Shown here one piece after another: positions 1 through 64,000 of a stretch of DNA of 64,000 nt. Under the pieces are notes generated by a model that was given only the letters and a program-made list of their open reading frames with translations, did not search any database and was not told where the DNA came from. Within the stretch, counting starts at the first letter, position 1. Each line of letters starts with the position of its first letter. Origin of the DNA: an uncultured Psychroserpens sp. (GTDB lineage: Bacteria > Bacteroidota > Bacteroidia > Flavobacteriales > Flavobacteriaceae). The translations under genes and the position numbers were made by a program. The stretch covers positions 124,001-188,000 of the forward strand of contig NZ_CANMVN010000005.1 of assembly GCF_947501425.1 (NCBI RefSeq), read 5' to 3'.

Positions 1-71
1 CCTGCTTTTTTAAACAGTTTAATCGCATCTTTGTGGAATGCTTGGACAGTTGTTACTATGATTAATTTCAT
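1..71 (-). CDS. 5' end of a small hypothetical gene, truncated by the window edge
   Basis: Only the first 23 codons are visible, beginning MKLIIVTTVQAF and continuing to the window edge. The ATG overlaps the TAA stop of the RND pump gene by one base (TAATG), which implies translational coupling and membership of the efflux operon. The start looks like a small cytoplasmic alpha/beta protein. I do not recognise the family from this fragment. A small PII-like protein after an RND pump is one possibility, but that is a guess. Confidence 0.6.
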   Translation of the reverse strand, partial: MKLIIVTTVQAFHKDAIKLFKKA

Positions 72-3000
72 TATTTATGATTTTTACGTTCGATCATATA
101 ATAGACTAATGGCACAACCAACAAGGTTAATACTGTAGACACTATTGTTCCTCCCATTAGTGAAATGGCTAAACCTTGAAAAATTGGGTCAAATAAGATG
201 ACAAATGCACCTATAACAACAGTTCCTGCAGTTAGCAATATTGGTGTTGTACGCACAGCTCCTGCTTCAATTGCAGCTTGTTTTAATGGAATACCTTCAT
301 CCAATCGGAGATTAATAAAATCTATTAATAGTACTGAGTTTCTTACCATAATACCTGCTAAAGCAATCATTCCGATAAAAGAAGTCGCTGTAAAAAACGC
401 ACCCATTATCCAATGACCAATTATAATTCCTATGAGCGATAATGGAATAGCAACCATCATGACAACTGGAGCCTTGAAGTTTTGAAACCATCCAACTATT
501 AAAATGTAAATCAAAATAATAGCACCTAAAAAGGCAATTCCCAAATCTCTAAAGACTTCTAAGGTAATTTGCCACTCACCATCCCATTTGACCGTATAAT
601 CATCTTCAAAATCAGGTTGTCCCAAATACATTTCATTAATCTCAAACCCTTCAGGCAGCTTGATATTTTTCAACTTGTCTTCCATACCCAAAATAGCATA
701 AGCCGGACTCTCGAGTTCGCCAGCCATATCAGCTAAAACATAGACTACACGTTTTTGATTTTTCCTGTAAATACTCTTAGCACTTGTCGTTTCAATACTA
801 TTCACCAAATCTCCTATCGGCACTAAATGACCTTGGTTAGATTTAATTTTTAATTGTAATATATCTTGTACAGTAGACTTCTCTTTTTCATCCAAAGCCA
901 ACACCAAAGCCACTTGATTTACAGCATCCTCATCATATAAAGTCGTTAGTGATCTATTAGATAGTGCCATATTCATGGTATAGGCAATTTGCTTAGGTGC
1001 CACGCCATACAACATCGCCTTCTCTTTATCAATAATAAATTGATATTCTACCTGATCAGCTTCAGTCATCCAATCTACATCAACAACATCTTGAGTAGTA
1101 CTCAAAATATTCTGAACATGATTTGCTACCTCTATTTGAGTATTGTAATCTGGTCCATAAACTTCAGCAACAATAGTAGATAAAACTGGTGGTCCTGGCG
1201 GAACTTCAACAACCTTAACATTCGCATTATACTTTGAAGCTATGTTTTGAATTTCTGGACGTAATAGCTTAGCTATATCATGACTTTGAGCACTACGTTC
1301 GCTTTTATCAATTAGATTGACCTGAATATCAGCCATATTACTTCCTCCTCTCAAATCGTAATGACGTACCAATCCGTTAAATGTTATTGGAGCCGACGTC
1401 CCAACATAGTTTTGATAATTGACTACCTCTGGTCGTGTTGATAGGTATTGTGAGATTTCTTTAGCCACAATTGCTGTTCGTTCTAAAGTTGTGCCTTCTG
1501 GCATATCAATTACTACCTGAAATTCATTCTTATTATCAAACGGCAGCATTTTAACCGCAACAGAATTTGTAAAGAACAGCAGCATTGTGCTTATTAGAAC
1601 TAAGAAGGTTAATCCTAAAAATAGCCAACGTTTGGTTGAATTTTCAATTAACGGACGCTCGAATTTTTCATAGATCTTATAGATCAAAGTGTCTTCTAAA
1701 GGCTTTTTAGGTTTGTCTTTAGCTCCTTTTTTATCCTTCTCACGTAAAAATATATATCCTAAGTATGGCGTAATGGTTAAGGCTACAAACAGAGATAAAA
1801 TCATTGCTATAGAAGCACCTATGGGCATTGGCGCCATATATGGTCCCATTAATCCAGAAACAAAAGCCATTGGTAATACTGAAGCTATAACCGTGAAAGT
1901 CGCTAGAATGGTTGGATTCCCAACCTCATTAATTGCATATAACGCTGCTTGTTTAAAAGGTAAGCGTTTCATTTTAAAATGCCTGTGCATATTTTCGGCA
2001 ATGATAATGGAATCATCTACCACAATACCAGTTACAAATACAAGTGCAAATAACGTAATTCGGTTTAACGTATAGTCTAACATATAGTAACTCAACAAAG
2101 TCAATGCAAAGGTTATTGGCACTGATAAAAATACAACCAGTCCGCCTCGCCATCCCATAGCAAGCATGACCACAAAGGTCACTGCTATAATAGATCCAAT
2201 AAGATGCAGCAGTAGCTCTGAAACCTTATGTGATGCAGTCTCTCCATAATTTCTGGTCACTTCTACATGTACATCATCAGGAATCAGATTTTGACGTAAG
2301 TGCGCTACTTTATCAATAATGACATCGGCAATTCTCATGGCATCAGCACCTTTTCGCTTAGCAACAGAAATAGTTACCGCTGGATACTCTGATTTATAAT
2401 CTGATGATTTTTCACTGCCTTGACCAAAACCTAAACTCACATAATTTTGAGGAATCTCAGGTCCGTCTATAATCTTTGCAATTTGTTTTAGATATATGGG
2501 TTGTTGCTGCTGCACACCTACGATTAGATTTTCAACATCTTCAACGCTCTCTAAAAACCTGCCTGTATTGACAATATACTCCGTATCATTTTTATCAAAT
2601 GTTCCAGAGTTCAATTGTGAATTACTGGCTTTGATCATCTCTGAGACAGATAAAAAATCCAATCCGCTTGCAGCTAATTTATCTTTATCTAAAACAACCC
2701 TAAGCTGTCGATCTCTTCCACCAATTTTATGAGTAACGGCAACATCTTTTACCTTTTTAATTTCCGATTCCAATTCCTGAGCCATTTTACCCAATTGATA
2801 ATCGTCATAATGCTCACTCCACAAGGTTAATCCCAACATTGGAACATCATCAATGGCTCTTGTTTTTACCAATGGAAAAGTAACACCTTCAGGCATTTGA
2901 TCCATATGTTTATTGATCTCATTATACAATTTCACAAAAGAGCGTTCAATATCTTCACCAACATAAAACTGAACAATGACCATACCTTGCTCCTTCATCG

Positions 3001-3265
3001 ATGTGGAATACACATATTCTACGCCTTTAATATTAGAAATGAGTTGCTCTAAAGGTTTGATGACACGCGATTCAACTTCAGTTGGACTGGCTCCCGGATA
3101 GCCAACAAAAATATCTGCCATTGGCACATCAATCTGTGGCTCTTCTTCTCTAGGAATTAAAAACGAACTGTACACACCAATGACCATAAATACAATCATT
3201 AATAGTACTGTTAGCTTTGACCCTATAAAGACCTTGGCAATTTTTCCTGCAAAACCTTCTTTCAT
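71..3265 (-). CDS. RND efflux transporter, permease subunit (AcrB family)
   Basis: This is the inner-membrane proton antiporter of a tripartite efflux pump that moves substrates through an adaptor and a TolC channel. At 1064 residues it has the usual length. It shows an N-terminal membrane segment, two large periplasmic loops and two blocks of membrane helices. The stretch GIVVDDSIIIAEN carries the paired aspartates of helix 4 used for proton relay. GIMVRNSVLLIDF is the matching conserved motif in the second half. It is the third gene of the tolC-adaptor-pump operon, 108 bp after the adaptor, and is coupled to a small downstream gene. Substrate cannot be read from sequence. The operon promoter carries the same Crp-type site as the sulfide genes, so sulfur stress or a metabolite linked to it may be relevant (inference). 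Confidence 0.95.
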   Translation of the reverse strand: MKEGFAGKIAKVFIGSKLTVLLMIVFMVIGVYSSFLIPREEEPQIDVPMADIFVGYPGASPTEVESRVIKPLEQLISNIKGVEYVYSTSMKEQGMVIVQFYVGEDIERSFVKLYNEINKHMDQMPEGVTFPLVKTRAIDDVPMLGLTLWSEHYDDYQLGKMAQELESEIKKVKDVAVTHKIGGRDRQLRVVLDKDKLAASGLDFLSVSEMIKASNSQLNSGTFDKNDTEYIVNTGRFLESVEDVENLIVGVQQQQPIYLKQIAKIIDGPEIPQNYVSLGFGQGSEKSSDYKSEYPAVTISVAKRKGADAMRIADVIIDKVAHLRQNLIPDDVHVEVTRNYGETASHKVSELLLHLIGSIIAVTFVVMLAMGWRGGLVVFLSVPITFALTLLSYYMLDYTLNRITLFALVFVTGIVVDDSIIIAENMHRHFKMKRLPFKQAALYAINEVGNPTILATFTVIASVLPMAFVSGLMGPYMAPMPIGASIAMILSLFVALTITPYLGYIFLREKDKKGAKDKPKKPLEDTLIYKIYEKFERPLIENSTKRWLFLGLTFLVLISTMLLFFTNSVAVKMLPFDNKNEFQVVIDMPEGTTLERTAIVAKEISQYLSTRPEVVNYQNYVGTSAPITFNGLVRHYDLRGGSNMADIQVNLIDKSERSAQSHDIAKLLRPEIQNIASKYNANVKVVEVPPGPPVLSTIVAEVYGPDYNTQIEVANHVQNILSTTQDVVDVDWMTEADQVEYQFIIDKEKAMLYGVAPKQIAYTMNMALSNRSLTTLYDEDAVNQVALVLALDEKEKSTVQDILQLKIKSNQGHLVPIGDLVNSIETTSAKSIYRKNQKRVVYVLADMAGELESPAYAILGMEDKLKNIKLPEGFEINEMYLGQPDFEDDYTVKWDGEWQITLEVFRDLGIAFLGAIILIYILIVGWFQNFKAPVVMMVAIPLSLIGIIIGHWIMGAFFTATSFIGMIALAGIMVRNSVLLIDFINLRLDEGIPLKQAAIEAGAVRTTPILLTAGTVVIGAFVILFDPIFQGLAISLMGGTIVSTVLTLLVVPLVYYMIERKNHK

Positions 3266-3373
3266 TTAAGTAGTATTTTTTTGGCGTTTTTACAGGTCAT
3301 CCGTTGCAATCTTTTTTTATCGTTTTAGACGTAAAAAAAGGATTTCCACTTCTACCCTTAACGCGTATTTTAG

Positions 3374-4450
3374 TTATTGTATTGACACTTTAGCGCCATT
3401 AAATAGTTTTCCTTTTGCTGTAACAATGTAATTCTCGTTAGCATTTAAACCCGAAAGAACTTCAACCTGATCGCCATAAGTTCTACCTAAACGCAACCAT
3501 CTTAAAATTGCTGTATTACTCTGACTTACAGTATAAACTCCTGATAATTGACCATTGTGGATCAAAACTGCGGTTGGTATTAAAACCATATTGGTTTTGA
3601 CGGTTCTTTCAATTGGAAACTGTACCGAAACATACATCCCAGAAAGGACATTGACCTTAGTATCATCCAGCTCTATCTTAACCAAATACTGACCTCCTGT
3701 TTGTTGTGCTGAAGGACTCACCTCTGAAACGTTTCCATTAATGGTCTCACCCATAGATTTGACATTCACTTTTACTTCAGTACCTGTTGTTATTTTAGAA
3801 ATCTCTGTTTCAGGAACCATTGCTATAACTTCAAACTTGCCTGGTGACTCAACTGATATTAATGGTACGCCTGGATTAGCCATATCGCCTGTTTTTACCA
3901 TTTTACCGGTAACTACGCCATCAAATGGAGATCTGATATTAGTATATGCAAATTGTGCGTTAACCTCATTTTGCATTTGTTTGGCTGCTTCCAAACGTGC
4001 TTTAGCCATTTCAAAATTTGCTGTCATATCATCCAACTCTTTTTGAGATGCACTGGCATCAGCAAATAAATTCTGAAAACGGTTATAATCTTTTTGTGCA
4101 TTATTAAAAGCAGCAGTTGCCTCAGTAATACTCGCATTAACTTGTGCTCTTTTTGCTCGTAAATCAGTATTATTTATAGCCACCAACAACTGTCCTTTTC
4201 GCACATTATCTCCTACATTAACAGGCGCATTGGTTACAAATCCCATCATACGTGTACTCAAATTAGCACTATTAGTAGCTTGAATCTTACCGCTAACAGC
4301 TAAGAAAGGTGAAGTATCGTTGGTGAAGGTCTGACTTACAGTAACTGGAATAGCAGGTGAGTTATCTGTAACAGATTTAGTCTCATCATTTGCACAACTC
4401 GTTAAGAGCACTGTAAGTAATAGTATTGATATGATATATATATTTTTCAT
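3374..4450 (-). CDS. RND efflux periplasmic adaptor (membrane fusion protein), lipoprotein
   Basis: This 358-residue membrane fusion protein bridges the AcrB-type pump and the TolC channel. The N-terminus is a lipoprotein signal with the lipobox cysteine at about residue 19 (LLTSC). The order is barrel-sandwich hybrid, an alpha-helical hairpin (about residues 100-165, rich in Ala, Gln and Lys), the returning lipoyl half (IRSPFDGVVTGK, followed by a VKTGDMANPG turn), a beta barrel and a membrane-proximal domain. It lies 8 bp after the TolC gene, so they are one transcription unit. Nothing indicates a substrate such as metal; no His-rich metal-binding stretch is seen. Confidence 0.93.
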   Translation of the reverse strand: MKNIYIISILLLTVLLTSCANDETKSVTDNSPAIPVTVSQTFTNDTSPFLAVSGKIQATNSANLSTRMMGFVTNAPVNVGDNVRKGQLLVAINNTDLRAKRAQVNASITEATAAFNNAQKDYNRFQNLFADASASQKELDDMTANFEMAKARLEAAKQMQNEVNAQFAYTNIRSPFDGVVTGKMVKTGDMANPGVPLISVESPGKFEVIAMVPETEISKITTGTEVKVNVKSMGETINGNVSEVSPSAQQTGGQYLVKIELDDTKVNVLSGMYVSVQFPIERTVKTNMVLIPTAVLIHNGQLSGVYTVSQSNTAILRWLRLGRTYGDQVEVLSGLNANENYIVTAKGKLFNGAKVSIQ

Positions 4451-4458
4451 AAAAGTGT

Positions 4459-5769
4459 TTATTCTTTAGTTAAAAACTCTAGGTATGCTTGCGCATAATT
4501 ATATTCAAAAATGGTCTGATAATATTCCAATTCCTTTTGTGCATATTGGCTTTCGGCAATAAGTAGATCAGATGTTTTCTCCAAGCCCTCTTTAAATCTG
4601 TTGGTTCTAATTCTCAGAGACTCCTTTGATTGCTGAAGCGCCAGAGATGTTAGTTTAAGTCTATTTTCAGCATCAATAAACATACGTTGCGCTTTATTTA
4701 ACTCCAATTGACTTTGAGACACATATTGATCGTATTCTAGTTTTGATTTTTCATATTCGGCTTTGCTCTTCTGCACTTTGCCAAAACGCTTAGACCCTTG
4801 AAATATATCCCAGCTTAACTGTGCTCCTATGACATAACCATTTGCATTAGCCTGAAACAATTGCTCATCGTAAAACTCATAACTACCAAAAGCATTTAAG
4901 CGTGGTAAAAACGCCATTTTGTTGGCTTTGCTTGTTGCTTTATATGCTTCAGTTGTTAGAGACATTGCTCTTATATCAGCACGATTTTCAGAAATACTAA
5001 CACTAGCATCTGACACTACATTCACCTCTAAAGAATCAACAGGTTGATATACTACAAATGATTTGTCATTCATTAAAAATGAGAGATAATCTGAAGCATT
5101 TTTTACCTGACTATTTGCCATTTGCAATTGGTTTTCAACTTCAGTAACACGTATCTCAACATTTAACACATCTGCACGTTGGATATACCCTTGTGTGAAT
5201 CTGTTTTCTGCGAGCTTTAGATTAGCTTTAGCTGCATTTAAAGCTTTCTCCAAGACATCAACACCTTTGTAGGCTAACTGTAATTGCATATAAGCATTAT
5301 CAACTTCAAACTCTAAATAGTCAACTGTTCGTTGAGCTTTAAGTGACATGGCTTGCATAATAGACCTCGCAGCTTTTCGTTGATAAATACCATCCATATT
5401 TAATATGGGTTGTTGTATTTCAAGTTTTGTAGCAAAGTTTTGTACTACAGATGGATCATTTAGAAGTGCTGGATTAAAATCGGATTGAGTTAACACCTCT
5501 TGATTCAATTTAGATCCGAAAGCAACCAAGGGATTGGTTGTTGAAATCCCTGTATGACTTGCTGTGATGTTAGGAAGGAAAATAGCATCGGTCTGAAGAA
5601 AATCTGCTCTTGCTGAATTGTAAGCTTCATCAGAGATTTTGATATTAGTATTCCTTTCAGCAACAATAGTTTTAACTTCAGATCTAGTAATAGGTACTAA
5701 CTCTTGACCAATGGCATCACACGAAACTAAAATAGCTAATAGGGTATGGATATAAATGATATACTTCAT
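4459..5769 (-). CDS. TolC family outer-membrane efflux channel
   Basis: This outer-membrane channel subunit has two repeated alpha-helical/beta-strand halves typical of the outer membrane efflux protein family, with the repeated ...AENRFTQGYIQ and ...RTNRFKEGLEKTSD segments marking the two helical hairpins. I start at the ATG at 5769 (MKYIIYIHTLL), which gives a clean signal peptide; the seven residues further upstream would need a TTG start. It is first in the efflux operon. Its promoter carries a Crp-type palindrome (5840-5853) 22 nt upstream of a TGACTTTG -7 element, giving a predicted leader of about 35 nt. Confidence 0.92.
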   Translation of the reverse strand: MKYIIYIHTLLAILVSCDAIGQELVPITRSEVKTIVAERNTNIKISDEAYNSARADFLQTDAIFLPNITASHTGISTTNPLVAFGSKLNQEVLTQSDFNPALLNDPSVVQNFATKLEIQQPILNMDGIYQRKAARSIMQAMSLKAQRTVDYLEFEVDNAYMQLQLAYKGVDVLEKALNAAKANLKLAENRFTQGYIQRADVLNVEIRVTEVENQLQMANSQVKNASDYLSFLMNDKSFVVYQPVDSLEVNVVSDASVSISENRADIRAMSLTTEAYKATSKANKMAFLPRLNAFGSYEFYDEQLFQANANGYVIGAQLSWDIFQGSKRFGKVQKSKAEYEKSKLEYDQYVSQSQLELNKAQRMFIDAENRLKLTSLALQQSKESLRIRTNRFKEGLEKTSDLLIAESQYAQKELEYYQTIFEYNYAQAYLEFLTKE

Positions 5770-5809
5770 CAGTAAAAATTTGTTGTACAAAAATAGTTTT
5801 GGAAATCAT

Positions 5810-5853
5810 CAAAGTCAGTAACACTAATCACTTAGTTTTGTAACCTATGTTAC
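5810..5853 (-). promoter_or_regulatory. Crp/Fnr-type activator site plus -7 element, efflux operon
   Basis: The palindrome GTAACATAGGTTAC (read on the minus strand, 5853-5840) is followed after exactly 22 nt by TGACTTTG (5817-5810), one mismatch from TAnnTTTG. The geometry is identical to five other promoters in the window and fits class II activation, with the site centred near -41.5. A perfect but differently placed TAnnTTTG (TATTTTTG, 5795-5788) lies closer to the gene and is an alternative -7 element. Confidence 0.7.
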
Positions 5854-5984
5854 TTTAGAACATTTAAATACATTTGAATAGGCTATTTTTGATTGCATTT
5901 TCATACGTCTAAAATATATGAGCTATGTAAATACTGCAATGATAATGGTCAGGTATATAGATATAGTAAACTTTTATATAACGT

Positions 5985-6015
5985 AAAAAAGCACACAAAT
6001 ACATGTATGCTTTTA
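5985..6015 (-). terminator. Weak candidate terminator after the peroxiredoxin gene
   Basis: The arms AAAAGCA (5987-5993) and TGCTTTT (6008-6014) can form a short stem just downstream of the peroxiredoxin stop codon, followed on the minus strand by a T-run. The stem is only 7 bp, so this is tentative. Confidence 0.4.
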
Positions 6016-6036
6016 CATAATGACAATGCTAACTGC

Positions 6037-6762
6037 TTAATCTTTTAAAACTTCATTTAGCACAACATCTTTATCCATTTTTTTAGTACAGAAAAACCAA
6101 TCTTCACATTCTAAATCATCTGTTCCCGTCATACGTTCTTCAGCAACACCGCATGAACCTGCAGGAGACACAATAACATCATCACCTGGATTCCAATCAG
6201 CAGGAGTAGCAACATTAAATTTATCAGAAGTTTGCATCGCAATTAGCGCTCTGTATAACTCATCAAAATTTCGACCTAAACTTAAAGGGTAATATATAAG
6301 GGCTCGGACAATTCCTTCAGGGTCAACAAAAAATACAGCTCGCACTGCTTGTGTTTTACTCTCACCAGGTTGGATCATACCATACTTCTTAGCGATCTCC
6401 ATAGAAATATCTTCAATTAAAGGGAATTTAACCTCAATATTCTCCATTCCCTTGAATTTAATTTTATCCTTAATGGTTCTCAACCAGGCAATATGACTAT
6501 ATAAGCCATCTATTGATAAACCTATAAGGTTACAATTAGCCTTTTTAAATTTCTCTTCCAGATGTGCAAAAGTCATAAACTCAGAAGTACATACTGGAGT
6601 GAAATCTGCTGGATGACTAAATAAGATGGACCATTCTCCTTTATAGTCTGAAGGGAAATTAATTTCACCTTGAGTTGTTATGGCCTTAAATTCTGGAGCC
6701 TTATCACCTATCCTTGGTATTGATTGAATCATTGTTTCATCTATTGTTTCAGTTGTGTTCAT
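6037..6762 (-). CDS. Peroxiredoxin, 1-Cys Prx6-type
   Basis: This is a thiol peroxidase that reduces hydrogen peroxide and organic hydroperoxides; family members can also act on persulfides. The peroxidatic cysteine is C58 in PADFTPVC. It has the long C-terminal Prx6 extension, with RALIYYPLSLGRNFDEL and a late cysteine pair region (GSCGVAEE, ECEDWFFCTKK). At 241 residues it is about 20 longer than the typical 1-Cys enzyme, partly from an N-terminal extension. It is a single-gene unit. Its promoter carries a one-mismatch copy of the palindrome found at the sulfide genes, again 22 nt from the -7 element, so it probably belongs to the same regulon. That would make sense because sulfide oxidation produces reactive sulfur and oxygen species (inference). 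Confidence 0.93.
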   Translation of the reverse strand: MNTTETIDETMIQSIPRIGDKAPEFKAITTQGEINFPSDYKGEWSILFSHPADFTPVCTSEFMTFAHLEEKFKKANCNLIGLSIDGLYSHIAWLRTIKDKIKFKGMENIEVKFPLIEDISMEIAKKYGMIQPGESKTQAVRAVFFVDPEGIVRALIYYPLSLGRNFDELYRALIAMQTSDKFNVATPADWNPGDDVIVSPAGSCGVAEERMTGTDDLECEDWFFCTKKMDKDVVLNEVLKD

Positions 6763-6797
6763 AATAGTATTACTTTATTGTTAATAATTACTGAACA

Positions 6798-6841
6798 TAA
6801 AATTAACTCACAAACCTTTGTTTATATGCAACTTAAGTTAC
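6798..6841 (-). promoter_or_regulatory. Crp/Fnr-type activator site plus -7 element, peroxiredoxin
   Basis: The palindrome GTAACTTAAGTTGC (minus strand, 6841-6828) has one mismatch to GTAAC-N4-GTTAC. Exactly 22 nt later comes TAATTTTA (6805-6798), a TAnnTTTR -7 element. The predicted leader is about 30 nt. Confidence 0.65.
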
Positions 6842-6934
6842 CTAAGCCATTTAGTTTTTTAATGTTGAAATAGATAATCTCAATTCCAGAAGAAGAAGAA
6901 GAATGTTGTTTCGTTAAAAGTAATACTCAATTTT

Positions 6935-6978
6935 GTGACATTTGTCACATAATAAAATATCAAGGAATTCTATCTTTG
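6935..6978 (+). promoter_or_regulatory. Crp-type site and -7 element of the copper-receptor operon
   Basis: GTGACATTTGTCAC (6935-6948) sits inside the perfect 16-bp palindrome TGTGACATTTGTCACA, which is an exact match to the E. coli CRP form TGTGA-N6-TCACA. Exactly 22 nt downstream is TATCTTTG (6971-6978), a perfect TAnnTTTG. The spacing equals that of the GTAAC sites of the sulfide regulon, but the half-site is GTGAC instead of GTAAC. The predicted start of transcription is at about 6983, one base before the ATG, so the mRNA may be nearly leaderless. Confidence 0.7.
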
Positions 6979-6983
6979 TAACA

Positions 6984-7361
6984 ATGAAAATAAGCACCTA
7001 CATTTTTTCCATTTGCTTCACTTCTCTCCTACTATTTAATGCCGCGAGAGTTACGCTTACTTATGCTTATTACGAATACGACCCTATTGGTTTCATTGAG
7101 GCACTTTGCGAAAATCAAGACAAACCAGAATTGGCTTGTAATGGAAAGTGTCAATTGATGAAAGTTTCAGAATCACAAAACAAAGATCAAAATACACCTG
7201 AAGGTATTCTTGATTTCAAGGAACTCATTTTATATCAAAATTCGCCTAACACTACTATTCTAACCCATAAAGAATGGATTAAAAAGCAAACTGTAATTAC
7301 TTACCAGAGTTTATATTCTTATATATCCACTTACGTTTGTTTTCATCCGCCTCGAGTTTAA
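6984..7361 (+). CDS. Small secreted/membrane protein with Cys motif, partner of the copper receptor
   Basis: This 125-residue protein has an N-terminal hydrophobic segment (residues 4-28), then LCENQDKPELACNGKCQL with cysteines at about 42, 52 and 56, and ends in CFHPPRV. I place the start at 6984 because it gives a proper signal/anchor segment; an upstream ATG at 6942 lies inside the palindromic regulator site. It sits 63 bp before a copper-type TonB receptor and shares its promoter. Cys-x3-Cys spacing together with that neighbour suggests metal, perhaps copper, handling at the cell envelope. I know no characterised function, so this is inference from context. Confidence 0.75.
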   Translation: MKISTYIFSICFTSLLLFNAARVTLTYAYYEYDPIGFIEALCENQDKPELACNGKCQLMKVSESQNKDQNTPEGILDFKELILYQNSPNTTILTHKEWIKKQTVITYQSLYSYISTYVCFHPPRV

Positions 7362-7424
7362 CTTTTAAATATCGCTGGTAGCAACTACTACCGAAATTAA
7401 AAGTTAAATCAAACAATACTATAA

Positions 7425-9527
7425 ATGAAAACATTTTATGGTGCGCTACTATGTGCACTGCTATCTGCTGTGTCTTATGGTCAAGAAAAAAAAGAGATCA
7501 AAAAAGATACTACAAAACAAAAAATAACAGTTTTGGACCAAGTTATCATTACTGGAAACAAAAGAATTGACCCTATTTTGACTTCTGTTTCAAATAACTA
7601 TTCTGAGCGAATAGTTCAACCCAAGAACGTGGCTGATCTATTCAATTCTATAAATGGATTCTCTTCAATAAAGAGAGGTAATTATGCCATTGATCCATCT
7701 TTTAGAGCCTCACAATATGAGCAATTAAATATTCAATACGATGGCGGAACAAAAGTCATGCATGCCTGTCCGAATAGAATGGATCCTATAACAACACATA
7801 TCATTCCTGAGGAAATAGCTAAAATTGAAATCATTAAAGGTCCGTATACTGTAAGATATGGTGCTACTTTTGGAGGAATCATAAATATGGTCACACAAAA
7901 ACCAGATTATGAAGACTATGGTTTACACGGGAAGGTTTCCGCAGGTTATGAGAGCAATGGCAATTCGATAGTGAATTTGGCACAATTACAATACATTAAA
8001 GAAAAATTTGATATTGTTACCAATGCTGGATATAGAGATTTTGGTAATTATGAAGACGGAAACGGCATTGAAATTCCTTCATCCTTCAGAAGCACCGATT
8101 ACGGTTTTAAAATTGGTTATAACTTTAGTGATGTACAACGTTTACAAGTACACTGGAGACAATCTTTTGGGCGTGATGTGTTGCATGCAGCTTTACCTAT
8201 GGACACTGAATATGACAATAGTAGTATATTGTCTTTGGACTATAAATTAGATGATATTGGAAGGGTTGTTAATTCATTAACTGCTAAAGTATATTATAGC
8301 TATGTAGACCACTTAATGACCAATATTAATCGGCCTTCATTTATGATGACAGAGGCCTCCTCTGCTGTTGATGCCACAACTATTGGAGGAAAACTGGAGC
8401 TCAACTGGAAACCATTTAAAAACTGGAATGTATTCTCTGGTTTAGACGCCATGCATATTGCCAGAGATGGTAACAGACAACGTTTAGTTAAAATCATGAA
8501 TGGTAACCTACTACCAATGCCTATGAGTTTTACAGATAAGGTTTGGCAGGATTCTTATATTACAGACATAGGACTATTTACAGAAGTCAAATACACTATT
8601 AATCCAAAAACAATTTTTACGGCAGGCATTAGATATGACAATGTGGTTTCTGATATTCAGGATCCTGAAGCTGATTTTGCTGAATTATACGACCTTAAAA
8701 AACGAACAGAGCATAACGTTAGTGGAACGCTATCTGTAAAAAAGTTGATTTCAGACAACTTCACTCTTGAAGCAGCATATGGAAGAGGTGTTCGTTCGGC
8801 TAATATGATAGAGCGGTATATCAATCACTTTAATGTTGGACAGGATCCATTTGAATATATAGGGAATCCCAACTTAAAAGCTGAAGTCAATAATCAATTT
8901 GAAATTGGGTTTAAAGGAAGAGAGAAACTTAAAAACGGTTTCAATAGCTTTACGTATGAAGCTGCGTTTTATTATTCGTTTTTTGAAAATTATATTGTAG
9001 GTATTATTGATGAAACACAGACCAGAAAGTTCATGCCTATGGCACAACCGCAAAACCCGAAAGTGTTTAGAAATCTTAATGAGGCCTACAAAACAGGATT
9101 CGAGATTTCAGCTAGTGTAAATTTCCTGAATGATTTTGTTTTTAAAACTGACTTTGCTTATGTCTATGCAAAAAATAAAGACCTATCAGAATCATTGCCA
9201 CTTACTCCGCCTTTGACATCTAGAATTCATTTCGGATTTGAAAAAGACACCTATTGGGTAAACTTGCAATATAATCTTGTGTCAAAGCAAGATAATATTT
9301 CCAGAAGTTTTGGCGAAACAGAAACTGATGGCTACCAAACTTTAGATTTCCGTTTTGGTATGAAACCAATTAAAAACGTAACCTTAGGTCTTGCAGTAAT
9401 TAATGTATTTGATGAAAATTACAATAACCATTTAAACTTCTCTTTTACAAATCAAGAGAATTTTGGAAGGACTCCAATTACTGAACCTGGGCGTAACTTT
9501 TCTGCATTCTTACAGTATAAATTTTAA
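7425..9527 (+). CDS. TonB-dependent receptor, copper type (OprC/NosA family)
   Basis: This 700-residue outer-membrane active transporter has a signal peptide (about residues 1-19), a plug domain (about 35-160) with the usual IEIIKGPYTVRYG...GGIINMVTQKP, and a beta barrel ending in the aromatic FSAFLQYKF. In the plug, HACPNRMDP contains C115 and M119 in the CxxxM arrangement described as the copper site of OprC. VLHAALPMD (about 252-260) offers His and Met where that family has its other ligands. Length also matches OprC/NosA. It is probably a copper uptake receptor serving copper enzymes. It follows the small Cys protein and ends at a strong bidirectional terminator. Confidence 0.85.
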   Translation: MKTFYGALLCALLSAVSYGQEKKEIKKDTTKQKITVLDQVIITGNKRIDPILTSVSNNYSERIVQPKNVADLFNSINGFSSIKRGNYAIDPSFRASQYEQLNIQYDGGTKVMHACPNRMDPITTHIIPEEIAKIEIIKGPYTVRYGATFGGIINMVTQKPDYEDYGLHGKVSAGYESNGNSIVNLAQLQYIKEKFDIVTNAGYRDFGNYEDGNGIEIPSSFRSTDYGFKIGYNFSDVQRLQVHWRQSFGRDVLHAALPMDTEYDNSSILSLDYKLDDIGRVVNSLTAKVYYSYVDHLMTNINRPSFMMTEASSAVDATTIGGKLELNWKPFKNWNVFSGLDAMHIARDGNRQRLVKIMNGNLLPMPMSFTDKVWQDSYITDIGLFTEVKYTINPKTIFTAGIRYDNVVSDIQDPEADFAELYDLKKRTEHNVSGTLSVKKLISDNFTLEAAYGRGVRSANMIERYINHFNVGQDPFEYIGNPNLKAEVNNQFEIGFKGREKLKNGFNSFTYEAAFYYSFFENYIVGIIDETQTRKFMPMAQPQNPKVFRNLNEAYKTGFEISASVNFLNDFVFKTDFAYVYAKNKDLSESLPLTPPLTSRIHFGFEKDTYWVNLQYNLVSKQDNISRSFGETETDGYQTLDFRFGMKPIKNVTLGLAVINVFDENYNNHLNFSFTNQENFGRTPITEPGRNFSAFLQYKF

Positions 9528-9546
9528 AGGCTATAAATAGTAAAAC

Positions 9547-9580
9547 AAAAAACGCTCACTTAACATGTGAGCGTTTTTTT
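9547..9580. terminator. Bidirectional rho-independent terminator
   Basis: AACGCTCAC (9551-9559) pairs with GTGAGCGTT (9567-9575) around a 7-nt loop, flanked by an A-run on the left and a T-run on the right. It serves the copper receptor (+) and the convergent membrane protein gene (-). The same stem recurs at 10471-10497. Confidence 0.9.
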
Positions 9581-9585
9581 TGTAC

Positions 9586-10350
9586 TTAAGAATTTGCAGG
9601 AATAAAAATTGATTTAATTCTATCAATAACGCCTTGGAGCATACTGAATATGGCATCGGAAGAAAACCCACCAATGAGAGCTAGTACGCTTTTATTAAAA
9701 AGATTTATACTGTTGGGATCAGTGATATATACAGATAGTATTTCTGATAATAACAATCCTGCGATAATTCCCAAAATTACCTGAGCCATATATTCAATAG
9801 ATTCTTCTGGTAATAAGGTACCTTTCTTCAATGAATTACTAACACTCTTTAATAAATAGAAGGTTACTCCAAGTCCTGCTATTGCAGATAAATAACCGAT
9901 ATTCAATAGTAATTTCATACCATTATTATGCATGATCCCTTTATCAAGAGAATCGTTATTAACATTTGGAGAAAGTCCTGTAATAATAAATATAACTAAA
10001 AACAAAACTGCTAAAATAATGAGATTTCTGACTAGCGGTAGACTTCCCAAAACAAATCTGCTTTTTGATTTTTCATGGAGTTTTTTAGAAAACTCAATCG
10101 ATTTTGGAGTCGCTGGAGCAATATTTTTACACAACAAATTATGTACATTAATTAAGTCATCCACATTACTGTCTTGAATTAGTGAATTAATATCTGTATT
10201 GATATTTATTCCATTATAAACAGCATAAGATAACATATTATTAATCTCCTTACTCATTTCATCAATCACCTCTTTGGAAATTCCTGGTTTAGAGATAACA
10301 GTTTCTTTTACCGCAGAAGGTGCTTTTGAGCTTGAACTAGTCGTTGTCAT
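9586..10350 (-). CDS. Unknown membrane protein
   Basis: A 254-residue protein with a cytosolic-looking N-terminal half (about 1-105, Ser/Lys-rich tail then helices) and about four membrane segments near residues 108-126, 147-167, 187-207 and 221-239. I do not recognise a family. The middle segments resemble the helices of small bacterial membrane-bound phage- or stress-type proteins, but no catalytic motif is visible. It is a single-gene unit bracketed by two terminators with the same stem sequence, which leaves it transcriptionally isolated from both neighbours. Confidence 0.7.
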   Translation of the reverse strand: MTTTSSSSKAPSAVKETVISKPGISKEVIDEMSKEINNMLSYAVYNGININTDINSLIQDSNVDDLINVHNLLCKNIAPATPKSIEFSKKLHEKSKSRFVLGSLPLVRNLIILAVLFLVIFIITGLSPNVNNDSLDKGIMHNNGMKLLLNIGYLSAIAGLGVTFYLLKSVSNSLKKGTLLPEESIEYMAQVILGIIAGLLLSEILSVYITDPNSINLFNKSVLALIGGFSSDAIFSMLQGVIDRIKSIFIPANS

Positions 10351-10467
10351 GGTTTTTAATTAAAGTATTAAAATTGCTTAAAATTAATTACTCATCTAGT
10401 ATAAAAACCAAGTATAAATACTGTATTACTATTTTACGTATTTTTACTTTTAGGGAGAATATATTAC

Positions 10468-10500
10468 AAAAAACGCTCACTTTTTCAGTGAGCGTTTTTA
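10468..10500. terminator. Rho-independent terminator with the same stem as 9547-9580
   Basis: CGCTCACT (10474-10481) and AGTGAGCG (10487-10494) form the stem, with A-run and T-run flanks. It lies after the DUF4870 gene (minus strand) and upstream of the unknown membrane protein. Confidence 0.85.
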
Positions 10501-10521
10501 TTTACCTCTTTATAAAAATAA

Positions 10522-10857
10522 CTAACTAATAAAATTAAGAGATAAAGGATATCTTGGTGATTCGCCGTGACTTGCTCTAATTGCATTTATTATTGGAAAA
10601 ATAAATGATAATATTCCAAGAACAATCAAACCAGCTATTCCTACTAAAACGAAGACCAATGGAATACATATCAAGCTATAAATTAATACACTTAATTGAA
10701 AGTTGACAATATTCTTGCCTTGTTCATCCATTTGGTAGACTTTTTCCTTTTGTGTTGCCCAAATGACTAACGGGACTATGAGTCCGCCAAACCCAGTAAT
10801 AAAAGTAAGTAACTGACTCAAATGCGTTAACACTATAAGTTGATTATCTTGTTTCAT
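10522..10857 (-). CDS. DUF4870 family small membrane protein
   Basis: This 111-residue protein of the DUF4870 type has a conserved N-terminus (LIVLTHLSQLLTFITGFGGLIVPLVIW), a charged loop with DEQGKNIVNFQ, then two further hydrophobic segments and a short tail. I start at 10857 (MKQDNQL), since the ten residues upstream form an unlikely poly-Lys leader. The family is widespread and has no established function. It stands alone in front of a terminator. Confidence 0.85.
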   Translation of the reverse strand: MKQDNQLIVLTHLSQLLTFITGFGGLIVPLVIWATQKEKVYQMDEQGKNIVNFQLSVLIYSLICIPLVFVLVGIAGLIVLGILSFIFPIINAIRASHGESPRYPLSLNFIS

Positions 10858-10931
10858 GATTTTTTTTTGCTTTTTTTGATTGAACACCTATTGGACGTCA
10901 ATACGAACAAAATGTTACACTGTATTTAGAA

Positions 10932-13232
10932 TTATTTTATAACCAACTTCTTTACAACATACTCATTTCTAACTAATACTTTGACCATATAAAAACCAGA
11001 AGGCAGATTTAAAGTAATAACCTCTGCATTGTTGATATCGCTTTTAAATACGTTTTGTCCAGTAATACTATAGATTTCAATTGCACCTTCTTCTATCATC
11101 CCAGCTATCTCGATTTGGTTTTTTGCAGGATTTGGTGAGATGATGATTTGGTTGAAATTATTTACATCTGATACTCCAAGAGTTTCTTCAACCGTAAAAG
11201 TACCTGTTACCGAAATAGAATTGAGACAATCATCGGTTAAATCAAAAGTCACAGAAACTATTTGATTACATGATATTGTGGCTGGTCCATCATGAGTAAC
11301 CAATGCATCTCCACATAAATCGGATCCTAAAAAACCAGCTAACCAATTATCGTATGCCTCTTGAATTGTATCAGAACAATCGACGGTTACATCTTCAGGA
11401 ATATTATCCCAAACAGGATCTGTAGTATCTTCAATAGTGAAAGTTGCATCTTTAAAAATCTCATTTCCGCAGTCATCAGACAGGGTAAATCTAACCGTCT
11501 CTGAACCTGTTGCTCCACATAGATCACTTAAACCAGAGCTATTATTTGTAATGGTTGGTGTACCACAACCAACAGTTCCTGTAACACTATTTAGCCATGA
11601 ATTGAAAGCCGAATCAAAATCTGTAACATCATCACATTCAAGTATAATATCCATAGGCTCGTTGGTCCATCGTGGTCCTTCAAATTCTATTCTGACCACA
11701 TTACCTTGGAATATATTTACATAATACACAAACCCATCTAAAGGATTTTGCATCATGTGAACAATTCCTGATCCAAAATTTGCAGGAGCTAACTCAGAAA
11801 CATCACTAATCCAGTTTTGTGAGCCATCGGTTAATGTTGCAACGTTAATCCAGTTTCTAACATAATCTGTAAACAGGTATTTTCCTTCCATAGTAGTTCC
11901 AAGAGCATCTCCTACAACATAAACTCCAGCTATACCAGCATTTCCATTGAATTCAACACCTGTAGTTGGAGAGCCAAAATCTCCAATTCTAGGCGCTAAA
12001 GCTATCCCAGCAAAAAAAGTTGGAACACGTGCTTCAGGTTGTGATCCATGACGCCAGGCGACTTCTGGTCTGTCATGCACATATCGTCTTAGTTGTGGAT
12101 TAGGGTCGTCGTTAAATGAATTTGGTTGCGGACAATTATCTAAAAAAAGTTCGTCGTTTTCATCAGCATTAGTAGCACCACTATTAGCATAGCCATTAAG
12201 TTCTGTTTGCCCTTCATATATTGGCCATCCTCCATTCAAGCCAGGTTTATCAAAAATATGTAAATCTTCCCAAGTTCCCCATCCAACATCAGCGACATAA
12301 ATTATTCCAGGATCACCATCGTTTGGATCATTACTTCCAGATTCAGGTTGAATAGACATGCGAAATGGATGCCTTAAGCCCATAGCCCACATTCTGGATT
12401 TTGCTGAACGAGCATTTCCAGCTTCATAAAAAGGATTTGATGGAATTCCATCTCCCGTATTAGGATCAAGACGAAGTACTTTTCCGCAGAGAGAAGTAGG
12501 CATTTGACTTCTAAAAGCACCAACATTTTCTTCTGGTCTCATTATACCATCATCTATAGCCTGCTGAAAATAGGTTTCTGAAGCGCTACCAATATCTACA
12601 GAGTTATAACTTGCATTATCACCAGTTGACACAAGTAGTGTTCCATCATTTGCAAAGATCACAGTCCCACCTGCATGAGATTGGTGTGTAAGTGGTACTC
12701 CTGTGGAAACCGTCTCCCCAAGTAATACCGTTCTAGAACTATAATTGGTTGTGAGTGGGTTACTTCCAAGATTAAGTTGATATCGTGTAAGACGACTTAT
12801 GGAAGCTTCAAAGTAATCGTTATCATTTGGATCATAATCTGGTGTTCCAAAATTCATGAGGTGTTCTCTGTCTACCATATAATACATATAAACCAAACCA
12901 TTGGTATCAAAATCTGGATCTAAGCAAAAACTTGCGAATCCAAAATCTCTCCAATCACCTACTTCGTCGGAAATATCAAGCACAGGTGTAGTTTGCTTAA
13001 TATAGTCAGTACCATCCCAAACAGACACATATACATGTCCGCGTTTTTCCCAAACAAACATTTTTGTACCATCCTGACTAAATACAACACCCATTATGTT
13101 ATTATATCCAGATTGAACCTCTGTAACAGAATAGCCAGATGGTAATTGCGCAAAAACATTGGATAGAAGACAAGGTGATGTTAGAACAAATAAAATTATT
13201 CTAATATTGTAGAACATACGAGAGCAAAGCAT
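10932..13232 (-). CDS. Secreted PQQ-type glucose/sorbosone dehydrogenase, T9SS cargo
   Basis: This 766-residue exported protein has a signal peptide up to about residue 29 (an in-frame ATG five codons later, 13217, gives a more typical one). A six-bladed propeller of the glucose/sorbosone dehydrogenase family follows (about 30-510), with GLRHPFRMS, YVADVGWGTWEDLHI and GKYLFTDYVRNWI as family-like blades. Two related Cys-containing Ig-like modules come next (about 515-680). It ends in a type A T9SS sorting domain (IISPNPAKNQIEI ... VVKKLVIK), so it should be secreted or held at the surface. Family members oxidise sugars using PQQ; whether this one is active is not shown. It is a single-gene unit not obviously tied to either large cluster. 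Confidence 0.88.
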   Translation of the reverse strand: MLCSRMFYNIRIILFVLTSPCLLSNVFAQLPSGYSVTEVQSGYNNIMGVVFSQDGTKMFVWEKRGHVYVSVWDGTDYIKQTTPVLDISDEVGDWRDFGFASFCLDPDFDTNGLVYMYYMVDREHLMNFGTPDYDPNDNDYFEASISRLTRYQLNLGSNPLTTNYSSRTVLLGETVSTGVPLTHQSHAGGTVIFANDGTLLVSTGDNASYNSVDIGSASETYFQQAIDDGIMRPEENVGAFRSQMPTSLCGKVLRLDPNTGDGIPSNPFYEAGNARSAKSRMWAMGLRHPFRMSIQPESGSNDPNDGDPGIIYVADVGWGTWEDLHIFDKPGLNGGWPIYEGQTELNGYANSGATNADENDELFLDNCPQPNSFNDDPNPQLRRYVHDRPEVAWRHGSQPEARVPTFFAGIALAPRIGDFGSPTTGVEFNGNAGIAGVYVVGDALGTTMEGKYLFTDYVRNWINVATLTDGSQNWISDVSELAPANFGSGIVHMMQNPLDGFVYYVNIFQGNVVRIEFEGPRWTNEPMDIILECDDVTDFDSAFNSWLNSVTGTVGCGTPTITNNSSGLSDLCGATGSETVRFTLSDDCGNEIFKDATFTIEDTTDPVWDNIPEDVTVDCSDTIQEAYDNWLAGFLGSDLCGDALVTHDGPATISCNQIVSVTFDLTDDCLNSISVTGTFTVEETLGVSDVNNFNQIIISPNPAKNQIEIAGMIEEGAIEIYSITGQNVFKSDINNAEVITLNLPSGFYMVKVLVRNEYVVKKLVIK

Positions 13233-13380
13233 GGTATATAAATTAAATTAATATATAGAACTTTGCTATTAATCAGTTGCTTAAAGATAACAAATTAAGA
13301 GTTAGATCACACTTAATATTGAAAAAATCGTCGATTGTTACTGTTATCGTGTTTGATACATCATCATTTTGAATAGAGAT

Positions 13381-13408
13381 AAAAAAGAGAGCATTTTTCA
13401 ATGCTCTC
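13381..13408 (-). terminator. Rho-independent terminator
   Basis: GAGAGCAT (13387-13394) pairs with ATGCTCTC (13401-13408) across a 6-nt loop. The A-run 13381-13386 becomes a T-run on the minus strand. It ends the small gene 13431-13577. Confidence 0.85.
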
Positions 13409-13430
13409 TTTCGATTTTACAAAACGAATT

Positions 13431-13577
13431 TCAATCGTTAGTCTCTGTGTTTTTTTTGTCTCCACTTGTCATAAATTTCACTAGAAAACCTATTAAGACA
13501 AGACAAACTAAACCAAAAACCGCAACCATAATAATAGTTGCATTAGAACTGTATAAAGCTATGTTATGAAACATCAT
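13431..13577 (-). CDS. Small single-pass membrane protein (48 residues)
   Basis: The reading frame starts MMFHNIALYSSN, has one hydrophobic helix at about residues 13-35, then a charged tail ending in KKNTETND. It is followed 22 bp later by a clear terminator, which supports it being transcribed. It lies between the sugar dehydrogenase and the terminator of the SQR gene. Small proteins of this shape are common in Flavobacteriia; function unknown. Confidence 0.65.
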   Translation of the reverse strand: MMFHNIALYSSNATIIMVAVFGLVCLVLIGFLVKFMTSGDKKNTETND

Positions 13578-13640
13578 AATTTTAATTTAATACTGTAAAA
13601 ATACTTTATATGAATTATAAAAAACATGATATATATCATT

Positions 13641-13666
13641 AAAAAAGCATCTTTTTTAAGATGCTT
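13641..13666 (-). terminator. Rho-independent terminator of the SQR gene
   Basis: AAGCATCTT (13645-13653) and AAGATGCTT (13658-13666) form a 9-bp stem with a 4-nt loop. The A-run to the left gives the T-tract on the minus strand. Confidence 0.85.
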
Positions 13667-13689
13667 AACCACTAATGAATATTAGACTA

Positions 13690-14952
13690 TTATACCTCTT
13701 TACCTTTCATCATTTTATTCCAATACAGGTAAGGAAGCCCATACTTTTTAAGCATCCATAGTCTCCAATGTTCTTTCTCACTATTGAACACTAACATTTG
13801 CTTTAATTTAGGATCTGGAATAAAATTATTATCATAGTCAAATTCGGCTAGAATCATTTTACCGTAACCCGTAACCAGTGGACATGATGAATAACCATTG
13901 TAAGATTTACTTCCTTTTTTATTATGAGCTATGAGTTGTCTAATATTATCTGAAACCACAGGTACCTGTTTTCTTATGGCAGCACCTGTTTTTGCTGTTG
14001 GCAATGCAGCAACATCACCCAAACCGAAAATATTAGGATACGTATTATGTTGTAGTGTATGCTTATCGACATCTAACCATCCAGCTTCATTGACCAATGG
14101 AGACTCTTTAACAAATTTAGGAGCTGTTTGTGGTGGAGCTAAGTGTAACATATCAAATGGCATTTCAATAATTGACTCTCCAGACATGATCTCTCTTAAT
14201 TCGTTGTCCTCATTGATTACACATTTATTTTCTCCTGTTCCAACACCTCTAAATGTAACAATTTGATTATCTCCATCTATTTTAATAGGTGCATAAAACG
14301 GTTTAAAATGAATCCCATATCGACTAATGACTTTCATTAAACTTTCACGAATTTCTTTGACTCCAAAAATCACAGAACCAGGTGTAGCAAACACTACATT
14401 TGATTTATTTTTTAAGCCGTTCTTCTTTAAATAATCTGCAGCTAAATATGCAATTTTCTGAGGTGCACCACCACATTTTATTGGTGTTGTTGGTTGTGTA
14501 AACACCGCGTTTCCGCCTTTAAAATTTTTAAGCACTTCCCATGTATGCTTCGGATCTGTATAATTACTACAAACCACTCCTTTACCAAGAGACTCTGTTA
14601 AGCCTTCAATAAGAGATGTATCCATTACTAATCCTGGTGATACTATAAGATAATCATAAGTGATATTTCCATTCTCTTGAGTAGATACAGAGTTTTCTTT
14701 AGGATTAAACCCAGTAGCATAATCTTTGATCCAATCAACTCCTTTTGGCATTACAGAAGCCATAGAGCGTTTTGTTTTCTCAAAATCAAAAGTTCCTGCT
14801 CCAACTAAGGTCCAGGCTGGTTGATAATAATGTGAATCTGAAGGCTCAATTAAACCAATATCTAATGATTTATCTTTCGCTAATAGATTTGCGGAAGTCA
14901 TAATACCTCCGGTTCCACCTCCAATGACTAAAATTTGATAATGAGATTTCAT
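13690..14952 (-). CDS. sqr: Sulfide:quinone oxidoreductase, type II (SQOR-like)
   Basis: This flavoprotein oxidises hydrogen sulfide to the persulfide level and passes electrons to the quinone pool. It has the N-terminal dinucleotide motif VIGGGTGG, a second FAD-binding segment FGLGDVAALP, and the two redox cysteines in contexts matching mitochondrial SQOR: C160 in TPIKCGGAPQK and C357 in SSCPLVTGYGKMILAEFDYD. This points to type II enzymes, which hand the sulfane sulfur to a thiol acceptor, rather than the polysulfide-forming bacterial types. The C-terminus is amphipathic, fitting a monotopic membrane protein. It has its own Crp-type promoter and terminator. Together with the persulfide dioxygenase, rhodaneses and TauE it forms a full sulfide disposal route. 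Confidence 0.94.
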   Translation of the reverse strand: MKSHYQILVIGGGTGGIMTSANLLAKDKSLDIGLIEPSDSHYYQPAWTLVGAGTFDFEKTKRSMASVMPKGVDWIKDYATGFNPKENSVSTQENGNITYDYLIVSPGLVMDTSLIEGLTESLGKGVVCSNYTDPKHTWEVLKNFKGGNAVFTQPTTPIKCGGAPQKIAYLAADYLKKNGLKNKSNVVFATPGSVIFGVKEIRESLMKVISRYGIHFKPFYAPIKIDGDNQIVTFRGVGTGENKCVINEDNELREIMSGESIIEMPFDMLHLAPPQTAPKFVKESPLVNEAGWLDVDKHTLQHNTYPNIFGLGDVAALPTAKTGAAIRKQVPVVSDNIRQLIAHNKKGSKSYNGYSSCPLVTGYGKMILAEFDYDNNFIPDPKLKQMLVFNSEKEHWRLWMLKKYGLPYLYWNKMMKGKEV

Positions 14953-14988
14953 GCGTTTACTTTTAAATTAGTTAGTTTTCGATATTGA

Positions 14989-15032
14989 TAAAAATAAATG
15001 CCTTTTTTTGAACATAGCGTAACCTAAGTTAC
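14989..15032 (-). promoter_or_regulatory. Crp/Fnr-type activator site plus -7 element, SQR
   Basis: The palindrome GTAACTTAGGTTAC (minus strand, 15032-15019) is followed after exactly 22 nt by TATTTTTA (14996-14989). The predicted leader is about 32 nt. Confidence 0.75.
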
Positions 15033-15102
15033 ATAAACAACAAAACTCCATAATCAAATTGACTATAGAGTATCATTTTAATACTTTTAAATATCTCAAA
15101 GA

Positions 15103-15309
15103 TTACTTTTTGATCTTACATGTATTGATTCCGAATACGGTGTACAACGGACAAAAGTTTACCAAGCTTGTCAATACAAAAATAGCAGCCACAGCTATCA
15201 GTATATAAGCTAAAGTACCTTCAATAATACCTTGCCAATACAACACAGCTATAACTACAGCAGCTATCAATCTAATGATCCTATCAGAATTACCCATATT
15301 TACTTTCAT
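15103..15309 (-). CDS. DUF2892 small inner-membrane protein
   Basis: A 68-residue DUF2892 protein, with MGNSDRIIRLIAAVVIAVLYW, a second hydrophobic helix and the conserved NFCPLYTVFGINTCK end. In other bacteria this domain is found alone or fused to rhodanese (for example YgaP), which agrees with its place here as last gene of the rhodanese-cytochrome-thioredoxin-methyltransferase operon. The two cysteines in the tail are family-typical. It may help receive or channel sulfane sulfur at the membrane, but no activity is established. Confidence 0.9.
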   Translation of the reverse strand: MKVNMGNSDRIIRLIAAVVIAVLYWQGIIEGTLAYILIAVAAIFVLTSLVNFCPLYTVFGINTCKIKK

Positions 15310-15324
15310 ACTATATATTTTATG

Positions 15325-15909
15325 TTAGTCTTTCTTAACAAATTTAAAAAACAATTCTCTTCCTGTTCTTGACTCGTGAGAATTATAAGCGTCTTCCATC
15401 AGCTTAATATCAAAAACTGATTTGAATGTCTTTATATATTCAGCTTTCGAACCTCCAAAAGGTGGACGATCTTTGTACAGTGGTGCATCGAACAATAGTC
15501 CAACCAACTTTCCTTTATCAGACAACAGATCATTCATTTTAGATACATATTGTGATCTCAAATTAGGATTAATAGCACAAAAGAACGTTTGTTCAAAAAT
15601 TAGATCAAATGTCATATTCAATTCGAAGACATCTTGATTTAATAATTGATGCGACGGAAACTCGGGTACTCTCGATTTCAAGTTATCTAAAGCCGTCTTT
15701 GAAACGTCAACCACAAAGACGTTTTCAAATCCTTTATTAAACAAATACTCTGCTTCATAGGCATTTCCTCCTCCTGGAATCAAAATATTAAGAGACCTGT
15801 CTTTGAGCTGATCGATATAGGCTTTTAGAGGGGGAGACACCGCTCCTAAGTCCCAACCAATATCATTACTCTTATAACGATTATCCCAAAATTCTTTATT
15901 TAAATTCAT
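15325..15909 (-). CDS. SAM-dependent methyltransferase, TPMT/thiol-methyltransferase type
   Basis: This 194-residue class I methyltransferase has the thiopurine/halide-thiol methyltransferase signature: N-terminal FWDNRY and GWDLGAVSPPLKAYI, SAM loop NILIPGGGNAYEAEYL, then VFVVDVSKTAL. Relatives in plants methylate halides and bisulfide. Its ATG (15909) overlaps the thioredoxin TGA by one base (TGATG), so the two are coupled; a TTG one codon earlier is not needed. In a sulfide operon, methylation of hydrogen sulfide or a small thiol is a reasonable guess (inference). The alternatives are tellurite/selenite or thiopurine-like substrates, for which family members are also known. Confidence 0.85.
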   Translation of the reverse strand: MNLNKEFWDNRYKSNDIGWDLGAVSPPLKAYIDQLKDRSLNILIPGGGNAYEAEYLFNKGFENVFVVDVSKTALDNLKSRVPEFPSHQLLNQDVFELNMTFDLIFEQTFFCAINPNLRSQYVSKMNDLLSDKGKLVGLLFDAPLYKDRPPFGGSKAEYIKTFKSVFDIKLMEDAYNSHESRTGRELFFKFVKKD

Positions 15910-16205
15910 CAAAATGCTTCAGTGATTACATTGATAAGTTCATCTTTTTGAACCAGACCTGATTGTCTCCAAATTTGCTTTCCGTTTTGAAATAATAATA
16001 AAGTTGGTACACCTCTCACCTGATATTTGGCAGCAAGTGCTTGGTTTTTATCGACATCTATTTTTAATATTGAAACACGATCTCCCAAAGCATCTTTAAC
16101 CTCTTTAAGAATAGGACTCATCATCTTACATGGACCACACCATTCTGCAAAAAAATCAATGAGTACAGGTTTATCCTGATTGACTAACTCTAAAAATTTG
16201 CTCAT
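15909..16205 (-). CDS. Thioredoxin
   Basis: A 98-residue thioredoxin with the active site WCGPC (C23 and C26) in FFAEWCGPCKMMSPIL and the cis-proline loop RGVPTLLLF. There is no signal peptide, so it acts in the cytoplasm. It is in the rhodanese operon, 12 bp after the cytochrome gene and coupled by stop/start overlap to the methyltransferase. It probably reduces persulfides on protein or low-molecular-weight thiols generated by the rhodaneses and SQR. It is not the housekeeping thioredoxin by context, although sequence alone cannot exclude this. Confidence 0.93.
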   Translation of the reverse strand: MSKFLELVNQDKPVLIDFFAEWCGPCKMMSPILKEVKDALGDRVSILKIDVDKNQALAAKYQVRGVPTLLLFQNGKQIWRQSGLVQKDELINVITEAF

Positions 16206-16217
16206 ACCTGAGAAGTT

Positions 16218-17267
16218 TTATTTTTCAAAAGACACACTCCATATCCCTCTAACCTCATTTATATCATAGCCTATAGCTTTATCTTTAGGATATAATTTTG
16301 CTATAGTATTTAATGTCTCCACATTTATCATGGTTTTAGGTTTACCATGACATTGTAAACACATAGAATTTGTAATTATTGGATAATATACATTAACCTT
16401 ATCATCTGTTTCACTAACTATAGGTTTAATTTCTTGTTCATTTAAAAGTTGTCTTTTAAATTCTTTTATATAATTTAATTCTTCTGAATTTGCTGTATTA
16501 TTAGGGTTTCTTGGTTTATCTGAAGCTCTTTTTATCACAGCATTATGAACTAAAGCCATACTATCAGTCAACGGATAAGCCTCGCTATTACAAAACTCCA
16601 GAGCTTTTAAAGTCCCTTCGTTTTGTAATTTACTCATTAAATTTTTACCAAGAACTGATTTTGTGGTCAACGCATATTTCAAACCTCTTTCTCCAAATGG
16701 TAAATTTTCAAAATCAGACTCTACCTGTTGCTTATGCTTACCATTCCCCATACCATTTCCATGGCCTTTTCCTCCTTTACCTTTACCTTTTCCTTTTCCT
16801 TGGCCTTGACTTTGATGTTTACCTTTTTCAGAATTAAAATGGTCTTCAAACCACTCAGGTTGATCGATTTCAAATTCATATAAGTACTCACCAATTTGAT
16901 TAATCGTCTCTTCAGGAAAAGCTTGTTTTGGCATGATACCAAAACGTCTCACTGCACCTTTCATCTTGACATTTTCCTCGGTTGGGTTTTTGATCCAGTT
17001 TTGGAGCGCACTTACAAATTCCTCCTTAGTCATTCCGTCCTCAAGATAATGTTTTTTGACTGCAATCATTGGAGGTCCGATTCTATCATCATGACTAGCT
17101 GTTGGGCTATGACATATATAACAATTGGTCTCTAGTAATTTTTTTCCAGGATGGGTTATAGTATCTTTAGTTGTACTTTGTTCATAAGAAACATATTGTA
17201 CTTCCTTAGTGTTTTTACAACTGAAAACGAAAACTAAAGATAAGATACTCAATAGTGTTGTTCTCAT
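16218..17267 (-). CDS. Di-haem c-type cytochrome lipoprotein: cytochrome c domain plus DUF3365
   Basis: A 349-residue exported protein with lipobox C17. The first part is a class I-like cytochrome c domain with CYICH (49-53) and a likely distal Met in RRFGIMPKQAF (about 112). A very low-complexity Gly/Lys/Gln/His linker (about 145-180) follows. The C-terminal part is a DUF3365-like domain with the second haem site CLQCH (303-307). DUF3365 is known as a haem-binding sensor or electron-transfer domain. It is encoded 1 bp after a rhodanese and before thioredoxin, under the Crp-type promoter, so it is probably an electron carrier or redox sensor for periplasmic sulfur oxidation (inference). The linker corresponds to a run of CCTTTTCC-like repeats at about 16766-16803. 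Confidence 0.85.
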   Translation of the reverse strand: MRTTLLSILSLVFVFSCKNTKEVQYVSYEQSTTKDTITHPGKKLLETNCYICHSPTASHDDRIGPPMIAVKKHYLEDGMTKEEFVSALQNWIKNPTEENVKMKGAVRRFGIMPKQAFPEETINQIGEYLYEFEIDQPEWFEDHFNSEKGKHQSQGQGKGKGKGKGGKGHGNGMGNGKHKQQVESDFENLPFGERGLKYALTTKSVLGKNLMSKLQNEGTLKALEFCNSEAYPLTDSMALVHNAVIKRASDKPRNPNNTANSEELNYIKEFKRQLLNEQEIKPIVSETDDKVNVYYPIITNSMCLQCHGKPKTMINVETLNTIAKLYPKDKAIGYDINEVRGIWSVSFEK

Positions 17268-17268
17268 T

Positions 17269-17610
17269 CTATCTATAGTTTAAAATTCCACCTTGCAAAT
17301 CATATATTTCATTAAATCCCATATTGGCTAATTTTCTGGCTGTTTGACGGCTTCTACTCCCACTTCTACAGTAAACATACACAGGCTTTTCTTTGTCAAG
17401 TTTATCAAACTCAATATTAAAGCGTCCAGAGAAGAAATCTATATTCTTAGCACCTTTTAAGTGACCAGACTTAAACTCTTTTTGTGTTCTTACATCTACC
17501 AATTGAATGTTTTGAGATTCTACTTTAAGTTTAAACTCCATTGGAGACAGCAAAGTTACAGACTCATTTTGCGTATTTTTTTTTCCGAATAGGGCTGAAA
17601 TAAATGACAT
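17269..17610 (-). CDS. Single-domain rhodanese
   Basis: A 113-residue sulfurtransferase domain with active-site loop YCRSGSRSR (C81), the CRxGxR form that binds anionic or thiol acceptors, and the structural VDVRTQKEFKSGHLKGA. The N-terminus MSFISALFGKKN is polar, with no signal peptide. It is first in the five-gene operon (rhodanese, cytochrome, thioredoxin, methyltransferase, DUF2892) and has a Crp-type promoter. It likely carries sulfane sulfur between SQR-derived persulfide and the dioxygenase or thioredoxin. Confidence 0.93.
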   Translation of the reverse strand: MSFISALFGKKNTQNESVTLLSPMEFKLKVESQNIQLVDVRTQKEFKSGHLKGAKNIDFFSGRFNIEFDKLDKEKPVYVYCRSGSRSRQTARKLANMGFNEIYDLQGGILNYR

Positions 17611-17654
17611 ACAAGTATATTTTTTGTGTATTAAAATTCAAAAATTATTTAGCA

Positions 17655-17698
17655 TAAAATTAATTGATTTCGAGGGCTTTATTGGTAACCTTTGTTAC
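17655..17698 (-). promoter_or_regulatory. Crp/Fnr-type activator site plus -7 element, rhodanese operon
   Basis: The palindrome GTAACAAAGGTTAC (minus strand, 17698-17685) is followed after exactly 22 nt by TAATTTTA (17662-17655). The predicted leader is about 40 nt. Confidence 0.75.
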
Positions 17699-17702
17699 AC
17701 AG

Positions 17703-17736
17703 AAAAGCGCATCCTACTTAATTCGGACACGCTTTT
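17703..17736 (-). terminator. Hairpin terminator of the persulfide dioxygenase gene
   Basis: AAAAGCG (17703-17709) pairs with CGCTTTT (17730-17736), extended by GGA/TCC inside across two wobble pairs. It lies 23 bp after the dioxygenase stop and just before the rhodanese promoter, separating the two units. Confidence 0.6.
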
Positions 17737-17758
17737 ACCAACCAAAAAACTATGTATT

Positions 17759-19174
17759 TTATTTTAATGTTGACGGACAAACATAATCTGTTCTTTTAAC
17801 ATCTGTACTTTTTATGGCTCCATAGCCACCTGCAATATCAATAAGATTATGAATGCCTCTACTTTTTAAAATTGAAGCAGCTATAACTGAACGATATCCT
17901 CCAGCACAATGCACATAAAAGGTTTTATTATCAGGAAACTCACTTAAGTAGTCATTTAGGTAATCCAAAGGCGTATGTTTTGCTCCATCAATATGTTCTG
18001 CTGTAAACTCTCCTTGTTTTCTTACATCAAATATGACATCTTTATTCTCTGGATAACGTTTTGCAAACTCGTCGGCTGTAATAGAGGTCACCGTATCATA
18101 GTCCATACCTGATTTTTTCCAGGCTTCAAAGCTTCCATTCAAATATCCAACAACGTTATCAAATCCAACTCGCGACAAACGCGTTATAACTTCTTGCTCG
18201 CGACCTTTAGGAGTGACAAGTAATATAGGCTGACTTACATCTACAATCAATGCGCCTACCCAAGGTGCAAAATCACCATCAATACCAATAAAAATAGATC
18301 TTGGAATATGCCCTTTTATAAAATCATTTTGATGACGTACATCTAATATGATTGCCTCTGTTTCGTTGGCTGCAGCTTCAAAAGCTTTAGCTGTCATAGG
18401 GTTTTTAGATTTAGACATCACTTTGTCAAAGCTTTCATATCCTTTGATATTCATCATCACATTTTGTGGAAAATATCCAGGAGGTTCTGTAAGACCTTCA
18501 AGGAGCTCTTCTATAAACTCATCTTTGGTCATATCTGCCCTTAAGGCATAATTTACTTTCTTTTGATTTCCTAGAGTATCTGTTGTCTCTTTACTCATAT
18601 TCTTTCCACAAGCAGAACCTGCACCATGATTAGGATAAATGATAAGATCATCACTTAATGGCATAATTTTCTCTCGTAATGAGTCGTATAACAATCCTGC
18701 CAATTTCTCCTGAGTTAGATCTGAAACAATTTTTTGAGCCAAATCTGGTCGACCTACATCTCCTATAAATAAAGTATCTCCAGTGACGAGTCCGTGTTCA
18801 TTTCCATTTTCGTCAATCAACATATAGGTAGTGCTTTCCATGGTATGTCCGGGTGTATGAATAACTTTCACCTTATAATTACCAATGTCAAAAACCTGAC
18901 CATCTTCAGCCACAATAGCCTCATATCCTGGTTTAGCCGTTGGACCAAACACAATATCAGCTCCAGTTTTAGCTTTGAGATCTAAATGACCAGAGACAAA
19001 ATCGGCATGAAAATGTGTTTCGAAAATATATTTGATCTTAGCATCATCGAGTTTTGCCCTTTTAATGTATGGATCGACCTCACGAAGCGGATCTATGATG
19101 GCAGCTTCACCATTATTTTCTATATAATATGCAGCATGGGCCAGACATCCTGTATAAATTTGTTCTACTTTCAT
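17759..19174 (-). CDS. CstB-like persulfide dioxygenase-rhodanese fusion
   Basis: This 471-residue protein joins three parts. The N-terminal metallo-beta-lactamase domain (about 1-245) is of ETHE1/persulfide-dioxygenase type, with ETHFHADFVSGH (H54, H56, D58, H63), HTPGH (H110) and TGDTLFIGDVGRPDL (D133); H54, H110 and D133 are the expected iron ligands. The middle rhodanese (about 260-355) lacks a catalytic cysteine (its loop reads LLVTPKGRE). The C-terminal rhodanese has CAGGYRS (C423). This order, including the inactive middle domain, is that of staphylococcal CstB, which oxidises low-molecular-weight persulfides to thiosulfate/sulfite. It has its own Crp-type promoter and lies between TauE and the rhodanese operon. 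Confidence 0.93.
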   Translation of the reverse strand: MKVEQIYTGCLAHAAYYIENNGEAAIIDPLREVDPYIKRAKLDDAKIKYIFETHFHADFVSGHLDLKAKTGADIVFGPTAKPGYEAIVAEDGQVFDIGNYKVKVIHTPGHTMESTTYMLIDENGNEHGLVTGDTLFIGDVGRPDLAQKIVSDLTQEKLAGLLYDSLREKIMPLSDDLIIYPNHGAGSACGKNMSKETTDTLGNQKKVNYALRADMTKDEFIEELLEGLTEPPGYFPQNVMMNIKGYESFDKVMSKSKNPMTAKAFEAAANETEAIILDVRHQNDFIKGHIPRSIFIGIDGDFAPWVGALIVDVSQPILLVTPKGREQEVITRLSRVGFDNVVGYLNGSFEAWKKSGMDYDTVTSITADEFAKRYPENKDVIFDVRKQGEFTAEHIDGAKHTPLDYLNDYLSEFPDNKTFYVHCAGGYRSVIAASILKSRGIHNLIDIAGGYGAIKSTDVKRTDYVCPSTLK

Positions 19175-19202
19175 TGTTGTAATGTTTTAATTTTAACCGA
19201 AT

Positions 19203-19246
19203 TAAAAGTAGTACTATTTATAATTTTAAGATGTAACTAAAGTTAC
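19203..19246 (-). promoter_or_regulatory. Crp/Fnr-type activator site plus -7 element, persulfide dioxygenase
   Basis: The palindrome GTAACTTTAGTTAC (minus strand, 19246-19233) is followed after exactly 22 nt by TACTTTTA (19210-19203). The palindrome abuts the stop codon of the TauE gene. The predicted leader is about 24 nt. Confidence 0.75.
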
Positions 19247-19247
19247 A

Positions 19248-20051
19248 CTAGGATTTAGTTAACTCCTTGTAAATGATGTAAACACCCATGATTAGGACAA
19301 ACCAGCCAAAACCTTTTTTAAGTTTTTTTCCCTCGATAAACTTAGAGATATAAATTCCGATAAAGATTCCTACTATTGAAATTGAAGTAAACGTTAGGAG
19401 AAATCCCCAATCGATCTCTAAATTTTCGACATCACCAATAAACCCAATCAACGATTTAATAGCGATAATCAACAATGAAGTCGCAACTGCCTTTTTCATT
19501 GGCAATTTAGCAAGCAAAACTAAAGCAGGAATGATTAGAAATCCTCCTCCTGCACCAACTATTCCTGTTAATACTCCAACAACAATACCTTCAATAATAA
19601 TTAACGGATAATTATATTGAATCACTGTTTCTTCTCCGTTATCTTCTCGTTTGTTTGTAATCATTGAGATAGAAGCCACTAACATCACTATGGCAAAGAA
19701 TAGCATAATGGCAATATCCTTGGTGATTAAAAATCCTCCTACAGTAAATAATTCCTCAGGTATTGCAGGAACAAGATATTTTCTGGTAGCATAGACAGCT
19801 ATAAATGCAGGAATAGCAAAAACGATAGCAGTTCTAAAATCAACTAACCCTTTTTGTATATTTCTAATTGCGCCTACTAAAGCTGAAACTCCAACAACAA
19901 ATAAGGAGTATGCTGTAGCAGTTACTGGATTAATATATAATAAATAGACTAATATTGGCACAGTTAAGATTGATCCACCTCCACCAATAAGACCTAATAC
20001 CAATCCTATCAATAGTGCTCCAAAATAACCCAATAGTTGTTGAATTTCCAT
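19248..20051 (-). CDS. TauE/SafE family sulfite or sulfur-anion exporter
   Basis: A 267-residue integral membrane protein of the TauE/SafE family, with two related halves: N-terminal LLGYFGALLIGLVLGLIGGGGSILTVP-type and the repeat GVLTGIVGAGGGFLIIPAL. About eight membrane helices can be drawn. Family members export sulfite, sulfoacetate or related anions. Its place between the Crp regulator and persulfide dioxygenase, with a perfect Crp-type promoter, argues for export of sulfite or thiosulfate made by the dioxygenase. The staphylococcal cst locus has the same pairing. Confidence 0.92.
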   Translation of the reverse strand: MEIQQLLGYFGALLIGLVLGLIGGGGSILTVPILVYLLYINPVTATAYSLFVVGVSALVGAIRNIQKGLVDFRTAIVFAIPAFIAVYATRKYLVPAIPEELFTVGGFLITKDIAIMLFFAIVMLVASISMITNKREDNGEETVIQYNYPLIIIEGIVVGVLTGIVGAGGGFLIIPALVLLAKLPMKKAVATSLLIIAIKSLIGFIGDVENLEIDWGFLLTFTSISIVGIFIGIYISKFIEGKKLKKGFGWFVLIMGVYIIYKELTKS

Positions 20052-20068
20052 GTAGTAAATATTTCATT

Positions 20069-20112
20069 CAAAACTATATAGTATTTGAACCGTTTTTGGT
20101 AACCAAAGTTAC
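20069..20112 (-). promoter_or_regulatory. Crp/Fnr-type activator site plus -7 element, TauE
   Basis: The palindrome GTAACTTTGGTTAC (minus strand, 20112-20099) is followed after exactly 22 nt by TAGTTTTG (20076-20069), a perfect TAnnTTTG. This is the best copy of the composite promoter in the window. The predicted leader is about 13 nt. Confidence 0.8.
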
Positions 20113-20115
20113 ATT

Positions 20116-20748
20116 CTACAAATCTATAACTTTGATGTTATTTCTGAAGAGTTCTATTTTTCCATCCATGGCTAATTTCTTCAATAGTCTGGACACCACA
20201 ACACGAGACGTATGCAGATCTTGAGCAATTTGTTGATGCGTCACATGAATCAATTCATTGTGATTGACCATAGCTTTATCTTTTAGATACTTAAATAAGC
20301 GTTCGTCCATTTTTAAGAAGGCAATGGTATCGACAGCTTGAAGTAATTCGGTCATACGGTCATGGTAGCTCTGTAAAATAAATTTTTGCCAACTTTTGTA
20401 TTTTCCGAGCCACTCTTCCATTTTCTGGACAGGAATCATGATCAACTTAGTATCTGTTTCAGCAATAGCAATGATCTCGCTTTTAGAATTTCCGAGGCAA
20501 CAGGAAAGCGTCATTGCACAGGTATCACCTTGTTCAATAAAATAGAGAATAAGCTCTTCTCCGTTAGCATCCTCTCTAAGAATTTTAATCGCTCCACTCA
20601 CGAGAAGCGGCATTGATTTTATGTAGTCTCCTATTGAAATGAGCTGATATCCTTCAGGAATGTCTTTATAGGTTCCAACGCTATTAATCTCTTGAAGTAA
20701 TTCATCTTCAAATAAATACCCATAATTAGCCTTTAACTGTTCAATCAT
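20116..20748 (-). CDS. Crp/Fnr family transcriptional activator, candidate persulfide/redox sensor
   Basis: A 210-residue Crp/Fnr regulator with an N-terminal cyclic-nucleotide-binding fold, a long dimerisation helix (about 110-140) and a C-terminal winged helix-turn-helix (about 150-210). The recognition helix reads TSRVVVSRLLKKL: the Arg and Ser/Arg positions of CRP are kept but the Glu that contacts DNA is replaced by Val, which fits a non-standard half-site. The sensor domain has an unusual cysteine group CAMTLSCC (C77, C83, C84) and no Fnr-type N-terminal iron-sulfur cysteines. It adjoins the sulfur genes whose promoters share GTAAC-N4-GTTAC. Its own promoter (TATCTTTG, 20774-20767) lacks the site, so it is probably expressed constitutively and activated post-translationally, perhaps by persulfide at these cysteines (inference). 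Confidence 0.9.
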   Translation of the reverse strand: MIEQLKANYGYLFEDELLQEINSVGTYKDIPEGYQLISIGDYIKSMPLLVSGAIKILREDANGEELILYFIEQGDTCAMTLSCCLGNSKSEIIAIAETDTKLIMIPVQKMEEWLGKYKSWQKFILQSYHDRMTELLQAVDTIAFLKMDERLFKYLKDKAMVNHNELIHVTHQQIAQDLHTSRVVVSRLLKKLAMDGKIELFRNNIKVIDL

Positions 20749-20766
20749 GTTTGTAATAGTTTAAGT

Positions 20767-20774
20767 CAAAGATA
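20767..20774 (-). promoter_or_regulatory. -7 element of the Crp/Fnr gene
   Basis: TATCTTTG on the minus strand is a perfect TAnnTTTG, about 20 bp upstream of the start codon. No GTAAC palindrome is present at the expected place 22 nt further upstream (20797-20810), which is inside the 3' end of the LacI gene. Confidence 0.6.
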
Positions 20775-20792
20775 TGGCAAATTCTAAACATA

Positions 20793-21800
20793 TTATTTTG
20801 TTGTTTCTCTCAAAACTAACTTAGTTTTTATAGTTTTTGTAGTTTTTAGCGAAGTATTAGGATCGTTTAATCGTTTTAGTAGTAATTCAACAGAAGCCTT
20901 ACCAATATCTAAAGTATGCTGCGAAATCGTTGATAGTTTAGGATCTGTAAATTGAAGGACATTGTCATCAGAAAATCCGATAACAGAAAGGTCATTTGGA
21001 ATTTTATAATTGAGTTTAAGAGCTTTTTGCAAGGCAACAACACCAGATGTGTTATCGATAGAAATAATACCATCTACAGTAGTATTATTACGAAACATGT
21101 TGTCGATAACCTGTTCAGCATCATCACTCTTTTTAATGGTAACCATAACAGGCTCCTGATGATAATCTTTAGCTTCCTTTAAGGCTTGTAAATACCCATT
21201 TGTTCTTAATTTCCCTACACTTAAGTCTTCAATATCGCTAAGAAGAACAATACGCTTTCTTCCTTCGGAAAGCAGATGCATAGTAGCCTCGTAAGCGGCT
21301 CCAAAATCGTCTATGATCACTTTATCACAGTTAATATCATCTGAAACCCTATCAAATAATACCGTTGGTATATTTTGTTGTATGACCGCATTTATATGAT
21401 CAACATTGTTGGCTACCTGTGTTTCCTCAGCTATCGACATGATAAACCCATCAACACTACCATTAGATAATAACTGAAGACTATCTGCTTCTTTGGCTTG
21501 TAATTCGTTAGACACACATGTAATAATATGGTAGCCTTGTTTTGAAGCTTCCATTTCTATAGCATATAGTGCTTTGGCAAAAAAGTGGTTGAGAATGTTT
21601 GGAATGATCACACCAATGGTATTAGTTCTACTACTCTTCAAGCTTACAGCCAGTTTGTTGGGCTTATAATTTAAGAATTTTGCTAGAGCTTTAACACGTT
21701 CAATAGTATCTGGACTGATCTCATCGCTATTATGTAAAGCTTTAGATACTGTAGATACTGATACATTTAATTGTTCAGCGAGGTGTTTTAATGTTACCAT
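20793..21800 (-). CDS. LacI family transcriptional regulator
   Basis: A 335-residue repressor-type regulator with an N-terminal HTH (VTLKHLAEQLNVSVSTVSKALHN), hinge helix with LNYKPNKLAVSLKSSRTNTIGVIIP, and a periplasmic-binding-protein-like sugar domain (about 60-330). It is encoded next to the glucan locus and oriented the same way, separated from the T9SS protein gene by a bidirectional terminator, so it has a separate promoter. It probably responds to a sugar derived from beta-1,3-glucan, such as glucose or a laminari-oligosaccharide phosphate (inference). Confidence 0.92.
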   Translation of the reverse strand: MVTLKHLAEQLNVSVSTVSKALHNSDEISPDTIERVKALAKFLNYKPNKLAVSLKSSRTNTIGVIIPNILNHFFAKALYAIEMEASKQGYHIITCVSNELQAKEADSLQLLSNGSVDGFIMSIAEETQVANNVDHINAVIQQNIPTVLFDRVSDDINCDKVIIDDFGAAYEATMHLLSEGRKRIVLLSDIEDLSVGKLRTNGYLQALKEAKDYHQEPVMVTIKKSDDAEQVIDNMFRNNTTVDGIISIDNTSGVVALQKALKLNYKIPNDLSVIGFSDDNVLQFTDPKLSTISQHTLDIGKASVELLLKRLNDPNTSLKTTKTIKTKLVLRETTK

Positions 21801-21816
21801 AATAATGTATTATAAA

Positions 21817-21852
21817 AAAAGAGTGTATTCTCACATAAAAATACACTCTTTT
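21817..21852. terminator. Bidirectional terminator between the LacI gene and the T9SS protein gene
   Basis: AAAAGAGTGTAT (21817-21828) pairs with ATACACTCTTTT (21841-21852), a perfect 12-bp stem with a 12-nt loop and T-rich flanks. It ends the T9SS protein transcript. It lies only 16 bp upstream of the LacI start codon, so the LacI promoter must overlap it or read through it. Confidence 0.85.
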
Positions 21853-21875
21853 ATTCTGATTACAGAATGGTTAAA

Positions 21876-23423
21876 TTATTTTTTAACCAATTTGATTGTC
21901 TGACTTCCTGCTGCAGAAGATACTTTAGCAAAGTATAATCCTGTTTTTAAGGCAGAAGCATCTATTACTGTTTCTTGAGTATTAGGTGCGATTGAAACTA
22001 CTCTCTTCCCTAAGATATCAAATACTTCAATTGAATCTATAGTTTGAGTTCCTCTAACTGTCCAATCATTAGTTGTTGGATTAGGGAATACTGAAAATTC
22101 ATTTGTTTCAAATTCATCAGTACCTAAAGTATCTGTAGTACTAAAGAATATATTATCAAGATAAACTGTTCCGTTTCCAGTAACCAACGTTTGCTTAATG
22201 TCTGTTCCATCCCATGTACCACTAACTAGCGCAGGGAAATTTGCATAATGCGATAAAGGAATGAATACACTCACCCATTGACCTGTTACTAATTCTGCAT
22301 CTGCACTACCTCCTGCTACTGCAGCAGCTGAACCAAATCTGTAAAATGGTTCTTCAGGATTTCCACAGCAAACCGTTCCACTAAGTGAATCATCTACTAA
22401 TGAAAAGTTGAACGCCGTTGAAGTAGTTGCATAATAGTTTAAGTGTACAAAACTATAAGTTCCGGTAGCATCAAAGTTTCCTCCTAATCCACTTCCGAAG
22501 AAATCTAAATTATCAACTCTAATAACAGTATCACCTGCTAATACTGGCTCAGAAATTGTTAAACTTCCATTAAAATCTACTAGATTGAAACCAGCAAAAT
22601 CAGATTGATTTGGGTTACCGCTAAGTCCGCTATAAATATAAAAATCCGTACCTGTTGAACCGTTGTTTACTGGTCCGCTTGTTGGGTCGGCAGCTGCACA
22701 AGGATCACAATTTGGTCCTCCACAATCTATTTCAGTCTCTCCGTTATTTAAGATGCCATCATCACAAGAAGGAGGACATGTTGGGCAATCAGGACCACCA
22801 CAATCTACTCCTGTTTCCATTCCATTTTGAACACCATCCATACATGTTGGCTCTGGAGCACCTACTTGTACAATATCATCAATGTACCAGATTCCCCCAT
22901 TACCAGTTCCAACTGTTGTGCATGAAGGATTTCCTTCACATCCAATGTCGTAATTTGGTTGAATTACTAAAATAGGATACTGCTCCATACCTGTTAAACC
23001 AGGTTGTGTACTAAAGTCAAATGTTACTTCTGTCCAAACTCCAGCAGATGCTATAGTAACATCTCTATTATAAGTTGGTTCTCCGTTTAAACCATTCTGA
23101 ATTTGAAATCTTATACTTTGGTTAGCGATAGGCGCCCAAACTTTCATAGTAAAAGCTGTACCATTAGCTAGGTTTATTAATGGTGATCCAGGAGTTTCGA
23201 AACCAATTCCTCCAAACCAGTCTGCAGCATCAGGTTTATTTATTTCTAATACTTGAGTTGATGTGTTGATTCCACTTTGGTCAGGATTGACAATGTTGCC
23301 AAAACCTAAATTTCCAAACTGAAACTGTGGTACAGTTGTTCCGTCTTGAAAATCGATCGGTAATGATTGGCCAAACATTATTGTTGAGGCCAACAAAAAA
23401 GTTAAAAATGTAATTTTTTTCAT
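21876..23423 (-). CDS. Secreted surface protein with DCGG repeats and T9SS sorting domain
   Basis: A 515-residue exported protein: signal peptide (about 1-19), a beta-sandwich domain (about 20-190) that looks like the carbohydrate-binding modules seen in laminarin loci, two short Cys repeats of the form CxDGxxNxxETxxDCGGPxC (about 193-245), a second beta-sandwich (about 255-430) and a type A T9SS domain (FSVFPNPTTNDWTVRG ... QTIKLVKK). It should be displayed on the surface by type IX secretion. No catalytic residues are evident. It has its own promoter carrying the same 22-bp element and -7 box as the main glucan operon, so it is likely a co-induced glucan-binding surface protein. Confidence 0.8.
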   Translation of the reverse strand: MKKITFLTFLLASTIMFGQSLPIDFQDGTTVPQFQFGNLGFGNIVNPDQSGINTSTQVLEINKPDAADWFGGIGFETPGSPLINLANGTAFTMKVWAPIANQSIRFQIQNGLNGEPTYNRDVTIASAGVWTEVTFDFSTQPGLTGMEQYPILVIQPNYDIGCEGNPSCTTVGTGNGGIWYIDDIVQVGAPEPTCMDGVQNGMETGVDCGGPDCPTCPPSCDDGILNNGETEIDCGGPNCDPCAAADPTSGPVNNGSTGTDFYIYSGLSGNPNQSDFAGFNLVDFNGSLTISEPVLAGDTVIRVDNLDFFGSGLGGNFDATGTYSFVHLNYYATTSTAFNFSLVDDSLSGTVCCGNPEEPFYRFGSAAAVAGGSADAELVTGQWVSVFIPLSHYANFPALVSGTWDGTDIKQTLVTGNGTVYLDNIFFSTTDTLGTDEFETNEFSVFPNPTTNDWTVRGTQTIDSIEVFDILGKRVVSIAPNTQETVIDASALKTGLYFAKVSSAAGSQTIKLVKK

Positions 23424-23482
23424 AGTTATGTATTTATTAATTAGTAATTATTAAAAACCTTATCGAAAGATTCCATTATTCG

Positions 23483-23540
23483 TAAATTTAAGCACTATAA
23501 ATTGAGATTATCACAAACTCACCGCTACAAAAAACATACA
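23483..23540 (-). promoter_or_regulatory. Glucan-locus promoter element B
   Basis: The 333-bp gap upstream of the T9SS protein gene holds TCACCGCT followed directly by ACAAAAAACATACA (23519-23540, plus strand) and a TAAATTTA box (23483-23490), with 28 nt between them. The same pair with the same spacing occurs at 39079-39136. On the minus strand TAAATTTA would be the -7 element and the 22-bp element would cover about -62 to -41. An AAACGTTT palindrome (23720-23727) further up may be a LacI-type site. Confidence 0.65.
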
Positions 23541-23756
23541 AATAGAAATAAATATTATTTTAAGTGCTTTGAACTAAAAAACCAGTAAATACAGTAAGTT
23601 CAAGAGTTTAACTAATATGCTTTAATCTGACTTTAATATTATTTTAACTATTATGTTGTGGTAATGTTGTGTTCATTTATAAGCTTGTACTGCTCTTGTT
23701 TTATGTTGTTGTGCTTTTTAAACGTTTGAGTTGGTAAAACTGAAATTAGATGTGTA

Positions 23757-24671
23757 TCAAAACTTTAGCTTTTCATGCTTATCCCAAAGTCCCCAATAGG
23801 CTCCAACATCACCCTCATCTCCAGTTTTCCAGGACTCATCAAATGATGAGAAATAAAATATAGGAATTTCATTTTCATTCGTCCAACGTATCGCATCAAT
23901 AAAGTATTTCATGGCTTGCTCTGGACCAGCCTGAGCTCCTTTTAAGCCTCCTCCTTCACTTGGCCAACCTGTTTCAGTAATTATAATAGATTTTCCTTGA
24001 GCAGCGTCTACCACTTGACCATACATAGCTTGCATATGCCCTAAAGCATATTCGATTGGGCATCCTTCCCAATACGGATAGAGGTTTGCTAATACAACAT
24101 CAGAATTTTCTACTAATTCTGGGTGACGAGAAAATTCATAATACGCATCAACATATCCAACTGGAATATCCAAACCAGAAAGTGCTTCTCTCACTCTTTT
24201 AATATAACCCAATAGCTGTTCTAATGATAAATCATTTCTGTAGAGCACTTCGTTACCTACTGCTGCGACATCAACGTTTCCAGATTTGGCCAAAGCAATT
24301 AGTCCTTCAATTTCTTTTTCATTATCTTCCAAATCATCACTCAACCAAGCACCAACCAAAGTTCTTAAACCATGCTTTTTGGCTACTACTGGAATATGTT
24401 CATTTCCTTCAATACAAGAAAAAGAACGAATAGCTCCTGTATAGGGCTTTAAAATATTCACTCGACGCTCTACCTGTTCTATACTTATTTCATCACCAGG
24501 TTCTTGTCCGTCCTCATACATACTGAAGCATATGCCATGCATACCATCTTGTATGGTTTTACGCCATAAAGCCATTAATTCTTCTAGTGAATACTTAGAG
24601 ACATCAATACCTTGTGTACTAATTTGGCTATAGCCTCTGGATTTGTAATACGATTCTTCTCTGTAAGACAT
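23757..24671 (-). CDS. GH17 glycosidase, cytoplasmic (no signal peptide)
   Basis: A 304-residue protein with the GH17 TIM-barrel (clan A) motifs: acid/base in VAAVGNEVLYR (E141) and nucleophile in IITETGWPSEGG (E233). GH17 enzymes cleave or transglycosylate beta-1,3-glucans. It begins MSYREESYYKS with no signal peptide or lipobox, so it acts inside the cell, unlike the GH17 lipoprotein at 27661. It follows the sugar symporter gene by 29 bp and ends the main operon. It would act on imported laminari-oligosaccharides alongside the phosphorylase. Confidence 0.88.
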   Translation of the reverse strand: MSYREESYYKSRGYSQISTQGIDVSKYSLEELMALWRKTIQDGMHGICFSMYEDGQEPGDEISIEQVERRVNILKPYTGAIRSFSCIEGNEHIPVVAKKHGLRTLVGAWLSDDLEDNEKEIEGLIALAKSGNVDVAAVGNEVLYRNDLSLEQLLGYIKRVREALSGLDIPVGYVDAYYEFSRHPELVENSDVVLANLYPYWEGCPIEYALGHMQAMYGQVVDAAQGKSIIITETGWPSEGGGLKGAQAGPEQAMKYFIDAIRWTNENEIPIFYFSSFDESWKTGDEGDVGAYWGLWDKHEKLKF

Positions 24672-24700
24672 TACTTAGTAAACTATTATATATTAATTAT

Positions 24701-26119
24701 TTATAACTCTCCTCTTCTTTTAACGAGTTCCTTTTTTATTTCCCTTGCCCTATCTTCATTTAGGCTATACTTCCACATGACCCAAATGGCTAGACCAGCT
24801 GTTAGAACAGGTAATGCAATATCTGTTATACGCATTCCTGTTAAAGCTTCGGCAGTTTGTGTAGTAGCTGTAGGATCATAACCCAATAGCTTTAAAATAA
24901 TACCTGAAAATACCAAGGCTATACCTTGACCGACCTTGATCATCCACCAATAGATTGCTCCAAAGGTTCCTTCTTTTCTTGGCATTCCATTTTCTAATTC
25001 ATCTAAATCACAAACATCTGCTGTCATAGACATCATTAGTGTAAACAAACAACCCATTCCAAATGCCATTAATGGAATTGGTAAAAATATCATATAATAG
25101 TTTTCAGGATCAAATCCCCACCATTTAAGTACATATCCAACCATGGAAATCAATGTAGCATATATGAAAGCTTTTCGTTTTCCCATTTTGTTAGCCATTA
25201 CGTTTATTATTGGGATAGCTATGAATGCAGTATATGCAGCTGTTACAGCAGGAAAAAGAGCCACCCACCATTTGGAAGCACTCCAATCACCATCGAACAT
25301 ATAAAAGTTAATAATAAACACTCCGAACTCTGCTACAATTTGAAACCCATTAAATACCAAGAATGTAGCTAAACACAGTTTTACAAATGGTTTATTCTTT
25401 AATACTAATTTTATACCTGTAAATATCTTCCCAATACTTCTTATTAAGGCTTTTGGAGTTATCTCTTCTCTACCTTCCATTTTACTTGCATCAATTCCTC
25501 TACAAAAAATAGCTGGTAAAATTCCTAAAATAATAATAACAAAACCAGCTATCAATGCTACAATTCTAACACCTTCAGGTTGAGTAGCAAAAAGATCACC
25601 ATCAGGAATTAAAACATATAAAAAAGGCACAAGCATCCAAGCAATTTGGCCGATAATATTAGCAAAACTCATTAATCTGGTACGTTCTTTATAATCAGAA
25701 GTCATCTCGTAACCAAGAGCGATTAATGGCGTTGAAAATATTGTATTTCCAAAAATTAATAAAATTGAGAAAATCAATAAATACCAAAAATTATACATTT
25801 CTGGATTTGTATCATGAACTTGCCATAATATGGCGAAGATAGCCCCAGACATTACAGCTCCTATGAAGATATAAGGTCGTCGTCTTCCATACTTTGAACT
25901 TGTATTATCTGATACATATCCCATAACTGGATCCGTTATTGCATCAAATAAACGCGGAATACCTACAATAAGTCCTGCAAGTACAGTGTCCATTCCAAAA
26001 CCATCGGCAGATTTTAGAATTACTACAAATACACCAAGAATTCCAGGTATTAAGTTATTTATTAAGTGACCAGCTCCGAATGCTGCTTTTTGACCAATTG
26101 GTACCTTAGTAGAACTCAT
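24701..26119 (-). CDS. MFS transporter, GPH (glycoside-pentoside-hexuronide:cation symporter) type
   Basis: A 472-residue inner-membrane protein with about 12 helices and the melibiose-permease-like motif DAITDPVMGYVSDNTSSKYGRRRPYI in loop 2-3. Members carry oligosaccharides or glycosides together with a cation. It is embedded between the GH30 and GH17 genes, so it likely imports oligosaccharides released in the periplasm by GH16/GH17/GH30. Confidence 0.92.
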   Translation of the reverse strand: MSSTKVPIGQKAAFGAGHLINNLIPGILGVFVVILKSADGFGMDTVLAGLIVGIPRLFDAITDPVMGYVSDNTSSKYGRRRPYIFIGAVMSGAIFAILWQVHDTNPEMYNFWYLLIFSILLIFGNTIFSTPLIALGYEMTSDYKERTRLMSFANIIGQIAWMLVPFLYVLIPDGDLFATQPEGVRIVALIAGFVIIILGILPAIFCRGIDASKMEGREEITPKALIRSIGKIFTGIKLVLKNKPFVKLCLATFLVFNGFQIVAEFGVFIINFYMFDGDWSASKWWVALFPAVTAAYTAFIAIPIINVMANKMGKRKAFIYATLISMVGYVLKWWGFDPENYYMIFLPIPLMAFGMGCLFTLMMSMTADVCDLDELENGMPRKEGTFGAIYWWMIKVGQGIALVFSGIILKLLGYDPTATTQTAEALTGMRITDIALPVLTAGLAIWVMWKYSLNEDRAREIKKELVKRRGEL

Positions 26120-26124
26120 ATCTT

Positions 26125-27636
26125 TTATTGTTTAGTTGGTATTAGTATTGTTTGAATGGCCTGCCCTTCAATATTTATATTGACTTGCTCATTATATAAT
26201 TTCAAAGTAAAATCCTTTGGTGTTTTACCTTCATTAAAAATGACCACTGCAATAGAACTATCAGGATTCTTTGCAGCAGTAACCATGAGATCTTTATCTG
26301 GATTTTCAACATCAATAACTTCTGCTCCTGGTCGTATATATTTACTGAAATGAGCCATGGTATAATATAATGGCGTGAAATATACTTCATCAGCATCTGG
26401 ATCAACAATAATTGGAGCTACACACCAGTTTTTAAACCAATTAGGTCCTCCTTGTCTATCCAAAACCATATTCCAATCAACCCAACCATCAACCCAGTTA
26501 TTTAAACATCCAATAATATCTCTAGCATAACGATTAACAGGTGCATATTTGGGATGTAAATATTTTTCATCTTCGGCAGCCCAATCCCAGCCCCAATCTG
26601 TTGCTTCTTTAGACCAATACCATTTATCATCTTGCCATTTTGGAACTTCAGAGTCTACACATCCTTCTGTTTCAATTAGATATTTATCAGGCGCTTTGTT
26701 GTGTGCATATTGTAAAGCTTCCGGGAAATAATCATAAGTACTTTCATACCAATGGATAGCTGTTCCATCATAGTATTTAGATGATGCTTCTGTAGCGTAC
26801 ATCACATCAACCCATTCTTTTAATCCTGCTCTATTTTGATCATAACCCAAAATTATTTTATCTCCTTTGCCATCACGTTCCAATTTCGGACCTAAATGAT
26901 TTTGTACAAAATCGGTCATTTCCTCTGGTGTAAAGTGCATGCTCTCCCAGTTATTCCCATTTCCGTGAGGTTCATTTTCCACAGTAAATCCCCAAATAGG
27001 TATCCCTTCAGCTTCATAAGCATCTACATATTTAGAAAAGAATAATGCCCAAGTGTCATAGTATTTAGGTAATAATTTTCCACCAACCCATTGTTTATTA
27101 TCTTTCATCCATGGTGGAGCTGTCCATGGCGATGCGAATATGTCAAATCCATCTTCTGAAACTGCCATAGCATCTTTAATCATTGGAATCAAATCATCCA
27201 TATCATCTTTGATAGTAAAATGTTCTAAGGTCATATCATTTTCAACAGGTGCATAAGAATATTGACTTAATGAAAAATCACAGGAATTCATATGTGTTCT
27301 TGTTAACGAGTAATTAGCGCCTTCTCTACTGAAATAGGCCTTCAGTATTTTATCTCTGTTAGCTTTGCTCAATTTGTTCAATAAATAAGCTGAAGATTCT
27401 GTAAATGCGCCTCCAAAACCTGTAATAGTTTGATATTTTTTTTCTGGTGAAATTTTCAAAACAATTGAAGAATTAGCAGAGGAAAAATCGCTGATCTTAG
27501 TCAATTTATTACCACTTGCTGAAGTTTCATAAACTTCAACTACAAGAGATGACTTTTCTATACTTTTCTTTTTCGCTTTACAACTTGCCATAAGTAATAT
27601 AAAAATGGAACAAATTAGATAGTTTACTGTTTTCAT
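26125..27636 (-). CDS. GH30 family glycosidase, lipoprotein
   Basis: A 503-residue lipoprotein (lipobox C19, LLMASC) with the GH30 barrel and side beta domain: GFGGAFTESSAYLLNKL at the start, acid/base E222 in GFTVENEPHGNG, and the nucleophile in LIETEG (E322 or E324). GH30 members in laminarin loci cleave beta-1,6 branches or act as exo-beta-1,6/1,3-glucanases; a branch-removing role fits laminarin. It lies between the GH17 lipoprotein and the symporter, with gaps of 24 and 5 bp. Confidence 0.92.
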   Translation of the reverse strand: MKTVNYLICSIFILLMASCKAKKKSIEKSSLVVEVYETSASGNKLTKISDFSSANSSIVLKISPEKKYQTITGFGGAFTESSAYLLNKLSKANRDKILKAYFSREGANYSLTRTHMNSCDFSLSQYSYAPVENDMTLEHFTIKDDMDDLIPMIKDAMAVSEDGFDIFASPWTAPPWMKDNKQWVGGKLLPKYYDTWALFFSKYVDAYEAEGIPIWGFTVENEPHGNGNNWESMHFTPEEMTDFVQNHLGPKLERDGKGDKIILGYDQNRAGLKEWVDVMYATEASSKYYDGTAIHWYESTYDYFPEALQYAHNKAPDKYLIETEGCVDSEVPKWQDDKWYWSKEATDWGWDWAAEDEKYLHPKYAPVNRYARDIIGCLNNWVDGWVDWNMVLDRQGGPNWFKNWCVAPIIVDPDADEVYFTPLYYTMAHFSKYIRPGAEVIDVENPDKDLMVTAAKNPDSSIAVVIFNEGKTPKDFTLKLYNEQVNINIEGQAIQTILIPTKQ

Positions 27637-27660
27637 ATTGAACTGTATTATTAGACATAT

Positions 27661-28953
27661 CTATCGATTTGCCATGATCTCGTTAATTGAAGGTGGTACC
27701 AAGACATCTTTCATGAGTAAATCTTTATTACCTCCATATGTTTTAGTTATTGGATTTCCGTTTCTTGTTAATCCCTTAAAAATGCCTTTATCAACCAGAT
27801 CCCAAATTGGATATTTCGCTTTTCCATCGATAGTGAACAAACCAAAGTGATTTTCAGATCCTTTTGAATTTTGTGCATCTTTCCACTGCTCATTAAAGGC
27901 TTCAAAATAAAAACACGAAATATTGTTTTTATTCGTCCATTCCCGCATTAATCTATGATAAACACCTTGTTTGTATTCGTCAGTTGCACGAGAACCACTA
28001 GGACCATAAAATCCATTTGATACAGTTGCCCAACCTGTTTCACCGATATGTACTGGCTTATTAACACCAAGACTCTTCATGTAATTTTTCACACTATCAT
28101 ACTGACGTTTAGAAAATTCGACTGCACGTTTCATAGCTGCATCAATTTTTTCTACATTAGATAAGGAGTCTTGTGATTCTGGAACTCCCCAAAATTCTGG
28201 GTTATAATGCGAATTATGATATGGATAGGTATGCATTGAAATATAATCTACTGCTTTGATCAATTTCTCTAAATCCTCTACATGGTATTGGTCTTCTCCG
28301 CCACCCCAAGATGCAAAATCATCAGAGCTGGTGATCCATAGGTCTTTTGGAAGCTTTCCATCAGACTTTAATTTCTGAAGATGATTAACCCATTTGAGAA
28401 TTACATTAGGTTGAACGTAGTAGCTAGCAGCCCATTTCACCATAGCCTCATTACCAACAGCCAGCACCTTTACGATATCTGGATATTGATTGGCCAAAGC
28501 TACAGCTCTGTCAATTTCAGCAGCATTATCTGGACTTTCTACATTGTGATCTGGTGGAAATTCTGTCCATGCATTCAAACAATCAATCCAAGCACCTAAC
28601 ATGACGTACATTTCGAAATTTGGATCTTCTTTTTTAAGTTCAGTAATTGCTTTTAAGATATTGGAGGCATGAGGTAATGGCAATTGAACATTATAAGTTC
28701 TTATAATTTTAATACCCATTGCAGACAACAATTTTAAATCATCTTTAAGCTCTTTGATTGTTGGCTGACTGTCTCTAGATTTTTCACGATAACCTCCATA
28801 AGATATTGCTAAATAATTAGGATTTCCTAATATCTCTTTAGCTGTCACTTGCTTGCCTATTTGCATTTCTTTTTTAGATTTTGGGTTTTGATTACAAGAT
28901 GACATGACCATTGAAATAATTGCAATACAAATGATATTTATTTTCAATTTCAT
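27661..28953 (-). CDS. GH17 glycosidase, lipoprotein
   Basis: About 430 residues. I prefer the ATG at 28953 (MKLKINII), which leaves a standard lipoprotein signal ending MVMSSC; an in-frame ATG three codons earlier is possible. Counting from that upstream ATG, the catalytic residues are E172 in VLAVGNEAMVKW (acid/base) and E308 in VHIGETGWATVSNG (nucleophile). It is a candidate periplasmic or surface endo-beta-1,3-glucanase or transglycosylase. The gene begins a few bases after the phosphorylase gene, so translation is coupled. Confidence 0.9.
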   Translation of the reverse strand: MKLKINIICIAIISMVMSSCNQNPKSKKEMQIGKQVTAKEILGNPNYLAISYGGYREKSRDSQPTIKELKDDLKLLSAMGIKIIRTYNVQLPLPHASNILKAITELKKEDPNFEMYVMLGAWIDCLNAWTEFPPDHNVESPDNAAEIDRAVALANQYPDIVKVLAVGNEAMVKWAASYYVQPNVILKWVNHLQKLKSDGKLPKDLWITSSDDFASWGGGEDQYHVEDLEKLIKAVDYISMHTYPYHNSHYNPEFWGVPESQDSLSNVEKIDAAMKRAVEFSKRQYDSVKNYMKSLGVNKPVHIGETGWATVSNGFYGPSGSRATDEYKQGVYHRLMREWTNKNNISCFYFEAFNEQWKDAQNSKGSENHFGLFTIDGKAKYPIWDLVDKGIFKGLTRNGNPITKTYGGNKDLLMKDVLVPPSINEIMANR

Positions 28954-28968
28954 GCTTTGCATAGTCTT

Positions 28969-31900
28969 CTATTTTAAATTCGATTTGTTGATATTAACAG
29001 TAATACGTTCAACAAAACCTGAACGGTTAAAAATCTCATTACTAATCTCTTTATCAAGCGTTAAACTGTTTAGAGATTTTAACGAACTCTTAGTTGTTTC
29101 TACTTCGATATTATTTTCAAATCCCATTTTATAAATTACAGGAACCTGACAATAAGTAAAAGCCAGAGTATCTGCTTCCAGCTCTATATGCTTCCAATCC
29201 ATATGGACATCAACATAATTAAATGTTTCAGCACCTTTTAAAAACTCCTCTTGTCGTAATAAACACGGATCGAATAAAATCTCACCATCATCTACAAACA
29301 CACCTAATTCACCAATTCTTGATAGAATATCTTCTTTGACCTGACCAGTCATACCTGGCTGTTGCGCTCCTTTTCCAGCAGGTGTATGCGAATACGGATC
29401 CGTTGGAAATGCACCATACAATTTTGGTGATTTATGAACTCCAATACCTTCATTTATTTCATAGTAGTGCTCTAGAAGTCTTCCAATAATTTCTTCTGAC
29501 TGTTTAGTTTGTATAGCATTAACACAACATTCCTGAACTGCCAGTAGCAGTTTAGATACCATATGCCAGTAAATTGAACCTAAGCCTTCATATCCGTAGA
29601 ATGTACCAGATCGACCTGTAAATGCTTTATGATTAAAGACATCTTCAAACGTTTGCAACAGATTACTTCTCTCCTTTTCAGCAAGCGAAGCGTATCCTGT
29701 GCTTTCCAAAGCTCCAAGAGCCTCTTTTAAGCTATTAGCATTATTGAAATTTCCATTAAAGTGATAATTTCCGTTGATATCTTTTTTAATGATCTGTGTA
29801 TTACCGTCTGTAACTAATTGTGTCAATAACTGAGAGTTTTCGACAGCTTGTTTAGGAACCGTATTTTTCACCATAAAACGCGGTAAATCTTTATTTGGAT
29901 ACAACAAATAGCTATACTGATCCTCTCTAAACAATTTACTATGCTTCATGGCATCAAGAACTTTAAGCGCTTCATCGGAATTTAAATATCCAGAACTTAA
30001 AGCAGCTACCTGTCCTTCCAACATTTCATCTAAATAAGATATTGCTATTTCAGAATCGTTAACAAGTGTCATTAAATTGTAAGCATGATACAGATTATCC
30101 TGTCTCTTGTTAGCGTCTATAGTATGCTCTAAATAATCGAGTGTAAGATTTACAAAAGCTAGCAATTCATCTCTAGATACATTGGCTTTCTTTCCAGAAA
30201 AAGCTCTGTCGTAAATAGTGGTTCTGAAAATACTTCCAGCATTACCAAGACCATCAAGGATTATTTTACGATCACAATCAGAAATTGCTCCAGATAACAT
30301 ATGCTTATTTTGCTCTAATGTTTCAATTACAGCATTAAAAAATTCTAATAATTCTTCGGAAATTTCAGTGTGTTCTATTTCAGCTTTAGAAATTACGCTA
30401 CCAAAAAATTTCAAAAATCGTCTTAAATAATTGAGTGTCACCATGGATACACCATTTCCAACGAGGGCATTGTTTGCATCATTCCACTCTGGACGTTGTG
30501 TATTTAACCAAATTCCAGCTTCTGGAATAAAATTAGATACTTTAGCTAAAACTGTAGCTAATATTTTTTCTACAAAATTCACTTTACAGATAAAGAAATT
30601 CTGATCGCGTAACAAGGCGCCATCTGCTCCTAACTCTTGACGTTTAATTCTAATCTTTTCATCTAACTCCTCATCAAAGTCAATTGTATCCTTAGGATTT
30701 GCAAGTGTATCTTGATAACTTTTGATCTTATAAGGTACATTGGCGTAAACAAATAAATCGTTATTGAAATAACTTGCTAGTTTACCTGGATTATGGTCTT
30801 CAATGAACTCTAGGAATTTAAGCAAATAAATAATCTGGTGATCTCCCCAATATCCAATGTAAGACCAGGGATCATCAGGCTCGATAGTTTCCCAGTCAAA
30901 CCCATCTTTTGTTACCCGATAGGGATTATAGCCATCAAAGGTTGTCGCATTTAAAAACTTATGAATCATAGCTTCAATATACTCTGGAAATGAGTGTGCT
31001 AATGCCTCCCAGTTTTGGAAGATATCTCTCCAGTTTCCTTCATAGTCTAAAATTTTCGAACCGTCAATTTCACTTCTGGTATTAATTGAAAATTTGTTCC
31101 AAGGTCTACTTGGATCTCCATGTCTACGGCTAAATTTAAGAGGCATGTACTCTAGACAAAGTCGTCTAAAATTTTTATCCTCAGTCTGTTGAGCAATGTT
31201 TTTTAAATGAGATAATGAGAATACTTCAGGTAATTCTGAAATCAGGTTTTCAGCTTTAGCATACACTTTTTTATTTGCTTTTGAAATATAATTTCTGAAA
31301 TCCCATCGCTCAATATTATAATTATCATCAAAGATTCCACCACGCATAATATTAAAAAGTGTATTGGCAAAATGACGCGTATCCCTTTGTTTGTCTGCAG
31401 TTAGTTGCAAAGCATCTGAGGAGGCGTTTAACCTTATCAATCGTTCAGTACCATTGTCAATATCTGCTTGAACCGCTTCTGCTAGTTTGGTATCTGACTT
31501 TATACGATGAATAATCGCTGCAATTGAAGTGTGATCTTGATTGACATTTCCAATTAGTGACCATTCTTTTTTAGCATTAGCAGATAATTCTATTTCTGCA
31601 TTAACAAAGTAGGCTCCTTTTTCGGCTCTAACATCAATTTCTTCAGTTATTTTGTGTTGCCTTCTGAAATTTTGCAATTGAAGAGATGATAACAAATATT
31701 TCGGATTATCAAATCCAAATGACCAAGCTATATTAGCTTTAAGAGCCTCACTTGGTTCAGCCTTATCCACAATTATTGCGCTTAAAGCATAAATACCGAG
31801 ACCTGCTTCTTTCTCGAGTTCACTTTTTTTGTAAGCATCAACTAGATTACTAACTCTTGTTTGAGTATCTGAAGGCACTCCATAAGGTATTATATTTTGA

Positions 31901-32412
31901 AATCCGTCAAGAACAGATACACTAACTTCATTGTCTGAGTTATTTGTAAGTGCCGCATTTTTAACAAATCCAAATTCATTACTGGAATTCCATTGATATC
32001 TGAAGGTCAATTTTAAATCGTGATTAACCTCTTCAAAGATTACTTTATTTCCGTAGATATTTTTATAAAGGTTTCTAGTTGTATGATATAAACCTTCCTG
32101 ACGGATAGAAAACGGTTCCCATAGGTGTTTTGAATTTATCCAGAAAATGGACTTACTACCGGTGATTTCAGTAGATTCTGTAATCTTGTCATCTGTATAA
32201 TATGGGAAAAATGAATATTCACTATTTTTTCGTCCTGCTGATAACCCTCCATTACTAGATATGAACATCCAATGATTTGAATCACTGACAATGCTCATAA
32301 AAAAAGGACGCATCTGATCACTATTTGAAATTTTGAAAAACGTTTCGTTATCAATTTCTACGGATTGCATTGATGTTTTGAGTTCTGTATTGTTAACTGT
32401 AGTATTTACCAT
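28969..32412 (-). CDS. GH149-like beta-1,3-oligoglucan phosphorylase
   Basis: A 1147-residue cytoplasmic protein related to the GH94 group of glycoside phosphorylases, with large N-terminal beta-sandwich segments and an (alpha/alpha)6 barrel. PEWNDANNALVGNG (about 641-654) matches the catalytic WND-Asp region of that group. The length (GH94 enzymes are usually about 800-900) and the laminarin context favour GH149, which converts beta-1,3-glucooligosaccharides plus phosphate into glucose-1-phosphate. There is no signal peptide. It follows the PKD lipoprotein by 90 bp containing a strong hairpin and is 6 bp or less before the GH17 gene. GH161 is the other family to consider. Confidence 0.8.
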   Translation of the reverse strand: MVNTTVNNTELKTSMQSVEIDNETFFKISNSDQMRPFFMSIVSDSNHWMFISSNGGLSAGRKNSEYSFFPYYTDDKITESTEITGSKSIFWINSKHLWEPFSIRQEGLYHTTRNLYKNIYGNKVIFEEVNHDLKLTFRYQWNSSNEFGFVKNAALTNNSDNEVSVSVLDGFQNIIPYGVPSDTQTRVSNLVDAYKKSELEKEAGLGIYALSAIIVDKAEPSEALKANIAWSFGFDNPKYLLSSLQLQNFRRQHKITEEIDVRAEKGAYFVNAEIELSANAKKEWSLIGNVNQDHTSIAAIIHRIKSDTKLAEAVQADIDNGTERLIRLNASSDALQLTADKQRDTRHFANTLFNIMRGGIFDDNYNIERWDFRNYISKANKKVYAKAENLISELPEVFSLSHLKNIAQQTEDKNFRRLCLEYMPLKFSRRHGDPSRPWNKFSINTRSEIDGSKILDYEGNWRDIFQNWEALAHSFPEYIEAMIHKFLNATTFDGYNPYRVTKDGFDWETIEPDDPWSYIGYWGDHQIIYLLKFLEFIEDHNPGKLASYFNNDLFVYANVPYKIKSYQDTLANPKDTIDFDEELDEKIRIKRQELGADGALLRDQNFFICKVNFVEKILATVLAKVSNFIPEAGIWLNTQRPEWNDANNALVGNGVSMVTLNYLRRFLKFFGSVISKAEIEHTEISEELLEFFNAVIETLEQNKHMLSGAISDCDRKIILDGLGNAGSIFRTTIYDRAFSGKKANVSRDELLAFVNLTLDYLEHTIDANKRQDNLYHAYNLMTLVNDSEIAISYLDEMLEGQVAALSSGYLNSDEALKVLDAMKHSKLFREDQYSYLLYPNKDLPRFMVKNTVPKQAVENSQLLTQLVTDGNTQIIKKDINGNYHFNGNFNNANSLKEALGALESTGYASLAEKERSNLLQTFEDVFNHKAFTGRSGTFYGYEGLGSIYWHMVSKLLLAVQECCVNAIQTKQSEEIIGRLLEHYYEINEGIGVHKSPKLYGAFPTDPYSHTPAGKGAQQPGMTGQVKEDILSRIGELGVFVDDGEILFDPCLLRQEEFLKGAETFNYVDVHMDWKHIELEADTLAFTYCQVPVIYKMGFENNIEVETTKSSLKSLNSLTLDKEISNEIFNRSGFVERITVNINKSNLK

Positions 32413-32458
32413 TATAGTTAGATAGGTCTTTCTAAATGTGTATTAGATTTATGAATCT

Positions 32459-32493
32459 AATAAGCCTTTGGTTTAGTAGACCAAAGGCTTATT
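32459..32493. terminator. Strong intra-operon stem-loop
   Basis: AATAAGCCTTTGG (32459-32471) pairs perfectly with CCAAAGGCTTATT (32481-32493), a 13-bp stem with a 9-nt loop. No good T-tract follows on the minus strand, so it may act as a partial terminator or RNA stabiliser between the surface-protein genes and the phosphorylase gene. Confidence 0.6.
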
Positions 32494-32502
32494 AGGTTAA
32501 AA

Positions 32503-33342
32503 TTATTGTTGAATTATGTCATCAAAATAGTAGATATCGCCATCACATGGAGCGTTTCTTTCAAAATAAATAATCATACTTTGAAATGTTCCAGAAGGCA
32601 CATCACTAAAATCAAAAGTTAGCTCTTGCCACTCTCCTAACTCTGTAATACTTGCAACTCTATCCTGAGAAGGCTCTGTATTAGGAAATGGCATAAACTC
32701 TAAACGAAGTGTCACATCAGTGAGTTGAGTTTCTGCTAAAACTTTCATTGTAAACGTTTTATTTGATGTTGTAGAAAAATCAATAGATGATGATAATGCA
32801 ACACCAAGGCCTGCAAATGTTTGACATCCCGTTGTTTTTTCAAAGCGTTGAACTTTGCAACTGGAATTAACAGCGTCGAGAACAGGATTATCGACTATAA
32901 AACCAGCAGTATTTCCAAAAGCATCAAAAGTTGAATTTCCATTTGCGTCCAAAAATGTCCAATTAATATCTCCATTTGCAGGATCAAGATTCTCGGCTGA
33001 TTCATCAGTACAAACTGGAATATCAATTACAAATGTTTCCTGGAATGTATCTGTATTACCATTAATATCAAATGCAGTTAAGGTTACAGTGTACGTACCA
33101 TTTTCATAAGTTACTGTTGGCTCTTCTAATGTAGAAGTTGTTCCATTATCAAAATCCCAAGAATAGTTTACAGCATCATTTGACACATTAATGAATGTAA
33201 TAGTTCTCACATCAACATTACTAAGAAATCTGGCATCTAATTCTATGATTTCTCCAGCACCACCATCACCTTCACAACTTACTAACGCAAAAGAGAGAAT
33301 TGTTATTAGTACGATACTTATTTTATATTTTAAAAATCTCAT
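32503..33342 (-). CDS. PKD-domain lipoprotein, probable glucan-binding surface protein
   Basis: A 279-residue lipoprotein (C23, LVSC) with a PKD domain (about 35-105: VNYSWDFDNGTTS, EPTVTYENGTYTVTLTAFD) and a C-terminal beta-sandwich (about 125-279: TTSNKTFTMKVLAETQLTDVTLRLEF, WQELTFDFS) of carbohydrate-binding type. No catalytic residues are seen. It lies between GH16 and the phosphorylase gene, so it is likely a surface glycan-binding protein for beta-glucan. Confidence 0.75.
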   Translation of the reverse strand: MRFLKYKISIVLITILSFALVSCEGDGGAGEIIELDARFLSNVDVRTITFINVSNDAVNYSWDFDNGTTSTLEEPTVTYENGTYTVTLTAFDINGNTDTFQETFVIDIPVCTDESAENLDPANGDINWTFLDANGNSTFDAFGNTAGFIVDNPVLDAVNSSCKVQRFEKTTGCQTFAGLGVALSSSIDFSTTSNKTFTMKVLAETQLTDVTLRLEFMPFPNTEPSQDRVASITELGEWQELTFDFSDVPSGTFQSMIIYFERNAPCDGDIYYFDDIIQQ

Positions 33343-33357
33343 GTTTAATTTTTTTAA

Positions 33358-34242
33358 TTAATTATAAACTCTCACATAATCCACTAGCATACGTTGTGGA
33401 AAAACTGTTTCTGCGTTTGGAGAACCAGGCAAATTACCTCCTACTGCCATATTTATTATGATATAAAATGGACGATTAAACACCCATTCACCAGCATTTT
33501 CTGGTGCATTTATAAACTCATCTTCAACATCTTCTGCTTGTTGAGCAACAACTCCAGGAGTAATGGTTTGGTATAAATCTCCATCTACGTAATAATTTAT
33601 GTAATCTGGACCCCATTCGATACCAAAAATGTGAAAGCCTTCATCAAAGCGATCGTTTTCAATTTCATATTCTTTACTCACAGAAAATTCACCATTATAA
33701 CCAGGTCCATGTGCACTTCCAAAGGTAATGGTTGGACCATCTCCTAGATATTCCATAATATCTATTTCACCACATTGTGGCCAAGGATTTTGATCACAGT
33801 CATTACCTAAAAGCCAGAACGCAGGCCATACACCTTTTCCTGTAGGTAATTTGATTCGTGCTTCAAAGCGGCCATATTGCTGTTCAAATAAGCCTTGAGT
33901 AGTTAATCTAGCAGAGGTATAATTTGCCCCTTCGAAAGCCTCTTCTCTAGCCGTTAATACAAGTAAACCATTTTCAACTGTAACATTTTCGGATCTGTCA
34001 GTATAATACTGTAATTCGTTATTTCCCCAACCAGCTGGTAATCCCTGAGCGGTTCCATCTCCAATGTCATAGGTCCACATTGATGAATCTGGAGCTCCAT
34101 CAACATCAAACTCATCTTGCATGATTAAGTTATTAAGTTGAGCTACTTCCTGAGTTTCATCAGTATTACAAGCACTTATCAAAAGAGCTACCATAAACAA
34201 TGGCAGTAATTTTATCTTGTTAAATGATTTTATAAATTTCAT
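33358..34242 (-). CDS. GH16 laminarinase-type endo-beta-1,3-glucanase, lipoprotein
   Basis: A 294-residue lipoprotein (C25, LISAC) that starts its GH16 beta-jelly-roll at about residue 35. The catalytic signature GEIDIMEYLG carries E159, D161 and E164, in the bulged ExDxxE form of laminarinases. WPAFWLLG before it and FYIIINMAVGGNLPG near the end are also family-typical. It should hydrolyse beta-1,3-glucan outside the inner membrane and provide oligosaccharides for import. Gene gaps are 15 bp to PKD and 29 bp to the glycan-binding protein. Confidence 0.94.
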   Translation of the reverse strand: MKFIKSFNKIKLLPLFMVALLISACNTDETQEVAQLNNLIMQDEFDVDGAPDSSMWTYDIGDGTAQGLPAGWGNNELQYYTDRSENVTVENGLLVLTAREEAFEGANYTSARLTTQGLFEQQYGRFEARIKLPTGKGVWPAFWLLGNDCDQNPWPQCGEIDIMEYLGDGPTITFGSAHGPGYNGEFSVSKEYEIENDRFDEGFHIFGIEWGPDYINYYVDGDLYQTITPGVVAQQAEDVEDEFINAPENAGEWVFNRPFYIIINMAVGGNLPGSPNAETVFPQRMLVDYVRVYN

Positions 34243-34271
34243 ATTGTATTGTTATTTATAGATTATAGCCA

Positions 34272-35738
34272 TTATTCATTGTAAAAATATACGTTATCTA
34301 CCCATATATCTGATATGGTTGCGTCTGTAACAAAAAACACTTGTCCTAAGTTAGCAGGATCAGAGAATCCTGAAAAACTAGAAATTGGAATATCAAGGCT
34401 TAACCAACCATTTTCGTCAGTGTTTCCTAAAGCAGCTGAATTTATAATAAAGTTTCCGCTTGTTGTTGGGCCAACACCTGTTCCACTTTCAAGCGATATT
34501 CTTAAAAAGTCTCCGCCATCAATAGTTTCTCTTACGTTAATATCTACATGTAAATGAGACATCGCACTTATATCTACTAGCGGCACTGTATCATAAGTTC
34601 CTATACTCACGAAATTAAGTGATGTATAATTTATGATATTATCAACTCCTCCACCTGGAGCAGGCACTTGCAAATCTACGTTATTAGGGTCTGCACCAGC
34701 ACCACCTTCAGTAGTTTGGAATGGTTCAAAGAAACCGTTGTAGTGTCTTACTGGAACATTTGTATAAGCATCACTAAAGAGTGAAATGACATTTGCTGCA
34801 TCCCTAGTTGGGACAGGAGCACTTGGGAATGGACCAACAGAGGTAAGCTCCAATTCACCTAGAGCAACATTATTTCCTAAAGTAGCTGTAATGGTGGTCG
34901 TACCAACTCCTGATACTGAAATCACACCTAATTCTGATACTGTTGCAACAGATTCGTTAGAAGATGAGAACTCAAAATAACTTGGTGCTGCATTAATAGT
35001 TTGATTAATCCCTGATGGCAAATTAGCAGTATATGAAATACCGTTTATTTGAATAGTAGAGCCAATAAAAGCTTCTTGTACAAGATTAGCACCATTGAAG
35101 ATTCTTGGTACTTCTTGACCTAAAGTTCCTAAGTTTTCAAATCGTAGTTCGTCAATCCAAAATGTAAATCCGAAACCATTAGTACTTTGTGTTCCAGCAG
35201 CAAAGAGAAACATACCCTTTTCTTGAACAAGTTTAGAAGGATCTGGGATTGGGATTATGTATTTTTTCCAATCTGTCGATAGTTGAATATTAGGAAAACT
35301 TACAGCGTATTTATCCTCTACAAAATCGGTTCCAAAACCAGCCTCAACAATACCTGTTGTAGACCCTTTAGCCCAGAACGTTAAGGCGTCATACTGTGTT
35401 AAGTTTCTACCCTCTCCAGCATCTTCAAAAATTCCACCTATAAATCCACCATCTGGATCATTAGGTGCAGGCACGTCAATTCTAATTGATGTACTTCCTT
35501 CATAAGCTTCAGCATTATCAGTCCCAAAACCATTAACATTTGCACCTGCAGCAGGATCAAACGAATTAAAAAACTCTTCTGTAAGTCCTATAGGTGTATC
35601 TGTAAAAATATCACCTATAGTTGGAAATGTAGCAGGAACAGCTTCATCAGAAATATCTCTCTCACATCCATAACAAAGGATTAGAATCAACCCTAATAAG
35701 AATGCATTTTTTGATTTGATTAATCTTATTTTTTTCAT
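34272..35738 (-). CDS. Lipoprotein with Ig-like domain, probable surface glycan-binding protein
   Basis: About 488 residues from the ATG at 35738 (MKKIRLIKSK); the frame extends upstream into the previous gene but that region has no signal peptide. The lipobox cysteine is C25 (LCYGC). A beta-sandwich resembling a carbohydrate-binding module (about 60-210) is followed by a bacterial Ig-like group 2 domain (about 230-300: FEFSSSNESVATVSELGVISVSGVGTTTITA) and a second sandwich (about 330-480). No catalytic motif is visible. It lies 10 bp after the fusion gene and 29 bp before GH16. It is likely a glucan-binding protein standing in for SusD/SusE functions. Confidence 0.75.
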   Translation of the reverse strand: MKKIRLIKSKNAFLLGLILILCYGCERDISDEAVPATFPTIGDIFTDTPIGLTEEFFNSFDPAAGANVNGFGTDNAEAYEGSTSIRIDVPAPNDPDGGFIGGIFEDAGEGRNLTQYDALTFWAKGSTTGIVEAGFGTDFVEDKYAVSFPNIQLSTDWKKYIIPIPDPSKLVQEKGMFLFAAGTQSTNGFGFTFWIDELRFENLGTLGQEVPRIFNGANLVQEAFIGSTIQINGISYTANLPSGINQTINAAPSYFEFSSSNESVATVSELGVISVSGVGTTTITATLGNNVALGELELTSVGPFPSAPVPTRDAANVISLFSDAYTNVPVRHYNGFFEPFQTTEGGAGADPNNVDLQVPAPGGGVDNIINYTSLNFVSIGTYDTVPLVDISAMSHLHVDINVRETIDGGDFLRISLESGTGVGPTTSGNFIINSAALGNTDENGWLSLDIPISSFSGFSDPANLGQVFFVTDATISDIWVDNVYFYNE

Positions 35739-35748
35739 TGTTTCGTTA

Positions 35749-38700
35749 TTATTTTCCAATATTAATATGTAAATAGGTTCTAATCTCCCATTCTGAGCCA
35801 TCAGGAAATCCTGCGGGGCTTAATACGGGTTCCGGAGGAAACGTATCTGTGAATGTGTTAGTAGGTGAAAACCTAGGAGAGAATTGATCCAGAGATCTCC
35901 ATGTCCCTCTAATTCCTATTCTCGTATTAGGTAATATAAACCAATCTGGCTTGCCTATTGAAGTTGAGACGTCAAGCATTAATTGTAATGGGAACGTTAA
36001 GTTAAAATCTCTATGGTAATCGAAAGGTCCCCAATCGTTTACTTTTAAATGTGTTCGAACACTCATTTTCTTGTAAATCATTCTGATATCAGCACCAAAA
36101 CGATCAATCGTTCTTTCGCTATCACCATTAGCTTGTCCGTTTCCGTAGTAAAAATTACCAATCAACCCTAAATCTGGGCTTAATTTTGATACCATTCTTG
36201 AATGTAGCTCCCATAAATCTTCGGCAGGCACAGATGTTGGAAACGCAAAAAATGTACGATTAGCTTGGAAACCAATATGAGCGTCCATTGTTGTAGGGAG
36301 GTAACGGTATACAAATCCTAAGTTCATTGCAAATTTGGCATCTTCAGCTCTATCATTATCCCATGAGTACATCCATGTACCAGGTGTTGGGTCATAGGTA
36401 AATAATAATTCTACTCCTGTGGTTTCTCTATTGCCATTTCTTACCGCGAAAGGATCATCAATGACATTTCTTAATCGTCCAGGTGCATCACCGCCGTTTG
36501 GCATAGGATCAACTAATGGTTTTTGATACATAAAGTTTGGTGCCACTTGAAAGTCGCCCATTGTATATGTGAAACCACTTAAAATACTAGAAACGTTTCC
36601 ACTACCAGAATCTCTTAATCTCCATCCAGTGAAAGTTTGTGTTTGATCTGCACCACCATTGGCAACTAAGCCCATTATAGCTCCTTGAGCATACCAATTG
36701 AACCTACCATTTTGATACGTTATTTTGGCTTTACCACCCCAATTATCTTTGCCTTGTACTTTATCTAATACAACTTCTCCATTATCGATATCTTGATATG
36801 TACTTCCATTTAATGGACTTCCACCCCAGATTGCCCCGAGTGTAACACCTACTTTACCAAAATCTCTTTCTACAACAAGTGTCGCTCGTTCAGTAGGCCA
36901 TGCTGGTATGATACCACTACGCACTTGATTAGCATCCAATACACGTTGACCATTTTCATCAAATTCTAGATCGGTTTCAATATCTCTGTGATATATACCA
37001 GTAATATCGTACTTTCCAACTTTGCGTTGATACTTCAATAAAGCAGTTGGATTAGCTCCCCACCATAATTGAGGTCCGAATGCTGCTTTTAAACCATTAA
37101 GAGATCCTTTACCATTAAATTCCATACCAAGTATCTCTCCATTATAGATATCTAAATTGGGTCCGTAATTAGCTTCAGGATATAACCCGAAGAAATCTCC
37201 TTCATATCCCCAATGGTAATGACCTGTTCTGTAAAAACCTTTAATATCAGCAAGCTTTGTATTCCACTCGAATTCGGCTTGATACACTCTTAATCTGTTA
37301 AAGTCATCGATTTCAACATCTAAATCATTTCCTCCTTCAACACCAACAACAGTAATTGGTCTACCTACATTCTCATAAAATATTTCATCAATTGGGTTTT
37401 CTGCTACATTACCTAGAATATTAAAATTCACATTAACTCTCATATTTGGAGCAGGATTACCCTCAACTCCTACGAAATAGGATTCCATATGATCAAAACC
37501 TAATTGGTTAGGGAAAACATTTTGATTAGGGTCTTCTGTATCTGGTGTAGTAATTAAGGTGCCACCTGTGCTAAATGTTGTAAAACGAGCACCAAGGTTA
37601 CTAATTCTAATTTTCTGGCTAGTACCTCCACCTAACGCAGCTTTATCACCTCTGGCTCTAAGTACCGCGTCCATTAGCTGTATATTGTCAAAGTAATTAG
37701 ACATAAACTCTGGCGTCATAGCCTCATCATATGGATTAAGTTGATGAACTTCTTTAAGGGCGTAGTATGCTGCTCTTGGATATAATTGATAAAGTCCTCT
37801 TGGATCTGTTGGTCCTTTGGCACAGATACCAAACCATTCTTCATTCATATTATTATCACCCGTTTTAGCCTGATCTCTAGGGTATCCATTATTTGCCCAT
37901 GTAGCCGTATTATTATGTATATCAAGATCTTCGGTTTGTTTGTATTTCCACCATCCATCACTAAATTGGAAGGTAAAACCACCTATAGAATTCTCTGCCT
38001 TACCCATACCAGCAGCATTTTCATAAATATCTCTCCAGTTACCAACATCATAATACGCCTGCGTATATTGATCTTCTTGGTTATCTCTAGCGTTGAAGGC
38101 ATCTGCACCAAACTCAGCAAAAAGAATTGGCATCCCTAATTCATTTTTAACTCTTTGAAAAGCATCTCCAAAAGACACACCTCTGTACATATTAGTTCCG
38201 TAAATATCTATATCTGTGCACTCTTGCTTAACTTGATCAATATAAAGTAGATCTCCATTACAAATAGCTACCGGATGACCTTGATCTAAGGATTTCACTT
38301 CTTTTGAAGCATCATTGAATGCTTTATATAAAGCTCGGGCAGCAGCAATTTTATTGGGATCCTCTGCTCCATCTATTGGAATGTCCTCTGTTTCTGCCCC
38401 AGTCCATGATAAATGATAGTTATTTTCATTTCCTATCATATACAATAGAAGTCCGGGAGTATCTTTGTATGTGTTCGCCATATCTCTAGCCTCTTTCATC
38501 AAAATTTCTCTTGTGGCGGCATCGGCATAGTCGGTTTGTGGCGTCCAAGCACCATTTATAGTGAGTCCATAAGCACCAAACGTTATGTTTAACATGGTGT
38601 AAATTCCATATTCTTCATAGATGTAAGTCACCCACTTAGGTGGGAGTCCATATGTTCTAATGGCATTAACTCCCATATTTTTTAGTAGAGGCATTTCTCC

Positions 38701-38931
38701 ATCCAGTGCCGCTCTAATGACGTCATCAGATTCAGCCCAAATACCAGCATCTGTAATTGTAGAGCCAATAGGAACGTAATCCCAGTTAACTCCATTAACC
38801 ATAAAATCTTTTCCATCAACTTTTAATCTCATACCATCGTTGGATTTATCGACAGTAACACGATTGACCTGAGCCAATAATGAGAATGAAATCAAGAAAA
38901 GAAAGAGTCCGAGAATTTTTTTCTTCATCAT
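35749..38931 (-). CDS. Fusion of a clan-A glycosidase domain with an outer-membrane beta-barrel-like domain
   Basis: A 1060-residue protein. Signal peptide about residues 1-20. A TIM-barrel glycosidase region (about 25-420) resembles GH2-type cores, with the acid/base in MIGNENNYH (E169) and the nucleophile in ILFAEFGADAF (E273), plus clan-A sequences such as GVNAIRTYG and DIYGTNMYRG. From about residue 430 to the end the sequence changes: no more glycosidase motifs, but about 600 residues of alternating hydrophobic/polar strands with many Gly, Tyr and Trp, ending in a last strand WEIRTYLHINIGK. That is what an outer-membrane barrel looks like, though the last residue is Lys and not aromatic. 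It opens the glucan operon, which has no SusC/SusD. Substrate and topology are inferred only. Confidence 0.75.
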   Translation of the reverse strand: MMKKKILGLFLFLISFSLLAQVNRVTVDKSNDGMRLKVDGKDFMVNGVNWDYVPIGSTITDAGIWAESDDVIRAALDGEMPLLKNMGVNAIRTYGLPPKWVTYIYEEYGIYTMLNITFGAYGLTINGAWTPQTDYADAATREILMKEARDMANTYKDTPGLLLYMIGNENNYHLSWTGAETEDIPIDGAEDPNKIAAARALYKAFNDASKEVKSLDQGHPVAICNGDLLYIDQVKQECTDIDIYGTNMYRGVSFGDAFQRVKNELGMPILFAEFGADAFNARDNQEDQYTQAYYDVGNWRDIYENAAGMGKAENSIGGFTFQFSDGWWKYKQTEDLDIHNNTATWANNGYPRDQAKTGDNNMNEEWFGICAKGPTDPRGLYQLYPRAAYYALKEVHQLNPYDEAMTPEFMSNYFDNIQLMDAVLRARGDKAALGGGTSQKIRISNLGARFTTFSTGGTLITTPDTEDPNQNVFPNQLGFDHMESYFVGVEGNPAPNMRVNVNFNILGNVAENPIDEIFYENVGRPITVVGVEGGNDLDVEIDDFNRLRVYQAEFEWNTKLADIKGFYRTGHYHWGYEGDFFGLYPEANYGPNLDIYNGEILGMEFNGKGSLNGLKAAFGPQLWWGANPTALLKYQRKVGKYDITGIYHRDIETDLEFDENGQRVLDANQVRSGIIPAWPTERATLVVERDFGKVGVTLGAIWGGSPLNGSTYQDIDNGEVVLDKVQGKDNWGGKAKITYQNGRFNWYAQGAIMGLVANGGADQTQTFTGWRLRDSGSGNVSSILSGFTYTMGDFQVAPNFMYQKPLVDPMPNGGDAPGRLRNVIDDPFAVRNGNRETTGVELLFTYDPTPGTWMYSWDNDRAEDAKFAMNLGFVYRYLPTTMDAHIGFQANRTFFAFPTSVPAEDLWELHSRMVSKLSPDLGLIGNFYYGNGQANGDSERTIDRFGADIRMIYKKMSVRTHLKVNDWGPFDYHRDFNLTFPLQLMLDVSTSIGKPDWFILPNTRIGIRGTWRSLDQFSPRFSPTNTFTDTFPPEPVLSPAGFPDGSEWEIRTYLHINIGK

Positions 38932-39078
38932 TTAGTTGTTTTTAATGTTAGTTAATACATATGAATTACTAGATATTGATTTTGAAATCTAGAGTAAGGT
39001 CTTCCTCAGTATTGTTTATGAGTATCATTAAAATTTAGAAGACGTGATTCATATCCTTATTAATAAGATACTGCATGA

Positions 39079-39136
39079 TAAATTTAGCCTTCAGAATTAA
39101 CAAATCAATAATTTTCACCTCAACAAAAAACATACA
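39079..39136 (-). promoter_or_regulatory. Glucan-operon promoter element A
   Basis: The 374-bp gap upstream of the fusion gene has TCACCTCA followed directly by ACAAAAAACATACA (39115-39136) and TAAATTTA (39079-39086), separated by 28 nt. This is the same pair and spacing as element B at 23483-23540. A TTG (39108-39106 on the minus strand), 19 nt upstream of the -7 box, can serve as the -33 element. The predicted leader is about 140 nt. A perfect TACAACGTTGTA palindrome (39222-39233) further upstream may bind the LacI regulator. Confidence 0.65.
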
Positions 39137-39305
39137 TCGCAAAAAAAAAGATGTTTTATTATTAAATATGCAGTGAAACTATTGTTTAATGCTATTTAAA
39201 AATAACTTAAACAACTAAAACTACAACGTTGTAATTTGTTAAAAAAGAGGAATATGTGCAGAATGTATAGGTGTTGTATAGGAGTTATGAAGCTTTGTAT
39301 AGTGA

Positions 39306-42098
39306 TTATATTTCTAAAATATAATTTGTTAAGCTATATTCATGTGGCAGATTCATCTTTTTGCGTAAGCGATACCGTTTAACTTCCACACTTCTTGAAG
39401 AGATATTTAATAAAGGAGCAATTTCTTTTGAAGATAAATTGAGCCTTAAATAAGCACATAGTTTAAGATCATTAGGAGTTAATGAAGGGTGTTTAGATTT
39501 AATTTTCTTTAGAAAATCCTTATCAGCATTATTGAAAGCTTCCTCAAAAAACTTCCAATCATCTGTATTGTTCAAATTTTTATCAATGATCTTAATTACT
39601 GGGTTTAGGTTATTTCCATTATCAACATTCTTGAGTTCATCTTTAATACTATTTAAAAATTCATTCTTCTTAATTAAACTCATGGTTGAAATAGCAAGTT
39701 CTCTATTTTTATTATCAATATCCTGTTTTAACTGATCGTTTCGCAATTGCATTAATTCTTGCTCATTTTCTAATTGTTTTAATTCTAATTCGCGCTCTGC
39801 TTCTAGCAATAATTTTTCTTCTTGTCGCTTATATTTTCGTTTGTAAACATTATGTATCAATGCTGATAATAAAACTGCAGTGATTACATAGAGTAAAACC
39901 ATAAGGTTAGATAAATACCATGGTTTCTCAATTTTAAAATTATAATTAGCGACATTATCAGTTAATTGATTTCCAACTCTTCCTCTAACATTAAATGTAT
40001 AATCGCCATAACTGAGGTTTTTAAATAATTCTGTAGAAGATTTTGACCACTCACTCCACTTGTTATAATCACCATCTAAACGGTATTGGTACTCTGTCTC
40101 CAAATACTTGTCATATTCTGGAATACTGTAGGTGAATTCAAAATTATTATCTCTGTTATGAAATTCATTAGATGTAAAATACGCTACGTTGCGTTTTTCT
40201 GAATCGACTGCGTAATTGTACACCGAATTAATTTGGATAGCATATGAACGCTCTCTCATTTTATTGAGATCGATAATGATATATCCAGAGGATGTACCTA
40301 ATAAATACCTCTGATTTTCAATAGGATAAATATTCTCATAGCCAGTAACACTTTTTCTCAAAGTATTAGACAAAGGAATTCTATTTAATTTTGGTTTATC
40401 ACTTAAAAGTCCAGGGGAAATATAGCTTATATTTTTATCAGAAAAACTCCAAAGCTTATCAGAGATTACTTCCAGCTTACCTGAAACATAATTAAAAGAA
40501 TCAAATGCCTGACTTAATAACGAGTCTTTTTCAAAGGCTTTTTTTGTCTCTTTATATGCATAAATACCTTCGTTAAAGGCATACAGAATATTCGAATTAT
40601 ATTTAATTAGACTTGAATGCAATCCTTTTTTCACAGAGGTTTCCTGATTGACTTTAAGAACTTCTTGGAACTCCTCATCAATATTCAACTTAAAAACACC
40701 TTTGTACTCATGACTTACAAATACCTGACCATTTTCTGAGATCTCAAAGTATTTAGAAGATATATCAAAACCCTTAATTTTATTACGTAATTGCCATGTG
40801 CCATTTTGCTTTTCTAAAACACTCAAGCCATCATAACTTCCATTAAGCAATAAATTGTCTTTATTAGGAATTTGCCTAATTCTCCAGGTTCCTTCAATAC
40901 CTGAAATCATTTCGGTAGATGTATCATTTACAACAAAGGTTCCAAGATCATGACCACAAAACAATGTATTGTCAAAGATATCTAAAAACCAAACCTGACC
41001 TTTTGTACCTTCTATCAATTCAAACTCACTTTTAGAATGTAATGGTCTATAGAATAACCCCTGATTAGAACCTATGAATAATTTGTCATTGAAAACTTTG
41101 GATGCATGTACAGCTCCTAAAACTCCCATTTTATCATCATACTCTCTGAATGGAGAAGAGCTATTAATACAGTTGACACCATTATCTAGTCCTAACCACA
41201 TGTTATTATCTATATCCTCAAAAATGGTAAGTACTGTATTGTTTGACAAACCCATATTTTGATTAAGTCTGTAATCAACCTCTCCTTTGCTATCAAGTTT
41301 TATTATTCCGTTTGAAATGGTCCCTATCGCAAAACTACCATCCTTTAATCTGATACTGCTATAAGCTGTTAAATTTGAAAGTAGGTTATTTGCTGAAGTA
41401 TCCCATTTTGAAACCAATCCGTCTCTATAGACGAAAAATCCTTTTTGTTTGGTTTGAAATACAAACTCTCCATCTATACTAAATATATTAATAATACGAT
41501 TGGACTTTAAAATCTCAGCATCAGAAAACAGCTTTTCCTTACCATTTTCAATTTTAAAAATCCCTTGATTTAATTTCTGAAAGAAGATTGTTTCATTAAC
41601 AATCACCATCTTGGTCAAGGTTGTTTCAGAATTAATAATATTAAATGATTTTGAGCGCGTATTATAACTGTAGATTCTATCTAAAGATTGAAATATTATA
41701 AAATCGTCTAAAGCTATGATTGTCCAAATTTGTTCATCCTCAATCATTGGAGAATCAAGTGTTTTGGATAATGAAGTATATGTAAGTTCGTTAAATTCGT
41801 TGCGCTCCCAATAGCCAAACTCCATATAGCAACCTGTATAGATACGATCTCCTACAGCCTTAACAGATCTTAAAATGGTTTGATTTGGCGTTTCATATAG
41901 TGTCCAAAGTGCTCCGTTAAATTCTAGTAACCCTTTATTATTAGCTACATAAATGTACCTGTTGTCCGACTGAGATATCGCCCAGTTTTGATTTTCGGCT
42001 TTATACATTTCTGGAGTAAACACTTGAATTGGAGGGATTTCCTGCCCTTTTAATAAAAAGCTTACCAACAAGCACAAAAATAATATCAGATTCTTCAT
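39306..42098 (-). CDS. SusR-like sensor regulator: propeller repeats, Y_Y_Y domain, membrane helix, LuxR-type HTH
   Basis: A 930-residue one-component transmembrane regulator: signal/anchor (about 1-19), a periplasmic sensor made of two-component-regulator propeller repeats (about 25-640), a Y_Y_Y domain (about 645-725: YRLDGDYNKWSEWS, FKNLSYGDYTFNVRGR), a membrane helix (about 728-749), a coiled coil (about 753-815) and a C-terminal HTH (about 870-915: LNLSSKEIAPLLNISSRSVEVKRYRLRKKM). No kinase or receiver domain is present, so signal and DNA binding are in one chain. It is divergently isolated from neighbours by its own promoter region and sits next to the glucan operon, which it probably activates. 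Confidence 0.88.
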   Translation of the reverse strand: MKNLILFLCLLVSFLLKGQEIPPIQVFTPEMYKAENQNWAISQSDNRYIYVANNKGLLEFNGALWTLYETPNQTILRSVKAVGDRIYTGCYMEFGYWERNEFNELTYTSLSKTLDSPMIEDEQIWTIIALDDFIIFQSLDRIYSYNTRSKSFNIINSETTLTKMVIVNETIFFQKLNQGIFKIENGKEKLFSDAEILKSNRIINIFSIDGEFVFQTKQKGFFVYRDGLVSKWDTSANNLLSNLTAYSSIRLKDGSFAIGTISNGIIKLDSKGEVDYRLNQNMGLSNNTVLTIFEDIDNNMWLGLDNGVNCINSSSPFREYDDKMGVLGAVHASKVFNDKLFIGSNQGLFYRPLHSKSEFELIEGTKGQVWFLDIFDNTLFCGHDLGTFVVNDTSTEMISGIEGTWRIRQIPNKDNLLLNGSYDGLSVLEKQNGTWQLRNKIKGFDISSKYFEISENGQVFVSHEYKGVFKLNIDEEFQEVLKVNQETSVKKGLHSSLIKYNSNILYAFNEGIYAYKETKKAFEKDSLLSQAFDSFNYVSGKLEVISDKLWSFSDKNISYISPGLLSDKPKLNRIPLSNTLRKSVTGYENIYPIENQRYLLGTSSGYIIIDLNKMRERSYAIQINSVYNYAVDSEKRNVAYFTSNEFHNRDNNFEFTYSIPEYDKYLETEYQYRLDGDYNKWSEWSKSSTELFKNLSYGDYTFNVRGRVGNQLTDNVANYNFKIEKPWYLSNLMVLLYVITAVLLSALIHNVYKRKYKRQEEKLLLEAERELELKQLENEQELMQLRNDQLKQDIDNKNRELAISTMSLIKKNEFLNSIKDELKNVDNGNNLNPVIKIIDKNLNNTDDWKFFEEAFNNADKDFLKKIKSKHPSLTPNDLKLCAYLRLNLSSKEIAPLLNISSRSVEVKRYRLRKKMNLPHEYSLTNYILEI

Positions 42099-42180
42099 TT
42101 TTATTAATAGTATGTAACTAGATATGAATCGAATTTGTTTAGGTTAATTGAGGATTTAATTCTACAAAATAGTACTAAAA

Positions 42181-42203
42181 TCACAGATTACAAAACACAT
42201 ACT
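42181..42203 (-). promoter_or_regulatory. Degenerate glucan-locus element upstream of the sensor gene
   Basis: TCACAGATT followed directly by ACAAAACACATAC, one mismatch in the 13-base ACAAAA-ACATAC half and one base longer than elements A and B. It is about 85 bp upstream of the regulator start. The 28-nt-spaced TAAATTTA box is absent, so this may be a chance match or an autoregulation site. Confidence 0.3.
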
Positions 42204-42223
42204 TGGTAATGACAAGCTTTAAT

Positions 42224-43108
42224 TTATTCCTTAACCTCTAATTGTTTGGTTTGTATAACCTTAGAATCTATAATTGTATGTGAAATGAAACTCATGATAG
42301 GATCTAGGTGTTCAAATACTATTGTTGCAACTTCGTGTTTTCCATTTTCCACTTTATAGAGATAATAAGATGTGTTTAATTGTTCCAGCTGTCTAAAAAT
42401 AATATCTGAACCATTCAATACTAAAAAACCTGGATCATCCTCATCGCAAAAATGATGTGGTGCTTTAGCATAAGGAACGAGATCATCTTTAGAGCCATGA
42501 AATAAGATGGTAGGTACAGCATTAGCTTCAGTAATATAACTTTCATCAACCATTGCACCAGCATAAGATAAGACTCCAGCAAATTTTATATCGTCGTAAA
42601 CTGAGGTATTCTCAATAAAATAATCTTTCATATATACAGCACTCAAAACTGCCTCTGCTCCTGCACTACTGCCTCCAGCAATAATTTTTGAAGCATCAAT
42701 ATGAAGTGAATCACTCTTATCTACAATAAAATTTGTAGCGTCTAGAAAATCTTCAGCTGCCATTGCAAACGTGTATAACTTCTCTTCCTTAGAGCATTGA
42801 CAACCAAAACCAGTTTTAGTCCCTCTCCGTAGTAATCGATAAGAGATAGATACACCAATAATACCCTTAGCAGCAATATACTCCATGAGTCTTAGCTCTT
42901 GATCACCTTCTCTTGAACCACCAGAAAATCCGCCACCATGCATCCATATCAATACAGGCAACTTTTGGTCGGGCTCGATATCTTCAGGAGTATATACGTC
43001 TAATTTTAGCCTATCTAAGGCTTTTACTGCGTAGGTAAAAGTACGTTTGTTTTGCGCTGATGCTACAAAAACATTGAAAACCAAGGTGATAATTAAATAG
43101 TATTTCAT
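42224..43108 (-). CDS. Exported alpha/beta hydrolase, esterase type
   Basis: A 294-residue exported hydrolase (signal about 1-19) of the HSL/BD-FAE-like group: oxyanion motif HGGGFSGGS and nucleophile elbow GGSSAGAE with S148. His in NGKHEVAT near the C-terminus is a candidate for the triad. A CQC pair (FGCQCS) is unusual for the family. It lies near the glucan locus but after the sensor; whether it acts on a carbohydrate ester is unknown. Confidence 0.85.
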   Translation of the reverse strand: MKYYLIITLVFNVFVASAQNKRTFTYAVKALDRLKLDVYTPEDIEPDQKLPVLIWMHGGGFSGGSREGDQELRLMEYIAAKGIIGVSISYRLLRRGTKTGFGCQCSKEEKLYTFAMAAEDFLDATNFIVDKSDSLHIDASKIIAGGSSAGAEAVLSAVYMKDYFIENTSVYDDIKFAGVLSYAGAMVDESYITEANAVPTILFHGSKDDLVPYAKAPHHFCDEDDPGFLVLNGSDIIFRQLEQLNTSYYLYKVENGKHEVATIVFEHLDPIMSFISHTIIDSKVIQTKQLEVKE

Positions 43109-43181
43109 GTGTAGTTTCTATTGAAATGAAATCACTTATCGTATAAAAATACTACAAAACCTTTATAATATTAAAAAGCAA

Positions 43182-44219
43182 TCAATTAAACATTCTTGTA
43201 GCTAGACTACTATCGAGGACAAAAGGATTGGAATTACCTTGATAGACTGCAATTTTTGTGTTTCTATCAATTTCAGACTGATCAACCGGATCGTTTGCAT
43301 GCCATGACAACAATGTTATTTTCATATAATTAAAAAAGTCTTCATTAGCATAAGACACATACGAATTTACATTTGTAGCGTTATAGATAGTATAAAAATA
43401 AAACAGGATTCTTGCAATATCACCTTTCTTATTTTCAGGTGGTTCAATAGCACATTGTTGGGTTAAAGACAGCAGTGGATAACTGGCATCCTGATCAATT
43501 TCAGTATAAAAATCAATATTTACTAAAGGTATTGTGTTCATTATCTGGTTTGTATAAAACCATGTTTCGGTATCAGTATCTACAATATCTCCAAACGGAC
43601 AATTTCCTCTAGATGAATTAACATTAATACGAGACGGAAACAAATTAATCATATCACTTCTGGCAGGTTCATCACCAGCTCCCATACTCTGCGGATAGAT
43701 ATGCTCTGCATTTATGCCCTGATTAAAAGCATGAATCGAAGGATCGGGATCTGTAGAATAATCCATTACGATAGTATAGTCTGTATAAATTCCTTTTAAC
43801 TCCTGATTGGACTCATTAATATCTATTACACTGTACATAATGTCTCTGGCTGAACTATATCCCAGAGTCTGGTTTGGTGTATAGTTAGTTTGTAAACATG
43901 TTAAAAACTCGTTTAAGGTAGTAGCAGTGGTGCAAATACTACCTTCAAGAGATGTCTCAACAATAGCATGCCATATATTGCCATCATATACATTGAGCTT
44001 TCCTGAATCTGTATTAAAAATAATAAGACCTGTTGAGCCTGATGTCACCGAAATGGCATCACGTTGAGTGGCAGTCATTCTTGGAGGCAAAAATCCTTTA
44101 CTAGTACTAACTATATCGAGAGCAGCAGAAGTGTCTGGTGTTTCTGTACCAACACCCACTTGTCCATAAACCGAACAGGTGGCAATTAAAACAACTAAAA
44201 GAAAACCAATTTGTCTCAT
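43182..44219 (-). CDS. Secreted EndA/NucM family endonuclease I
   Basis: A 345-residue exported protein: signal about 1-19, an N-terminal module (about 20-90) with GVGTETPDTSAALDIVSTSK, then an endonuclease I domain (about 95-345). The nuclease signature shows AEHIYPQS (H173), SDMINLFPS (D189) and NVNSSRGNCPFGD. It should degrade extracellular DNA for phosphate or nitrogen. The gene overlaps its upstream partner by ATGA, so the two are co-translated. Confidence 0.88.
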   Translation of the reverse strand: MRQIGFLLVVLIATCSVYGQVGVGTETPDTSAALDIVSTSKGFLPPRMTATQRDAISVTSGSTGLIIFNTDSGKLNVYDGNIWHAIVETSLEGSICTTATTLNEFLTCLQTNYTPNQTLGYSSARDIMYSVIDINESNQELKGIYTDYTIVMDYSTDPDPSIHAFNQGINAEHIYPQSMGAGDEPARSDMINLFPSRINVNSSRGNCPFGDIVDTDTETWFYTNQIMNTIPLVNIDFYTEIDQDASYPLLSLTQQCAIEPPENKKGDIARILFYFYTIYNATNVNSYVSYANEDFFNYMKITLLSWHANDPVDQSEIDRNTKIAVYQGNSNPFVLDSSLATRMFN

Positions 44220-45274
44220 AAGCTATTTTCAGCTGCTTTGGTATTTGCACTTGTAAGGTTCCAGGTTCCTGTGTTTGTTCTTTCAATAGAACTACCTGTT
44301 GGTGATGAATTTGTTTCAGAAACAGTAGTATCTGTACTGCTGACTCCTGAAGCAATACCATCTACCGCTGTAAACACCCCTTCATAACTAATAAACTCAA
44401 TGAGTCCCGACGGACCACTTAAAGCTATACCATCTGGAGCACCATTTTGAATACCAATAGATTCCCATACGTAATAGCAATTAGATGCATCACAAGTTTG
44501 AGTTAGATTATCTAAGGTTTCAGTAAGATATGTAGATTGATTTGAACCATTGTAAAGTGATACCGTGTATTGCGACAAATCTACAGGTTGACTACCTAAG
44601 TTTCCAGTTATTCTAATTTCAACAAACTCATTAGTATCAGTTCCAATATTATCGTAATGGAATTCATTTATTCTAGCTGTAATTGTTGATGCACTACCTA
44701 CAGCACCACTATAATTACTCTTCACTTCTATTCCTGTAAGTGCTCCTGTAGCAGCAATTGGTGTTACACCAAAACTTATGTGCTTTCCATTATCGCCACT
44801 AGTAAGTGTATAATTTGAATTGGTAGCGCCAGCAATGGCGACTTCATTTGTTCCTGTACCATCATCGGCTCTATACCACTGAAATAGTGAAACATCTTCC
44901 AAATCAGATTCACTATCCTGATAGCTGTAATTCCCTGACAGTACCGCTCCAACAGAAAGGAGTCCGCTGAAAGTCACATTAGATGCTGTGGGAGCTGTGT
45001 TTGCAGTTGGGCAATAAATATTCTCCCAATTAGCACCATTAAATACCTGTAAACACTGTTGTGTACCATCAATCAAATAAATCAATAATCCCGTTGCTGG
45101 ATTTGGTATTGCATCTCGTTGCGATTCATTCATTCGAGGCAATAATAGGCCTTGTGATGTCGAGGTAATATCTAGAATGGCAGATTGATCTGGTGTTGTG
45201 GTACCAATACCAACTTGAGAGAAGGCATTAAAAGTACACACAAATAACATGAAAAGAATTAGCGGTCTATTCAA
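44216..45274 (-). CDS. Secreted lamin-tail domain protein, partner of the endonuclease
   Basis: A 352-residue exported protein whose N-terminal module (about 20-85) is closely related to that of the endonuclease (GIGTTTPDQSAILDITSTSQG, PRMNESQRDAIPNPATG). A middle region (about 90-190) and a C-terminal lamin-tail-like beta domain (about 200-350: INEFHYDNIGTDTNEFVEI) follow. Lamin-tail domains often accompany secreted nucleases, so this protein may position the nuclease or bind a substrate. The start is a TTG, which gives a good signal peptide; an ATG eight codons later leaves it short. Confidence 0.75.
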   Translation of the reverse strand: MNRPLILFMLFVCTFNAFSQVGIGTTTPDQSAILDITSTSQGLLLPRMNESQRDAIPNPATGLLIYLIDGTQQCLQVFNGANWENIYCPTANTAPTASNVTFSGLLSVGAVLSGNYSYQDSESDLEDVSLFQWYRADDGTGTNEVAIAGATNSNYTLTSGDNGKHISFGVTPIAATGALTGIEVKSNYSGAVGSASTITARINEFHYDNIGTDTNEFVEIRITGNLGSQPVDLSQYTVSLYNGSNQSTYLTETLDNLTQTCDASNCYYVWESIGIQNGAPDGIALSGPSGLIEFISYEGVFTAVDGIASGVSSTDTTVSETNSSPTGSSIERTNTGTWNLTSANTKAAENSL

Positions 45275-45507
45275 AATATTTTAGGGTAAAATTCGAGCAA
45301 ATATAAGGCTTAAAAGTCACATACAAAACTAAGCTCTAAAAGCATTTAGTTTTCAAATATTTACTACTTCCCGATACAGAAAGTAAGGTTACTTGCATTT
45401 ATTGTCATAACTAATGTGCAATACAAATTCGGTACAATAATTATGAGTAAATCAAAATATTACATTAGCAGTGGCATCAAATAGCATCAATATATTATTA
45501 AAAAAAC

Positions 45508-47631
45508 TCATATAAGCGCTTTGTCCTTTAATGATTTTTTCAATTGATTATGATTCTCCCAAAACCTATCTTTAATTTTTTGAATAACTTCATCATATTC
45601 AGGATGATGCTTTAAGCGTTTAATTATGGGATCTTCTTCAAGAAATAGCAAAATCCAATATTGATAATTATTTTTAGTCGCAAATAGTTTTAACTGCTCA
45701 ATAGCAAGATTAGGTTTTTCATCGTGCAGGTATTTCATGGCTAAACTAACTGGCTGGTATATCGATTGATCATTTTCACAATATTCAGCATATGCTTTAT
45801 AAAAGCTCTCAGCCTTGTCATGTAAGCCCATCTTGTCGTATACCAATCCAATTTTTAAATTTTCTTGCGGATACATGTTTAGACCATTTCTTTCTTTGAT
45901 ATTTTCAAATTTATTGTAGTAGTAATAAGCACTGTCATATTTTTCTTGGAAATAATAAAACTTAGCCACTTCCTGCATAATATCTAAACGTGTCGTATCT
46001 TTTTTCCATTCGTTCACTAATGCACCTGTAGCTTTTTCCATATTCTGGTGCTGTGCGTATTGGATAAATACTTTTAAATAAGGTGCAAAATAATTTTCTG
46101 AATTATGATTTAAAGATAAATCTATATACTTCTTAGCTTCATCTGTAAAACCATTTTGAACAAAGGCATTACTTAACGCCAAATACATATAGCTTTTACT
46201 TACTGAATCATTTGCTTCAATATCAAGTTGCAAACCTTTCAAAGCATAATGCAAATATTTGCCTGTATCAGGAATAACTCGTGAATACAAATCGGCAAGT
46301 ATTTGGACAACAGAATTTGAGTTGGGGTTATATTCTAAGGCTTTTTCTAAATGCGGTACAGCCAATCGATATTCACCAATATTTAAATAGTAAAGTGCCT
46401 TAGCTATAAGGCTTTCGGCCGATTTAGAATCATATAGCAATGCTTTATCTGCATTGTTATTTATGATATCTGTATAACGTTTTTCAGTTTGGTTTAAGTC
46501 CAGATAATAGTATGATATCGCAATTTTAGAATACGCGAGCGCAAATTGTGGATCCTGTTCTATAGCTTTTTCAAATAAAGGAATAGCGGCTTCCAAACCT
46601 TCTTTAGTTTCTTCCTGATATGGTTCAAGAGCTTTTAAATAATAATCATATGCTAACAAATTTTCTGTTGGCTTTTTGTCAATTTGTTGTAATTCAGCTG
46701 GTGTCACTGTTGCTTTTATGGCCTCAGTAATTTTTTTTGCGACTACATTTTGTATGGAGAAAACATCCACTGTTTTATGGTTGTACTGCTCTGCCCACAA
46801 CGGAGTATCGTTTATAGCATCAATCAATTGAATATTCAACAAAACCTGATTACCAGCGCGCTGCCCACTACCTTCGATTATATAATTAACATTGAGTTCT
46901 TCCGCTATTTCTGATATCGTCTTATTTGTGTTTCTATATTTTTCTACAGAGGTCCTACTGATTACCTGGATATCTTCTATCTTTTGTAAATTGTTTAGGG
47001 TCGACTCCATAAGGCCATTCACAAAATACAAGTTATTAGAATCACTACTCAAATTTTTAAACGGTAAAACAGCTATAGATTTTGTCAGGTAAACCTCTTC
47101 TTTATCGGAATTAAGCGTTTCTTTTGGATAAAATAAGAATACTGCTATCACTACAACCAAGACAAATCCTAAAAGAATTTCAATACGGTATTGTTGGAAA
47201 AACCCTCTTTTAGTGATTTCAATTACGTCTGTGTTTTGGTTACCTTCATCGACCTCTACTTCTACTCCTTCTTGTTCCAATTCTGTTTGTTCAACTATTT
47301 TTTTTCTGGCTTCACCAGGAGAGTATCCATAATAGTCTCTAAAACATTTAGTGAAATAGGAATTATTACTAAATCCGACCTGATAAGAAATTTCAGAAAT
47401 AGTAAACTCTGTTTCTTGTAATAGCTTCATACCTTTTTGAAGTCGAACCTCTCGAATAAATTGACTAGCACTACCTTGTGTTTGTTTCTTAATCTTTCTC
47501 AACAAGTTTGATCGACTCATATTCATGAGGTCAGCCAATTCAGAAACCCCGAATTGTTCATTAGAGATATTCTCTAAAATAAGGGCTTCTGCTTGCTCAA
47601 TAAATTTTCCTTGATATGAGATTTTAGACAT
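45508..47631 (-). CDS. AraC-type HTH, membrane helix and TPR regulator
   Basis: A 707-residue regulator with an N-terminal AraC HTH (about 12-110; GFSNNSYFTKCFRDYYGYSPGEARKK), an acidic linker, a membrane helix (about 150-168), a TolB/FlgO-like region (about 183-310; SIAVLPFKNLSS, ISRTSVEKYRN) and TPR repeats (about 330-680). The DNA-binding part faces the cytoplasm and the TPR part the periplasm, in the style of CadC-like one-component regulators. Its target is unknown; the divergent ankyrin operon at 47869 is the nearest candidate. Confidence 0.85.
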   Translation of the reverse strand: MSKISYQGKFIEQAEALILENISNEQFGVSELADLMNMSRSNLLRKIKKQTQGSASQFIREVRLQKGMKLLQETEFTISEISYQVGFSNNSYFTKCFRDYYGYSPGEARKKIVEQTELEQEGVEVEVDEGNQNTDVIEITKRGFFQQYRIEILLGFVLVVVIAVFLFYPKETLNSDKEEVYLTKSIAVLPFKNLSSDSNNLYFVNGLMESTLNNLQKIEDIQVISRTSVEKYRNTNKTISEIAEELNVNYIIEGSGQRAGNQVLLNIQLIDAINDTPLWAEQYNHKTVDVFSIQNVVAKKITEAIKATVTPAELQQIDKKPTENLLAYDYYLKALEPYQEETKEGLEAAIPLFEKAIEQDPQFALAYSKIAISYYYLDLNQTEKRYTDIINNNADKALLYDSKSAESLIAKALYYLNIGEYRLAVPHLEKALEYNPNSNSVVQILADLYSRVIPDTGKYLHYALKGLQLDIEANDSVSKSYMYLALSNAFVQNGFTDEAKKYIDLSLNHNSENYFAPYLKVFIQYAQHQNMEKATGALVNEWKKDTTRLDIMQEVAKFYYFQEKYDSAYYYYNKFENIKERNGLNMYPQENLKIGLVYDKMGLHDKAESFYKAYAEYCENDQSIYQPVSLAMKYLHDEKPNLAIEQLKLFATKNNYQYWILLFLEEDPIIKRLKHHPEYDEVIQKIKDRFWENHNQLKKSLKDKALI

Positions 47632-47868
47632 GATGTGTTCTGCTAATTCAAATGTAAAAATTTATATTGAAACATTCTGCTGCTTTACGTTTGAAATTCT
47701 ACAGCTAAAAACAGTGACTTGCGTCATAATTTATACTTCTGCATCATAATTTTCATTCCTTCATCAAACTTGATATATAAGGCTGCATAGCCGTTTGTAA
47801 GGACCTAAGCTATTGTGAGATATTTGTAGAAACAAAAATCAAGTTATAAATCATTACAAATTTAAATT

Positions 47869-48462
47869 ATGAAAACACTTAAAATTACTTCAATCAAAAA
47901 AACGATACAGATGCTATTCTTGACCCTTTTGTTAACAAGCTCATGTGCACAATCTGACAAAAAAACATCTTCAGATAATTCGACTAAAGAAACAAAAGCA
48001 GTAAACAAACCTAGTATAGATATCCATACGGCTGTACTAACTGGAAATTTGGAAGCAATTAAGCAGCATATTGAAGCTGGGACAGATATAAATCAAAAAG
48101 AACCAATGTCTGGATCTACACCTTTAATGTCTGCAGCCACCTTTAATAAACCTGAAATTGCTGAAGTACTTATTAATGCCAATGCAGATTTGTCTGTAAA
48201 AAACAATGATGGAGGAACAGCTTTACACACTGCAGCATTCTTTGGACGTATCGAAATTGTACAGATGCTTATTAATGCCAAAGCTGATAAAACCATTCGA
48301 AATAATTTTGGTGCCACACCAAGAGAAACTGTAATGGGAGATTTTGCTGAGATTAAACCTTTTTACGATATGATTACCCAACAATTACAACCCATGGGTT
48401 TCACACTAGACTTGGATGAATTGCAAAAAGCTCGTCCTGTTGTTGCAATGATGCTACAATAA
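47869..48462 (+). CDS. Ankyrin-repeat lipoprotein
   Basis: A 197-residue exported lipoprotein (lipobox near C26, LLTSSC) with three or four ankyrin repeats (about 50-165): LEAIKQHIEAGTDIN, GSTPLMSAATFNKPEIAEVLINANADL, GGTALHTAAFFGRIEIVQMLINAKADK. These are protein-protein interaction modules. It leads a four-gene set (ankyrin, acyltransferase, NAD(P)-binding protein, serine hydrolase) with gaps of 11, 6 and 52 bp. A GATATTTG near 47819-47826, one mismatch from TAnnTTTG, may be its -7 element. Confidence 0.85.
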   Translation: MKTLKITSIKKTIQMLFLTLLLTSSCAQSDKKTSSDNSTKETKAVNKPSIDIHTAVLTGNLEAIKQHIEAGTDINQKEPMSGSTPLMSAATFNKPEIAEVLINANADLSVKNNDGGTALHTAAFFGRIEIVQMLINAKADKTIRNNFGATPRETVMGDFAEIKPFYDMITQQLQPMGFTLDLDELQKARPVVAMMLQ

Positions 48463-48473
48463 ATAACAATAAG

Positions 48474-49571
48474 ATGACAACAAAAAGAAGATACGATATT
48501 GATTGGCTAAGAGTAATCGCAATAGGTTTATTACTGATTTACCATATAGCTATTATATTTCAACCTTGGGCAATGTTTATAGGTTTTATAAGAAGCGATG
48601 AAGCTTTAGAAGGGCTTTGGAAACCGATGACGATGCTCAATGTTTGGCGAATTCCACTGTTATTTTATGTATCTGGAATGGGCTTATATTTTGCAATGAG
48701 AAAGAGAAATTGGAAGCAGCTGTTAACAGAGCGTTCTAAACGAATTCTTTTACCTTTTGTATTCGGAATTTTGGCCATCACCCCATTACACATGTATATT
48801 TTTCAGGAGTACTATAATATGCCTTTGAGTTACTTTCCGCATATGGGTCATTTATGGTTTTTAGGAAACATTTTTGTCTACGTATTGTTGTTGTCACCTC
48901 TTTTTTTCTATTTGAAGAAAAATGAAAATGGAAGATTCAAGAAAGCAATGTCAAAAGTTATGACCTATGCTGTCGGACCATTATCGATATCAGTCTTTTT
49001 TATGTTAGAAATAAGCTTTGTTAAACCACAGCTATTTGAAATGTACGCGCAAACTTGGCATGGCTTTTTTATAGGACTTCTTGCTTTCTTTTTTGGGTTT
49101 CTTTTTGTCTACAGTGGAAATTCTTTTTGGCAAACAGTTTCAAAGTGGAAATGGCTGTATATAGGTATAGCGGCTGTGTTATTTGCTATTCGGTTCATCG
49201 GATTTGAATCCATATCAAATATGTATATCACTACTGTAGAGTCTAATTCTTGGTTATTGGGTGTATTTGGAATAGGATATAGTTACCTTAATAAACCTAG
49301 CGCCTTACTGAGCTATTTGAGTTCGGCTGTTTATCCTGTTTATATTATTCACATGTTTGTCTTATACGCAGGTGCATTATTGATTTTGCCATTAGAGCTT
49401 CACCCTATTCTGGAGTTTATAGGAATAACACTTTTTACTTTTATCGTCTGCTTTCTTATTTATGAATATATCCTTAGACGAATTACTATATTAAGACCAT
49501 TGTTTGGATTGAAATGGACGTTTAAAAAAGTTAAAAAGCAAAAGAGTATTTTAAAAGACCAAATAAATTAA
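48474..49571 (+). CDS. Acyltransferase family 3 membrane protein (OpgC-like)
   Basis: A 365-residue protein with about ten membrane helices and the family start RRYDIDWLRVIAIGLLLIYHIAIIF, in which the His is the expected catalytic residue. It belongs to the integral-membrane acyltransferase family that modifies glycans with acyl or succinyl groups; OpgC/MdoC is the closest type I recognise. Substrate is unknown. It follows the ankyrin lipoprotein by 11 bp. Confidence 0.88.
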   Translation: MTTKRRYDIDWLRVIAIGLLLIYHIAIIFQPWAMFIGFIRSDEALEGLWKPMTMLNVWRIPLLFYVSGMGLYFAMRKRNWKQLLTERSKRILLPFVFGILAITPLHMYIFQEYYNMPLSYFPHMGHLWFLGNIFVYVLLLSPLFFYLKKNENGRFKKAMSKVMTYAVGPLSISVFFMLEISFVKPQLFEMYAQTWHGFFIGLLAFFFGFLFVYSGNSFWQTVSKWKWLYIGIAAVLFAIRFIGFESISNMYITTVESNSWLLGVFGIGYSYLNKPSALLSYLSSAVYPVYIIHMFVLYAGALLILPLELHPILEFIGITLFTFIVCFLIYEYILRRITILRPLFGLKWTFKKVKKQKSILKDQIN

Positions 49572-49577
49572 ATTCAT

Positions 49578-50309
49578 ATGACAGTTTTAATCGTAGGCGC
49601 AAGTGGAGCAACAGGAAAACATTTGGTGAATCAACTTCTTCTTCAAAAGTGTAAAGTAAGAGTAATTGTGAGATCTCCAGAAAAGGTACCAACAGCATGG
49701 AAAACTAATGATGGCATACAAATTATCTCTGCGAGTATACTAGACTTAAGTGACAACCAAATGAAAGAGCTCACTCATGGTTGTGAAGCCGTGGCATCTT
49801 GTCTAGGTCACAACCTAACTTGGAAAGGAATTTACGGACACCCGAGGAAATTAGTTACAGACGCTACACGAAGACTTTGTAATGCTATAGAAGCTCATAC
49901 ACCAAAAAAACCAGTGAAATACGTTTTAATGAACACTTCGGGTAATCGCAATCGCGATTTAAATGAACCTATTTCGTTTGCTCAAAGAATTGTTATTGGA
50001 CTTTTACGGTTAATTTTACCGCCACATGTAGATAACGAAAAAGCTGCAGATTATTTGCGAACTCAAGTTGGACAGAATAACCAATTCATTGAGTGGGCAG
50101 CTGTTCGACCTGATGGACTAACAAATGAGAACGAAGTTACTGGTTATGAAATACATGCTTCGCCTACGAGAAGCGCTATTTTTAATGCAGGCAAAGTTAG
50201 CCGTATAAATGTTGCACATTTTATGGCTAGTATAACTACTAATGACAATTTATGGAATAAATGGAAAGGCCAAATGCCTGTTATTTACAATACATCATCT
50301 TTAGATTAA
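49578..50309 (+). CDS. NAD(P)-binding (SDR/NmrA-like) protein
   Basis: A 243-residue Rossmann-fold protein with the cofactor motif VGASGATGKHLVNQL at the N-terminus and a V(R/A)SPEKVP-type second strand. It lacks a clear YxxxK catalytic pair, which is usual for NmrA-like members that sense or use NAD(P). It starts 6 bp after the acyltransferase gene, so it is in the same operon. Function is not known. Confidence 0.87.
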   Translation: MTVLIVGASGATGKHLVNQLLLQKCKVRVIVRSPEKVPTAWKTNDGIQIISASILDLSDNQMKELTHGCEAVASCLGHNLTWKGIYGHPRKLVTDATRRLCNAIEAHTPKKPVKYVLMNTSGNRNRDLNEPISFAQRIVIGLLRLILPPHVDNEKAADYLRTQVGQNNQFIEWAAVRPDGLTNENEVTGYEIHASPTRSAIFNAGKVSRINVAHFMASITTNDNLWNKWKGQMPVIYNTSSLD

Positions 50310-50361
50310 TTATGAACTTTAATCGTTTCACATTTAAAACAAAACGATTTCTTACGCTTAT

Positions 50362-51396
50362 ATGATGAAAAATAAACGAACAAAACTAATAATTAGAATT
50401 GCACTACTAGTCGGGACAATTATCTCAATGTTCTTCGTACCATGGCTTTTAGTAAAAGCGTGGATACTTCCTCTACCAGATTCGGTTCAAGGACAATTAG
50501 ATGAAGCTGTTAGTCACGGATTTGAAGGTATGATTGTCTATGTTGATCAGGCAGGTCAACCACCTCAATATTTTGCTTCTGGTTGGCATAATCGAGAATC
50601 TAAGATACCTGCCAAACCTGAAGCGCTATTTAAAATAGCCAGCATTAGCAAGCTATATGATGCAGTTGCTGTTACAAAATTAGTAAGTGATGGACGACTT
50701 TCGTTAGATAAAACTTTAGGAGAGTACTTACCAGCACTTGTAGGAGACATCGAAAATGCCGATAAAATCACTTTGAGATTGATGATACAGCATAGAAGTG
50801 GTATTCCTAATTTTACCGACGCTCCAAATTTTTGGGCAGCGCCAACAGGTACATATGAAGAAGGCTTGGCATTGATTCAAGGAAAGCCTGCCAACTTCAA
50901 ACCCGGAGAAGACTATGAATATTGCAATACAAATTACTTATTGATCAATAAAATAATGGATGACGAACTAGGTTATGACAATTTTCAATTCATTCAGGAA
51001 GAAATTTTAAACCCTTTACATCTGAAACATACTTATAGTTCGCTAAGTGAAGTGAATATAGACGATGTGATGAGTGGTTATCATGTTGGTTATTCACATG
51101 ATTTGAAAACCAACGATTATGGTATGCATGCCACAGCAGAAGATGTAGCTATTTTCCTTAGGGCTTTGAACGATGGCTCATTATTGACACCAGAAGAACA
51201 GGACATATATACTTCCATTTATGAATATGAACATGCTGGTTGGGTTCCAGGATATCAAAGTTTTGCAAAATACTATAAAGATATTGATGCTGTAATTATA
51301 ACATTCTACAACACAACCGATCCGAAACTGTATAATTGGAATTTATCCGAAATAATAAATAAAAGAATTTATAAAATAGTAAAAAAAAGTAATTAA
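50362..51396 (+). CDS. Serine hydrolase, beta-lactamase/class C PBP fold
   Basis: A 344-residue protein with an N-terminal membrane segment and the penicillin-binding-protein-like fold: SxxK in ASISKLYDAV (S94 to K97) and the second motif YCNTNY. The fold covers peptidases and esterases of cell-wall or D-amino-acid substrates. It is the last gene of the ankyrin set. Its relative at 51497-53188 is convergent and only distantly similar. Confidence 0.87.
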   Translation: MMKNKRTKLIIRIALLVGTIISMFFVPWLLVKAWILPLPDSVQGQLDEAVSHGFEGMIVYVDQAGQPPQYFASGWHNRESKIPAKPEALFKIASISKLYDAVAVTKLVSDGRLSLDKTLGEYLPALVGDIENADKITLRLMIQHRSGIPNFTDAPNFWAAPTGTYEEGLALIQGKPANFKPGEDYEYCNTNYLLINKIMDDELGYDNFQFIQEEILNPLHLKHTYSSLSEVNIDDVMSGYHVGYSHDLKTNDYGMHATAEDVAIFLRALNDGSLLTPEEQDIYTSIYEYEHAGWVPGYQSFAKYYKDIDAVIITFYNTTDPKLYNWNLSEIINKRIYKIVKKSN

Positions 51397-51496
51397 CACG
51401 ACCTTGCGAACTGTGCGTAGTAAAAATCTGCGATGATTTTCAGAAGTAGGCTAGTACGTGCAATTAATTATATACCAAGTTATGCTTTATATTATT

Positions 51497-53188
51497 CTAA
51501 AGTTTATTAAATCTAACGTCTTTTGCTCTACTGCTAGAAACCTCAAAAGCAATAATCTCTTTTGATCTGTTTCGTAAAAAGACAACCTTTAGAAACGAAC
51601 CTTTGTTACCAATAAAGTAATCTTTTTTAATAGCTTTTAATTTAAAGTCACCTAATCTTGTGTGGTTTGCGACTAAAGTGTTTTCTTCTGTGTTGAATGT
51701 GTAATATGCGTTTAATTCAGGGCTGTAGTATTTTCCTTTAAATTCTTCAAGAGTTTTTGAATTGTAATCTGCAGGACTATATTTTTCTGAAACGATTTGA
51801 TAGCCATCATCTAGCGTTACAATCATTTTATTGGAATTGAAAGCAACAGAAACATACTCATCTAGCACCATTTCAAACTCATTTTCTTCAACAGGTATCA
51901 ACACTGTTTTATTTGTACTACTTCTAATATATCGTAAAGTATCGTTTTCAACTTTAATATGGCGTGAATACTTATCGCCTTCATCCCAGTAGTAACCTTC
52001 AAATTGTTTTAAATATGAAACTTCTTTTTTAATAGGTTTTTTGTGGGTTAAAAGTTTTTTTGAAGATGCAGTTGTTTTTTTATTTTTTAGATAAGGTTTC
52101 AAGCATATGTCCATGATATCGTAAACCATTTGTGCACCATTAATTTCTCCATTGGTGTTTGCAAAAATGATATTCAAATTAAGCTCCGGAAATCTTGCTA
52201 AATAAGCCTGATAGCTGGCATCCTGACCACTGTGTTCTATTCGTCTAAAACCTTTGTAAGTATTGATGAACTGACCACCTGCATAGCCATAGAAATTTTT
52301 ATTGCGCAATGGTGTTTGAGTATGCATTTTTCTAAAAATATTGTCATTACCAACACGCTTTGTGTCAAAGTTGTTCGCCCATTTAGCTAAATCTTCAATA
52401 GTAGTCGATAAGTTAGTAGCACCAACACTACTATTATTAAAAATATCTTCAACATAGGTTGAGTCAATTTTATAATAAGATTTACTTCTATTTTTTACGA
52501 TTTGTCCTTCTTGACTTACAAAAACAGAATTATTCATGTCTAAAGGCTCAAATATGAATTGTTTGATGTATTCTTCGAAAGACATATTTGAAACTCTAGC
52601 TACAATTTCTGCCAAAAGTGTATAGCCAGAATTACTATACATATGTTTTTCATTAGGTTGAAAGTTTAATGTTCTTTGATTATATAAAATGTGCAACACT
52701 TGTTCATTGGTAATCAAATCGTTTAAACTCCAACCAGATAGTCTTAATAAATTATATTGATCTTTCAAACCGCTAGTATGATTGAGTAAATGACGGATTG
52801 TAATAGTGTTTTCAAAATCATACATTTCAGGAATATAAGTTCTAATATCATCATCTAAAGAAAGCTTACCCTGATCCTCTAACAATAGAATGGCAAAAGC
52901 ATTAAATTGTTTAGAGACGGAAGCTACGTGAAATGAAGTTTCACTTGTTATAGGAATTTGGTATTCCATATTTGCCAATCCAAACTGTTTTTCATAAACC
53001 AATTTATTGTTATTCATTATACCGATTGAAATGCCTGGTGCTTTCTCATCATAGTTCTTTAAAAGGCTATCAATACTTTTTTGTATCTGATTAAGTTCTA
53101 AAGAGACATTAACATTATTTTGAGCTTTTGATATGATTAGAATAAAAAGCATACAAATACATAAAGCAATTTGTTTTGTTGAATTCAT
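51497..53188 (-). CDS. Secreted serine hydrolase, beta-lactamase family, with C-terminal beta domain
   Basis: A 563-residue exported enzyme (signal about 1-22) with the beta-lactamase/class C fold: SVSK (S90, K93), YSNSGYTLL and an HSGQ-like third motif (RIEHSGQDASY). A C-terminal extension of about 160 residues looks like the beta-rich domain common in Bacteroidota homologues (DUF3471-like). It is a monocistronic-looking gene convergent with the preceding serine hydrolase. Confidence 0.88.
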   Translation of the reverse strand: MNSTKQIALCICMLFILIISKAQNNVNVSLELNQIQKSIDSLLKNYDEKAPGISIGIMNNNKLVYEKQFGLANMEYQIPITSETSFHVASVSKQFNAFAILLLEDQGKLSLDDDIRTYIPEMYDFENTITIRHLLNHTSGLKDQYNLLRLSGWSLNDLITNEQVLHILYNQRTLNFQPNEKHMYSNSGYTLLAEIVARVSNMSFEEYIKQFIFEPLDMNNSVFVSQEGQIVKNRSKSYYKIDSTYVEDIFNNSSVGATNLSTTIEDLAKWANNFDTKRVGNDNIFRKMHTQTPLRNKNFYGYAGGQFINTYKGFRRIEHSGQDASYQAYLARFPELNLNIIFANTNGEINGAQMVYDIMDICLKPYLKNKKTTASSKKLLTHKKPIKKEVSYLKQFEGYYWDEGDKYSRHIKVENDTLRYIRSSTNKTVLIPVEENEFEMVLDEYVSVAFNSNKMIVTLDDGYQIVSEKYSPADYNSKTLEEFKGKYYSPELNAYYTFNTEENTLVANHTRLGDFKLKAIKKDYFIGNKGSFLKVVFLRNRSKEIIAFEVSSSRAKDVRFNKL

Positions 53189-53347
53189 TTTAATGATTGA
53201 TTTTTGATTGATTATTCTATATTAGTAACTGTTTTGGATTAAATGTTACATCAATTAACTTAAGTTGCTTTAAATTCTGATAAAGATTCGATTGTAATGA
53301 GTTATAAAGGTAGAGCTATGGTTTAATTAAGACTATACTTTAGGTTC

Positions 53348-53518
53348 TTATTTTTGTTTCTTATTGTCTACTTTAACTCCATTTCCAAGAGCAGCTCCAA
53401 GTACTAAACCAGCGCCAGATCCTAAAGACATACCAATTGCAATACTATTTGTCAAGATTCCAATGCAAAGTCCAATTCCTGCTCCGAATATTAATCCAAA
53501 AACTAATTTATTTTTCAT
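53348..53518 (-). CDS. Small glycine-zipper membrane protein (56 residues)
   Basis: The frame reads MKNKLVFGLIFGAGIGLCIG, then a second Gly-rich hydrophobic stretch (about 28-45, IGMSLGSGAGLVLGAALG) and a basic tail DNKKQK. Two Gly-zipper helices with no other motif are visible. Similar small proteins are common in Flavobacteriia. Function unknown. Confidence 0.65.
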   Translation of the reverse strand: MKNKLVFGLIFGAGIGLCIGILTNSIAIGMSLGSGAGLVLGAALGNGVKVDNKKQK

Positions 53519-53556
53519 AATTACTATTTTAATTGTTAAATACTTGATTTAAAAAA

Positions 53557-53937
53557 TCACTTTACCTGATTTAAAATCCAATCAGAAATAATCTCTAGTG
53601 CTTGAGGTGAAATCGTCTGATCAATTTTGCTGTATTCATCCATTTCTCCAGTTTCTGCTTCTTGAAAAAGATGGTTTAGACCTTCTAGTTCAATTATTTT
53701 AAAGTTTTTATTTGTTGCCTTTTCTAATGCTTTTCTAATACCTTCTTGATAAATTATAGCTGGAACCTGTGTGTCTTTTGTTACATTTAATGACAATACG
53801 TACCCGTCAAGTAAAGCAGTGTTATTTGCCATACCTAAATACATGTTAGGAATCAATCCTTATTTCTTTTGTGTTGTTTGTAAAATTTGACTTGAAATTG
53901 CATCAGCATTCTCAATTGTCTTGGGTTCTAAATTCAT
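53557..53937 (-). pseudogene. Relic of an alpha/beta hydrolase
   Basis: The part 53557-53856 encodes the last 75 or so residues of a Bacteroidota alpha/beta hydrolase (KDTQVPA, FKIIELEGLNHLFQEAETG, ISPQALEIISDWI), which in intact members is preceded by several hundred residues. The nucleophile region and the rest of the barrel are missing. A short frame beginning MNLEPKTIENADAISS (53937) ends at a stop before it. I read this as a decayed or deleted gene, not a small functional one. Confidence 0.7.
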
Positions 53938-54023
53938 TGTTTTTATTATTTTTTACATTATCAACAGGATCCTTAATAGATTGAAATAAAGACCCTGTTG
54001 TCTGAATGCTTTTCTTATTTATT

Positions 54024-54869
54024 TTAGATGGTTTCGGTGACAGTTTGATTCCATATACCAGTGGCAGCAGTTTCTCTAGCAAAACTTTCAAAATCTATGG
54101 CTGGTCTCCCCAAAACTTTGGCTACATCATGAGATACGTCTTGGTTCTCTGGATTGCCTAATACTTCTTGGAATAAATAACCGAACAGCCAAACATAAGA
54201 ATCTGGTAATCCAGCTTTTCGCATACCTTCTTTAAATTCATCAATAGAAATAGGTATAAATTGAATATGCTTGTTAGTAGCCTCTGCCATAATTTCAACC
54301 ACCTCCTTGAAGGTTCTTTTTTGAGGACCAGTTACGGTAATGGTTTGTCCATTATAAGTGTCATCTACCATCACTTTAGAAACTACATCTGCAATGTCAT
54401 TTGCATCAACAAAAGGAATTCTTGCCTCTGGCATCGGTAGTGCAACAGCACCATTGAGTACAAACTCTAAAAATGCACCTTCACTAAAGTTTTGATTAAA
54501 CCACGATGCTCTAACCAGTGTATAGTTTAGACCTGAGTTTGCTACGATTTCTTCGCAAGCTTCGGCTTCTGTCTCGCCTTTACCAGAGAGTAACACCACT
54601 TTTTCTAAACCAGCCTCTAAAGCTTTTTCTGTTAGCGAACTAATAGCATCTCTTGAGCCAGGTACGGCTAAATCAGGATAATAAACTATATAGGCTCTAT
54701 CCATATCTTTTAAAGCAGCGTCATAGGTGTCTGTGTTTTCCCAATCGAACGCTGGGTTTGTTTTTCGTCCAACAACTCGTACGTTGTGTCCTAATTGTAC
54801 TAAATTTTCTGCAACTCGGCGACCAGTTTTTCCAGTTCCTCCGATAACTAAAATGTTTTCTGTTTTCAT
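54024..54869 (-). CDS. NmrA-like NAD(P)-binding protein
   Basis: A 281-residue Rossmann protein with VIGGTGKTGRRVAENL at the N-terminus, typical of the NmrA/atypical SDR group (quinone oxidoreductase 2-like). The segment LPDSYVWLFGYLFQEVLGNPE is often seen in these flavobacterial members. It belongs to the AraC-linked cluster at 53557-58603 and probably reduces or senses quinones or aldehydes. Confidence 0.87.
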   Translation of the reverse strand: MKTENILVIGGTGKTGRRVAENLVQLGHNVRVVGRKTNPAFDWENTDTYDAALKDMDRAYIVYYPDLAVPGSRDAISSLTEKALEAGLEKVVLLSGKGETEAEACEEIVANSGLNYTLVRASWFNQNFSEGAFLEFVLNGAVALPMPEARIPFVDANDIADVVSKVMVDDTYNGQTITVTGPQKRTFKEVVEIMAEATNKHIQFIPISIDEFKEGMRKAGLPDSYVWLFGYLFQEVLGNPENQDVSHDVAKVLGRPAIDFESFARETAATGIWNQTVTETI

Positions 54870-54933
54870 TTTTATTTGATTTTAAATTGTTATTAATTGT
54901 GCTTCAATTACTTGAAACTTGTGATGTTGCTTT

Positions 54934-55338
54934 TTATAAATAATTTGGAGTATATCTTTTGTTTTTAATGTTGACGTACCAATATGCAGTAGTTGTTAAG
55001 ATAAACTCTATGCCAATGAGCCAAAAGCCAGCAGTAGTAAAGAAATTATAATAGGTTCCGCCGTTAGGAATTATTAATAAAGGAACCGTAAACAAAGCGT
55101 CTAAAACTGTTGCGATTAAAAAGAAAATTACCCCTAGCCAGTATCCTTTTGTGGTGCTTTTTTTTCTATAGTATAGTTTTGTTCCTAACCACACGACTGG
55201 TAGTATTCCTATAGACAGTAAAATATTTGCCTGAAGTTCTAAATCTTCTAAAATCGGAATATAGAAGGAAGCTGTGTACATACTTACTCCAATAATCCAG
55301 ATTATAATCCCTATGGCTATGATTCTAAATTGTTTCAT
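54934..55338 (-). CDS. Small four-helix membrane protein, unknown
   Basis: A 134-residue protein with four likely membrane helices (about 4-25, 37-53, 70-95 and 105-122). The short loops have no motif I recognise. It lies between the NmrA-like gene and DUF1772 gene in the AraC-linked cluster. Confidence 0.75.
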   Translation of the reverse strand: MKQFRIIAIGIIIWIIGVSMYTASFYIPILEDLELQANILLSIGILPVVWLGTKLYYRKKSTTKGYWLGVIFFLIATVLDALFTVPLLIIPNGGTYYNFFTTAGFWLIGIEFILTTTAYWYVNIKNKRYTPNYL

Positions 55339-55387
55339 GATTGTTGCTTTATAAATTTATTGTTCGTTTTTTGATTGATGAGTTGTC

Positions 55388-55879
55388 TTATTTTGAATAG
55401 AGCATTCCTATAACTAAGAGTACAAAAGTGCTTAATGATGAGAGTGTTCTTATGGTATGCCATTTATTCCAAGGTTGCTCAAATTTGTTTCGAAGGTCTT
55501 GCAATTCAATTTCTGTGAGTGTTTCTAAATGAGATGCATCTAAGCTCTCATTTAAGGGAACATTTCCAAAAATGGTTACTAAACCGATTCCAACAAAAAA
55601 GAGTATCGCGGCAGCTAAGAACAACCAAAAACTAATGCTGTTATTTCTGAATAAATAAGTATTCAAAAAGAGTAAGATGACTGGTCCAAAAAATACAATC
55701 ATAAATTTGCCATTAATGATTGCTCTATTCATGGCTTGGAAAGCTTTTAAGAAGCTTAGGTTGTCTAGTCGTCCAATTCCTGGTGTTACAGCATTAGACC
55801 AAGTAAAGCATAAGCCAGCGGTAAGCCCTGTAAATAATATACCTAGCATTAATACGATAAATTTTAGTTTAAATTCCAT
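55388..55879 (-). CDS. DUF1772 family membrane protein
   Basis: A 163-residue DUF1772 (anthrone oxygenase-like) protein with the family start FTGLTAGLCFTWSNAVTPGIGRL, the central GKFMIVFFGP, and FGNVPLNESLD. Four membrane helices are visible. Some members oxygenate aromatic ketones; many are uncharacterised. The gene overlaps the haem protein gene by 11 bp. Confidence 0.88.
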   Translation of the reverse strand: MEFKLKFIVLMLGILFTGLTAGLCFTWSNAVTPGIGRLDNLSFLKAFQAMNRAIINGKFMIVFFGPVILLFLNTYLFRNNSISFWLFLAAAILFFVGIGLVTIFGNVPLNESLDASHLETLTEIELQDLRNKFEQPWNKWHTIRTLSSLSTFVLLVIGMLYSK

Positions 55880-56240
55880 TGTTTGACGTTTTGGTGTATG
55901 ATATCCAGGTTAATAAATCTTGATACTCTTGAGAAGTGAGCTTTATTTTCTTCCCTTTAGGCATTCGTTTTTTTATAAAGACTTGCTTGTTTATATCATT
56001 AGCCCATGTATTCATGTTTTCTATAGTGAATACACGTCTTTTGTTTCGTTTTTTGTGACAAACGTTGCATTTGTTCTCTAAAATTTGAAATGCTTTTGTT
56101 TTAGAATCTTTTGTTGTATAATTATAAACATGTACCGCAGTCAGTTCGTCTTTACCCTTAATTGGCTCATAGCCAATTGTTGAACTAGTTGAAAGTGTTG
56201 TAATAATTACTATTACTAATTTTGCTAATGTTACCATCAT
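55869..56240 (-). CDS. Small exported c-type cytochrome-like protein
   Basis: A 123-residue exported protein with a signal peptide and one haem motif KCNVCHKK (CxxCH), followed by a helical segment RRVFTIENMNTWANDINKQVFIKKRMP (Met is a possible axial ligand) and SQEYQDLLTWISYT. It looks like the haem-binding domain proteins of Bacteroidota. It overlaps the DUF1772 gene and follows the AraC gene in the same direction. Electron-transfer role inferred. Confidence 0.8.
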   Translation of the reverse strand: MMVTLAKLVIVIITTLSTSSTIGYEPIKGKDELTAVHVYNYTTKDSKTKAFQILENKCNVCHKKRNKRRVFTIENMNTWANDINKQVFIKKRMPKGKKIKLTSQEYQDLLTWISYTKTSNNGI

Positions 56241-56343
56241 AATGTTGTATTATTAATTTGATGATACAAAGATGCGAGGTGTTCAAATGAGATTTTTGAC
56301 ACTCAAAGACAACCTTTTGACATTTTACGCCAAAAGGTTGTTT

Positions 56344-57333
56344 TTAGATAGATTTTCTAAATTCTGAAGGTGTTTGGTTAGTCCATTTCTTAAAAGCGCG
56401 ATTGAATGCACTTTGTTCAGAGAAACCCGTTAAAAAGGCAATATCACCTATACTTTGATTTTTATCTCGTAGCATATCTTTAGCGATTTTTTCTTGAGTC
56501 TTTTTCACTAAATCTCGATAGGTAACATTTGCCTCAGAAAGTCTTCTAGTTAGTGTTCTGTTACTCATAGCTAAGAGTTCACTGATATTTTGAATTGCAG
56601 GGATACCTGTTGGAAGTCCATCTTTAATTAGAGCTTCTACATCACTTACAAATTTATTGCCAGGTATTTTAATGCCTTTGGCGTTTTCATCTACTTGCTT
56701 TAACAAGTATTTGTTAATACTGGCATCGGCCTTAGCAGTTCTTAAGTTCAAATCAGAAGTTTTGTAACTTATAGAGTAGGTAGGTTGGTTAAAAAGTATT
56801 TTACACTTAAAAGCAGCATCGTAGCTCGTTAAGTCTTGAGATTGATTGTGTTTAAAACTAACTTGAATAGGTAAAATGTCTTTTTCTGACATCGCCTGTA
56901 ATACGACTACAGTTGCAGATAAGCTAGCTTCCGTTGATAATTCCATCCCTCTTCGATGTGCTTCTCTATTGAGTATAACATGAGAAATGTGACCGTCCTC
57001 TTTGATTTGCCAAACAAAGGTATTTGATAGTAATTTAAAGTAACGATCACTACGTTTAAAGATTTCACCTACTCTAGAACATGTGCGCCAAGAGAGTCCT
57101 AATACGCCATAATCTTCAATAATCATTTTTTGACCTACACGAACCCCAAATCCTGGCCCAAGACGGTCGTCTAGCATTTCATGCAATTCCAGAAATTCTT
57201 CCGCAGCAACAACCTGTAAATGCTTTGCATCCTCTATGGAAGTTGGCAAATCCATAAAATCATCTCTAGACATACCTTCTGCGATAGCACAATTAATCAT
57301 CTTGAGATATAGATTTATAGAAAAGTATTTCAC
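56344..57333 (-). CDS. AraC family regulator (OruR/ArgR-type N-terminal domain)
   Basis: A 329-residue AraC regulator with an N-terminal arabinose-binding-like domain of the PF12625 kind (about 15-200) and a C-terminal HTH pair (about 235-329; LLAMSNRTLTRRLSEANVTYRDLV, DIAFLTGFSEQSAFNRAFKKWTNQTPSEFR). It heads the minus-strand cluster of haem protein, DUF1772, membrane protein and NmrA-like genes. It is the probable regulator of that cluster. Confidence 0.9.
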   Translation of the reverse strand: MKYFSINLYLKMINCAIAEGMSRDDFMDLPTSIEDAKHLQVVAAEEFLELHEMLDDRLGPGFGVRVGQKMIIEDYGVLGLSWRTCSRVGEIFKRSDRYFKLLSNTFVWQIKEDGHISHVILNREAHRRGMELSTEASLSATVVVLQAMSEKDILPIQVSFKHNQSQDLTSYDAAFKCKILFNQPTYSISYKTSDLNLRTAKADASINKYLLKQVDENAKGIKIPGNKFVSDVEALIKDGLPTGIPAIQNISELLAMSNRTLTRRLSEANVTYRDLVKKTQEKIAKDMLRDKNQSIGDIAFLTGFSEQSAFNRAFKKWTNQTPSEFRKSI

Positions 57334-57609
57334 TTATGTTATTGAGTTAAAATATAAACTTTTTGGTTTCTTAAAACACCCTGTTTGTTAAATATGTATA
57401 AAGATAATTAAATACTCAGAATTCATTTAATTACACGATGCGAACTTGTCATAAAGCTAAGTTTTTAATTAGAGTAAGTAATTTTCATAATTTCAAAGAA
57501 CGAATTGATGTTGAAAATCAACAATTTAAAATTGGGATAAGGAGCAATAAGGATTCTATTTTTTTAAAAATGGATTGGTGAGATTGTTATCACTCTTGAC
57601 AATAGTTTT

Positions 57610-58146
57610 CTAATTATTCAAATGCCGATCAAATAGCTGTATTTTTCTACTCAACTCTTTATATAATTCATCATCAGAAATATCCTCTTCTGAGAAGTTA
57701 TCATAGAAATTAGGCAATGAAAAATCTGCAACGACTTTTGCGCCCAAAAAAGGAAAATAGTTAACCGCAGCTTGTAATACAGTCGATCCACCACGACCAC
57801 CAGGTGAAGTTGCCAATAAAAGCGTGGGTAAGTCTCTCCATACTTTTATATTAGTGCGAGACAACCAGTCTAAAGTATTTTTAAATACTGCGGTGCAGGT
57901 TCCGTTGTGTTCGGCCAGTGCTACTATAAATCCATCAGCTTTATCAAATACTTCATTGAGTCTTTTCACGGCTTTTGGTATGCCATTTTCAGCCTCATAA
58001 TCAACTCCGTAAATAGGCAGAACATAATCGTTTAAGTCGATAGAAATTAGTTATACATGTTCCAATAGACCAGAAGTATAGGATAGTAACCTTTTGTTAA
58101 TAGATTTCTGACTATTAGTTCCTGCAATTGTTATTATTTTTTTCAT
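57610..58146 (-). pseudogene. NADPH-dependent FMN reductase gene with an in-frame stop codon
   Basis: Reading from the ATG at 58146 gives the intact N-terminus of a flavin reductase (MKKIITIAGTNSQKSINKRL), then TAA at codon 32 (58053-58051), and the same frame continues to 57610 with typical LPIYGVDYE, EHNGTCTAVFKN and SPGGRGGSTVLQ. Length without the stop would be 178 residues. The TAA sits where family members have a residue in HVxLISIDLNDY, so a single GAA to TAA change would explain it. The gene starts 1 bp after the DoxX gene. It is broken as read, unless the stop is read through. Confidence 0.85.
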
Positions 58147-58147
58147 G

Positions 58148-58603
58148 TTATTTGTTTTTTGATATTAAACTATCTATAGACCATTTTCCACTTCCATTAA
58201 CTACGACACTTAAAGCAAGACCAATAACTAGAAGCGAATATTCGTAACCTTCACCTGCCTGATTTCCAAACCAATTCATAAAAAAGCCGTGCTCTAGCTG
58301 TGTAGTAATGATTATACCAGTAAACATGCCTACAAGCAATAAGGCCCAAAATCTTGATAAGAGACCAAGAACTAATGAAATAGATCCAAAAAACTCAATC
58401 ATTATAACAGAGAAGGCCACAATACTGGGCAAACTCATTTGGGTAGTCAATGATTCCATTGTTGTAGAATAGCCATAACCACCAAAGAGTCCTAGTAATT
58501 TTTGTGCACCATGTGGAAATATTACTAAACCGAGCGTCCATCGTGCGATACTAAATCCAATAATTGGATTCGTTTTTAAAAGTTGTTTTACAGAATTTTT
58601 CAT
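58148..58603 (-). CDS. DoxX family membrane protein
   Basis: A 151-residue DoxX family protein: IARWTLGLVIFPHGAQKLLGLFGG, SIVAFSVIMIEFFGSISLVLGLLSRFWALLLVGMF and a further helix pair. Four membrane helices are visible. DoxX proteins are small membrane redox-associated proteins, many of unknown function; here it is coupled to a flavin reductase gene. Confidence 0.9.
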   Translation of the reverse strand: MKNSVKQLLKTNPIIGFSIARWTLGLVIFPHGAQKLLGLFGGYGYSTTMESLTTQMSLPSIVAFSVIMIEFFGSISLVLGLLSRFWALLLVGMFTGIIITTQLEHGFFMNWFGNQAGEGYEYSLLVIGLALSVVVNGSGKWSIDSLISKNK

Positions 58604-58625
58604 AATGTTTAAGATTTAAAATTGT

Positions 58626-59267
58626 TTATAGGGTTTTACGATAATAGAATCCGAGAGCTGATTTTTCTATAGGCTTCAATCCGTATTGGTCAATATCTAA
58701 ACCAATACCTAGCTGATGGTCATAAAAAGACATACCAACCCTCAACTGTTGAAAACTTCTTGAATGTATTTTAAATTCATCCCAAATGGTTAAGAACTGA
58801 CCGTTTAACCACAGTGATAGATTATCATTTAAAGGTTTGTTGTATTGAAATTGTATAAATACTTCTGCATAACTAGCATCAATTTTATCTGAGTGAGCAA
58901 CTGTTGGTATTAATACTAATAACAGGCGTGAACTTTTAAAAGTATACTTTGCCGATAGCCTCTCAGAATAGCCTGCAAAGCTGTTATAGTATATGGAAGT
59001 ACCGATTGCAATGTTTTTGGTAATATTCCAAAAAAATGTGGGTTGTACACCAATCTCATCAAATTCTTGTTTTTCTTCCTTAAACTTTTGAAAGAAAGCT
59101 AACGTATTTAGACTTAGCGTCTTACTTTTATTAATAGGATAACTTGAGAATAACGTGAAATCTGTTTTGTCAAACCCCGTAAACAATTCTACCTGAGTAA
59201 ATTGTGCTTCTAAAGGGTTTAAAAACCCAATGATTAAAAGAGAACTGATGATGAATACTTTTTTCAT
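58626..59267 (-). CDS. Exported protein of unknown function, beta-rich
   Basis: A 213-residue protein with signal peptide MKKVFIISSLLIIGFLNPLEAQ, then alternating hydrophobic strands (for example NIAIGTSIYYNSFAGYSERL, LSLWLNGQFL) that could form a small outer-membrane barrel or beta-sandwich. It ends LGFYYRKTL. I do not recognise a family. It sits between a Crp-like gene and DoxX on the same strand. Confidence 0.7.
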   Translation of the reverse strand: MKKVFIISSLLIIGFLNPLEAQFTQVELFTGFDKTDFTLFSSYPINKSKTLSLNTLAFFQKFKEEKQEFDEIGVQPTFFWNITKNIAIGTSIYYNSFAGYSERLSAKYTFKSSRLLLVLIPTVAHSDKIDASYAEVFIQFQYNKPLNDNLSLWLNGQFLTIWDEFKIHSRSFQQLRVGMSFYDHQLGIGLDIDQYGLKPIEKSALGFYYRKTL

Positions 59268-59320
59268 GCTTCAAAATTCCGAAAGGAACACATGAAAAAA
59301 AATGAACTAGTTTAAGATTT

Positions 59321-59914
59321 TTAGCGTCGGTTGACTTTTGTAATAATTTTACTCATAAATTCTGGCGTGATACCAATGTAGGCTGCTAAGTCTTTTTGAG
59401 TAATTCTATTGACAATTTTAGGGTATTTCTTTTTGAACCGGATATATCTTTCTTCTGCCGTTAAGGATATACCATGGTTGGCACGTCTTATGTAGCTTAT
59501 GAGTGATCTTTGGTACAAAATGCGATAAAACCGTTCAAATTTTGGTATTTGCTGAAAAAGTAAATCATAATTAGCTCGAGAGATTCCTAATAATTCAGAA
59601 TCCTCGGTAGCTTTAATAAAATAACGTGATGGTTCTTTGGTTATAAAACTTGCCATATCACCTGTCCAATAATCTTCAACAGCAAACATAGAGATATGAG
59701 GGGTACCATTTTCATCTAAAGTATATACTTTTAAACAGCCTTTAGTTATAAAATACTCGTATTTAGTAATGTCGCCAGCTTGCATTAAAAAGGTCTTCCT
59801 ATCTATTTTGATTTCTGTAAGCAGAGAAATATACTTTTGTTTTTCAAGCTCGGTTAAATCTATGAACCTACTGATGTTTTCAATGATTAGTTGATGTGTG
59901 TTATCTAATTTCAA
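59321..59914 (-). CDS. Crp/Fnr family regulator (second)
   Basis: A 197-residue Crp/Fnr-type protein with a nucleotide-binding-like domain (DRKTFLMQAGDITKYEYFITKGCLKVYT) and a C-terminal HTH (ITQKDLAAYIGITPEFMSKIITKVNRR). The recognition helix lacks the SR..SR pattern of the first regulator, so it should have different DNA targets. No GTAAC palindrome was noticed in front of its neighbours. It is of the common Bacteroidota type found beside DoxX or oxidoreductase genes. Confidence 0.88.
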   Translation of the reverse strand: MKLDNTHQLIIENISRFIDLTELEKQKYISLLTEIKIDRKTFLMQAGDITKYEYFITKGCLKVYTLDENGTPHISMFAVEDYWTGDMASFITKEPSRYFIKATEDSELLGISRANYDLLFQQIPKFERFYRILYQRSLISYIRRANHGISLTAEERYIRFKKKYPKIVNRITQKDLAAYIGITPEFMSKIITKVNRR

Positions 59915-60052
59915 GGAAAGCTTTATAATTTCTTTAAAATTAAGTATTTACCCTCAGTTTTAAAAACATTCATTCACTTAAAATCAAAACTTATGATGTA
60001 CACAACTTTTATAATATGTTCATAAAAAATATTTGAATTAATACTTGATTTC

Positions 60053-61444
60053 CTATTTACCAATACAAAAATTAGCAAAAATATTTCCTAATAAATCGTC
60101 ATTTGTAATCTCTCCAGTAATCTCACCAAAGTGATACAAGGCTTGCCTGATATCTATAGCTAAAAGATCTCCAGATAATCCAGTATCTAAACCGTGTTTT
60201 ACTTTCTGAATTTCTTCAAAGGCTTTTAGTAAGGCATCATAGTGTCGCGAGTTAGTAACAATCGTCTCATTATTGCGTAAAGCACCAGTATTAATTAACT
60301 CCAATAACGAATTGGTGAGCTGCTCGACGCCAAAGCCTGTTTTGGCAGATAATAATTTAATGCCGTCAATCGTGTTCTGTAATTCTGCCAATTGACTATC
60401 ATCTAACTGATCAATCTTGTTAGCAATAATCAATAAAGGTTTTTGCGGATATTTATTCTTAATTTTTTCAATTTCAACCTGAACTAATTTTAAATCAGAA
60501 ATCATTTTAGAACTATCGAATAAATAAATGACTACTTGTGCCTGATCGATCTTTTCAAACGTCTTCTTAATTCCTATAGTTTCTACGATATCTTCTGTTT
60601 CTCTAATTCCTGCTGTATCAATAAATCGAAACCCAATCCCTCCTATCGAAATTTCATCTTCAATAGTATCTCTGGTTGTACCTGCTATTTCTGAAACAAT
60701 AGCCCGCTCTTCATTTAACAATGCGTTGAGTAGTGTTGATTTTCCAACATTAGGTTCGCCAACTATGGCGACAGGAATTCCATTTTTGATCACATTTCCT
60801 ACCGCAAAAGAATCGATTAAGCGTTTTAAAACAAAAGTAATTCTATCAACCAATGCTTTAAATTGCGTACGATCAGCAAACTCAACGTCCTCCTCTGCAA
60901 AATCGAGTTCTAATTCTATCAATGAGGCAAAATTTAGTAACTCTTCTCTGAGTTTGGCAATTTCCGAAGAAAAACCACCTCGCATTTGCTGAATCGCTAC
61001 TTGATGAGACGCTTCATTATCACTGGCAATCAAATCGGCTACAGCTTCTGCCTGAGACAAATCAAGTTTTCCGTTCAAAAAGGCTCTTAATGTGAATTCT
61101 CCTGCATTGGCCATTCGGCAATCGTTCCGAAGACATAACTGAATGATTTCCTGCTGAATGTATAAACTACCATGACATGAAATCTCCACAACATCTTCTC
61201 CTGTATACGAATTTGGATTCTTAAATACCGAAACCAGCACTTCATCATAAACTCGGGATCCTTCAACTATATGACCAAGGTGTATGGTATGTGTGTCTTG
61301 CTTTTCAAGTGATTTTCCTTTTGTAACCGATTGAAAACATCGATCAGCAATAGGTATCGCATCTTTTCCAGAAAGTCTAATCACAGCAATAGCTCCGCTT
61401 CCTGAAGCAGTTGCTAAAGCCACAATTGTATCTTGATGAGTCAT
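60053..61444 (-). CDS. mnmE: tRNA uridine 5-carboxymethylaminomethyl modification GTPase
   Basis: A 463-residue MnmE/TrmE. It has the N-terminal folate-binding-like domain (DTIVALATASGSGAIAVIRLSG), a Ras-like G domain inserted in the helical domain (P-loop GEPNVGKS at 229-236, DTAG, NKID) and the family-typical C-terminus ending NIFANFCIGK, whose Cys is the conserved last-motif residue. With MnmG it modifies wobble U34 of certain tRNAs. Its promoter is TACTTTTG (61470-61463). Confidence 0.97.
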   Translation of the reverse strand: MTHQDTIVALATASGSGAIAVIRLSGKDAIPIADRCFQSVTKGKSLEKQDTHTIHLGHIVEGSRVYDEVLVSVFKNPNSYTGEDVVEISCHGSLYIQQEIIQLCLRNDCRMANAGEFTLRAFLNGKLDLSQAEAVADLIASDNEASHQVAIQQMRGGFSSEIAKLREELLNFASLIELELDFAEEDVEFADRTQFKALVDRITFVLKRLIDSFAVGNVIKNGIPVAIVGEPNVGKSTLLNALLNEERAIVSEIAGTTRDTIEDEISIGGIGFRFIDTAGIRETEDIVETIGIKKTFEKIDQAQVVIYLFDSSKMISDLKLVQVEIEKIKNKYPQKPLLIIANKIDQLDDSQLAELQNTIDGIKLLSAKTGFGVEQLTNSLLELINTGALRNNETIVTNSRHYDALLKAFEEIQKVKHGLDTGLSGDLLAIDIRQALYHFGEITGEITNDDLLGNIFANFCIGK

Positions 61445-61462
61445 GAATGGATATTTTTTTTA

Positions 61463-61470
61463 CAAAAGTA
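61463..61470 (-). promoter_or_regulatory. -7 element of mnmE
   Basis: TACTTTTG on the minus strand is a perfect TAnnTTTG with a predicted leader of about 14 nt. Confidence 0.6.
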
Positions 61471-61533
61471 TTGCAATTTTAGATTTATAGAGCAGTTTCA
61501 GTAGCTTCTTTAAGTTTTTATTAATAAACAGTA

Positions 61534-61565
61534 TTGATTTTCTTTTATTGAACTTGTTATATTTG
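61534..61565 (+). promoter_or_regulatory. Promoter of the TlpA-like gene
   Basis: TATATTTG (61558-61565) is a perfect -7 element; TTG (61534-61536) lies 21 nt upstream as the -33 element. The start codon is 22 nt further on. Confidence 0.65.
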
Positions 61566-61587
61566 TACTACCAAAAATTAAAAAAAG

Positions 61588-62745
61588 ATGAAAAAACTAA
61601 TCACAATTGTAATTGTAGGCATTTTACTTTATGCATGTAAAACCGATGTTAAGACTGAAGAAGTAGAACGAGATACGTATTTGATTTCTGGTGAAGCTCC
61701 AGGTGTTTACAATGGTATTAGAGCTTATCTCCAAACTAGTGATGAACGCGGTAGAAAGATCAACATGGATACTGCCATTGTAATGAACGAACGTTTTCAA
61801 TTTGAAGGTAAAGTTGACACACCTCAATTATGGAACTTATCAATTAATAGTGTAGCTGGAGACTTAGCACTTATTGTTGAAAATAAAGCGATTTCAGTGA
61901 AAGTTGATAAGGATGATATGTCCAATACTACCATTTCTGGTACCAAAGCTAATGATGATCTCATGTCTCTAAATAATGATGTAAAAGCATTGAGAACTAA
62001 AGCTACAGCTCTAAATAATCAAATCAGAAACTCTACTGATGCAGCTGAAAAAAGCAAGTTAGCAAATGAGTTCACTAAACTTACCAGAGAAATAAGAGCC
62101 TTACCTCTTAACTTTGCTAAGAATAATACCAACAGTTTATATTCTTTGGTTGTTCTTGATAATCTTTTGAAACAGAAAGATGCAGATATTGAAAATCTAT
62201 CGGGAATTTATGAGGCGCTTGATGAGTCTATTAAATCGTCAAAATTAGGAACCAATATCAACTCAAGAATTGCGTCAATCAGAAAACAAAGAGAATTGAC
62301 CAAAGCAACTGAAATTGGTCAGCCTGCTCCAGATTTTACAGCACCAACTCCTGATGGTAAGCAACTCAATCTTAAGCAATCTCTAGGAAAAGTAACCATT
62401 GTAGACTTTTGGGCTGCATGGTGCGGACCTTGTAGAAGGGAAAATCCCAATGTCGTAAAAATATATAATAAGTATCATGATAAAGGACTTGAAATTATTG
62501 GTGTCTCTTTGGATGGAAATAGCCGACAAGGTGACCCAAAAGCGGCATGGCTTAAGGCTATTGAACAAGATCAATTGACCTGGAATCAGGTTTCTAATCT
62601 GAAATATTTTAGTGATCCTGTAGCCAGAGCTTATAATATCAGATCTATTCCTGCAACATTCATTCTTGATGAAAACGGAATTATCGTGGCTAAAAATTTA
62701 AGAGGAGCTGCATTAGAAACTCAAATTGCTAATATGCTCAACTAA
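61588..62745 (+). CDS. TlpA-like thioredoxin-fold lipoprotein with DUF4369
   Basis: A 385-residue lipoprotein (C17, LLYAC) with an N-terminal DUF4369-like beta domain (about 25-125), a helical region (about 130-240) and a TlpA/AhpC-type thioredoxin domain (about 245-385) carrying WCGPC (C279, C282). This architecture is common in Bacteroidota for periplasmic disulfide reductases. Partner proteins are unknown. It ends at a strong bidirectional terminator. Confidence 0.93.
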   Translation: MKKLITIVIVGILLYACKTDVKTEEVERDTYLISGEAPGVYNGIRAYLQTSDERGRKINMDTAIVMNERFQFEGKVDTPQLWNLSINSVAGDLALIVENKAISVKVDKDDMSNTTISGTKANDDLMSLNNDVKALRTKATALNNQIRNSTDAAEKSKLANEFTKLTREIRALPLNFAKNNTNSLYSLVVLDNLLKQKDADIENLSGIYEALDESIKSSKLGTNINSRIASIRKQRELTKATEIGQPAPDFTAPTPDGKQLNLKQSLGKVTIVDFWAAWCGPCRRENPNVVKIYNKYHDKGLEIIGVSLDGNSRQGDPKAAWLKAIEQDQLTWNQVSNLKYFSDPVARAYNIRSIPATFILDENGIIVAKNLRGAALETQIANMLN

Positions 62746-62765
62746 ACAAATTCTAGACATCAATT

Positions 62766-62800
62766 AAAAGCCTTCAGTCTAACAAAGATCGAAGGCTTTT
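62766..62800. terminator. Bidirectional rho-independent terminator
   Basis: AAAAGCCTTC (62766-62775) pairs with GAAGGCTTTT (62791-62800). It sits between the convergent TlpA-like and rhomboid genes. Confidence 0.85.
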
Positions 62801-62804
62801 TAAT

Positions 62805-63455
62805 TTAAATTTTTCCGAGCTTGTGTAATATTAATAACAAGACTATTGGTATGGCTAGCAAACCAATCATAAGCAAATCGGTTTCAAAAAGTGATGGTCG
62901 CAAAATCAAAGTAATCAAATAACCTCCAATAGCACCTCCAAAATGTGCATCATGACCTATATTACCTACTCTGTTTTTCATTCCGTAGATAGAATATAAA
63001 AGGTATACAATTCCGAAGATATAGGCTTTTATTGGTATGGGTAGAAATATAAACATAATATCCATTTTTGGATCTAACAATATGGCTGCATATAAGATAC
63101 CTGTTACAGCACCACTAGCGCCAACAGCACTGTAATGGTATTCGTCTTTGTGAAAATACAATGATAACAGACTTCCAAGTATTAAACTTCCAACATAGAT
63201 GACCAGAAAATTTATTTCACCAACAAAAGAAATCACACGATCTGCAAAAAACAACAATGTTAGCATGTTGAACAGCAAATGAGTGGTATCTGCATGGAGA
63301 AAACCTGAGCTAAACATTCTAAACTGCTCGCCTCTTCTTATACTACCAACATTAAATTTATAGCGTTCAAAAAAGCTGTAATCTCCAAACCCTTTATAAG
63401 AGATCAATGCATTTGCAGCAATTATGACAATAGTAAAAAAACTTAAATTACCCAT
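62805..63455 (-). CDS. Rhomboid family intramembrane serine protease
   Basis: A 216-residue protein with six or so membrane helices. The active serine is S114 in VGASGAVTG and the catalytic His is H171 in HDAHFGGAIGG. The N-terminal helix region HADTTHLLFNM is the usual GxxHxxxxHLxxN motif. It has a divergent promoter TAGATTTG (63502-63495) overlapping that of the next gene. Confidence 0.93.
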   Translation of the reverse strand: MGNLSFFTIVIIAANALISYKGFGDYSFFERYKFNVGSIRRGEQFRMFSSGFLHADTTHLLFNMLTLLFFADRVISFVGEINFLVIYVGSLILGSLLSLYFHKDEYHYSAVGASGAVTGILYAAILLDPKMDIMFIFLPIPIKAYIFGIVYLLYSIYGMKNRVGNIGHDAHFGGAIGGYLITLILRPSLFETDLLMIGLLAIPIVLLLILHKLGKI

Positions 63456-63480
63456 AGACCGTTAACGTTTATATTATAAT

Positions 63481-63502
63481 TATATTTGCCACTGCAAATC
63501 TA
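63481..63502. promoter_or_regulatory. Divergent -7 elements for the rhomboid and acyltransferase genes
   Basis: TATATTTG (63481-63488, plus strand) serves the downstream acyltransferase and TAGATTTG (63502-63495, minus strand) the rhomboid. Both are perfect TAnnTTTG and lie face to face, so the two promoters probably compete. Confidence 0.6.
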
Positions 63503-63510
63503 AGACATTA

Positions 63511-64000
63511 ATGCAATTTATAATTTACATTTTAGTTTATCCTTTTTTATGGTTGGTTTCTATACTTCCATTTAGATTGTTATATGCATTTTCAGACTTC
63601 ATTTATATACTGGTCTATCGCATCTTCGGATATCGTAAAAAAACAGTCCAGGCTAATTTGAGATTGGTGTTTCCAGAAAAGGACGATAAAGAAATAAATC
63701 GCATCACTAAGACATTTTATCACCATTTGTGTGATATGATGGTTGAAGCCATCAAATCCTTATCTATTTCTGAAGAAGAAATGAAAGAACGCTTCAAATT
63801 TACCAACATAGAACTTATACAAGATATTGAAAATAAAGGCCGAAGTATTGTACTCATGTGTGCTCATTATGGTAGTTGGGAATGGATCTTTATTCTACAA
63901 ACCTATGTGAAATCTCAAGGTAATGCCATATATAAGCGTATCGAGAATAAATATTTTGATCGATTAGTAAAACGTATTAGAGCTAAGTACAACAGCCATT
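63511..64000 (+). CDS. Lysophospholipid/lipid A acyltransferase (LpxL/HtrB-like), 3' end beyond the window
   Basis: The first 163 codons are visible. It begins with a membrane segment (MQFIIYILVYPFLWLVSILPF), then YRKKTVQANLRLVFPEK and the catalytic motif AHYGSWEW, in the place of the HxxxxD/E motif of the family. It probably adds a late acyl chain to lipid A or a related lipid. The stop lies beyond the window. Confidence 0.9.
   Translation, partial: MQFIIYILVYPFLWLVSILPFRLLYAFSDFIYILVYRIFGYRKKTVQANLRLVFPEKDDKEINRITKTFYHHLCDMMVEAIKSLSISEEEMKERFKFTNIELIQDIENKGRSIVLMCAHYGSWEWIFILQTYVKSQGNAIYKRIENKYFDRLVKRIRAKYNSH

Follow-up and report, generated by a model that had tools for sequence, protein, structure and literature searches.

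Proteins resembling persulfide dioxygenase (PDO) match at E ≤ 0.001 in 149/149 genomes of the family, some of them weakly, and how these enzymes are controlled is therefore a broad question. The locus described here, within a stretch of 64,000 nucleotides that we analysed as a whole (the window), suggests an answer: it is quite likely that the Crp/Fnr protein encoded at 20116–20748 is an activator that operates from class II sites a regulon for sulfide detoxification, with sulfane sulfur as the presumed signal. Sites, spacing, conservation, gene content and co-occurrence with the regulator were all computed.

An earlier note on this DNA had described seven palindromes (five exact GTAAC-N4-GTTAC, one with a single mismatch and one GTGAC-N4-GTCAC), each separated by 22 nt from a −7 box. 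All seven positions were correct, and the 22-nt gap holds at every one. On the minus strand, pattern matching places the palindromes at 20099–20112 (GTAACTTTGGTTAC, tauE promoter, 3 nt 3′ of the crp stop codon), 19233–19246 (GTAACTTTAGTTAC, PDO), 17685–17698 (GTAACAAAGGTTAC, rhodanese operon), 15019–15032 (GTAACTTAGGTTAC, SQR), 6828–6841 (GTAACTTAAGTTGC, peroxiredoxin, one mismatch) and 5840–5853 (GTAACATAGGTTAC, tolC operon), with their −7 boxes at 20069–20076 (TAGTTTTG), 19203–19210 (TACTTTTA), 17655–17662 (TAATTTTA), 14989–14996 (TATTTTTA), 6798–6805 (TAATTTTA) and 5810–5817 (TGACTTTG), respectively. The copper operon has its palindrome on the plus strand at 6935–6948 (GTGACATTTGTCAC, of a GTGAC subtype also found in relatives) and its box at 6971–6978 (TATCTTTG), with an ATG 5 nt downstream. 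The boxes, described previously as TAnnTTTR-like, fit completely at six promoters (TAATTTTA twice, TATCTTTG, TATTTTTA, TACTTTTA and TAGTTTTG), whereas the tolC box matches at only 5/6 consensus positions. The window contains, over its two strands, 408 copies of TAnnTTT with G, A or T as the next base (about 0.3% of positions), so six full boxes at one distance lie far beyond chance.

The window holds six GTAACN4GTTAC sequences with at most one mismatch against 1.37 expected, a number that no shuffle attained, and six exact GTRACN4GTYAC sequences against 0.13 expected. This enrichment is local, not genome-wide: five of the ten exact palindromes in the 3.70-Mb genome fall within about 14 kb here, and the genome-wide total shows no enrichment over the pattern read backwards (10 versus 10). 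Among the 149 family genomes the palindrome is rarer than the reversed control in 98, equally frequent in 9 and commoner in 42. Showing no excess over the reversed pattern, such counts are silent on a regulon; clustering and spacing are the informative features.

Mapped transcription starts of Flavobacterium johnsoniae place the −7 box at −12 to −5. If the box occupies the same position here, the palindromes are centred near −41.5, in agreement with the earlier note. Repressor sites would be a very unlikely interpretation; Crp/Fnr proteins can indeed act as repressors, but a centre at −41.5, as predicted here next to a degenerate −33 region, is where CRP/FNR proteins are established to work as class II activators.

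The genes that follow the minus-strand sites encode, in turn, a member of the TauE/SafE sulfite exporter family (19248–20051; PF01925, 156.7 bits); a PDO-rhodanese fusion (17759–19174; PF00753 and PF00581), consisting of a metallo-beta-lactamase fold and two rhodanese stretches, with its function assigned by resemblance; and the products of a probable operon (15325–17610; Pfam matches) for a rhodanese (17269–17610), a Tll0287/cytochrome-c-like haem protein (16218–17267), a thioredoxin (15909–16205) and a TPMT-family S-methyltransferase (15325–15912). They are joined by a sulfide:quinone oxidoreductase (SQR)-like flavoprotein (13690–14952; PF07992), for which the best NCBIfam model, SQR_III_seleno, scores 219.4 bits, under its cut-off of 525, and by a 1-Cys-type peroxiredoxin (6037–6762; PF00578, PF10417 and, above cut-off, NF009668). 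The TolC-HlyD-RND efflux genes (71–5790) were assigned from NCBIfam matches, the look of the sequence and position: a TolC-like protein (4459–5790 as listed; match under cut-off), which probably starts at the ATG at 5769, 21 nt downstream of the listed 5790, a HlyD-type adaptor (3374–4450; recognised solely by its location and sequence appearance) and an RND permease (71–3265; match under cut-off).

Comparison with relatives used 111 loci collected by the regulator gene, not by the motif. These loci contain 244 palindromes, whereas 59 permuted half-sites gave 2.15 on average and 13 at most; at least one exact palindrome is present in 106/111 and none in five. Full TAnnTTTR boxes at exactly 22 nt number 187, and at least 57 of the 244 palindromes have none at that distance. 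In the spacer, conservation is partial for T at −34 and G at −33 and does not rise above 0.2 bits at any later position. Genes for PDO/rhodanese, TauE, YeeE, SQR, the haem protein, TolC, peroxiredoxin and cytochrome bd recur 3′ of the sites, and PDO/rhodanese, TauE, YeeE, SQR or peroxiredoxin lies downstream of 180/264 sites having an ORF. TauE is preceded by sites in 55/111 loci, peroxiredoxin by 12 sites in 11 loci and TolC by 14 sites in 13; gene types of the rhodanese operon found behind sites are rhodanese-labelled (21), haem protein (15), thioredoxin (2) and TPMT (1). Only 7 loci have a site before the regulator's own gene. The check in related genomes proposed by the earlier note, run on these regulator-selected loci, finds the sites at the same homologous genes.

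The sites also track the regulator. PDO genes carry a site in 40/53 cases near a regulator gene (class A 21/33, class B 19/20) compared with 1/19 where the genome lacks a regulator or has just a distant one (Fisher p = 7e-8), and the sole exception, L144, has a regulator of 40% identity about 6 kb away. A narrower criterion gives 16/33, 7/20 and 1/19, respectively. For TauE, sites are present in 20/24 class A, 0/20 class B and 0/6 regulator-free cases, a contrast that by itself is not significant (p = 0.07). Among the other ORFs of class A loci, a set that still includes true members such as YeeE, 20/427 satisfy the site criterion; no PDO site was found in five genomes whose regulators are 32–36% identical. 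Because the sites follow the regulator and recur at the same genes, the Crp/Fnr protein encoded at 20116–20748 very probably acts at them, with a predicted centre at −41.5. Data from the family and beyond support the earlier proposal that these promoters share a Crp/Fnr-linked sulfur regulon in which the spacing is fixed at 22 nt.

Four proteins of this genome score above the HTH_Crp_2 cut-off, and another of them might bind the sites, for example the Pro181-type paralogue G000:C2:31440-32108, with the helix TSRPTLN. In the available text of Rodionov et al. (2005; PMC1274295), helix residue 181 of CRP (183 here) is linked to the motif, and Pro181 to GTAACnnnnGTTAC in HcpR2. However, six genomes with close orthologues of this paralogue (E below 1e-80; G085, G141, G148, G096, G059 and G077) have PDO without a site, four with sites (G068, G115, G134 and G038) have only weak matches to it (E above 1e-15), and its helix has, by eye, Asn in place of CRP Arg185. 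We rejected the Pro181 paralogue as the binder, since its orthologues do not track the sites, and consider it very improbable that any other Crp/Fnr protein of the genome takes the place of that encoded at 20116–20748.

The preferred regulator (minus strand, 210 residues) belongs to the Crp/Fnr superfamily (PF00027, 39.2 bits, cut-off 27.5; PF13545, 35.6 bits, cut-off 27) and is neither a typical CRP nor a typical FNR. Glu72 of the cAMP pocket in Escherichia coli CRP aligns with Met79, and NF008732 scores 55.8 bits where the cut-off is 266; there are three cysteines rather than the four for a [4Fe-4S] cluster, and NF008365 scores 19.9 against 228. With Val in place of CRP Glu181 and Met79 at the Glu72 position, binding of cAMP is unlikely. 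The only cysteines are at positions 77, 83 and 84, and the recognition helix is TSRVVVSR. Cys77, Cys83, Cys84, Arg182, Val183 and Arg187 are invariant in 61/61 sequences (that of the window, 40 of class A and 20 of class B); Cys84 is conserved in only 34/45 class-level relatives. Judged by alignment, the cysteines appear to sit in the stretch matching the cyclic-nucleotide phosphate contact of CRP, and we infer that they may form the sensing site.

A sensor of oxygen, nitric oxide, haem or Cu(I), with the sulfur genes following since sulfide is met at low oxygen, seems unlikely. The closely placed cysteines could bind metal, genes for cytochrome bd, haem proteins and the copper operon are among the targets, and the relatives HcpR, DNR and NnrR regulate nitrogen-oxide genes according to the available text of PMC1274295. 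Yet sulfur or peroxiredoxin genes make up 180/264 targets, inspection by eye of target representatives from the fetched loci revealed no hcp, and Cys77, Cys83 and Cys84 do not amount to a four-cysteine Fe-S motif.

The copper operon (6984–9527, plus strand) comprises a small protein with a hydrophobic N-terminus and a CNGKC motif (6984–7361), with no family match in profile comparisons including Pfam and NCBIfam, and a TonB-dependent receptor (7425–9527). The receptor resembles copper receptors through a TIGR01778 match of 253.5 bits, under the curated cut-off of 472, and it is on this match that a role in copper uptake rests. The operon has the palindrome and the 22-nt gap, but is the least secure member of the regulon because its site is of the GTGAC type and it is apparently leaderless. 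Before homologues of the small gene, exact GTGACN4GTCAC accounts for 9/13 sites and GTAACN4GTTAC for none, unlike at PDO/rhodanese and TauE genes (GTAAC/GTTAC at 72/80 and 51/55 sites, respectively), and the start codon lies 4–7 nt past the box in 12/13. A separate GTGAC-subtype regulon under another factor is consequently possible, although we regard it as the lesser prospect: class B Val183 regulators adjoin GTGAC/GTCAC sites at 5/20 PDO genes, the copper-gene site is present in 13/30 homologues (all 30 in genomes with a relative of the regulator) versus 0/11, weaker homologues, where the regulator is absent or distant, and the three other Crp/Fnr proteins above cut-off have, by eye, no matching helix. 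Residue 183 co-varies with site subtype at class level, with exceptions: boxed sites in the 45 class-level loci are GTAAC 10, mixed 1 and GTGAC 0 with Val183 regulators, and 0, 7 and 3, respectively, with Glu183. As a general rule this was rejected; class B regulators have Val183 in 20/20, and their 19 PDO sites, of which 5 are GTGAC/GTCAC and only 1 is GTAAC/GTTAC, show that the subtype is not set by residue 183.

The regulon probably has at least nine promoters rather than the seven described earlier, as two more lie outside the window: a site with a 5/6 box precedes a sulfite-oxidase-like frame, and a one-mismatch palindrome precedes a YeeE-YeeE-PDO-HMA cluster. Of the five other exact palindromes in this genome, four lack a box at the 22-nt distance. 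There are 35 GTNACN4GTNAC sites, and among 24 examined (exact and copper sites excluded) three have at least 5/6 box positions at 22 nt, upstream of a flavoprotein-reductase-like gene (L287), a TonB-receptor-like ORF (L118, 441 nt downstream of the site) and an FNR-like regulator (L120). Palindromes with up to one mismatch occur at 117 places, among which there may be further members. A search for cytochrome bd in this genome gave no match, which does not itself prove absence.

We infer binding, activation and the sulfane-sulfur signal as follows. The cysteine-bearing activator would bind GTAAC-N4-GTTAC as a dimer centred at −41.5 (class II) and, where a promoter has a TAnnTTTG −7 box and no more than a trace of a −33 element, activate the housekeeping Bacteroidota sigma factor. 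Its targets in the window would be at least SQR, PDO-rhodanese, the rhodanese/haem/thioredoxin/methyltransferase operon, TauE, peroxiredoxin and TolC-RND, with the sulfite-oxidase-like gene and the second YeeE-PDO cluster as probable targets elsewhere. Sulfide would be converted to persulfide and then to sulfite, which would be exported or oxidised, with thiol repair in parallel; the signal would be persulfide or polysulfide, with Cys77 and Cys83 as the sensing residues and Cys84 as a frequent third. More broadly, the chances seem evenly balanced that in a Bacteroidia-wide Crp/Fnr subfamily the cyclic-nucleotide pocket has become a cysteine switch for sulfane sulfur (C-x5-C, often C-x5-C-C), so that the subfamily serves as a general sulfide/persulfide regulator whose targets include SQR, PDO, cytochrome bd, efflux and perhaps copper uptake. 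One Crp-type switch appears to govern sulfide oxidation and sulfite disposal in a marine flavobacterium and many relatives, and the results point to thiol sensing in a protein family for which cyclic nucleotides, oxygen or NO are the more familiar signals; regulator, DNA code, promoter geometry and target list are now named, and all are directly testable.

E. coli CRP shares the two-domain fold and the conserved Arg180/Arg185, and would share the site position, centred at −41.5 at its class II promoters, but differs in Glu181 (Val here), Glu72 (Met79 here), sigma factor and −7 box. The closest solved relative by sequence, the Crp/Fnr regulator of PDB 3dv8 (profile E = 5.6e-20), carries a cysteine opposite both Cys77 and Cys83 in the alignment, but Ile at the Cys84 position. 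BigR and YgaV are of the SqrR/BigR type, an ArsR-type family. As described in the available texts (PMC5823870, PMC9774250), they similarly exert sulfide-responsive control over sulfur-dioxygenase-type or respiratory genes, but belong to another protein family and other bacteria, and BigR is a repressor. Sulfide/sulfane-sulfur sensors of Bacillus licheniformis also govern a sulfur-oxidation cluster, but the available text names the repressor yrkD and an nreB gene, with no Crp/Fnr protein among them (PMC9918477). A literature search, in which the wording ‘Crp Fnr’ may miss ‘Crp/Fnr’ papers, returned neither a regulator of sulfide oxidation in Bacteroidota nor this sulfur regulon. The motif itself had been described before: GTAACnnnnGTTAC was predicted in 2005 upstream of hcp for HcpR2, an FNR-like regulator of hcp in Bacteroides and others (Rodionov et al., 2005; PMC1274295). 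So far as the available text describes it, HcpR2 resembles the window regulator in family, motif and a residue other than Glu at helix position 181. It differs in having Pro there rather than Val (Val183, 61/61), and its predicted regulons are mostly of hcp, a gene not recognised by eye among the targets inspected in the fetched loci, whereas the regulon described here is one of sulfide oxidation.

In the window a 14-bp palindrome occurs seven times, always 22 nt 5′ of a Bacteroidota −7 element (TAnnTTTR; the box), the constant gap that the earlier note had claimed. The palindrome is exactly GTAACN4GTTAC at five sites, has one mismatch at the peroxiredoxin copy, and is GTGACN4GTCAC at the copper operon; six boxes match TAnnTTTR, and the tolC box does so at five of six positions. 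Pfam matches left the proposed gene identities nearly unchanged: TauE, metallo-beta-lactamase plus rhodaneses (the persulfide dioxygenase-rhodanese fusion, PDO), rhodanese, a Tll0287/cytochrome-like protein, thioredoxin, TPMT, an SQR-like flavoprotein and peroxiredoxin were recovered, with RND, TolC and a copper-receptor-like TonB protein matching below curated cut-offs.

The 3.70 Mb genome (G000) holds ten exact palindromes, five of them within the window, and two further promoters fit besides the seven of the window. Upstream of a sulfite-oxidase-like molybdopterin frame, for which a TTG start is possible, an exact palindrome (G000:C5:276860-276873; L008, L300) is followed at 22 nt by TATATTGA, a 5-of-6 box. 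A second sulfur cluster, YeeE-YeeE-PDO-HMA (G000:C4, L146 8670-11412), has the one-mismatch palindrome GTAACAATTATTAC 22 nt from the full box TATATTTG, just 5′ of YeeE. A reductase-like flavoprotein, named by eye (G000:C10:221428; L287), is preceded by GTGACTTTTGTCAC, 22 nt from TAATTTTA, which makes a second GTGAC-type promoter. The same 22-nt gap separates GTAACAAAAGTCAC from GATATTTG in front of the gene for an FNR-like regulator, which runs divergently to a metal-ATPase-like gene, both named by eye (G000:C2:330378; L120), where cross-talk between two Crp/Fnr proteins is possible.

A search with the Crp/Fnr-family regulator (210 aa; window 20116-20748, minus strand) gave a match in 134 of 149 family genomes. 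For 40 relatives with 63-81% identity (class A), the surrounding DNA, at most 20 kb each, contains 86 palindromes, versus a mean of 0.69 (maximum 7) for the other 59 half-site letter arrangements; full boxes number 65 at a gap of 22 nt and 8 at 21 nt. A regulator-alignment scan of named genomes gave 80 loci and, with nine class A duplicates removed, a joint set of 111, picked without use of the motif, although many are mutually related and hence non-independent. These hold 244 palindromes (mean 2.15, maximum 13, for permuted half-sites), with at least one in 106 of 111 loci; when each palindrome was read in both directions, boxes numbered 187 at 22 nt, 13 at 21, 4 at 23 and about 1.4 at other distances. 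Palindrome and 22-nt spacing, with 187 full boxes in 111 loci, are thus conserved in related genomes. The cluster is nevertheless patchily distributed, within the genus as well: G045, a congener of the window's genome, lacks a class A regulator, its best match reaching 47% identity. In a class-wide search (Bacteroidia), 93 of 149 genomes match below 1e-30 and none between 1e-30 and 1e-9, indicating a broad regulator subfamily.

Target genes were assigned from sites with no more than one mismatch (R/Y being accepted at positions 3 and 12), a gap of exactly 22 nt, and a full box where the palindrome has a mismatch or otherwise 5/6. Among the 111 loci, 274 sites qualify; an ORF follows 264 of them, and these ORFs form 25 clusters labeled by likeness to window proteins or by Pfam on nine example proteins; some short ORFs are probably spurious. 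The 264 sites lead to PDO/rhodanese (80), TauE (55), YeeE/YedE (17), SQR (16), haem protein (15), TolC (14), peroxiredoxin (12), cytochrome bd subunit I (9), the regulator's own gene (7), a heavy-metal-associated protein (6), DUF983 (6), a cluster we take to be DUF2892-like (5), NrfD fusion (4), SulP (4), thioredoxin (2) and others, among which the small copper-operon protein, a sulfite-oxidase-like molybdopterin protein and TPMT each occur once. The cytochrome bd sites (L048 and eight other loci) read GTAAT..GTTAC in 7/9, a consistent gene-specific variant.

Presence of sites follows the regulator. Scored as GTRACN4GTYAC with at most one mismatch, a box of at least 5/6 and a gap of 21-23 nt, a site precedes PDO in 21/33 class A loci and in 19/20 loci whose regulators show 46-53% identity (class B; 20 loci), versus 1/19 in genomes where the regulator match is none (8), very weak (5) or distant (6) (p = 7e-8). 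The sole positive of the 19, L144 (G127), lies about 6 kb from a regulator of 40% identity; the remaining five genomes of the distant group lack a PDO site. Before TauE, sites occur in 20/24 class A loci, 0/20 class B loci and 0/6 of the regulator-less or distant comparison set (p = 0.07). Class B TauE genes are placed 52-141 nt 5′ of PDO, and there the site stands before PDO. A paralogue with a Pro181 helix was considered as binder and rejected, its occurrence not following the sites.

Position 181 of CRP is tied to the GTAAC-type motif in PMC1274295 and corresponds to residue 183 of the regulator. Among 45 class-level loci (one, L303, also class A), boxed sites with Val183 regulators (22 loci) comprise 10 GTAAC, 1 mixed and 0 GTGAC, and those with Glu183 (23 loci) 0, 7 and 3, respectively (GTAAC versus GTGAC, p = 0.0035, relatedness ignored); an exact GTAAC palindrome is missing from 12/22 Val183 loci, and a boxed site from 16/23 Glu183 loci. 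Class B regulators (L147-L166) have Val183 in a helix identical to that of class A, beside PDO sites (n = 19) that are GTGAC/GTCAC in five cases, GTAAC/GTTAC in one and otherwise mixed or mismatched. Residue 183 is therefore not the whole code, and from these sequences would at best be part of one for site subtype.

The copper operon was proposed as a regulon member, and the site is indeed present. Of 30 homologues of its small protein, including the window's own, 13 carry a site spaced 21-23 nt from its box; nine of these sites are exactly GTGACN4GTCAC, the others variants thereof and none GTAACN4GTTAC. This distinct promoter type possibly reflects control by another factor; on the other side, copper-type sites were found in 0/11 weaker homologues from 11 genomes with no or a distant regulator (≤43% identity). 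The operon is tied to the regulator's presence, through a promoter type of its own. The start codon (ATG or GTG) of the small gene lies 4-7 nt 3′ of the box in 12/13 cases (window 6971-6986; L247-L276), versus 1/231 in the ten largest other target groups (ATG starts only), so little or no leader is expected on its mRNA, probably a conserved exception among these promoters. In F. psychrophilum 5.5% of mRNAs are leaderless, according to PMC9723704.

The regulator's three cysteines (77, 83 and 84) are invariant in 61/61 sequences, a search set chosen with no cysteine condition. Of the 45 class-level loci, all retain Cys77, 44 retain Cys83 and 34 retain Cys84, leaving C-x5-C as the core. By profile alignment, the cysteines fall on the CRP stretch that holds the cAMP phosphate, and CRP Glu72 is replaced by Met79. 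The targets are in keeping with a thiol sensor of persulfide or polysulfide; a sensor of a metal such as Cu(I), of haem, oxygen or NO is a less likely alternative. The Cys77-Cys83 spacing is also present in a Crp/Fnr structure (PDB 3dv8_A), and C-x5-C may extend beyond this subfamily.

The 187 aligned sites, chosen for exact palindrome and full box, have T directly 5′ of the palindrome in 84%, A or T two positions further 5′ in 94%, A/T-rich center bases, and T (55%) then G (50%) directly 3′; there is a further T within the box, downstream DNA is A-rich, and the remaining spacer is almost unconstrained (≤0.2 bits). At class II promoters the CRP site is centered at −41.5. The claim that the palindrome centers near this position agrees with mapped F. 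johnsoniae promoters, whose box lies at −12 to −5 (PMC6847099); so placed, the center falls at −41.5 and the T-G at −34/−33, as what is left of the −33 element. As to novelty, a Crp/Fnr sulfide-oxidation regulon in Bacteroidota was not listed in searches of open-access papers, some of which may have missed the spelling "Crp/Fnr", in line with the earlier note, but the motif itself is already known, predicted for HcpR2, the FNR-like regulator of hcp, in PMC1274295.
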